From the NCBI GenBank assembly GCA_016867975.1, contig VGIC01000021.1, positions 1-34,238 on the forward strand: a DNA stretch of 34,238 bases. The letters are read 5' to 3'. Below are positions 1-34,238 of this stretch, in pieces (the stretch's first letter is position 1; every line of letters starts with the position of its first letter). Source of the DNA: Betaproteobacteria bacterium. GTDB taxonomy: Bacteria > Pseudomonadota > Gammaproteobacteria > Burkholderiales > Methylophilaceae. Below the pieces are notes generated by a model, which was given only the letters and a program-made list of their open reading frames with translations, was not told where the DNA came from and made no database searches. A program made the position numbers and the translations under genes.

Positions 1-39
1 CCCTAGGTGGCCGTGAGTAATGATTAAGATGCCTATCAT
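1..39 (-). CDS. PTS EIIA component, mannose/fructose (ManX) type, 5' end only
   Basis: Only the first 13 codons are in the window, reading MIGILIITHGHLG on the minus strand. A short hydrophobic beta strand followed by T-H-G is the start of ManX-type EIIA domains, where that histidine (residue 9 here) is the phosphorylated residue. The ATG overlaps the rapZ stop codon as ATGA, so the two are translationally coupled. EIIA-Man next to rapZ and hprK is the usual start of the incomplete regulatory PTS (EIIA, HPr, EI) of betaproteobacteria. The rest of the gene is outside the window, so the call rests on a short motif plus context. Confidence 0.72.
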   Translation of the reverse strand, partial: MIGILIITHGHLG

Positions 40-896
40 GATTTCAATTCTCGATGTCTGATGAGCACCTGCTGATGCGACTTAAAGTGCTGACTCAACT
101 GTTCTACCAGGTATACAGATCGATGCTTCCCCCCTGTACACCCGACTGCCACTGTCAAATAGCTACGGTTATCACGAATAAAGCTAGGCAACCATTTTTC
201 GACAAAATTGCGGATGTCGGCCAGCATTTCTCCGACGATGGGCAGGCCCTCTAAAAAAGCCTGTACGTTGGCATCTCGCCCTGTGAAATCACGCAACAAC
301 GGATCGTAGTGCGGATTGGGTAGGCTACGCACATCAAATACAAAGTCCGCATCCATCGGAATACCATGTTTGAAACCAAATGAGGTGAACAGCAGCGTCA
401 ACCCCTTGTACTCGATGGAAACCGCCTCTTTCACCCAAGCGCGTAAGGTACTGGCACTCAAATAACTGGTGTCGATCAGATGTCCAATGCCTCCTAATTC
501 GCTCAACAATGCTCGTTCAGTCGCGATGCTTTCTGCCAGCGTTACATTCTCTTGACTGAGAGGATGTTTACGTCTGGTTTCACTGAAACGCTTCACCAAT
601 GTTTCTACATTGGACTCTAGAAACAGCACCTGCGTCTCAATGTTCTGCGCCTTCAGTTGTGCGATAGAAGCAGGTAGTTGCTCTATCGCGGCACTGCGGC
701 TGTCGATACTGATCGCAACGCGCTCATAATTGCCCCTACGCTCCTGACCATCGGTCGATCGCAGATGCTCTGCAATATTCGCCAGCATCGTGGCCGGCAA
801 ATTATCGATACAGTAATAGCCACTGTCTTCCAATGCTCGCAATGCAATGCTTTTACCTGAACCGGAAAGCCCGGTGACAATGACCAACTGTTTCAT
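36..896 (-). CDS. rapZ: RapZ, RNase adapter / nucleotide-binding protein (YvcJ family)
   Basis: 286 residues, the normal length for the family. The N-terminus carries a Walker A motif, GLSGSGKS at residues 9-16. The C-terminal domain has the conserved GCTGGKHRSVYLVEQL stretch near residues 253-268. In enterobacteria RapZ binds GlmZ/GlmY small RNAs and directs RNase E, controlling glucosamine-6-phosphate synthase; in other bacteria the target is less clear. It lies 7 bp downstream of hprK on the same strand and overlaps the EIIA gene by 4 bp, so it belongs to the hprK-rapZ-PTS operon. No strong Shine-Dalgarno is visible before the ATG, which fits translation coupled to hprK. Confidence 0.95.
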   Translation of the reverse strand: MKQLVIVTGLSGSGKSIALRALEDSGYYCIDNLPATMLANIAEHLRSTDGQERRGNYERVAISIDSRSAAIEQLPASIAQLKAQNIETQVLFLESNVETLVKRFSETRRKHPLSQENVTLAESIATERALLSELGGIGHLIDTSYLSASTLRAWVKEAVSIEYKGLTLLFTSFGFKHGIPMDADFVFDVRSLPNPHYDPLLRDFTGRDANVQAFLEGLPIVGEMLADIRNFVEKWLPSFIRDNRSYLTVAVGCTGGKHRSVYLVEQLSQHFKSHQQVLIRHRELKS

Positions 897-903
897 ATGG
901 ATA

Positions 904-1845
904 CTATTTGTTTTTTTTCATCTCGCGCAACTGACGTTGCGTAAATTGCTTAGTGGCATTGATGCCTCGCAATAATAACATGTGATTACGAATCGCCACC
1001 TCAACCAATACCGCAATATTACGGCCGGCTGCGATTGGTATCGTCACTTTCGGCACCCGCACGCCTAGCACTTCCTCATGCTGGGTTTTGATATGTAAAC
1101 GATCAAGTAATTGCAGCGTCAACTTATCTGCCATCTCTAGTTTAATAATTAAGTCTAACGGCTTTGTCGGCTTGACAGAATTGTCGCCAAACAAGGCTCG
1201 AATATTCAGAATGCCCAAGCCGCGCACTTCAAGAAAATCCTGCAGCAGTGGCGGACAACGCCCCTCAACTCGCTCAGGGGAGATGCGGAAAAAATCTACG
1301 ATATCATCTGCAACCAGGCGGTGCCCGCGAGAAATAAGCTCTAAGGCAAGTTCACTCTTACCAATGGCAGCATCACCCTTGATTAATGCTCCAAACCCTT
1401 GCACCTCCATAAAGACCCCATGCAAACTCACGGACTCAGCCAGCGCCTCCGCCATGAAGTGACTCAGGATTTCCATCAAATCTGGACTGCGTAAAGTCGA
1501 AGTTAAAAGAGGGACAACATGCTGATTCGCCGCAACAACCAATGAATTGGGCACAACCTCACCATTCGCCACGATGATTGCCGCTAGACCAGTAGAGTAG
1601 AGGTTCTCAATTGCTTGCTGCGCTTCGCTTTCTGGCAAGCTTTGCAAATAGTCCATCTCTGCACAACCCAACACTTGAACTCGATTAGGATGCACAAAGT
1701 TCAGGTGACCAATCAAGGCCAACGAAGGCTTAGTGACTGTTTCACTGGTGAGAATGTTAGACCCGCCATTAAGCCCGGCTATCCATTTCAACTTGAGCTT
1801 ACGGCGGGTTTGTTTGAATAGCTCAGCGACGTCTATTTGAGCCAT
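904..1845 (-). CDS. hprK: HPr kinase/phosphorylase
   Basis: 313 residues. The N-terminal half (about 1-130) is the HprK_N domain. The C-terminal catalytic half has the P-loop GDAAIGKS near residues 157-164, followed by RGHRLVADD and the HprK signature EVRGLGILNIRALFG near residue 210. The enzyme phosphorylates and dephosphorylates HPr on its regulatory serine in the cytoplasm. With rapZ and the EIIA gene downstream this suggests a regulatory rather than sugar-transporting PTS. The start at 1845 is an ATG about 20 bp downstream of an intergenic repeat (1867-2143) that separates hprK from hpf. That repeat lies where many betaproteobacteria carry ptsN. Confidence 0.95.
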   Translation of the reverse strand: MAQIDVAELFKQTRRKLKLKWIAGLNGGSNILTSETVTKPSLALIGHLNFVHPNRVQVLGCAEMDYLQSLPESEAQQAIENLYSTGLAAIIVANGEVVPNSLVVAANQHVVPLLTSTLRSPDLMEILSHFMAEALAESVSLHGVFMEVQGFGALIKGDAAIGKSELALELISRGHRLVADDIVDFFRISPERVEGRCPPLLQDFLEVRGLGILNIRALFGDNSVKPTKPLDLIIKLEMADKLTLQLLDRLHIKTQHEEVLGVRVPKVTIPIAAGRNIAVLVEVAIRNHMLLLRGINATKQFTQRQLREMKKNK

Positions 1846-1866
1846 AGTGGACCACTACAACATTAA

Positions 1867-2143
1867 AGGGCACTTCTATCAATACATTTTGTGCGAGCTT
1901 TGAGCTACGCTCAAACGCCTGCAAAAAGCAAATTATCAACCTCGCTGTATAACCCATACTATCTTGGCTTTTGCATTCCGTGCGCTTTTGACATGTGAAC
2001 AATGCGCTTCAGCGCATATATTCCACGGACATGCCCTTTCACTCTTTTCTTACTGCTTAAGCCGCATAGAGAAGAGGGGAAGCCCTTTACGGGGTTACGG
2101 GTATACTGCATATCAAACTCTGCATTTATTATAGAAGCGCCCT
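1867..2143 (+). repeat. MITE-like intergenic repeat, copy 1 (277 bp, both ends)
   Basis: This fills nearly all of the 312-bp hpf-hprK spacer. The left end AGGGCACTTCTATCAATACA and the reverse complement of the right end, AGGGCGCTTCTATAATAAAT, form imperfect terminal inverted repeats. Internal palindromes include ATGCGC-TTCA-GCGCAT and TTTGAGC-TAC-GCTCAAA. The segment around ATGCGC through ATTCCACGGACATGCCC aligns with copy 5 (22976-23160), where the hairpin loop differs (TTTG) but the stem is kept. No open reading frame of note. Being longer than other copies, it may carry a secondary insertion in its right half. Confidence 0.8.
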
Positions 2144-2157
2144 AAAGAAGGTGAGAC

Positions 2158-2484
2158 TTAATCTATTTGTTGGTGCTTAACAGCGCCTTTGACTTTATGA
2201 TGGTCAGCATGTTTTTCTTTATGTTTTACCACCTGACGGTCAAGCTTATCTGTCAGCATATCGATTGCACTGTACATATTTTCATCCTTACACTCTGCAT
2301 GCAAATCGTTGCCGGGGACATGTAGTGTTGCCTCCACCTTTTGAGCGAGCTTTTCTACACTTAAAGTCACTTTGACGTCGATGACATGATCAAAGTGATT
2401 GCTAATTCGAGACAATTTGCTTGTCACATAATCGCGTAAAGCAGGGGTTACTTCTAAATGATGACCGGTTAATTGTAAATTCAT
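2158..2484 (-). CDS. hpf: Ribosome hibernation-promoting factor, short form (HPF/YfiA family)
   Basis: 108 residues from the ATG at 2484, beginning MNLQLTGHHLEVTPALRDYV. An upstream in-frame ATG at 2535 would add 17 unconserved residues. The internal start is preferred because it has a good AAAGGAG Shine-Dalgarno six bases upstream. The sequence has the beta-alpha-beta-beta-beta-alpha pattern of the family, ending in a His/Lys-rich tail. HPF binds the 30S subunit and forms inactive 100S ribosomes in stationary phase. It lies downstream of rpoN as in most proteobacteria, but intergenic repeats sit on both sides (1867-2143 and 2693-2870). The C-terminal domain of long HPF is absent. Confidence 0.92.
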   Translation of the reverse strand: MNLQLTGHHLEVTPALRDYVTSKLSRISNHFDHVIDVKVTLSVEKLAQKVEATLHVPGNDLHAECKDENMYSAIDMLTDKLDRQVVKHKEKHADHHKVKGAVKHQQID

Positions 2485-2692
2485 GACATACTCCTTTAAA
2501 AATATCCCACAGAGCCGAATGCCGGGCAAGCACACACAAACTCCATGAAACGTTTTCAGTTTACTACTTTAATCTCACTCTGCGCTAGGGGATGACTGAT
2601 TTTTTTCTATTCCCATCACAAGGAAAGGCAAAGAGCAACTCTCAGATTCAAAAATAGCATACTGATTGAGAAAAAAGATTCGGGATTCTTAC
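2485..2692 (-). other. hpf upstream region
   Basis: Together with repeat copy 2 this makes a 384-bp gap between rpoN and hpf. Apart from the Shine-Dalgarno at the hpf start I see no convincing sigma-70 or sigma-54 promoter: no GG-N10-GC match at the expected place. The stretch is A/T-rich and non-coding in all frames by inspection. It probably holds an hpf promoter that I cannot pin down. Confidence 0.4.
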
Positions 2693-2870
2693 AGAGTGCG
2701 TCTAAAAATGCAGAGTTTGAGATGCAGTATTACCCGTAAAGTCTGCGTGGGACTTTAACATCACGCGTAAGGCTAACGAAGGTTAGAATTTCCTGTAGGA
2801 GCGCTCAAGTGATTTTAGCAGGCAAGTAGCAAAGCGGTGCTCACAAAGAATGTTTTGACAGAAGAACCCT
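2693..2870 (-). repeat. MITE-like intergenic repeat, copy 2 (178 bp, both ends)
   Basis: Read on the minus strand it starts AGGGTTCTTCTGTCAAAACA, continues through TTGCTACTTGCCTGC and ACTTGAGCG, and ends with the complement of AGAGTGCGTCTAAAAATGCA. The right-hand 60 bp (TGCAGAGTTTGAGATGCAGT then ATTACCCGTA) matches copy 5 almost base for base. The left terminus begins inside the rpoN stop codon: the AG of TAG is the first two bases of the element. Any rpoN-hpf cotranscript would contain the whole fold-back. Confidence 0.8.
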
Positions 2871-4431
2871 ACAGTGATTTTCTTAAGTTGGCTGGTGCAA
2901 TATTCAGAGATTCACGGTACTTAGCAATGGTGCGGCGCGCCACCACTATGCCCTGCTTAACCAACAAATTGGTGATTTGATTATCAGAGTAAGGCTTCTG
3001 GGGAGACTCTTGATCAACTAACTGCTTAATCAGCGCCCTAATAGCGATCGCAGAACAGGTCCCTCCGCTTTCTGTGGAGACTGAACTACCAAAGAAATAT
3101 TTCAGCTCAAAAATACCACGAGGGGTGAGCATATACTTATTAGTGGTCACACGCGAGATAGTAGACTCATGCAAATCAAGCTCATCCGCGATTTCTCTCA
3201 ACACCAGAGGCCGCATAGCCACTTCACCATATTCCAGAAAATTGCGCTGACGGTCCACAATGGCCTGAGAAACTCTCAGAATCGTAGAGAATCGCTGCTG
3301 AATATTTTTAATCATCCATTTTGCTTCCTGCATCTGACTTTGCAGATACTGAGTGGAGCTATCACGATTGCGTTTCAAAATGCCCGCATACAACTGGTTA
3401 ATTTTTAGCTTTGGCATGACCGCCTCATTAAGACTGGCAATCCAAATACCTTTGACCTTTTTTACAATCACTTCATGTTGAATATATTGCTCCGAGCCAA
3501 TCGTACTGAACACACTACCTGGTCTTGGATTCAGACGGGTGATTAAGCACTGCACCTGCTTCAACGTGTCCTCATCACAGCCTAGTTTTCTGCGCAATTT
3601 AATAAAGTCACGAGAGGCCAATATAGCCAAATGCTCCTGTACAAGTGTCTTCGCCAATGCCACATGAGGCACATCTTCAGGCATTACATCCAATTGCAGA
3701 AGCAAGCACTCACTGAGATTTCGCGCGCCAACCCCTGGAGGATCCAGATGTTGCACTAGATGCAGTGCTGTTTGCAACTCTACAGCATCCACTTCCAATG
3801 CCAGTGGCAGTTGCTCCACCAGATCATCAAGCGACACCTCCAGATAACCATCTTCATTCACACTATCCACGAGCAACAACACCAGTGTTTGATCGCGATC
3901 CGATAGAGGCATCAACTTCAGCTGGGAAAGCAGATGCTCACGCAAGCTGATCTGCAAGGTTTCCTGTGGTCTAAAATCACTATCATCATCAGCAGGCGTG
4001 GTGTTTTCATCCCAGCGACCAGCGCTTGAAAACTCATCGTAGTCCTCACTGAACTCGACCGAATATTCTTCATTAAAATCCGACTCATCCGCTTCGGCTG
4101 GCTGGACAGTATCTGCAAGCAGTCGTTCAGACACATTGCCTGCAGAATCACGCACATCAAAGTCGATCTCTCCAAGCTCATCAGGCGGCCCCAAATCCAA
4201 TGCATGCTGAGAGTCTGGAGTGGCTGGCTCATCCAAGCCTTTTTCATCTATGGGGTTGCCGTATTCATCCTCATGATCATCGCCATGCTCAAGCAGAGGA
4301 TTGGTTTGCATCAGAGCCTCGATCTCTTGATTCAACTCCAAGGTTGAAAGCTGTAACAGTCGAATTGCCTGCTGTAGCTGCGGCGTAAGCGCAAGGTTTT
4401 GAGAGAGCCGAAGTTGTAGCCCCTGCCTCAT
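2869..4431 (-). CDS. rpoN: RNA polymerase sigma-54 factor
   Basis: 520 residues. The Gln/Leu-rich N-terminal activator-interaction region (residues 1-50, with [20 protein letters not shown]) is followed by a long acidic linker (about 50-160), the core-binding domain, a helix-turn-helix near 400-420 ([17 protein letters not shown]) and the C-terminal RpoN box [10 protein letters not shown] near residue 500. It directs RNA polymerase to -24/-12 promoters and needs AAA+ activators. The start codon overlaps the lptB stop as ATGA, so it is cotranscribed with the LPS transport genes. The stop codon runs into repeat copy 2, so the reading frame may end at or near the repeat insertion point; the last residues still look like a normal RpoN C-terminus. 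Confidence 0.97.
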
Positions 4432-5150
4432 AGACGGAAGTCTTTACCTAGATACACCTCGCGCACCGCCTCATTGGTCACAATTTCACTTGGAATTCCC
4501 GCAGCAAAGACATGTCCCTGATTAACGATATAAGCGCGATCACAAATATCCAGTGTTTCGCGTACATTGTGGTCGGTAATAAGGACGCCAATATTGCGCG
4601 CACTCAAGAAACGAATAATCTGCTGAATATCAATGACAGCGATCGGGTCAATGCCAGCAAATGGCTCATCCAGCAAAATAAAGTTGGGATTGGAAGCCAA
4701 ACAACGAGCGATCTCGACACGACGACGCTCACCGCCAGATAAACTAACGGCCGCACTGTCGCGAATATGTGTGATATGGAGGTCTGCCAGCAACACCTCT
4801 AACTTCTCATTCATCGCCTGTTCGGTCATGTCCTGCAACTGCAGAATAGCCATGATGTTTTCTGCGACCGTCAGCTTGCGGAAGATAGATGGCTCCTGTG
4901 GTAAATACGCCAAGCCCATTCTGGCGCGCAAATGAATCGGCTGATGGCTTAAATCCACACCATCCAATGTGATCTTTCCGTCATCCAACGGCACCAACCC
5001 TACAATCATATAAAAACTGGTGGTCTTCCCCGCACCGTTGGGACCCAACAAACCGACGACCTCGCCACTTTTAATGGTCAAGGAAATATCCTGCACCACC
5101 GTTCGCGATTGATATGATTTGCGCAGATTTTCTACTACCAATTCACTCAT
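4428..5150 (-). CDS. lptB: LPS export ABC transporter ATP-binding protein LptB
   Basis: 240 residues. Walker A is GPNGAGKT near residues 35-42, the ABC signature is [16 protein letters not shown] near 137-152, and Walker B is [13 protein letters not shown] near 157-169. These are the features of the LptB ATPase that powers LPS extraction from the inner membrane with LptF/LptG. It starts 15 bp after lptA and overlaps rpoN by 4 bp. LptF and LptG are not in the window, as is usual since they lie elsewhere. Confidence 0.96.
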
Positions 5151-5165
5151 GATGACTCTTCTTTT

Positions 5166-5879
5166 TTATTTTGGCTGACTACTCACTTCAAGACTACGGC
5201 TGAAACGCATGTTTTTTGTTGCGGTGGCAGTGTCGCTTGAGGTGGTTGCTCCTGAACTACTTACATTGTTCTTGGCTGGACTTTCCGTAGGTTTAGGCAC
5301 CGTGTTATCAGGGGCCTTCTTATTCTTAGGCTGGATAATCGCACGGACTCGGCCACCCTGCGCGCCAGATGATGTTGCTGAGCCCCCCCCTCCAATCACC
5401 TCAGCATACTCCGCATTGGCGTCATACATAATGTACTCCCCATGTACGATATCCTCGCCCCGCTTTACCCAAGCCTTGGTATACAGTTGCACTTTATCCA
5501 TGCGCCCATCATATTCGATACGTTGCGCACTTCCCTCCATGTATTCGTTCTTACCCTCGCGCTTCTGCCTAAATGTGGTTGGATTACCTAAGGAGGTGCT
5601 ATGCTGAAACCCCTCACTATCTTCACGCACGATCAACTTATCAGCACGGATCACCAAGGTTCCCTGTGTCAAAATGACGTTGCCACTATAGGTGCTCGTC
5701 TGCCTAGCATCATCCACTTTTACCGAATCCGCTTCCAGATCAATCGGCTTATCTCGATCGGCTGTTTCAGCCAGAACCTCGCAAGACAGTCCTAGCAAGC
5801 TCAGACTCAGCAACAGGATACCGGTCGAAACCAGCACCCTTTGCACTGGGCCCTGTAAATTGATCATCATGTTATTCAT
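5166..5879 (-). CDS. lptA: LPS transport periplasmic protein LptA
   Basis: 237 residues. An N-terminal signal peptide has a hydrophobic core around VLVSTGILLLSLSLLGLSC and probable cleavage after EVLA (residue 37). It is followed by the OstA/LptA beta-jellyroll (IDLEADSVKVDDARQTSTYSG onward in shorter segments). The last 60 residues are a Ser/Thr/Lys-rich low-complexity tail. LptA bridges LptC and LptD across the periplasm. The start at 5879 is supported by GGAG just upstream and overlaps the end of lptC by 8 bp. The coding strand has a run of eight G (C8 at 5383-5390 on the plus strand) encoding glycines at the jellyroll-tail junction. Confidence 0.93.
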   Translation of the reverse strand: MNNMMINLQGPVQRVLVSTGILLLSLSLLGLSCEVLAETADRDKPIDLEADSVKVDDARQTSTYSGNVILTQGTLVIRADKLIVREDSEGFQHSTSLGNPTTFRQKREGKNEYMEGSAQRIEYDGRMDKVQLYTKAWVKRGEDIVHGEYIMYDANAEYAEVIGGGGSATSSGAQGGRVRAIIQPKNKKAPDNTVPKPTESPAKNNVSSSGATTSSDTATATKNMRFSRSLEVSSQPK

Positions 5880-6663
5880 AGCGTCTCCGAATGCGACCGT
5901 TTCCCTGTTCTGTCGTCTGCTTGTTACTGCCCACAGGGTTGTTGATGGTTGCCGATTTTTTCTTTACCTGATTGGGCAATTTTGCACTAGGTTTCATTGT
6001 AGGTTTTCTTGTCACTATAGATTTTTTCGTCACCGTAGATTTGTTTGTCATTTGAGCTCCTTTTTTTGACTTTTTGGCAGCCCCTATTGGACGCTCATAG
6101 TGTGCTTTCACTTTATGCTTCAAGGTCAAAGTCCGTTTTTTCTTCTCATACTCCATGCCCGTGGCATAAATCACCGTTTTAGGAGCCTGCCTGATGATCA
6201 CTGGACTTGCCGTTGTGACCAACTCATCGTTCGGGCGGATATTGAGATGCTCCGTGTCTACAGTCATCTCGCCTTTGCCTGCAAAGGCTTGACGAATTAC
6301 CCTAACCTGATCAACCAACTCTACGTCTTCGCCATCACTAGACACATACCCTCGCAAAGCATGAACTTGCGTATAGGGTTTGTCTGTCTCAAATTGCGTG
6401 TAACGTGGGCGCTGTAATTCAGTGCTGTCATCGTCAGGAAAATGGCGCATTTCCTTAGCTGCCAACTTGTAGCGAAGTTTGCCATTCGCATCGGTCTGTG
6501 TCGTCACAAAATCCGTCATAATGTAATCTGGATCATGACGACTACTCCCATCAATCTTTGGAGCCACTGGCTGTACTGCTCTATTGATCCAGAAAGTAAT
6601 CCCCGCCAACAAAAACAGTAGCAGCAATGGAAATGCGATTGCAGAGCGCCCCCCTAATTGCAT
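5872..6663 (-). CDS. lptC: LPS export protein LptC with a long basic C-terminal tail
   Basis: 263 residues. A single N-terminal membrane anchor (about 8-28, FPLLLLFLLAGITFWI) is followed by the LptC jellyroll with DPDYIMTDF and a pattern of short beta strands to about residue 190. LptC is usually near 190 residues, so residues 191-263 are extra. They are rich in Lys/Thr/Ser/Arg and contain a hexapeptide repeat (TNKSTV, TKKSIV, TRKPTM at 206-223). LptC takes LPS from LptB2FG and passes it to LptA. It overlaps lptA by 8 bp, consistent with coupled translation. The tail could be electrostatic or species-specific; no function is assigned. Confidence 0.9.
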   Translation of the reverse strand: MQLGGRSAIAFPLLLLFLLAGITFWINRAVQPVAPKIDGSSRHDPDYIMTDFVTTQTDANGKLRYKLAAKEMRHFPDDDSTELQRPRYTQFETDKPYTQVHALRGYVSSDGEDVELVDQVRVIRQAFAGKGEMTVDTEHLNIRPNDELVTTASPVIIRQAPKTVIYATGMEYEKKKRTLTLKHKVKAHYERPIGAAKKSKKGAQMTNKSTVTKKSIVTRKPTMKPSAKLPNQVKKKSATINNPVGSNKQTTEQGNGRIRRRYE

Positions 6664-6700
6664 ACTACCACTCTCATTCTCATGAATTCTAAACGATCGC

Positions 6701-7258
6701 CTAGTTCGTGATGCTGGCTCGCGTCAAAAACGGTGCCATCTGTGCTTCGAACGTCCCCTGCGCCTGCATGATCAACTCACAGACTTCGCGTACCGCCCCA
6801 CGACCACCGGCTTTACGCGTCACGTAGTGCGCTCTTTCCAGCAGCAAGACAGGGGAATCTGGAACGGCAATTGCCAAACCACACTGCAACATGGGTGGTA
6901 AGTCCACCACATCATCCCCCATGAACGCGCATTGCGCAGGTAGCAGACCGCTAGCTTTCACCAAATCATAGAGCGCTGCCAATTTATCTTCCGCACCTTG
7001 ATAAAAATGAGCTACCCCCGTACTCTCGGCACGCTTCTTCACAACATTGGAGGTGCGTCCCGTAATGATTGCCAAGTCAACCCCAGAGGCCTTGAGTAAT
7101 TTCATCCCCAATCCGTCATGCGCATGAAAGGTCTTGTACTCCTGACCATCATCCCCGATGGTCAGACCACCATCTGTCATGACGCCATCCACATCCAATA
7201 TCAGCAACCTGATGGCCTTTAAACGCTGATTCAATTCTGGAGTTATCTCGAATGCCAC
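6701..7258 (-). CDS. kdsC: 3-deoxy-D-manno-octulosonate 8-phosphate phosphatase
   Basis: 185 residues of the HAD superfamily class C0 (KdsC/YrbI). Motif I is LLILDVDGVMTDG near residues 18-30, motif II includes AIITGRTS near 60-67, motif III is the Lys in AESTGVAHFYQGAEDK and motif IV is AFMGDDVVDLP. It hydrolyses Kdo-8-phosphate in the core lipopolysaccharide pathway. The start is a GTG directly after the kdsD stop codon (TAG then GTG) with AAGGTGGT upstream as Shine-Dalgarno inside kdsD, so the two are tightly coupled. Confidence 0.95.
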   Translation of the reverse strand: MAFEITPELNQRLKAIRLLILDVDGVMTDGGLTIGDDGQEYKTFHAHDGLGMKLLKASGVDLAIITGRTSNVVKKRAESTGVAHFYQGAEDKLAALYDLVKASGLLPAQCAFMGDDVVDLPPMLQCGLAIAVPDSPVLLLERAHYVTRKAGGRGAVREVCELIMQAQGTFEAQMAPFLTRASITN

Positions 7259-8266
7259 CTATACCACCTTAGCCATTAACAAATCATGCATGTTCAGCGC
7301 ACCTACTAAAATACCGTTATCATCGACCACGAGCAATCCACTGATTTTTTGCTGCTCCATCATCTCAACAGCGACGATGGCCAACTCATCCTGATGAATC
7401 GTTTTGGGATGAGGATGCATTACCTCTATCACGGTAGCGCTCGACATATCAATCTTACGCTCAATGGTGCGACGCAAGTCCCCATCAGTGAAAATCCCCA
7501 CTGGTCGACACGCTTCATCGACAATCGCCGTAAACCCCAACCCTTTACGCGTCATTTCCAGCAAACCTTCAGCCAAAGTAGCCGTTTCCGGCACCTCCGG
7601 AATTGCAGCATCGGTTCGCATCAAATCGCTGATATGAATCAGCAAACGGCGCCCCAAGCTACCTCCCGGGTGCGAGCGAGCAAAGTCCTCTGCAGTAAAA
7701 TCTCGCAAATCCAACACGCACAAAGCCAAAGCATCTCCCAAGGCAAGCGCAACGGTGGTACTGGAAGTCGGGGCCAACCCTAAAGGACACGCCTCCTTTG
7801 ACACATGCGCACTCAAATGTATATCGGCAGCCATGGCCAGCGAAGAATCATCTTTGCCTGTAATGGCAATGATACGGGCACCCAGCCTTTTCAAAGGGGG
7901 AACGATTGCGAGCAATTCATCACTCTCTCCGGAGTTAGAAAGCGCCAACACCACATCCCCCGCCATAATCATGCCCAAGTCACCGTGACTCGCTTCTGCT
8001 GGATGCATAAAAAAAGCCGGGGTACCAGTACTCGCCAGCGTAGATGCGATCTTCCCCCCAATATGCCCTGACTTACCCATCCCAGTCACCACGACGCGAC
8101 CGCTACAATGCAAGATCAGCTCAACCGCATCAGAAAAACGCTTATCAAGACGCTTAGCAAGCGCGTTGATTTCAGCTGCTTCTACCTGCAACACCTCTTG
8201 CGCCAATTGCACAACGCCCTGGGAACCACCGAAACTTGATGTCATATTGTCTGATTGAGTGAACAT
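7259..8266 (-). CDS. kdsD: D-arabinose-5-phosphate isomerase
   Basis: 335 residues. A SIS sugar-isomerase domain occupies about residues 40-170, with GMGKSGHIGGKIASTLASTG and the conserved HPAEASHGDLGM and SNSGES segments. Two CBS domains follow (about 205-335). It converts ribulose-5-phosphate to arabinose-5-phosphate, the first step to Kdo. It heads the Kdo/LPS operon. I keep the first ATG at 8266, but M8 (8245) is a possible alternative since neither has a clear Shine-Dalgarno. A short intergenic repeat begins 9 bp upstream of the start. Confidence 0.94.
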   Translation of the reverse strand: MFTQSDNMTSSFGGSQGVVQLAQEVLQVEAAEINALAKRLDKRFSDAVELILHCSGRVVVTGMGKSGHIGGKIASTLASTGTPAFFMHPAEASHGDLGMIMAGDVVLALSNSGESDELLAIVPPLKRLGARIIAITGKDDSSLAMAADIHLSAHVSKEACPLGLAPTSSTTVALALGDALALCVLDLRDFTAEDFARSHPGGSLGRRLLIHISDLMRTDAAIPEVPETATLAEGLLEMTRKGLGFTAIVDEACRPVGIFTDGDLRRTIERKIDMSSATVIEVMHPHPKTIHQDELAIVAVEMMEQQKISGLLVVDDNGILVGALNMHDLLMAKVV

Positions 8267-8274
8267 ATTGCTAA

Positions 8275-8364
8275 AAGACGCCTCTATGCAATGCAGGTTT
8301 TGATATGCAGTACAAAGCGCACGGAACGCAGTAATGCAACCAAAAAATGATTATAGAAGTACCC
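8275..8364 (-). repeat. MITE-like intergenic repeat, copy 3 (90 bp, internally deleted)
   Basis: The plus-strand start AGACGCCTCTATGCAATGCA matches the right-end complement of the other copies, including the following TTTGATATGCAGTA. The far end, read in reverse complement, is TGGGTACTTCTATAATCATT, the left-end type. The middle has AAAGCGCACGGAACGCA, which matches copy 1 (AAAGCGCACGGAATGCA on the minus strand). It therefore looks like a deletion derivative keeping both termini. It sits in the divergent kdsD/antiporter spacer, close to the kdsD start, and could affect the kdsD leader. Confidence 0.65.
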
Positions 8365-8538
8365 AGAATTAAAAATCTCTCTACCCTCGCCACCAACATC
8401 GAAATGTCAGCTAGCTTTAAGTTCCATTTTAAGCAATATACACAAAAAATCCATACGTTAGGCACAGATTTTGCTAAACACTCGCTTTTTAACTAGGATT
8501 TAGCCTAAAATAGCCCGAGATCAATTGAACTCTGATAC

Positions 8539-10524
8539 ATGTTTGACACTTTACCCCTCATCCTCATTCTGCTGATTAGCTCCGTGTTGGCGGTGGCGCT
8601 ATTCCGCGCACTCAGAATCCCCCTCATGCTGGCCTATTTCTTGGTAGGTTTACTACTGGGACAACACGCCACTGGATTGCTCCCTGACAATGAGGCCGGT
8701 CGCGAGTTAGCCGAATTTGGTATCGTATTCTTGATGTTCAGCATTGGTCTCGAATTCAGCCTGCCTCAACTGTATGCTATGCGAAATAAGCTCTTGGGCT
8801 TAGGTGGCGCTCAAGTTTTCTTCACTCTGGCAATCACCATGGGCATCACCAAGCTGGCAGGTTTAGACTGGCCAGCAGCATTTGTCATTGGATCAGCACT
8901 GACCATGTCATCCACTGCTATTGTTTCCAAGATTCTAGCCGAGCGCATCGATCTGAACTCACGGCACGGGCGGCTCAGTATCGGCGTACTATTATTCCAA
9001 GACATCATCGTAGTACCAGTCTTGGTCATCATCCCCGCGCTCGGTAATGCCAATGCCGACTTGTTTAACGTGCTAAGCATCGCCCTGCTCAAAGCGGCAG
9101 CGATGCTACTTTTCCTGTTCACGATAGGCAAATGGCTCATCAATCCCTGGTTTAATTTGGTTGCAGCCCAGCGCTCACGCGAGTTGTTCGTGATGAACGT
9201 ACTCATGGTCACCTTGCTGCTGGCTTATGCAAGCAACCTTGCTGGTCTGTCTTATGCGCTAGGGGCCTTTATTGCAGGCATGCTAATCTCCGAAACCAAA
9301 TATCGCTATCAAGTGGAATCTGACATCTCGCCTTTCAGGGATATTTTACTGGGTCTGTTTTTTATCAGCGTTGGAACGTTACTCAATCTGCAACAAGTTA
9401 TGCATCACATCGGCCTGATACTACTGGTGCTATTCTGTTTCATCTTATTCAAGGCGCTCATCGTCGCTGCATTGGTCCGCGCCGTCAAATACGAGACCGG
9501 AGTAGCGATTCGCACCGGTCTTATTCTTGCTCAGGCAGGGGAATTCGGATTCGTAATCCTTGCCTTAGGGACCGAACAGCAACTCATCAGTGGCGAACCA
9601 CTCCAAATCATCCTGGTGGTAGCACTGCTCTCAATGGTAATCGCCCCTATCCTCATTCAATATAACGGACGCATCGCTAGGCGACTGGTATCTAGCTACA
9701 CCCGCAACAGCGGACAAGTTGTGCAAGATATTGATGACGCAGGCAAACACTTGAACAATCATGTCATCCTCTGTGGCTACGGGCGTAGCGGGCAATATCT
9801 GGGGCGATTCCTTAAAGAAGAAAACATTCCTTACATCGCGCTGGACATCGATGCGGCAAGAGTCTTAGAGGCAGCGGCGGCAGGTGACAACGTGATGTAT
9901 GGTGACGCGGGTCGGCGCGTGGTTCTCGAAGCTGCCGGCGGGGCTCGTGCCAAAGCTCTGATCGTGAGCTACGCAGATAATCGCGCTGCAATGAAAATCT
10001 TGCATATCGTACAAGAAAAATATCCCCACCTGCCCGTGATCGTGCGTACAGTAGACGACACCAACATGGACTCCTTACGTGAGGCTGGCGCAGCCGAGGT
10101 CGTACCTGAGATTCTAGAAGGCAGCCTGATGCTGGCCTCGCACGCCTTGATGCTGCTAGGCGTACCACTGAATCGCGTGGTCAAACGCATTCGTCTATTC
10201 CGTGAAGAGCGCTATAAGTTATTCAAGGGTTATTTCCATGGCGTTTCGGACGCAGAAGATGAAAATATCGCAAACCAGCAAGTGCGCCTGCATTCAGTTA
10301 TCATCTCCGCTGGTGCCTATGCTATTGGTAGAAGATTAGCCGATATGCAACTTGATCAGTTTGAAGTAGAGGTCAAATCAATACGACGTCCCAACTCCAA
10401 CGGCGCGCATATTGATAATAACTCACCTTTGGCCGAAGGCGATGTCATCGTACTGCTAGGCCAACCAACGGGGCTAACCAATGCACAGAATGCTATTCTG
10501 ATTGGTCGCCTTGCTAATAAATAA
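8539..10524 (+). CDS. CPA2-family monovalent cation/proton antiporter with RCK domains (KefB/KefC-like)
   Basis: 661 residues. About 380 N-terminal residues form a Na+/H+-exchanger membrane domain with roughly 12 hydrophobic segments. An RCK_N (TrkA-N) Rossmann domain follows, with VILCGYGRSGQYLG near residues 413-426, and a TrkA_C-like domain sits at the C-terminus (about 575-655). The organisation is that of potassium-efflux/proton antiporters of the inner membrane gated by nucleotide or ligand binding. Whether it is regulated by glutathione like E. coli KefB/KefC cannot be told from sequence, so no symbol is given. It is divergent from kdsD, a common arrangement in betaproteobacteria, and is followed after 5 bp by the flavoprotein gene. 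Confidence 0.9.
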   Translation: MFDTLPLILILLISSVLAVALFRALRIPLMLAYFLVGLLLGQHATGLLPDNEAGRELAEFGIVFLMFSIGLEFSLPQLYAMRNKLLGLGGAQVFFTLAITMGITKLAGLDWPAAFVIGSALTMSSTAIVSKILAERIDLNSRHGRLSIGVLLFQDIIVVPVLVIIPALGNANADLFNVLSIALLKAAAMLLFLFTIGKWLINPWFNLVAAQRSRELFVMNVLMVTLLLAYASNLAGLSYALGAFIAGMLISETKYRYQVESDISPFRDILLGLFFISVGTLLNLQQVMHHIGLILLVLFCFILFKALIVAALVRAVKYETGVAIRTGLILAQAGEFGFVILALGTEQQLISGEPLQIILVVALLSMVIAPILIQYNGRIARRLVSSYTRNSGQVVQDIDDAGKHLNNHVILCGYGRSGQYLGRFLKEENIPYIALDIDAARVLEAAAAGDNVMYGDAGRRVVLEAAGGARAKALIVSYADNRAAMKILHIVQEKYPHLPVIVRTVDDTNMDSLREAGAAEVVPEILEGSLMLASHALMLLGVPLNRVVKRIRLFREERYKLFKGYFHGVSDAEDENIANQQVRLHSVIISAGAYAIGRRLADMQLDQFEVEVKSIRRPNSNGAHIDNNSPLAEGDVIVLLGQPTGLTNAQNAILIGRLANK

Positions 10525-10529
10525 ATCGC

Positions 10530-11609
10530 ATGAGCCAACATGTCATCATCGTCGGTGGAGGAATCACAGGTTGCATGACCGCTATGGAGTTGATTCAACA
10601 TGGATATCGCGTCACCATCGTTGAGCGCAATCAGATTGCCAGTCAAACATCCGGAGAGTCATCCTGGGCAGGGGCTGGTCTTGTATTTCCTTTACTACCT
10701 TGGATGTACCGTGACGCAGTCAGCCACTTGGCACTTGCGGGTGCCAATCTGTACCCCAGCATATGTGAGCAATTACTTAATGCAACAGGGATTGACCCTG
10801 AACTCACGCCATGCGGCATGATGATCCGACCACCTTTTGACGAAAAAGTGGCCTTGCAGTGGTGTCATTACAATCAGGTTACCTACGAAAAAATTGGTGA
10901 CAATCTACTGTTGCCCCAAGTCTCACAAGTGCGCAATCCTCGCTTATTGCAGGCACTCAAACAATGGCTGATTCTCCATGGCGCCACTCTACTGGAGAAC
11001 ACCCAGTTATTGCCAATTCAGGAAAAAAACCAGCTGGATTCATGGGAAACAAGCACTGGAGAAACGCTCCATGCGGATACATTCGTTGTCACTTCCGGCG
11101 CATGGAGTTACGAGCTATTGAAACAAACCGCCGCGACCTTAAACATTAAACCCATGCGTGGGCAAATTCTGCTTTATCAATTGCCGACAGACACCTTGCC
11201 GCACATTCTCTATCAAGATGGGTTTTACATGTTGCAAAGACGGGATGGCCATGTGCTGGCGGGAAGCACCCTCGAAGATGTAGGGTTCGACACCGGCACC
11301 ACCGAGTCTGCGAGGATGGAGATGCAAGCAAAGGCAGAAGCTATGCTGCCGGAACTCAAAGATTCCCCTATCCTTAAACACTGGAGCGGACTGCGTCCGG
11401 GAACCACTGACAATCTACCGACAATCAGCCAACACCCTAGTATCGCCAATCTTTATCTCAACACGGGGCATTTCAGATACGGGGTCACCATGGCACCCGC
11501 CAGCGCAAAGATCGTTACCTCGCTCATCATGGGCAAACCGCCTTTGCTTGAACCGATGCCCTACCGGTGTGACGCTATAACAGTCCAGAGAGGTGTTGTG
11601 CATGATTAA
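10530..11609 (+). CDS. FAD-dependent oxidoreductase of the DAO family, glycine-oxidase (ThiO)-like
   Basis: 359 residues. The N-terminal dinucleotide-binding motif is VIIVGGGITGCMTAMEL (residues 5-21) with a following acidic VER. A conserved SSWAGAGLVFPLLPW segment near 44-58 and the C-terminal HWSGLRPGTTDNLPTI and NTGHFRYGVTMAPASA blocks match DAO/ThiO proteins. ThiO oxidises glycine to the imine needed for the thiamine thiazole ring. No thiS/thiG neighbours are seen, so another D- or secondary-amine substrate is possible. It begins 5 bp after the antiporter gene, probably cotranscribed. A 21-codon ORF with its own Shine-Dalgarno overlaps the stop codon. Confidence 0.82.
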   Translation: MSQHVIIVGGGITGCMTAMELIQHGYRVTIVERNQIASQTSGESSWAGAGLVFPLLPWMYRDAVSHLALAGANLYPSICEQLLNATGIDPELTPCGMMIRPPFDEKVALQWCHYNQVTYEKIGDNLLLPQVSQVRNPRLLQALKQWLILHGATLLENTQLLPIQEKNQLDSWETSTGETLHADTFVVTSGAWSYELLKQTAATLNIKPMRGQILLYQLPTDTLPHILYQDGFYMLQRRDGHVLAGSTLEDVGFDTGTTESARMEMQAKAEAMLPELKDSPILKHWSGLRPGTTDNLPTISQHPSIANLYLNTGHFRYGVTMAPASAKIVTSLIMGKPPLLEPMPYRCDAITVQRGVVHD

Positions 11610-11667
11610 ATTAGCACCGCCTATTAGCCTCATTGGTTTGATTCTGGCGCAGAAAACCCCCACCTAG
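11602..11667 (+). CDS. Putative 21-residue ORF, possibly a relic of a prepilin-like gene
   Basis: MIKLAPPISLIGLILAQKTPT is encoded overlapping the stop of the ThiO-like gene, with GAGAGG eight to nine bases upstream of the ATG. The segment ISLIGLILA after a short basic leader resembles the start of type IV prepilin-like proteins (FSLIELILA type), but the -1 glycine and the +5 glutamate are both missing and the frame stops soon after. It may be a decayed fimT/pilin gene start or simply a chance ORF. Confidence 0.2.
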   Translation: MIKLAPPISLIGLILAQKTPT

Positions 11668-11714
11668 GCGCATCACCCTGACCAGACTTGAACGCAACTC
11701 CAGCTACGATTACA

Positions 11715-11743
11715 TATACAAGCAAAGTGTGCGTTGTTAGAAT
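11715..11743 (+). promoter_or_regulatory. Candidate sigma-70 promoter for trpG
   Basis: A -35 like TATACA (11715-11720) and a -10 TAGAAT (11738-11743) are separated by 17 bp. The transcript would start near 11750, giving a leader of about 34 nt before trpG at 11784. That is too short for a trp leader peptide and attenuator, and none is seen. The match is moderate (4/6 and 5/6). Confidence 0.4.
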
Positions 11744-11783
11744 AGCGCTTTAAAGCTCGCCTTACCCTGCATTAGGACGTTAC

Positions 11784-12353
11784 ATGCTATTGATGATCGA
11801 CAATTATGACTCATTTACCTATAACTTGGTGCAATACCTCGGTGAACTGGGGGAAGATGTTCTCGTTTACCGCAACGATGAGATCGATTTAGCCAAAGTA
11901 GCAGCGCTCAAGCCTGACCATATCGTCATTTCGCCAGGCCCATGCACGCCTAACGAGGCCGGCATCAGTGTGCCGCTTATTAAAGCATTTGCGGGGGAAA
12001 TCCCACTCTTGGGGGTATGTCTAGGTCATCAAAGTATCGGTCAAGCATTTGGCGGCAACATCATCCATGCCAAGCAACTGATGCATGGGAAAACCTCACT
12101 GATTCACCATAAAAATATAGGCGTGTTCAAAAACTTACCCAATCCTTACACCGCTACGCGCTATCACTCTTTGGTCATCGAACGAGAAACCCTGCCTGAG
12201 TGTTTAGAAATTACGGCTTGGACAGAGGATGGAGAAATCATGGGGGTGCGCCATAAGACGCTTGCGGTTGAAGGGGTTCAATTCCATCCTGAATCTATTC
12301 TTACCGAATATGGACACGAGTTGCTTAACAATTTTCTGAAAGACGGCAAGTGA
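11784..12353 (+). CDS. trpG: Anthranilate synthase component II, glutamine amidotransferase (TrpG/PabA)
   Basis: 189 residues, a class I glutamine amidotransferase. The nucleophile is Cys79 in GVCLGHQ, and the His168/Glu170 pair lies in FHPES. The N-terminus [19 protein letters not shown] is typical. It supplies ammonia to TrpE for anthranilate, and in many bacteria the same subunit serves PabB. The gene overlaps trpD by 4 bp (GTGA). trpE is not immediately upstream; a ThiO-like gene and a 174-bp spacer with a candidate promoter are there instead. Confidence 0.95.
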
Positions 12354-13366
12354 GCTATTCGCAAACGCTTAATCACCTCATCGATGGTCAGGATCTCAGT
12401 TTTGAGGCCATGCAAAACCTCATGCGGCTGGTCATGGCTGGTGAGCTGACCCCCGCGCAAATATCAGCATTATTGATCGCCTTACGCATCAAGGGTGAAA
12501 CGATAGATGAGATTGCCGCAGCCGCATGTGTCATGCGTGAACTTTCAAGCAAAGTGAATATTCAGGATGCAACCCATCTGGTGGACACCTGCGGCACAGG
12601 CGGCGACGGAATACAAACGTTCAATGTCTCGACTGCAAGTGCCTTTGTAACCGCAGCGGCTGGAGCCAAAGTAGCCAAACATGGCGGCCGATCCGTATCG
12701 TCAACCTGTGGTAGCGCTGATGTACTGGAAGCGCTCGGTGTTAATGTGAACCTCAGCCCAGAACAAGTCGCAACATGTGTAAATTCCATTGGTTTAGGTT
12801 TCATGTTTGCCCCCAATCATCATAGCGCCATGAAGCATGCGGCTCCTGTGCGCCGTGAACTTGGCGTCAGAACACTCTTCAATTTGCTGGGACCTCTCAC
12901 CAACCCTGCGGGGGCCAAGCGTCAGGTAATGGGCGTTTTTTCACCCACACTCACCGGAAAACTTGCCCATGTACTTAAACAGCTGGGGAGCCAACATGTA
13001 ATGGTGGTGTGTGGTGCGGATGGCATGGATGAAATCTCATTGACGGGTGATACCTTCGTAGCTGAACTTAAAGATGGTGACGTCAAAGAATATACACTCC
13101 ACCCTCGAGATTTTGGTTTCTCCTTACATGATCTAACCAGTATCAGGGTCAATGATGCCAGCGAGTCTAAGGCCATGATTCTCAACGTTCTGGCTGGCCA
13201 ACAAGGCCCTGCCAGAGAGATCGTCTTACTGAACGCCGGTGCAGCCATCTATGTTTCCGGAATTGCAAACAGCCTGCAAAGCGGCATCACCGTGGCGGCT
13301 GACATGTTGGACAGTGGCAAAGCGATGCAAAAGCTGCAGCAGCTTATTGCCTGTACTAATGCATAA
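12350..13366 (+). CDS. trpD: Anthranilate phosphoribosyltransferase
   Basis: 338 residues. The phosphoribosyl-binding loop reads [17 protein letters not shown] near residues 79-95, followed by [18 protein letters not shown], the standard TrpD signatures. It transfers the phosphoribosyl group of PRPP to anthranilate. It starts with GTG overlapping the trpG stop (GTGA), so the pair is translationally coupled. The next gene is a DUF3465 gene rather than trpC, 3 bp downstream. Confidence 0.96.
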
Positions 13367-13369
13367 ACA

Positions 13370-13822
13370 ATGAAAACTGTATCTTTCTTGTGGGTATGTT
13401 TGCTTGCATTGACCTTCAATGCCTGCTCGCAAGGCAGCCCCAATACAGAGTACCTCCCTCAACATGCCGCAGTCGAAGCGACCGATGAATCAGACAACGC
13501 CACCATTGAGCAGGCATTCAGCGCCAAACTCAGCAACGTGCAAGTTAAAGGTAGCGGGGTAGTGAGTAAGTTATTGCCTGATGACAACAAGGGTTCCCGC
13601 CATCAGAAATTTCTAGTCCAGATCAGCTCGGAACAATCCCTTCTATTTACTCACAACATTGACCTAGCGCCTAGAGTGCCGATGAAGGTAGGCGATAAAA
13701 TCTCCTTCAACGGTGAATATGTATACAACTCCAAAGGTGGCATAATCCACTGGACGCACCATGCACCTCAACAAGACCATGAAAGTGGTTGGATCATGTT
13801 GGATGGTGAACAATATCAATAA
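13370..13822 (+). CDS. DUF3465 family secreted protein, possible lipoprotein
   Basis: 150 residues of unknown function. A signal peptide (MKTVSFLWVCLLALTFNAC) ends in a Cys, but FNAC is a poor lipobox, so secretion is surer than lipidation. The mature part has the pattern I associate with DUF3465: GSGVVSKLLPDDNKGSRHQK, then HNIDLAPRVP, then GDKISFNGEY, then KGGIIHWTHHAP and a final GW segment. The many conserved His, Asp and Gly residues look like an OB-fold or nuclease-associated extracellular domain. It starts 3 bp after trpD and is followed directly by repeat copy 4, so it separates trpD from trpC. There is no evident link to tryptophan synthesis. Confidence 0.8.
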   Translation: MKTVSFLWVCLLALTFNACSQGSPNTEYLPQHAAVEATDESDNATIEQAFSAKLSNVQVKGSGVVSKLLPDDNKGSRHQKFLVQISSEQSLLFTHNIDLAPRVPMKVGDKISFNGEYVYNSKGGIIHWTHHAPQQDHESGWIMLDGEQYQ

Positions 13823-13890
13823 AGGGCATCTCTATAAATACATTTTTTTGCGAGCAGCAGCTTTGCTGATTACCTGCTTAAACCACTTGA
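13823..13890 (+). repeat. MITE-like intergenic repeat, copy 4 (left half only)
   Basis: AGGGCATCTCTATAAATACA followed by TTTTTTTGCGAGCAGCAGC, a CAGC-TTT-GCTG hairpin, and TACCTGCTTAAACCACTTGA matches the left part of copy 5. It begins at the base after the DUF3465 stop codon and ends 15 bp before the trpC ATG. No right end is found, so this is a solo left half. Confidence 0.75.
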
Positions 13891-13905
13891 TTGTGAACCT
13901 CATAT

Positions 13906-14694
13906 ATGTCAGACATCTTAAATAAAATCATCGCAACCAAAGAAGTCGAAGTTGCATCCGCCAAAACGCAGAAGCCTCTGCCTGTGATTCAAGCCGAAGT
14001 TGCCAGCATGGCACCAGCGCGTGACTTTGTAGGCAGCATCCGAGCTAAAATCGCGCAACAGCAAGCAGCGGTCATCGCTGAGATCAAAAAAGCCAGCCCC
14101 TCTAAAGGGATCATCTGCGAAGATTTCAGACCGGCAGAAATAGCCCAAAGCTATGAAGCTGGTGGAGCGGCCTGCTTGTCGGTGCTAACCGACCGCGAAT
14201 ACTTTCAAGGCTCACCCGCATACCTCATGCAGGCACGCGCCGCTTGCAACCTGCCTGTTCTACGCAAAGACTTTATGATTGACCCCTACCAAGTGTACGA
14301 GGCTCGTGCCATGGGGGCTGACTGCATCTTGCTGATTGCTGCGGCGATTGACTTGGCAAAAATGCGTGAGTTGGAAAGTATTGCCCATGATCTTGGCATG
14401 GCCGTGCTAGTAGAAGTGCATAATGGCGAAGAGTTAGACCTCGCCTTGCAACTCGACACACCGTTGCTCGGTATCAATAACCGCAATTTGCGTACTTTTG
14501 AAGTAACCCTCGATACGACACTCGGCTTGCTCTCCCGCATTCCAGCGAATAAGATCGTGGTCACTGAATCCGGTATCTTTACCAAAGATGACGTCAATCA
14601 AATGCGCCATCACAACGTACATACATTTTTAGTAGGTGAGGTCTTTATGCGCCAACCAGACCCAGGCGCCGAGCTGGCAGAAATCTTTAGCTGA
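13906..14694 (+). CDS. trpC: Indole-3-glycerol phosphate synthase
   Basis: 262 residues forming a single TIM barrel. It has [15 protein letters not shown] (catalytic Lys region near 50-63), [39 protein letters not shown] as two adjoining blocks, [12 protein letters not shown] and VTESGI. It closes the indole ring in tryptophan synthesis. It is the monofunctional form, without a TrpF fusion. Only 15 bp separate it from repeat copy 4 and no good Shine-Dalgarno is seen, so the repeat may have displaced the original translation signal. hemB follows after 33 bp. Confidence 0.96.
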
Positions 14695-14718
14695 ATCAGT
14701 CTTGGAACCCACTGTTAG

Positions 14719-16343
<1,625 letters not shown>

Positions 16344-16389
16344 GGTAGCTGACCTGGCCCCCTACTTGTTTTCTTATTTGCTTGCTTTT

Positions 16390-17691
16390 TTATTTAATTT
16401 TGATTTCCAATTGCTTAAGTTTTCGATACAGGTGCGTACGCTCCAAGCCTGATATCTCGGCCAATTTGCTCATATTGCCGGCAACACTCTTGATATGATG
16501 CGAAAAATAAAACCGCTCAAAGTCATCCCTCGCTTCACGCAGCGGCTGATTCAGCAGGGCGGCCGATTCGAAGGCGCTCGGCTCTGCCGACAGAGAATCA
16601 TGCGCACTAGGAGTCGGCTGTATTCTTTCAAACTGATGCAACACACGACTCACGTCCTCTAGACCGATTACATCATGCAAACTGGTCTGCAACAGATTAC
16701 GCACTATTGCATCCAACTGAGCCATGTCGCCTGGCCAGCTGGCATTGCGCAAGGCATTCAGCGCTGCGATGTCAAATTCCTTGTACGGAATTTCGGCCTG
16801 TTCGAACTGAAGATTAGCCATTGCCAGCACTAGTTCTGGAATATCTTCCTTATGCTCTTCGAGCGCCGGCACTCTTAGTGATACTGCTGCAAGCAACTGG
16901 AGAAGATTGCTATCAAACACTCCTTCTGCCTGCAGCTTCTGCAAATTAAAACTCGTGCCACACACAACACGTACATTGTATTTTCCGGCTTTAGTGATTA
17001 ACAGCAACAATCCCTTTTGCTCAGCTTTGCTTAAGGTAGCGACTTCATCAATCAATACGACACCATTTTGAGCCTGCTCCAGAATGTCCGTAGTAGCACT
17101 CACAAGCTGACCCTGCTCTGTCAATCGTAACCAGGGGGTGTTACGCACATGCAAATATCTGGCACAAAGTTCTGCGCCACACCCCACAGGGCCAATCAGC
17201 AATACTGGGCTAGGCGTATCACTCGCATTATTCACCAGCTTTTCTAGCCGCTCCTTTAATGCGCTGACAATCTGGCTTTTACCCAAACCAGATAAACTCA
17301 TCTCCGATTTTGGCAAGTGCTCACTGTGTTTCAGAGCCGTTGCAACAGTATTGAGCAATTTCTGCAAAGCAATAGGCTTTTCTAGGAAATCGAATGCACC
17401 GATACGGGTTGCCTCCACTGCAGTGTCAATGGTGCCATGACCAGACATCATAACCACAGGCATGGTCAATAAATCACTGTTCGCCCACTCTTTTAATAAA
17501 CTGATGCCATCACAATCAGGCATCCAGATATCCAGCAAGACCACATCAGGGCGCTCATGTAAGCGCTTATTGCGTGCCACTGCTGCATTTTCAGCCAACT
17601 CAACGCGATACCCTTCGTCTTGCAATATATCGCGCAGTAGCTCCCTGATGCCAATTTCATCATCAACGACTAAAATATGTTTTGAAGCCAT
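16390..17691 (-). CDS. ntrX: NtrX-like response regulator with degenerate AAA+ domain
   Basis: 433 residues. The receiver domain (1-120) has the acidic pair D10/D11, phospho-acceptor D54 in LLDIWMPDCDG, and K105. The central AAA+ domain (about 137-355) is degenerate: the Walker A position reads GPVGCGAE (167-174) without the lysine, the sigma-54 contact loop GAFTGA is missing, and the FRxDLyyRL arginines are absent (FDSNLLQLLAA). Walker B (VVLIDE, 211-216) is kept. A Fis-type helix-turn-helix (about 403-430, SKLAEISGLERTHLYRKLKQ) closes the protein. It pairs with NtrY 41 bp upstream. It may act as a DNA-binding regulator independent of sigma-54. Confidence 0.9.
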   Translation of the reverse strand: MASKHILVVDDEIGIRELLRDILQDEGYRVELAENAAVARNKRLHERPDVVLLDIWMPDCDGISLLKEWANSDLLTMPVVMMSGHGTIDTAVEATRIGAFDFLEKPIALQKLLNTVATALKHSEHLPKSEMSLSGLGKSQIVSALKERLEKLVNNASDTPSPVLLIGPVGCGAELCARYLHVRNTPWLRLTEQGQLVSATTDILEQAQNGVVLIDEVATLSKAEQKGLLLLITKAGKYNVRVVCGTSFNLQKLQAEGVFDSNLLQLLAAVSLRVPALEEHKEDIPELVLAMANLQFEQAEIPYKEFDIAALNALRNASWPGDMAQLDAIVRNLLQTSLHDVIGLEDVSRVLHQFERIQPTPSAHDSLSAEPSAFESAALLNQPLREARDDFERFYFSHHIKSVAGNMSKLAEISGLERTHLYRKLKQLEIKIK

Positions 17692-17732
17692 TTTATTTTC
17701 TGAATTTTAACTTGGTATTTCAATCTTAATTA

Positions 17733-19895
17733 TCACGATTTACTTCTTACTTTTTTGGTCATTTTAGCATCCGCCAAAAGAGGCAGTGTGATGGTAATCA
17801 ACGCTCCGCCATGACCAGCTCCCATCTCAGGCAGATTCTCGATTCTAATCCCCCCTTTATGTTCCTCAATGATCTTTTTTACAATCGGTAGCCCCAAACC
17901 CGTCCCATGTAATTTGGTCGTGATGTACGGCTCAAATGCGTGCAACATAATCTCCGTAGGAAAGCCCGAACCATTGTCCTGTATTTTTAACAACAACTGC
18001 CCCTTCTCACTCACCGTTTCAATTAAAATCAATGGCTCCTCTCTTTGATCCAAGGCATCCTGCGCATTCTGGATTAAGTTGTGCAACACTTGACGCAACA
18101 TCGTACTGTCACCTTTGATCACACTCGCTTGCTTTGTCAGCCGAAGATCCAGCTTCACTTTTGATGTCTCATAAAGCGAAACCACCTCCAGAATCAACGC
18201 ATTGATATCTAGCTCAGTCAAATGGGGTGCCGATGAGCGTGCGTACTCGCTGAATTCATTCACCATTTTCTTCATCGCATCTACTTGGTTCACTATCGTT
18301 TCAATCGATCGGTGCAAAACCTCTGCATCGGCACTTTCGAGCTTATGACAGAGCTTATGTGCCATACGCTCTGCTGACAACTGAATCGGCGTTAGCGGAT
18401 TCTTAATCTCATGCGCCAAACGCCTCGCCACCTCACCCCATGCCGCATCACGTTGTGCCTGCACCATGGCGGTGGCATCATCAAACACAGCCACATACCC
18501 CCCATCAGGGAGGCGAGTCCCACGCAATGTAATGATTTGTTTTCCTTGTGTGGTCGCCAATTCTACTTGCGTTTGTAGATACGCTTTCTGCCCAACATCC
18601 TGCTGACTATGCAATGCCAATACTTCAAAAAAACTGGCCAATCGCGCCTGTTTTGCAATGATCTGCTCTGGGGTGAACCCGACATACCCCTCCAAAGAAA
18701 TTCCCAAAATATTAACCGTGGCCTCATTAAACGTACGCAATTCACCACGCCCATTCAGCGCCAACACGCCGGAGGAAAGGTGGGCCAAAATGGTTTCTAG
18801 ATAACCTCGCGCGGCCTCAACTCGCGCTCTATTCCTGTCGGCGGCCTTGGTTGCATCACCCAGTTGACGCGTCATACTGTTAAATGACTGTACCAGCACG
18901 CCCAATTCATCCTTACCATGAGAGGGCAACATAGTGCTGTAATCGCCACTGGCAATCGCCTTGGTTCCCTCTGCCAACACAGTCAACGGTTCCGATAATC
19001 GGCGGCTCAACACAAAGGCTACGGCAACCGCTGTGAGCATGGCCAGCAGCATCACCAAGGTCAAGGTCAGGGCGAACACCTCCCTGAGTGAGGTGCGACT
19101 ATAAGAGAGTTGCTGATAATCCTGATACACATCCTGCACTGCCTCTGCGGTAGTCGCCAGCGGCTTAGGTACTGGTTGCAACAGTTGCAAAATACGCATC
19201 TCTCCAGCCAGATCCTGCACACTGACTGGCACCAGCACTCGTAGGTACAAGCCCTTCCCCGCAATCGGCTCTATGCCTCCATAAACGCGCTGCCGTGCTT
19301 GCCTCAATTGTGTCACTGTCGGCAATTCAGGTAAAAAACTGCTTGCATCCCCACTGGAAACAGCCAGAATCCTCCCTTGCTGCGTCAACAGGGCAGCCTC
19401 CTGTATGCCACTTTTCTCTCTTAAATCATTCAGCATCGCAAAACGACTATTGGAAGGCTGGAATGCCAAACTTGCGGCCATGCCCTCACCCTTCTCTTTC
19501 ACATCCGCCAGCATGATCTCAAGTGCTGTCTGACCAAGATTCAATCCCCCCTCCAACGCAGACTCCACCTTGACGTTAAACCAAGATTCTATTGAACGGG
19601 TTAAAAAGTTGACCGAGACCAGATAAATGATCAAGCCTGGGATAAATGCCATCAGCGCAAATGATCCTAAAAGACGCAGAGTGAAACGACTACCCATCAC
19701 CTGCTGACGCAGATTCTTATATAAGCTTCTGAGTTGCACAGCAATCAGGACCACCAACAACCCCACCAGCGTAATATTTAAAACCGCCAGCAATGTGTAA
19801 TGTTCGCCCGATGCTGCTGTGTTGGCACTGGTGTTTGATAGCAGATATAGCAGCAAAGCCCCTAATGCAGCACTGGTGAACACGACATATTTCAT
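17733..19895 (-). CDS. ntrY: NtrY-like sensor histidine kinase
   Basis: 720 residues from the ATG at 19895, which overlaps the upstream gene stop as ATGA; an ATG at 19943 would add 16 residues within the DUF4390 gene. There are three N-terminal membrane segments (about 2-22, 33-55, 68-95), a periplasmic region, a fourth membrane segment (about 270-300), a HAMP domain, a PAS domain (about 365-475), a HisKA box with phospho-acceptor His495 in LAHEIKNPLTPIQLSAERM, and an HATPase domain with DNGSGFP and GTGLGLPIVKKI. This is the NtrY layout. It partners the NtrX-like regulator downstream, a system tied to nitrogen or redox control in other proteobacteria. Confidence 0.94.
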   Translation of the reverse strand: MKYVVFTSAALGALLLYLLSNTSANTAASGEHYTLLAVLNITLVGLLVVLIAVQLRSLYKNLRQQVMGSRFTLRLLGSFALMAFIPGLIIYLVSVNFLTRSIESWFNVKVESALEGGLNLGQTALEIMLADVKEKGEGMAASLAFQPSNSRFAMLNDLREKSGIQEAALLTQQGRILAVSSGDASSFLPELPTVTQLRQARQRVYGGIEPIAGKGLYLRVLVPVSVQDLAGEMRILQLLQPVPKPLATTAEAVQDVYQDYQQLSYSRTSLREVFALTLTLVMLLAMLTAVAVAFVLSRRLSEPLTVLAEGTKAIASGDYSTMLPSHGKDELGVLVQSFNSMTRQLGDATKAADRNRARVEAARGYLETILAHLSSGVLALNGRGELRTFNEATVNILGISLEGYVGFTPEQIIAKQARLASFFEVLALHSQQDVGQKAYLQTQVELATTQGKQIITLRGTRLPDGGYVAVFDDATAMVQAQRDAAWGEVARRLAHEIKNPLTPIQLSAERMAHKLCHKLESADAEVLHRSIETIVNQVDAMKKMVNEFSEYARSSAPHLTELDINALILEVVSLYETSKVKLDLRLTKQASVIKGDSTMLRQVLHNLIQNAQDALDQREEPLILIETVSEKGQLLLKIQDNGSGFPTEIMLHAFEPYITTKLHGTGLGLPIVKKIIEEHKGGIRIENLPEMGAGHGGALITITLPLLADAKMTKKVRSKS

Positions 19896-20485
19896 TTGAA
19901 CAACACCGGAACCCAGGCAAAGCGCGGCGATACCATTTGCCAATCATCCGACGTAAGCCCCTCCATCTGTAAGGCTTTTGGCAGTTTTTTATGGTCAAGG
20001 CGCATCAATAGGTGAGCACGGTACTTCTCGCCCTTCTCCACGTCTGACTTTTCAAACACTTTAACATCTTGAATGATGGACAAGTCCTCCATCGCCTCAT
20101 CCAAACTCGCATAAACTCTCTGTTGATCATTTCTCACCACAAGATATTGTCGGGTTAATGCGTGATAGCTCAGGGCGACTTGCTGCGTAGCGGTGGCAAT
20201 TTCATCATCAAACCAATATTTTTGAGGTGACACCAACTGGAATTCGATGAGAAAGTGAAACGTAAACCCTTTCTGAATGGCTTTTTCCATCTCTGTACTG
20301 AAATTGATTTCCACATCGGCATTGAGCAAAAAATCATCTTCATAAGCACTCAAATTAGCACTCCTGATGCTCAAGCTGTTACCTGCCATCGCAATGCTGG
20401 AGTAGCACAGCAACCCAGCGATACACAGTCCAAGCTTAATCGTGAGCGGAGCCCATAGCAAAACGCCCTCTAATGCTCGGCGCAT
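19892..20485 (-). CDS. DUF4390 domain protein, exported
   Basis: 197 residues from the ATG at 20485. A signal peptide or N-terminal anchor (about 10-32, APLTIKLGLCIAGLLCYSSI, ending AMAG) precedes a domain of about 160 residues with repeated beta strands, YHALTRQYLV, and a C-terminal LDHKKLPKALQ and W-S-P-R-F motif, as expected of DUF4390. An ATG at 20620 is in frame, but it lies inside rsmB and would add 45 residues without sense. Function unknown. It is fixed between rsmB and ntrY in betaproteobacteria and overlaps ntrY by 4 bp, so a link to envelope sensing by NtrY is possible but unproven. Confidence 0.82.
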   Translation of the reverse strand: MRRALEGVLLWAPLTIKLGLCIAGLLCYSSIAMAGNSLSIRSANLSAYEDDFLLNADVEINFSTEMEKAIQKGFTFHFLIEFQLVSPQKYWFDDEIATATQQVALSYHALTRQYLVVRNDQQRVYASLDEAMEDLSIIQDVKVFEKSDVEKGEKYRAHLLMRLDHKKLPKALQMEGLTSDDWQMVSPRFAWVPVLFK

Positions 20486-20582
20486 GTCGCCCCAACACCG
20501 AAGTAGCCAATGCTGTAGAGCGAAGAACGCCCCCCACAGCGAAGGCGCAGTGGATGCGCACTGACAACCTGTCTGTATTTCT

Positions 20583-21878
20583 TTAATGTTTCTGTAGCAA
20601 AGCATAGAAAAAACCATCATGTAGGTCGGTTGGAATCAATTGGTCATTCATATGCGTGATATTCATCTGACCACCTAGGCCTAAAGGCAACAACGTTGCA
20701 TCGGCGTGTCGCTGCAAGAAAGCATCCACCTGCCGTTGATTTTCCTCCTGAAAAACGGAACAGGTAACGTAGAGCAATTTACCACCCTTTGCCAGCATCT
20801 TCCATAAATTCGAAAGGATTCTCGCTTGCTGACCAGCAAAAGCCTCCACATCAGCCTTGCGACGTAACCACTTAATATCAACATGCCGTCTAACGATCCC
20901 TGACGCGGTGCAGGGCACGTCAGCCAAGATCCGATCAAACAACTGACCATCATGCCAATCTGAAGCACCTGCATCTCCCACCTTCAATGTTGCGGTCAAT
21001 TGTAGCCTATCCAAATTGCTTTTCACACGTTGCAGGCGTTGCTCATCACTATCTAAAGCAGTCATGTCCAACTGCGCCAATTCTAGGACATGCCCGGTCT
21101 TACCCCCAGGCGCGCAGCATGCGTCCAGCACGCGCATCCCAGGCTGCACATCAAGTAACGGAGCTGCCAGCTGAGCGCCATAATCCTGAACAGAAACAAT
21201 TCCTTCATTAAAACCAGGCAGCTTCTGCACAGGCATCGGCCTAACCAGTGTGATGGCTTGCACACCAGTCTGATGCGCTTCAATCTGATGCGCTACTAAT
21301 GATTGCAGATAAGCCTGTAGGCTCATCTTGTTTGTATTCACGCGCAAAGTCATTGGGGGATGCTGGTTACCCGCACTCAACATCGCCTGCCAATCTTTTG
21401 GATACTGCCGCTTGAGTGTATCGATCCACCATTGCGGATAGGAATAAACCGCCACTTCGGTTGATTGTACTTGGGTGACCAACTGCTCCTGCTTGCGCAA
21501 CAAGTTCCGCAACACCGCATTCACCAAGCCCTTAGCCCACGCCTTGGGACTGGGCTTCTTCAACTGGCTCACTGCATACACTGCCTGATTCACCACCGTA
21601 AAATCGTCCGCTTCATCATGTAGCAACTGATAAATAGCCACGATCAGCAAAGCGCGTATCCGCTCATCGGTGAGCGGTTTATCTAATAAACAACGCAGAT
21701 AGGCCTCTATCTCACCATAATGGCGTAAAGCGCCATAACTCAAATCTGTAGCACCCCCGCGCTGCTGAGGAGTGGCCTGCGGAAAGCGAGCCTGCACCTC
21801 TGGCAATGAAACAGTTAGATTGCGCCCAGACAGTACTTGGCTGACCGTGTATGCAGCGATGAGTTGAGAAATATACAA
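20583..21878 (-). CDS. rsmB: 16S rRNA (cytosine-967-C5)-methyltransferase
   Basis: 431 residues. An N-terminal NusB-like RNA-binding domain (about 1-140) is followed by a Rossmann methyltransferase domain with VLDACCAPGGKTGHVLELAQ, DVPCTASGIVRRHVD (Cys near 323) and the catalytic Cys373 in YVTCSVFQEEN. It methylates C967 of 16S rRNA. The start appears to be a TTG at 21878: an in-frame TAA lies two codons upstream and no ATG or GTG occurs near. No clear Shine-Dalgarno is seen. It follows fmt after 85 bp in the usual def-fmt-rsmB order. Confidence 0.94.
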   Translation of the reverse strand: MYISQLIAAYTVSQVLSGRNLTVSLPEVQARFPQATPQQRGGATDLSYGALRHYGEIEAYLRCLLDKPLTDERIRALLIVAIYQLLHDEADDFTVVNQAVYAVSQLKKPSPKAWAKGLVNAVLRNLLRKQEQLVTQVQSTEVAVYSYPQWWIDTLKRQYPKDWQAMLSAGNQHPPMTLRVNTNKMSLQAYLQSLVAHQIEAHQTGVQAITLVRPMPVQKLPGFNEGIVSVQDYGAQLAAPLLDVQPGMRVLDACCAPGGKTGHVLELAQLDMTALDSDEQRLQRVKSNLDRLQLTATLKVGDAGASDWHDGQLFDRILADVPCTASGIVRRHVDIKWLRRKADVEAFAGQQARILSNLWKMLAKGGKLLYVTCSVFQEENQRQVDAFLQRHADATLLPLGLGGQMNITHMNDQLIPTDLHDGFFYALLQKH

Positions 21879-21963
21879 GGTTTAAATGAAGCGCGTAATG
21901 ATTTAAAAGTCCATTCTAGTTGGTTTAAGGCATCTCTCCAAACAACACAGCATCGATTTCTGG

Positions 21964-22929
21964 CTAAGTTACAGCCTTACCTAGTTCCGATAACGTGGTG
22001 AAAACATCACCCGCCTTAAGATTGTGACCCTGCACAAAAGCATGGGCAGCAAGGCGCTTTCCTCCAGGAGCTTGCAGTTCAGTTATCCGCAACACACCCT
22101 CACCACAAGCGACCAACACGCCATCGTGTGTATCAATGACCTCACCAATCTTCACACCCCCATCACCAAAAGCAGGCTCTGATGTCGCCATCCAAATACG
22201 ACACACTTGCCCTCCCCAGTGACTTTGTGCCACAGGAAATGGATTAAAAGCACGCACCTGCTGAGCAATAATCTCCGCTGTATTACTCCAATCGATCTCT
22301 GCCTCGGCCTTGCCTAACTTATGTGCATAAGTCACCAAAGCCTCATCTTGTGGCGTACTGGCTAGGTGACCATTTGATTCCAACTCACGCATTGCCTGCA
22401 CCATCAAGTCCGCCCCCATGTTAGCCAACACATCATGCAAACTTTGAGTGGTGTCCGTTGAGGTAATGGGCACCTCCCCTTTACTGACCATCGCCCCCGC
22501 GTCCAGCGCAGGCACCACTTCCATAATCGTGACGCCCGTGACAGCATCTCCCGACAGTATAGAACGATGAATAGGGGCAGCACCTCGCCAGCGCGGCAAC
22601 AAAGAGGCGTGAATGTTGTAGCAACCATACTTTGGCATCGTCAATACCGCAGTCGGAATAATCAAACCATAAGCCGCCACGATCATGACGTCGGCGTTCA
22701 TTTCATTGATGCACGCCTGCACCTCGGCTGGCTTCAGACTCTCTGGCTGAAATACAAGCAAACCATGCTCCTCAGCCAATACTTTGATAGGACTTGCCTT
22801 CAACTTCATACCACGTCCTGCCGGACGATCCGGCTGAGTCAGCACCATCACTACTTGATGCCCCGCTCTGATTAATGCGGCCAGTGCCGGAACGGCAAAT
22901 TCCGGAGTTCCTGCAAATATGATTCTCAA
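21964..22929 (-). CDS. fmt: Methionyl-tRNA formyltransferase
   Basis: 321 residues. The N-terminus MRIIFAGTPEFAVPALAALI and the catalytic CYNIHASLLPRWRGAAP block (Asn/His of the formyl-transfer site near 106-122) are the family hallmarks. A second domain follows from about residue 205. It formylates initiator Met-tRNA. Its partner def is upstream on the same strand but is separated by a 235-bp spacer holding repeat copy 5, unlike the close def-fmt spacing common elsewhere. Confidence 0.96.
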   Translation of the reverse strand: MRIIFAGTPEFAVPALAALIRAGHQVVMVLTQPDRPAGRGMKLKASPIKVLAEEHGLLVFQPESLKPAEVQACINEMNADVMIVAAYGLIIPTAVLTMPKYGCYNIHASLLPRWRGAAPIHRSILSGDAVTGVTIMEVVPALDAGAMVSKGEVPITSTDTTQSLHDVLANMGADLMVQAMRELESNGHLASTPQDEALVTYAHKLGKAEAEIDWSNTAEIIAQQVRAFNPFPVAQSHWGGQVCRIWMATSEPAFGDGGVKIGEVIDTHDGVLVACGEGVLRITELQAPGGKRLAAHAFVQGHNLKAGDVFTTLSELGKAVT

Positions 22930-22975
22930 CGACAGTCCTTAACCTATTGAATATTAATGATGCACAACCCACTAG

Positions 22976-23160
22976 AGGGCAGTTCTATAAATACATATTT
23001 TGCGAGCATCCGCTTCGCTGATTGCCTACTTAAAACACTTGAGCGCATTACTGTGCTGTGCCTTTGGCGTGTGAATAATGCGCTTTGGCGCATAGATTCC
23101 ACAGACATGCCCTGTACGGGTAATACTACATCTCAAGCTCTGCATTTATAGAGGTATCCT
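22976..23160 (+). repeat. MITE-like intergenic repeat, copy 5 (185 bp, both ends; best reference copy)
   Basis: The left end AGGGCAGTTCTATAAATACA and the reverse-complemented right end AGGATACCTCTATAAATGCA share TCTATAAATrCA, so the termini can pair over about 12 bases plus flanking matches. Inside are GCGAGCATCCGCTTCGCTGA, ACTTGAGCGCATTACTGTGC and the hairpin ATGCGC-TTTG-GCGCAT. It lies between def and fmt, ending 4 bp from the def stop codon. It matches copy 1 along the central part and copy 2 along both ends. Confidence 0.8.
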
Positions 23161-23164
23161 AAAC

Positions 23165-23665
23165 TTATCGCGTGCGCTTTTGCTTAAGAAGCTTATGCTT
23201 GATACGGTTACGTTTAAGCAGAGATAAGTACTCCACAAAAACCTTACCCTGTAAATGATCAATTTCGTGCTGGATGCATACACTCAACAACCCATGCGCT
23301 TCCAATGTAAAGGACTGACCATCCCGATTCCAAGCCTCGACGGTCACCCTTTCCGCTCTAGTGACAGTTTCATAGACTCCAGGTACAGAAAGACATCCCT
23401 CTTCATAATCTTGCACACCGTCTCTTGCAATGATCTTGGGGTTGATAAACACCTGCAGTTGATCCTTGGTTTCACTCAAATCAATAATCAGCAATTGGAT
23501 ATGCTGATCCACTTGCGTTGCGGCCAACCCGATACCCGGGGCTACGTACATGGTCTCCGCCATATCATCGATCAAACGCTGCAATGCCCCACTCACCTCT
23601 TTTATAGGTTTAGCCACCGTGTGTAGCCTTGGGTCTGGGTAACTAAGAATATCAAGAATTGCCAT
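23165..23665 (-). CDS. def: Peptide deformylase
   Basis: 166 residues. All three family motifs are intact: GIGLAATQ (44-51), EEGCLSVPG with metal ligand Cys91, and QHEIDHLQG with ligands His133 and His137 and catalytic Glu134. It removes the formyl group from nascent proteins. AAAGAG lies upstream of the ATG at 23665. It is divergent from the LysM gene and upstream of fmt. Confidence 0.96.
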
Positions 23666-23848
23666 AAAAACTCTTTAATTAATCGACTACTTGCTCAAAA
23701 ATATCCACCAAATAAATCGAAAGCCTTTCCATAAAAGCTTGATTCTTGAATGAATTACATGCTAAATTTTGCGTGGTCTCGTGGCACATGTGCCTCATTT
23801 ACATGCCAACCGCCTATCTTGTGCTCGTTAGACCGAGGTCATCCAACT

Positions 23849-24406
23849 ATGTTTCGCTATATTATAACGCTGCTCATGTTTTGTTGCTTAAGCTTGCAGG
23901 TTCAAGCCCAAGTCGTTGAGCTCAACAAAAACCATCCCAACCGTCACATTGTTGTCAAAAATGACACCTTGTGGGGAATCTCAGGAGATCTCTTAAATAA
24001 TCCATGGTTGTGGCTACAGGTGTGGGAACTGAATCGCGATCAAATTAAAAATCCACATTTTATCTACCCTAGTGCCATTAACCACGCGGGCAAGGTAATC
24101 CAAGACCCCGATCCCCCTAAACTAACCGAGGAGCAAATACGAGCCAAAGCCAACGAAAAACCGGAAATCAAAGCGCTAAACTTCAATATTCCTCGGGATG
24201 AAGAAAGTAAGGTCGTCGTCAACTTTGAAAGAACTATGGCACCTTCAGATGCAGCCCCTGAGGCTGACATACTCAATCTCCCTAATGAGCGCCCGAGACT
24301 GCCCATGGCGTTCCGTGTTTTTGACCATGTGCAATATGCCTTGAGCATACAGGCATATGAGCCCGTAAACGTACTGGAGTCGAACAGACTCCCTAAGTCA
24401 ATTTAG
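23849..24406 (+). CDS. LysM-domain exported protein, shorter than its usual relatives
   Basis: 185 residues from the ATG at 23849; an in-frame ATG at 23750 would put 33 unlikely residues before the signal peptide. The signal peptide is MFRYIITLLMFCCLSLQVQA. The LysM domain spans about 30-75, with VKNDTLWGISGDLLNNPWLW and NRDQIKNPHFIYP. The rest is Pro/Glu-rich with a hydrophobic C-terminal strand (FDHVQYALSIQAYEPV). Relatives just upstream of dprA in betaproteobacteria are, as I recall, usually around 330-400 residues. Here the expected IYPGD continuation is replaced by IYPSAINHAG and the middle seems missing. It binds peptidoglycan if the LysM is active. The stop TAG is followed at once by the dprA ATG. 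Confidence 0.8.
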   Translation: MFRYIITLLMFCCLSLQVQAQVVELNKNHPNRHIVVKNDTLWGISGDLLNNPWLWLQVWELNRDQIKNPHFIYPSAINHAGKVIQDPDPPKLTEEQIRAKANEKPEIKALNFNIPRDEESKVVVNFERTMAPSDAAPEADILNLPNERPRLPMAFRVFDHVQYALSIQAYEPVNVLESNRLPKSI

Positions 24407-25561
24407 ATGTCCACCCACAACACCCAAGAAGATTCTCTGCATTTGAAACAAGGCGCAGCGATTGTTGAAAAGTCACTGTGGGTTGCTTTAGGCAATATCA
24501 GCGGCATTGGCTCACAAACTTTCTGCCTGTTACTCAAGACCTTCAGTGGGCCAGATCAAATTTACTCCGCTAGTTTACGTCAATTAAAGGAAGTTGTTTC
24601 TGACTCTATTGCAAAGGCTATCACGCAGGGACCAGAGCAGGCACTCACAGAAACGTTTCAGCAATGGCTTACCCAACCTGACAATCATCTTGTCACACTT
24701 GCGGATTCAGAGTATCCAAAATCATTACTGGAAATTGCCGACCCACCTCCTTTTCTGTATGCAAAAGGCAACCTCAGGCTACTGAATCAACCCAGCATCG
24801 CTATCGTAGGCAGTCGCAATGCTTCTGTGCAAGGGGAAAGGAATGCAGAATTCTTTGCACACGATTTATGCCAATATGGCTTGTGCATTGTCAGCGGTCT
24901 AGCGTTGGGGATTGACGGAGCGGCTCACCGCGGTGCACTTAGCGCAAAGGGTGCCACCATTGCCGTTGTCGGTACAGGCCTGGATATCGTCTATCCGGCA
25001 AAACACCGCGATTTAGCCCATCAGATTGCTGAACACGGGCTGATCATCTCAGAATTTTCACTGGGCACCCCCTCCAAACCGCAAAACTTTCCCAAGCGCA
25101 ACCGGATCATCAGCGGCTTGAGCCTAGGATGTCTCGTAGTGGAAGCCAACCTGCAAAGCGGCTCACAAATTACCGCGCGCTTGGCCGCTGAGCAAGGGCG
25201 GGAAATTTTTGCCATTCCCGGCTCCATCCATTCGCCCATGTCAAAAGGCTGCCACCAACTCATCAAGCAAGGCGCAAAATTGGTCGATTGCACGCAAGAT
25301 ATTGTCGAAGAACTCAAGATTGAAGCCGTATTAGATAGCACATCACTAACTTCAGATGCTAAAACAAAGACCTCAAATCACTCAGATGACAGACCAGGTA
25401 GCAAACTACTTGACGCCATGGGCTTTGAGGCGATGTCCCTGGAGCATCTGGTGAGCATCAGTGGCTTGACGGTAAGCGAAGTTTCATCCATGCTAATGAT
25501 ACTTGAGCTCGAAGGAAAAGTAGCCAGCCTAATAGGAGGACAGTACCAAAAAATCGTGTAG
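24407..25561 (+). CDS. dprA: DNA-processing protein DprA
   Basis: 384 residues. An N-terminal SAM-like helical region is followed by the Rossmann-like DNA-binding core: IAIVGSRNAS near 128-137, IVSGLALGIDGAAHRGAL, GTGLDIVYPAKH, FPKRNRIISGLS and QSGSQITARLAAEQGR. A C-terminal winged-helix segment (about 320-384) closes it. DprA loads RecA on incoming single-stranded DNA during transformation. It starts at the base after the LysM stop codon and is followed by smg. Confidence 0.95.
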   Translation: MSTHNTQEDSLHLKQGAAIVEKSLWVALGNISGIGSQTFCLLLKTFSGPDQIYSASLRQLKEVVSDSIAKAITQGPEQALTETFQQWLTQPDNHLVTLADSEYPKSLLEIADPPPFLYAKGNLRLLNQPSIAIVGSRNASVQGERNAEFFAHDLCQYGLCIVSGLALGIDGAAHRGALSAKGATIAVVGTGLDIVYPAKHRDLAHQIAEHGLIISEFSLGTPSKPQNFPKRNRIISGLSLGCLVVEANLQSGSQITARLAAEQGREIFAIPGSIHSPMSKGCHQLIKQGAKLVDCTQDIVEELKIEAVLDSTSLTSDAKTKTSNHSDDRPGSKLLDAMGFEAMSLEHLVSISGLTVSEVSSMLMILELEGKVASLIGGQYQKIV

Positions 25562-25609
25562 TTCAAAATCCAGCCGTTTGCATAAACCATCTAAATAAGG
25601 ATAACAACT

Positions 25610-26083
25610 ATGTTTGAAGTATTGGTTTACATGTTTGAAAACTACATTGACACGCAATTCAGACCTGACGACAACACATTATCCAAAGAGTTGTTTGCCG
25701 CAGGTTTTGATCAAGACGACATTAACGGCGCATTCGACTGGTTTAATCAACTCGAGTCGATGACCGACAAGCCTGAATCATTTCAAATGGCAGATTCTGC
25801 CAATACCCGTATTTTCACAGACATAGAGCTTAAAAAGATATCCAGCGAGAGTATCGCTTTCATTCTTTTCTTGGTGCAGGCAAATATTCTGAACACATCG
25901 CAGCGCGAACTGGTGTTAGAACTTGCGATGAATGTCCCTCAGGCAGAAATTCGTATTGAAGAAATGCGCTGGATAGTACTCATGACCACATGGGGCGCAA
26001 GTAAATCTGGCCCCGACAAAACCAAAGAATATCTTTTTATTGAAGATATTCTGCTGAATAAACAAAAACCGACGCAACACTAA
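25610..26083 (+). CDS. smg: Smg family protein (DUF494)
   Basis: 157 residues, all-helical, starting MFEVLVYMFENYID, which is the family signature, with the C-terminal MRWIVLMTTW. Function unknown; the gene sits next to dprA in most beta- and gammaproteobacteria. AAGGATA precedes the ATG. The stop codon lies in the loop of an 8-bp dyad and a strong terminator follows within 25 bp. Confidence 0.92.
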   Translation: MFEVLVYMFENYIDTQFRPDDNTLSKELFAAGFDQDDINGAFDWFNQLESMTDKPESFQMADSANTRIFTDIELKKISSESIAFILFLVQANILNTSQRELVLELAMNVPQAEIRIEEMRWIVLMTTWGASKSGPDKTKEYLFIEDILLNKQKPTQH

Positions 26084-26098
26084 AGGTCTAGTCGGTTT
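26066..26098. repeat. Inverted repeat around the smg stop codon
   Basis: AAACCGAC (26066-26073) and GTCGGTTT (26091-26098) are exact complements separated by 17 bases that include the smg stop codon. It can form a hairpin ending in UUU, so it may be a weak terminator in front of the stronger one. Confidence 0.45.
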
Positions 26099-26107
26099 CT
26101 CAAGCAT

Positions 26108-26135
26108 ACGCGTGCACATACTGCACGCGTTTTAT
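26108..26135 (+). terminator. Rho-independent terminator of the LysM-dprA-smg operon
   Basis: Perfect 9-bp stem ACGCGTGCA / TGCACGCGT with a 5-base loop CATAC, followed by TTTATT. The U-tract overlaps the stop codon of the convergent metF gene, so the hairpin may also end metF transcription in the other direction. Confidence 0.8.
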
Positions 26136-26965
26136 TCGCTGATATTATTGATAATACGGCTGATCGTACCCGCCTGATTCAGGGTATAGAAATGCAAACT
26201 TGGCACCCCCCATGCAAGCAGAGTTTCACATAGCTCACTAACCACATCTACACCAAATGCACGTAACGATGCCATATCATCGCCATACTCTTCTAGCCGC
26301 ATCTTCAGCCAGCGAGGGATATCCGCTCCACACACGCTAGAAAAACGGGCCAGCTGGGTGATGTTGTAGATCGGCATAATGCCTGGGACAATAGGCATCG
26401 CGATGCCCAACGCATCGCACTGCTCTACAAACCTAAAATAGGCATCTGCATTATAAAAGTACTGCGTAATCGCGGCATTAGCGCCCACTTCCATCTTACG
26501 CTTCAGATTCTGCAAATCTGCGGCTGGCGTCCTCGCCTCTGGATGAAACTCGGGATAGGCAGCCACTTCAATATTGAAATGATTACCGGTCTCCTGACGA
26601 ATGAACCGCACAAGCTCAGACGCATATCGAAAATCTCCCGCGCTTACCTCTCCGGATGGAACATCACCGCGTAATGCAACCAAACGGTTGATCCCGTGCG
26701 ATTGGTATGCTTGCAGCAGATCTCGAATCTCCTGCTTACTGGAAGAGATGCATGAAATATGGGGAGCTGCAGAGAATCCTTCCTGCTGAATCTCGAGAAC
26801 TGTATCCATGGTGCGATCGCGTGTTGACCCACCTGCCCCAAATGTCACCGAGAAGAATTCTGGATTGAATGCAGCCAACTGTGCACGCGCATCTCGTAGT
26901 TTTTGCATCCCCTCTTCCGTTTTGGGAGGAAAAAACTCAAAACTAACTGTAAATTTTTTTGCCAT
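26132..26965 (-). CDS. metF: 5,10-methylenetetrahydrofolate reductase
   Basis: 277 residues from the ATG at 26965; a GTG three codons upstream (26974) is possible but has no better Shine-Dalgarno. Family marks are VSFEFFPPKTEEG (residues 6-18), VTFGAGGSTRDRT, SCISSSK, LVALRGDVPSG (FAD/folate site), VAAYPEFHPEA and ITQYFYNADAYFRFVEQCD. It produces methyl-THF for methionine synthase using FAD. It is the last gene of the ahcY-holin-like-metF group on the minus strand. Confidence 0.96.
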   Translation of the reverse strand: MAKKFTVSFEFFPPKTEEGMQKLRDARAQLAAFNPEFFSVTFGAGGSTRDRTMDTVLEIQQEGFSAAPHISCISSSKQEIRDLLQAYQSHGINRLVALRGDVPSGEVSAGDFRYASELVRFIRQETGNHFNIEVAAYPEFHPEARTPAADLQNLKRKMEVGANAAITQYFYNADAYFRFVEQCDALGIAMPIVPGIMPIYNITQLARFSSVCGADIPRWLKMRLEEYGDDMASLRAFGVDVVSELCETLLAWGVPSLHFYTLNQAGTISRIINNISE

Positions 26966-27020
26966 TGCTTTCACTTATTTAAGTATTCGTAAGCTCTCGC
27001 TTAAATTCATCTAACTTTTA

Positions 27021-27353
27021 TCAAAATAAGGCCGATAACAACCAAGAAAGCACACTATACACCAGTGCCCCGATAATGCCGGCAAAAATGGTGCTGACCT
27101 CAAAGCCGCCCAGCCAGAAACCAACCCCATAAAACAACAAGCCATTGATCACTAGAATAAACAAACCTAAGGTGAGAATCGTAATCGGCAGCGTCAACAA
27201 CACCAAGATTGGTCGAATCAACATATTCACCAATCCGATAATAAGTGCTGCCAACAATGCTGCCATCACCCCCGCTACATGAATGCCTGGGACCCAATAA
27301 GCCACCGCCAGTAGCGCCAGCGCATTGAGCCCCCACACATACAGCAACTTCAT
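27021..27353 (-). CDS. Phage-holin-family-4-like small membrane protein (PF04020 type)
   Basis: 110 residues with four hydrophobic segments (about 5-25, 28-50, 55-77, 85-108). NMLIRPILVLLTLPITILTL and the following LVINGLLFYG block are typical of the PF04020 group, named after a mycobacteriophage holin but found as a chromosomal protein in many bacteria. No lytic partner is present, so the holin label is only a family name. It lies between ahcY and metF, an arrangement kept in many betaproteobacteria, 10 bp after the ahcY stop. Role unknown. Confidence 0.88.
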   Translation of the reverse strand: MKLLYVWGLNALALLAVAYWVPGIHVAGVMAALLAALIIGLVNMLIRPILVLLTLPITILTLGLFILVINGLLFYGVGFWLGGFEVSTIFAGIIGALVYSVLSWLLSALF

Positions 27354-27363
27354 GCAAACTCGG

Positions 27364-28764
27364 CTAGTAGCGGTAAGTCTCTGGCTTAAATGGGCCTTGC
27401 TTATTCACGCCAATATAAGCCGCTTGTGCATCCGTCAATGTCGACAGCTGTGCATTTAGCTTCTTCAATTGCAGCAATGCCACCTTTTCATCCAGATGCT
27501 TAGGTAAGGTATACACGCCCACTGGATATTTGGCAGTTTGTGTAAACAACTCAATTTGCGCGATAGTTTGGTTGGCAAATGAGGAGCTCATCACATAACT
27601 CGGGTGACCTGTACCACAACCTAGATTCACCAAGCGGCCTTTTGCCAACAGGATGATTTTTTTGCCATCAGGGAAAATCACATGATCTACCTGCGGCTTA
27701 ATTTCATCCCATTGGTATTGTTCCAGTGAGGCGACATCAATCTCGTTATCGAAGTGACCAATGTTACACACAATGGCCTGATCCTTCATTTTAGCCATGT
27801 GGTCATGCGTAATCACATGGTAATTGCCGGTCGCGGTGACAAAAATATCGCCATGTTCAGCGGCGTATTCCATGGTAACTACACGGTAGCCTTCCATCGC
27901 GGCTTGTAGCGCACAGATTGGATCAATTTCAGTCACCCAGACTTGTGCAGAAAGCGCACGTAGCGCTTGCGCAGAGCCTTTACCCACATCGCCATAACCG
28001 GCAACAATGGCAATTTTTCCTGCAATCATCACATCAGTGGCACGTTTGATCGCATCCACCAATGATTCGCGGCAACCATAAAGATTGTCAAATTTAGACT
28101 TGGTCACAGAGTCATTCACATTGATTGCAGGGAAAGCCAGCTTGCCTTCTTTATGCATCTGGTATAGGCGGTGCACACCCGTGGTGGTTTCTTCAGTCAC
28201 CCCTTTAATTTGCGCCAAACGGGTTGAGTACCAGGTAGGATCAACGACCAATTTAGCCTTGATGGCGGAGAACAAACAGGTTTCTTCTTCTGAAGTTGGA
28301 TTTGCTACCAATGATACATCTTTTTCCGCACGTGTACCCAAGTGCAGCAACAATGTTGCATCGCCGCCATCATCCAAAATCATGTTGCTGTTGCCACCAT
28401 CCGTCCATTCAAAAATACGGTGCGTATAATCCCAGTATTCAGCAAGTGTCTCGCCCTTGACAGCAAACACAGGCGTGCCACCTGCCGCAATCGCTGCAGC
28501 TGCGTGATCTTGAGTAGAAAAAATATTGCAAGATGCCCATCGCACTTCTGCACCTAAATCCTTTAACGTTTCAATCAGCACCGCTGTTTGAATCGTCATG
28601 TGCAGGCTGCCAGTAATGCGAGCCCCCTTAAGCGGCTGTGCCTTCGCAAACTCTTCGCGAATCGCCATTAAGCCTGGCATTTCAGTTTCGGCAATCGCAA
28701 TCTCTTTGCGACCAAATGCAGCCAATCCAATATCTGCAATTACATAATCATTAAAGTCTGTCAC
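27364..28764 (-). CDS. ahcY: S-adenosylhomocysteine hydrolase
   Basis: 466 residues from a GTG at 28764, preceded by GAGGAG eight bases upstream. A longer in-frame ATG at 28914 is rejected because it lies inside the SAH riboswitch. Marks are [20 protein letters not shown], the Cys in [15 protein letters not shown]-binding [27 protein letters not shown] and the C-terminal PETYRY. It splits SAH into adenosine and homocysteine. With metK upstream on the same strand and metF downstream it forms an activated-methyl-cycle cluster. Control is probably by the riboswitch in its leader, which raises expression when SAH accumulates. Confidence 0.97.
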
Positions 28765-28853
28765 GGTATCACTCCTCGAATGGTGTGACGGGAGGGAGGG
28801 AGAATAGAGGGAATCCGTCTCACCCCTACCCCGTGCCGGCACGGTTAATTGGT
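28762..28853 (-). promoter_or_regulatory. Probable expression platform and ribosome binding site of ahcY
   Basis: Between the aptamer and the start are the 14-nt palindrome CCGTGCCGGCACGG and a possible long stem GGTGAGACGG / CCGTCACACC (one mismatch) that ends 4 nt before the Shine-Dalgarno GAGGAG. Pyrimidine runs (CTCCCTCCC) could pair with the Shine-Dalgarno. No U-tract is seen, so control at translation initiation is more likely than termination; this is inference. Confidence 0.45.
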
Positions 28854-28924
28854 GAGCGTCGTTGCAACATTTTTCCGAGCCTGGGAGACTGTGTGACCAC
28901 AGCAACTCTCGCAACGCCCCTCAG
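28854..28924 (-). ncRNA. S-adenosylhomocysteine (SAH) riboswitch, ahcY leader
   Basis: On the minus strand CTGAG (28924-28920) pairs with CTCGG (28879-28875) as P1. The 5' strand GGGCGTTGC is followed by a P2 arm with the perfect hairpin CTGTG-GTCA-CACAG, then the conserved CCCAGGCTCGG, and finally GCAACGACGCTC (28865-28854), the pseudoknot strand. This order and the invariant segments match the SAH aptamer known upstream of ahcY and metH genes in beta- and gammaproteobacteria. It lies just after a good sigma-70 promoter and about 90 nt before the GTG start. Confidence 0.88.
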
Positions 28925-28933
28925 AACAGTTTG

Positions 28934-28963
28934 ATTATACTAGGGAAACACGGAGCAAGTCCA
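28934..28963 (-). promoter_or_regulatory. Sigma-70 promoter of ahcY
   Basis: A perfect -10 TATAAT (28934-28939, minus strand) and a -35 TGGACT (28958-28963) are separated by 18 bp. The start of transcription would fall near 28926-28928, just before the first base of the riboswitch P1 helix, which supports the assignment. Confidence 0.75.
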
Positions 28964-29201
28964 CATCCAAGCCTTTTGAAACATCCATCACCACTTCCTT
29001 TGAGGGGCTGTCCCGTAGTTTCTTTAAGCCCCCTACTCATTCAGCTTGAAGGATTTTATCCAAGAAGGTGGTTCATTTACGAACCTTTCAGTTCGTAAAT
29101 GAACATGCCTAAACGCACCTGGCTTACTGGGATCGTCTTTAACATGAATGCCAAAACTTCCCTCAACAATTAAGCACCCATTCAATCCGACTGCAAAACG
29201 C
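28964..29201. other. ahcY-metK spacer with a perfect 14-bp hairpin
   Basis: This is the rest of the 437-bp gap between ahcY and metK. GTTCATTTACGAAC (29071-29084) and GTTCGTAAATGAAC (29091-29104) are exact inverted repeats with loop CTTTCA. No U-tract follows on either strand, so it is not a plain intrinsic terminator. A weaker AGGGGCT...AGCCCCCT dyad lies near 29002-29037. No ORF with coding character is seen. Confidence 0.6.
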
Positions 29202-30365
29202 TTACAGCCCTGCTGCTACGCGCAAGGCCGCAGCTTTGTCGGTTTTTTCCCAACCAAATTCTGGCTCATCTCGACCAAAGTGACCGTAGGCCGCTGTTTT
29301 AGTGTAAATCGGACGCAACAGATCTAACATTCTAACGATGCCTTTGGGACGCAAATCAAAATATTCGTTCACCAAAGCCGTCAGCACCTCGTTCGAAACT
29401 TTACCAGTGCCATACGTTTCCACCATCACAGACGTGGGGCGTGCCACGCCAATCGCATAACTCACCTGCACCATGCAACGAGAGGCCAAGCCAGCCGCTA
29501 CGATGTTTTTAGCCACATAGCGCCCCGCGTAGGCTGCGCTACGATCCACTTTAGAAGGATCTTTACCAGAGAATGCGCCACCACCGTGAGGTGCTGCGCC
29601 ACCGTAAGTATCTACGATAATTTTACGACCCGTCAAACCGCAATCGCCTTGCGGACCGCCAATCACAAAACGTCCGGTCGGGTTCACCAAAAACTTAATA
29701 TCCCCTTTGACCAACTCTTTCGGCAATACTGGCTTGATAATTTCCTCTATCGTCGCTTCACGCACCTGCTCCAACGTCATTTCTGGCGCGTGCTGTGTTG
29801 AGACGACTACGGTGTCAATCTTATGCGGCTTACCATCTACATATTGCACGGTGACCTGTGATTTCGCATCCGGTCGCAACCATGGTAAACGACCATCTTT
29901 ACGCAACTGCGCCTGGCGCTCCATGAGGCGATGGCTTAACCAGATTGGCAATGGCATCAATTGCGGCGTTTCGTCCACCGCATAACCAAACATCAAACCT
30001 TGGTCACCCGCACCTTGATCCAAGAGATCATCATGTGCACCATCCACGCCCTGCGCAATATCAGGAGACTGTTTGTCATACGCCACCAATACAGCGCACC
30101 CCTTATAGTCGATACCATATTCTGTATTGTCATAACCAATGCGCTTAATGGTGTCACGCGCGACTTTAATGTAATCGACATTCGCTGTTGTCGTAACCTC
30201 ACCCGCCAGTACAATTAAGCCGGTGTTGGCCAATGTCTCTGCCGCTACACGTGCAGTCGGGTCTTGGGTTAAAATAGCGTCTAGAATACTGTCTGAAACT
30301 TGGTCAGCTAACTTGTCTGGATGACCTTCAGAAACGGACTCGGAAGTAAATAAGTAAGAATTCAT
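29202..30365 (-). CDS. metK: S-adenosylmethionine synthetase
   Basis: 387 residues from the ATG at 30365 ([20 protein letters not shown]), preceded by AAGG. An upstream in-frame ATG (30599) would start inside dapF on the other strand and run through a repeat, so it is rejected. Marks are [29 protein letters not shown], the P-loop-like [15 protein letters not shown] and [14 protein letters not shown]-type segments. It makes SAM from ATP and methionine. It is divergent from dapF. Its short leader holds a terminator-like hairpin that may attenuate transcription. Confidence 0.97.
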
Positions 30366-30390
30366 GATCTGCCTTGGAAGATTAAAGTTT

Positions 30391-30420
30391 AAAAAACGCT
30401 TACTAAAGGCTAAAGCAAGC
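30391..30420 (-). terminator. Terminator-like hairpin in the metK leader (possible attenuator)
   Basis: On the minus strand GCTTGCT (30420-30414) pairs with AGTAAGC (30404-30398), with one G-T pair and a 9-base loop TTAGCCTTT, followed by GTTTTTT. It lies between the -10 box and the metK start, so it would end transcripts before the gene unless bypassed. No known SAM riboswitch is recognisable around it. Confidence 0.5.
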
Positions 30421-30435
30421 ATAAAAAGGATGCAC

Positions 30436-30441
30436 ATTATA
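30436..30441 (-). promoter_or_regulatory. -10 box of a metK promoter
   Basis: A perfect TATAAT on the minus strand, 71 bp upstream of the metK ATG. No good -35 hexamer is found at 16-18 bp; that region is the left end of repeat copy 6, so the repeat may supply or have replaced the -35. Confidence 0.5.
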
Positions 30442-30446
30442 ACTGA

Positions 30447-30510
30447 AAGGCATGCTATCAATACATTTTTGCGAGCATCAGCTTCGCCGATTGCCTGCTT
30501 AACCAACTTG
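30447..30510 (+). repeat. MITE-like intergenic repeat, copy 6 (left half only)
   Basis: AAGGCATGCTATCAATACAT followed by TTTTGCGAGCATCAGCTTCG and GATTGCCTGCTTAACCAACTTG matches the left halves of copies 4 and 5. No right end is found. It lies in the divergent metK/dapF spacer between the metK -10 region and dapF. A short direct repeat GCGAGCATC occurs at 30471 and again at 30510. Confidence 0.7.
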
Positions 30511-30546
30511 CGAGCATCCCCTATTGATTTAACGAAAAAATAAGAC

Positions 30547-31380
30547 ATGACACACACACTACGTTTTACCAAAATGCAAGGTGCCGGCAATGACTTCATG
30601 GTTGTTGATGGTATCCATCAATCCGTGCATCTAACGCCAAACAAGATTCAGCAACTTGCCAACCGCCAATTTGGCGTCGGATTCGACCAACTACTGCTAG
30701 TCGAACGGTCTCCCGTTGCTGATTTTAAATATCGCATCTTCAATGCCGATGGCAGCGAAGTCGCACAATGCGGCAATGGCGCGCGTTGTTTCGTGCGCTT
30801 TGTCACCGATCAGCAACTCACTCAAAAACGCGAAATTAAGGTTGAGACCGCCAGCGGCATCATCACCCCAAAGCTGGAAGAAAACGGGCTGGTTACTGTG
30901 GATATGGGATCACCTCACTTTGACCCAAAAGACATCCCTTTCTTGGTAGATGCAGTCGCCAATAGCTATCAGTTGGAAATAGCGGAGCAAACTTACGAAA
31001 TCTCCGCTGTTTCCATGGGGAACCCGCACGCAGTACAAATTGTAGAAGACATTGAAACTGCCCCTGTCGTCTCACTGGGGAGCAAAATCGAACATCACCC
31101 TCGCTTTCCACAGCGAGTCAATGCTGGCTTCATGCAAATCATCGACCAACACCACATCAAACTGCGTGTCTTTGAACGTGGCAGCGGCGAAACGCTCGCC
31201 TGTGGCACTGGCGCATGCGCTGCCGTTGTTGTAGGCATTCAACTTGGACGACTTCAATCACCGGTAAAAGTTTTTGCTCGAGGTGGCGAGCTGACCATTG
31301 CCTGGGATGGCAACGATGCTCCTGTGATGATGACAGGCCCTGCTGTTAGCGTGTTTACAGGTGAAATAGAATTAACTTAA
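30547..31380 (+). CDS. dapF: Diaminopimelate epimerase
   Basis: 277 residues. The two catalytic cysteines are Cys75 in [13 protein letters not shown] and Cys219 in [12 protein letters not shown]. The N-terminus [15 protein letters not shown] is standard. It converts LL-DAP to meso-DAP for lysine and peptidoglycan. It is the first gene of dapF-DUF484-xerC, the order also found in E. coli. The upstream spacer holds repeat copy 6, and the Shine-Dalgarno is weak (TAAGA). Confidence 0.96.
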
Positions 31381-31410
31381 TCTTACCGAGTCCCTCATAG
31401 GAAGAACAAC

Positions 31411-32103
31411 ATGACCACCACTCAAAACTCTGAAATTTCCAACACGCAAGTCGCCGATTTCTTGCGTAACCACCCTGATTTTTTCGAACATCATGCCCAT
31501 CTGCTGGCGGAAATCACGCTACCTAGCCCGCACGGCAATGGTGTGATCTCATTGGCCGAGCGCCAGCAGCTCGCTCAACGCGATAAAGTCCGTGTGCTGG
31601 AAGCCATGATGGCAGAAATGATTAAGCACGCTGAAGAAAACGACGTAACCAGTGACAAAGTCCATCAACTGAGTCTGCAACTGTTGAATCAGCAAAGTTT
31701 TAGCGCGCTACAACAACACATTGCTGAGGTCATGCGTTTGGATTTTTCCGTTTCACAATGCGCGATCCGCATCTGGGTAAGGCCCAGCAATAACACCATC
31801 GCCAAGGACCCCGCCTTCACCCCCGTCTCAGAAACATTCAGCAACTGGATCATGACACTAAAACAAGCACACGGTGGCAAAAAGCCCGAAGCCGCTGACG
31901 ACTTATTGCCTGAAAATCTCAAGTCTTATGCTTACATTCCTTTGTGCAAAAAATCCTTAGACCAGCGCCCGTTCGGTGTATTGGTGCTGGGTAGTGAGGA
32001 AGCCAGCCGCTTCACCGCAGAAATGGGCACACTGTATTTGGACAGAATAGGCGAGCTCGTCAGCGTAGCCCTGCTCAATCACCTATTTGCATTGCAACTT
32101 TAA
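31411..32103 (+). CDS. DUF484 family protein
   Basis: 230 residues. The N-terminus VADFLRNHPDFFEHHAHLLA is the DUF484 signature. It is followed by a helical region (about 45-90) and a GAF-like C-terminal half with YIPLCKKSLDQRPFGVLVLG. Function unknown. It is conserved between dapF and xerC (the yigA position in E. coli). AGGAAG precedes the ATG. It probably belongs to one operon with dapF (30 bp gap) and xerC (25 bp gap). Confidence 0.9.
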   Translation: MTTTQNSEISNTQVADFLRNHPDFFEHHAHLLAEITLPSPHGNGVISLAERQQLAQRDKVRVLEAMMAEMIKHAEENDVTSDKVHQLSLQLLNQQSFSALQQHIAEVMRLDFSVSQCAIRIWVRPSNNTIAKDPAFTPVSETFSNWIMTLKQAHGGKKPEAADDLLPENLKSYAYIPLCKKSLDQRPFGVLVLGSEEASRFTAEMGTLYLDRIGELVSVALLNHLFALQL

Positions 32104-32128
32104 CCCTGATTTTCCATGAGGACTTGCA

Positions 32129-33031
32129 ATGACAACTGGTTGGCCACTGGCATATCTTGATGATTATCTGCAACATCTGACCTTTGAGCGCAGACTGAGT
32201 GTCCTCACTTGTAAAAGTTACGACCGAGATATCCGCCTGCTGTTTGAACTCACCCATGGCACTGACCTTAAAGAAATTACGTCACAGCACGTCAGGCGCT
32301 CAATTGCCACCCTGCACAGTCGCAATTTGAGCGCAAAAAGTATATCCCGATCCCTCTCGGCCTGGCGTGGCTTCTACACCTATCTGGTGCACCATCACCA
32401 TTTCAGCAAGAATCCCGTCACGGGACTACGTGCGCCCAAAGCCGCCAAATCACTACCTCAAGCACTCTCTGTTGATCAGGCGGTGAAACTGGTTGACATG
32501 GCCGACAGCGATGATCAACTCACACTGCGTGACCATGCCATCTTTGAACTATTCTATTCCTCCGGGTTGCGATTGAGCGAACTAGTCAACTTGGACATCG
32601 ATATGCTAGACTTTACCGAAGGCACGGTTACCGTTACCGGAAAAGGAAACAAAACGCGCATCGTTCCTCTTGGGAGCCATGCGATCAGGGCTATCCAGAA
32701 TTGGATGCAACAGCGTGCACTCATCAAGACTGATGACAAGGACCATAAAGCTTTATTCATCACCAAGCAAGGTCGCAGAATCACGCAACGTGCAGTGCAA
32801 TACCGTTTCAAAATATGGTCGATCAAACAGGGTATCAATGCTGACATACATCCACACACCCTACGCCACAGCTTTGCCACCCACGTTTTACAATCCAGCG
32901 GCGATTTGCGCGCCGTACAGGAAATGCTTGGTCACGCCAATATCAGCACCACACAGGTATATACGCACTTAGATTTTCAGCACTTGGCAAAAATCTATGA
33001 CGCAGCTCACCCTAGAGCAAAAAAGAAATAG
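32129..33031 (+). CDS. xerC: Tyrosine recombinase XerC
   Basis: 300 residues. The core-binding SAM-like domain spans about 5-95 and the catalytic domain about 110-290. All catalytic residues are present: Arg148 (GLRLSE), Lys172 (GKGNKTR), His243 and Arg246 (HTLRH), His269 (LGHANISTTQ) and nucleophile Tyr278 (VYTHLD). With XerD it resolves chromosome dimers at dif. GAGGAC precedes the ATG. About 80 bp after the stop codon lies a second, diverged copy of the last 18 codons. Confidence 0.95.
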   Translation: MTTGWPLAYLDDYLQHLTFERRLSVLTCKSYDRDIRLLFELTHGTDLKEITSQHVRRSIATLHSRNLSAKSISRSLSAWRGFYTYLVHHHHFSKNPVTGLRAPKAAKSLPQALSVDQAVKLVDMADSDDQLTLRDHAIFELFYSSGLRLSELVNLDIDMLDFTEGTVTVTGKGNKTRIVPLGSHAIRAIQNWMQQRALIKTDDKDHKALFITKQGRRITQRAVQYRFKIWSIKQGINADIHPHTLRHSFATHVLQSSGDLRAVQEMLGHANISTTQVYTHLDFQHLAKIYDAAHPRAKKK

Positions 33032-33061
33032 CATCTGAATTTTGGCTTCCGCCGCCGTTAC

Positions 33062-33094
33062 TGCGGCTTAACCTAAAGGTTAGCGTATGCCGCA
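33062..33094. repeat. Hairpin in the xerC-sodB spacer
   Basis: TGCGGC-TTAACC, a TAAA loop, GGTTA, a six-base interruption GCGTAT, then GCCGCA form an interrupted stem. It lies between the true xerC stop and the duplicated xerC 3' end. It lacks a U-tract and could be a REP-like unit or a structure linked to the rearrangement. Confidence 0.5.
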
Positions 33095-33109
33095 ACTCGC
33101 TTAGCTCGT

Positions 33110-33166
33110 TGTCAGCCCCTTGCCAGCATCTACGAAAAGGCGCACCCGCGCACCAAGAAAAAATAA
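33110..33166 (+). pseudogene. Remnant of a second xerC 3' end
   Basis: In one frame this reads CQPLASIYEKAHPRTKKK and a TAA stop. The end of intact xerC reads FQHLAKIYDAAHPRAKKK, so 12 of 18 residues are identical and the stop falls at the same place. The codons differ (CCGCGC against CCTAGA), and the remnant is more GC-rich. The frame is open only back to about 33077 and has no homology before 33110. It is not a functional gene. Confidence 0.75.
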
Positions 33167-33247
33167 TAATACCCTACTGTTTTACTATGACTTCATGGAT
33201 TTTATGGCAAAATAGCGCTTACAGAATTTTTACCCATAAAAGGAACC

Positions 33248-33835
33248 ATGATGGAACATCAATTACCCGCATTACCCTATGCTAAAAACGCACTGGCACC
33301 GCACATTTCAGAAGAAACTTTTGAATTTCACTACGGTAAACACCACCAAACCTATGTGACCAATCTGAATAATCTGATTAAAGGCACCGAGTTCGAAGAT
33401 TCCAGCTTAGAAGAAATCGTTAAAAAATCAGTGGGTGGCGTTTATAACAACTCAGCCCAAGTATGGAACCACACCTTCTTCTGGAATTGCATGAAACCAA
33501 ACGGCGGTGGCACACCAACTGGGGCTCTGGCGGATGCCATCAACACAAAATGGGGCTCATTCGACGAATTCAGAAAAGCATTCCAGGCTTCTGCTGTGGG
33601 CAACTTCGGTTCTGGCTGGACATGGCTGGTTAAAAAAGCTGACGGTTCAGTAGACATCGTGAACATGGGCCCAGCTGGCACACCACTAACCACTGGCGAC
33701 AAAGCGCTACTCACTATCGACGTTTGGGAGCATGCCTACTACATCGACTACCGCAATGCCCGCGCGAAATTTGTGGAAGTATTTCTGGCATCATTAGCCA
33801 ACTGGGATTTTGCTTCTGCCAATTTCTCATCATAG
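33248..33835 (+). CDS. sodB: Superoxide dismutase, iron type
   Basis: 195 residues. Metal ligands are His28 (FEFHYG), His75 (VWNHTFFW), Asp158 and His162 ([10 protein letters not shown]). Gln71 next to the second ligand is in the N-terminal domain, the pattern of Fe-SOD rather than Mn-SOD. It removes superoxide in the cytoplasm. AAAGGA precedes tandem ATGs; the second (33251) may be the real start. It is a single-gene unit ended by a strong terminator. Confidence 0.96.
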
Positions 33836-33869
33836 TGGTAAATATATTCACGCCATCATAAATACCTAA

Positions 33870-33900
33870 TTCTAAAGCCTCGAATTTCGAGGCTTTAGAA
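33870..33900 (+). terminator. Strong, probably bidirectional terminator after sodB
   Basis: Perfect 14-bp stem TTCTAAAGCCTCGA / TCGAGGCTTTAGAA with a 3-base loop. The A/T-rich stem base gives U-rich ends on both strands (CTTTAGAA). It lies 35 bp after the sodB stop and could also end the small minus-strand ORF at 33935-34021. Confidence 0.8.
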
Positions 33901-33934
33901 CAAGAAATCAGCTCTACTGCAACTAGTAAAGGAT

Positions 33935-34021
33935 TTAAGTCTCTTTTTTAAGAAGAAAGTTTCCCAACAAAACCAACCCTGATAGCACCATCAATAGGAT
34001 TGCCTTAATAATATAACTCAT
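33935..34021 (-). CDS. Candidate 28-residue single-pass membrane peptide
   Basis: Starting at an ATG (34021) the frame reads MSYIIKAILLMVLSGLVLLG then NFLLKKET and stop. It has one clear membrane span followed by a short charged end, the usual look of small bacterial membrane proteins. No Shine-Dalgarno is obvious and the family is not recognised. It is divergent from hrcA and faces the terminator at 33870-33900. Confidence 0.3.
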   Translation of the reverse strand: MSYIIKAILLMVLSGLVLLGNFLLKKET

Positions 34022-34047
34022 TGATAATTTGCGCATGAAAGCTGGAT

Positions 34048-34238
34048 ATGGATAACCGCGCGCAAATTTTACTCAAGACATTGGTTGAACATTACATTAG
34101 CGATGGTCATCCAATTGGGTCACGCACACTGCTACAGCACTCTGGTCTGGATGCGAGCCCTGCGACCATCCGCAATGTCATGAGTGATCTGGAGCAGCTT
34201 GGTTTTATTGCCAGTCCACATACTTCAGCAGGACGTGT
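34048..34238 (+). CDS. hrcA: Heat-inducible transcription repressor HrcA, 5' part
   Basis: The first 63 codons are in the window; the rest lies beyond the end. The sequence [40 protein letters not shown] and the ASPHTSAGR segment match the winged helix-turn-helix of HrcA, which represses groE/dnaK operons through CIRCE operators. No CIRCE inverted repeat is seen upstream in this window. The start is ATG at 34048; an in-frame TGA lies four codons upstream. Confidence 0.88.

Follow-up and report, generated by a model that had tools for sequence, protein, structure and literature searches.

The window analysed here comprises positions 1 to 34,238 of contig VGIC01000021.1 (assembly GCA_016867975.1), a stretch of 34,238 nucleotides, and its host genome is a Methylotenera of 1.56 Mb that is 92.7% complete. 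All six repeat stretches listed in it by a first-pass annotation are present and real: copy 1, used as a blast query, gave 62 matches in its own genome (itself counted), and the 20-base left end with at most three mismatches occurs at 41 places in the genome, against none for the pattern read backward. Copy 1 (1868–2142, plus strand) is complete and is flanked by TAAA at 1864–1867 and 2143–2146. The diverged copy 2 (2694–2869, minus strand) has both ends and lies between TACA at 2690–2693 and 2870–2873, while copy 3 (8277–8364, minus strand, start approximate) is degenerate, its sole clear end being the right one. A 39-bp hairpin module, m1, accompanies the left end in copy 4 (13824–13890, plus strand; m1 at about 13846–13884) and a degenerate left end in copy 6 (30447–30510, plus strand; m1 at about 30467–30505). 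It also occurs, at about 22998–23036, in copy 5 (22977–23159, plus strand), which has both ends and the flanks TAGA and TAAA.

The inverted right end ascribed to complete copies is present in copies 1, 2 and 5; in copy 3 the right end alone is clear. The copies are not versions of one sequence but mosaics, and copy 2 is reversed. Their placement between genes, claimed for all six, hinges in the case of copy 6 on the start chosen for reading frame 29202–30599, which as listed overlaps the copy.

Ends, duplications and scaffold of the MITEs

The ends of the repeats are GGGCRCTTCTATAAATRCA, and 25 paired copies with terminal inverted repeats were found in the host genome. Thirteen of these 25 stand between exact 4-bp target duplications, compared with 0, 1, 0 and 0 of 25 in shifted controls. 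Of 20 relatives, 19 have a short spacer in place of the one that holds copy 1, and the remaining one has another repeat there. The MITE end recurs in a Sulfuricella MAG, at a distance of about 130 bp from the C-terminus of an IS5-type transposase, which matched the IS5 model with 44.9 bits, under the full-length cut-off. A complete IS in genome G051, where eight distinct copies occur, has ends that are related to those of the MITEs but do not match them. The annotation had reported no transposase, and DDE_Tnp_1 is unmatched even across the host genome, itself 92.7% complete. Long frames beside single ends at L098 and L183 were rejected as transposases; by eye, they resemble a chemoreceptor and a helicase. 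The repeats are thus MITEs of the ordinary kind, as had been proposed, resembling IS5-group MITEs in their inverted ends, their 4-bp duplications and the IS5-type transposase found by the same end elsewhere, with short orthologous spacers that lack the repeat in relatives. They differ from that group in an interior that is a mosaic of hairpin modules common to two other end types.

The annotation had also called the family ERIC-like, which is fair as an analogy. ERIC has 7-bp inverted ends with TA at the termini, as described in the available text of a review (PMC2229807), whereas the ends seen here are those of IS5-type elements; because ends and duplication differ from that description, membership in ERIC is unsupported. 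ERIC and the Rickettsia palindromic elements share with our repeats the form of intergenic hairpins, and repeat insertion into RNA genes is mentioned; their ends are other, and nested double hairpins are unmentioned in the same portion of that review.

Over its full length of about 142 bp, the plain MITE scaffold forms a hairpin. Its length is 141.8 ± 1.3 bp among copies preselected at 138–146 bp; without preselection, 43 of 91 pairs fall at 140–145 bp, among these 91 are two host-genome copies and a small number of false pairs with an end in common. When 44 scaffolds were aligned globally, no consensus fold emerged; a subgroup of 21 members did yield one.

A double-hairpin unit and its contexts

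Copies 1 and 5 contain a distinct double-hairpin unit of 57–58 bp, here called U. Its first hairpin begins with an outer stem of 9 bp, followed by a small internal loop and an inner stem of 5 bp, and is capped by a loop that reads TTTA or TTCA; 4 bases further on stands the second hairpin, whose 5-bp stem closes a loop of 5 bases. The unit of copy 5 occupies 23065–23122 (plus strand; model match of 42.8 bits). Copy 1 holds two units on the plus strand, one inside the other. The outer unit (1989–2103) has its second-hairpin loop split by the inner one and is recognised by a model match at 1989–2038 (22.5 bits) and a remainder, TACGGGTA, read by eye at 2096–2103. The inner unit (2039–2096, its end position uncertain by one base; 58.7 bits) is nested in GCCCTT^TACGGG. 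The hairpin ATGCGC-N4-GCGCAT that the annotation recorded, with a TTCA loop at 2002–2017 and a TTTG loop at 23078–23093, is real, as are its two loops. It is the inner part of U and not a trait of the MITE, and the reported constant stem with a drifting loop is reversed: conservation is higher in the loop, and the stems vary with pairing maintained.

U measures 57 or 58 nt in 69 of 79 distinct units. Stem covariation reached 0.718 against 0.211 in shuffled alignments for the 12 seeds, and 0.709 against 0.200 for the 79 distinct units. Pairs with a two-sided change (16 of 19) were not above shuffles, 183 of 500 of which reach the same number, and a structure-free alignment of the units recovered just part of hairpin 1. 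No GTAG or CGTC tag is present in the alignments, where the first four positions read TCAC, TCGC or TGGC.

U occurs in MITEs with three end types, in REP loops, in the loops of other U units, as solitary copies (L286 and L126) and in helix P3 of RNase P RNA. Many MITEs in Methylotenera are filled with U. Such contexts would suit a unit that is itself immobile and is carried as cargo of MITEs and REPs, its differences arising from recombination and from hairpin-templated repair that keeps the stems paired. The many U within other repeats, the covariation of the MITE scaffolds as well (0.251 versus 0.109) and the single interior common to the three end types all point that way. Nevertheless, the solitary copies argue against such carriage, as do the RNase P RNA genes, which have U in P3 in two genomes and lack it in a third, and a scaffold in which U stands at several different positions, in 58-bp steps. 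We therefore regard carriage as cargo as rather unlikely, and infer that U moves on its own account.

Insertion sites and distribution of U

Sibling sequences with and without U differed by 58 bp in 4 comparisons, in none of which a target duplication was visible. For the flanks, we used 75 of 82 matches, dropping seven that were cut or interrupted; these collapse to 73 or 70 distinct contexts in 43 clusters. CTT or CTTA precedes U in 23 of the 43 clusters, compared with 2.2% of positions, and is absent in the other 20, with TTCCG^TGCG as a recurrent exception. Six of the 43 clusters have stems of at least 6 bp around the site, a feature seen at 1.6% of CTT sites. Minimum-energy folding places 26 of 73 sites within a hairpin loop, with no clear excess over YTT-matched sites (28%, p 0.09). 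Loop targeting is accordingly weak by minimum-energy fold and clearer by stem count. Spread through an RNA intermediate, which the accessible text of PMC2800124 suggests for double-hairpin elements in the mitochondria of Allomyces, would match the lack of a visible duplication and the presence of U in an RNA gene; it leaves the CTT before the site unexplained, and we consider this route improbable.

Searched with model R1, the host genome has at least 61 places at E ≤ 1. At least 49 of 52 Methylotenera genomes contain matches, from 0 to 45 per genome, with G349, G346 and G024 among those rich in U; all these counts are lower bounds, because R1 scored 150 of 427 candidates in the host genome and up to 108 in each other genome. 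The locus searches with R1 covered 100 and then 46 loci, as short stretches around MITEs. Rfam at the gathering score matched a SAH riboswitch alone in the window and, at E ≤ 1 in ten repeat-bearing loci, just a tRNA and one match on the same spot. Of 21 orthologues of the copy 1 and copy 2 loci of the window, one (L266) has a U match. A functional cellular RNA element kept at its sites by selection would account for the strong covariation, the near-constant length and the presence in at least 49 of 52 genomes, but is very improbable given the swings in number between genomes, the nesting of U in its own loops, the Rfam result and the single orthologous locus.

Candidate enzymes and the proposed layers of mobile DNA

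U is commoner where Y1_Tnp is present (median 11 versus 3 matches), with a rank correlation of 0.46, uncorrected for kinship. U could not be linked to any enzyme: one genome (G012) has at least 25 U and zero Y1_Tnp matches, and all three genomes without U among the matches listed have Y1_Tnp. The Y1 proteins of the genus include three large clusters, and the Y1 gene of the host genome has an in-frame stop. U lies near 6 of 60 Y1 loci, and the four of these inspected by eye each have GTAG-type palindromes of their own; a RAYT as the partner of U finds no support locally.

The reading that we favour, by a small step beyond even confidence, has two layers of mobile DNA: IS5-group MITEs, and U as a minimal non-autonomous element that a Y1/HUH transposase would move in single-stranded form. 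An IS5-group transposase acting in trans would mobilise MITEs with the ends described above and duplicate 4 bp of target. U would insert without a visible duplication, frequently directly 3′ of CTT and frequently within hairpins, its own loops among them, so that units nest and MITEs turn mosaic. Its carrier would most likely be a Y1/HUH transposase of IS200/IS605- or RAYT-like type. More tentatively, and with somewhat less than even confidence, U may be a bacterial mobile element recognised by its shape and not by its sequence. Such an element would have a fixed length and loop with stems free to change, enter after CTT without duplication, use hairpins as landing sites while carrying such sites of its own, and thereby build nested hairpins in RNase P RNA, REPs and MITEs as well as in itself.

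U resembles REP/BIME in its small hairpins with a stem mismatch, high copy number and intergenic position, as far as the text available from PMC3733652 and PMC8266576 describes them, which also reports REP dimers within longer palindromes and cleavage by RAYT at CT. It differs in having two unequal hairpins in a fixed 57–58 bp, no conserved GTAG or CGTC tag and no RAYT tied to it. With the fungal mitochondrial double-hairpin elements cited in PMC2800124, U shares two hairpins, the lack of duplication and occurrence in spacers and RNA genes, but it resides in a bacterial chromosome; nesting and a CTT preference are unmentioned for those elements in the text at hand. Sponge mitochondrial elements, according to the same excerpt, keep their stems, whereas U keeps its loop and changes its stems. 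By title, open-access papers on a 'double hairpin element' concern sponge mitochondria and dinoflagellates; an open-access search for Methylotenera with 'repetitive extragenic palindromic' found no paper. Some bacterial repeat families, EFA-1 and Pae-1, are likewise repeated with a predicted double hairpin, a likeness drawn from their naming in the accessible part of PMC2267715, and U is accordingly not presented as the first bacterial double-hairpin element.

Bacteria commonly carry small palindromic repeats, and to our knowledge the manner of spread of most of them is unclear. The MITE part of the present system is ordinary; U is unusual, despite the bacterial double-hairpin families on record in the excerpt of PMC2267715. 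Within one genus, there are up to dozens of U per genome, a unit whose length, structure and insertion point can be delimited to about one base, and since the stems vary while remaining paired, the mobilisation of hairpins by shape becomes testable. U explains the mosaic look of intergenic repeats in such genomes, and it is carried in helix P3 even by the gene for RNase P RNA, a ribozyme needed by all cells.

Distribution and ends of the MITE family

The six repeat stretches that the first-pass annotation described in the window (copies 1–6) are all present as it gave them, and the further copies, target-site duplications and empty orthologous sites that it proposed to look for were all found. 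The own-genome assembly (genus Methylotenera; 1.56 Mb, 92.7% complete), of which the window is contig C21, contains 62 matches to copy 1 (1868–2142) and 53 places matching the MITE-end pattern with at most two mismatches; this pattern has matches in 16 of the 61 genomes searched. Copies with both ends start with GGGCACTTCTATAAATACATTTTT and finish with CTCTGCATTTATAGAAGCGCCC. Exact 4-bp duplications flank 13 of 25 paired copies, compared with 0, 1, 0 and 0 in four shifted controls. The spacer holding copy 1 is short in 19 of the 20 relatives showing both flanking genes, and in the remaining one (G009) it carries a different repeat, itself containing a match to a double-hairpin unit of 57–58 bp (U). 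In the own genome, the same MITE interior also occurs within a second end type, GAGACCTTTGCAAAA (nine paired copies, three with exact 5-bp duplications identified by eye without a control), and a third, GGAAACACTGATTAAAT (two copies paired by script and one more by eye); 5 of the 11 paired copies of these two types are 143 or 144 bp long. The MITEs are a new family of a kind of element already known.

Among the matches listed, the same MITE end occurs in Methylophilus, Gallionella, Sideroxydans, Sulfuricella, Nitrosomonas, Comamonadaceae and Undibacterium, as well as in MAGs labelled Halothiobacillus or Gammaproteobacteria, with at least 108 stretches carrying it; chance may account for a few single matches in Bacteroidetes and a cyanobacterium. 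In these genera and the relatives' loci, 43 of 91 paired ends delimit elements of 140–145 bp. One full-length hairpin is formed by 40 of the 44 copies of 138–146 bp (mean z −5.9 against dinucleotide shuffles), and the cores of these 44 have a median identity of only 60% (shuffled control, 54%). In a 21-member subgroup, scaffold covariation was 0.251 versus 0.109 after shuffling, with two-sided changes at 16 of 41 pairs.

Inverted ends of the same kind enclose unrelated palindromes in extracted loci L168 (2816–2944) and L171 (2768–2898), and one of these palindromes is of the GGGAATCCAG...CTGGATTCCC type; the ends therefore capture other hairpins too. In Gammaproteobacteria MC-03, an insert of approximately 300 bp (ACTGTCCCGTTAAG...) lies within the MITE (L131, 1728–2307, and L196). 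Between genes matching window positions 2158–2535 and 2869–4431, one Methylotenera locus (L267, genome G012) has approximately 960 bp, possibly an extra gene, versus the usual 120–240 bp in most relatives. The window also carries a SAH riboswitch at 28847–28928 on the minus strand (51 bits).

Candidate transposases for the MITEs

The first-pass annotation also proposed seeking a transposase with matching ends. The own genome (92.7% complete) yielded none, a DDE_Tnp_1 search giving no match. The Sulfuricella MAG CROMO_A_6 has contigs that break off within the repeat, and on these an IS5-type transposase has its C-terminus ~130 bp away from this same end. Neither the DDE_Tnp_1 search of the own genome nor the loci and genomes compared gave the exact partner of the Methylotenera copies. 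In G051, a 1.33-kb IS with a related end, GGGCATCTCTAAAAAT, was delimited in eight distinct copies, five of them flanked by exact 4-bp duplications. Translation of one copy (L223) gave an IS5-like transposase split over two frames of 302 and 169 codons, the latter frame being listed for nine matches (L223–L235); the split could be due to programmed frameshifting or to a defect common to the copies. Given the duplications, the empty sites, the MITE end beside an IS5-type transposase and the G051 IS with its related end, it is well supported that an IS5-group enzyme mobilizes the MITEs in trans.

Structure and modular context of U

Pairwise comparison revealed that longer MITEs exceed plain scaffolds by fixed increments: 39 bp for module m1, 46 or 57 bp for m2 and 58 bp for U. 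By eye, the hairpin modules m1 and m2 were also found in Methylophilus, Gallionella and Sideroxydans MITEs, and are common to different genera (e.g., L156, L161, L128, L215, L115, L148); their stems seem to show paired changes when copies are compared.

Hairpin 1 of U consists of a 9-bp outer stem, a small internal loop, a 5-bp inner stem and a TTTA or TTCA loop, followed after a 4-base gap by hairpin 2, with a 5-bp stem and a 5-base loop. The ATGCGC-N4-GCGCAT hairpin noted in the first-pass annotation is real, though it is part of U, forming its inner stem, rather than of the MITE. A structure model (R1) built from twelve hand-picked units had a covariation of 0.718 (0.211 shuffled, at most 0.175 slid). 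The 79 distinct units collected with R1, in an alignment fitted to the structure, gave 0.709 (0.200 shuffled, at most 0.132 slid), with standard pairs in 91.7% of cells. Two-sided changes at 16 of 19 pairs in this alignment do not exceed shuffles (183 of 500 reach it), and RNAalifold on a structure-free alignment recovered part of hairpin 1 only. Length is 57 or 58 nt in 69 of the 79 units, and median identity between units is 62%.

R1 matched at least 61 places in the own genome at E ≤ 1 and at least 50 at E ≤ 1e-4. In Methylotenera, 49 of 52 genomes had matches at E ≤ 1e-5, with 0 to 45 per genome as lower bounds. All 15 matches in the loci searched were in Methylotenera loci or same-genus genomes, other genera being covered by short stretches only. 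Besides solitary copies (L286, L126), U is found within MITEs of three end types, in REPs of the GTAGGTCGGGATT type, where it occupies the loop (L347), and nested in other U units, in the loop of either the second hairpin (window 2039–2096, L043, L294) or the first (L247, L322). It also occurs in helix P3 of RNase P RNA (G000, G350). Rfam RF00010 aligns end to end to the RNase P RNA of G000, G350 and G020, the last having a minimal P3; the P3 units of G000 and G350 have different stems, with pairing maintained in both.

Insertion and possible mobility of U

Comparison of siblings with and without U revealed no visible target duplication. U directly follows CTT or CTTA in 23 of 43 context clusters, versus 2.2% of positions in loci L285–L381, with TTCCG^TGCG as a recurrent exception inside MITEs. 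Perfect stems of at least 6 bp surround the site in 6 of 43 clusters, versus 1.6% of CTT sites (p 5e-5). By minimum-energy folding, 26 of 73 sites lie in a hairpin loop; the corresponding share is 22% over all positions (p 0.007) and 28% over those matched for YTT (p 0.09). The CTT preference is therefore real but incomplete, and hairpin loops are enriched as sites without being required. U nests in itself because it can bear CTT in both loops and in the internal loop.

The nearest description that we found is of double-hairpin elements of fungal mitochondria, which, in the available text of PMC2800124, lack duplications and for which an RNA intermediate is suggested. Excerpts of two further papers report REP dimers within palindromes (PMC3733652) and repeat families in bacteria for which a double hairpin is predicted (PMC2267715). 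In the accessible portions of the open-access literature searched, we found no description of a bacterial unit that combines a fixed length with variable stems and self-nesting in its loops.

Of the 52 genomes, 30 have a Y1_Tnp match, and U is more numerous in these than in the others (median 11 versus 3; Spearman 0.46, p 6e-4, kinship ignored). Of 60 Y1 loci, 6 contain U, with eight matches at E ≤ 1e-5 between them. Against this link, G012 has 25 U and no Y1_Tnp match, all three genomes without a U match (G005, G008, G029) have Y1_Tnp, the Y1 gene has its own GTAG-type palindromes in four U-bearing Y1 loci (by eye), and that of the own genome has an in-frame stop. RAYTs are described in the part of PMC8266576 available as cleaving at CT and as depending on bases in the loop or a mismatch in the stem. 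The absence of a duplication, the short motif before the site and the two hairpins suggest that a Y1/HUH enzyme may move U by single-strand DNA transposition.
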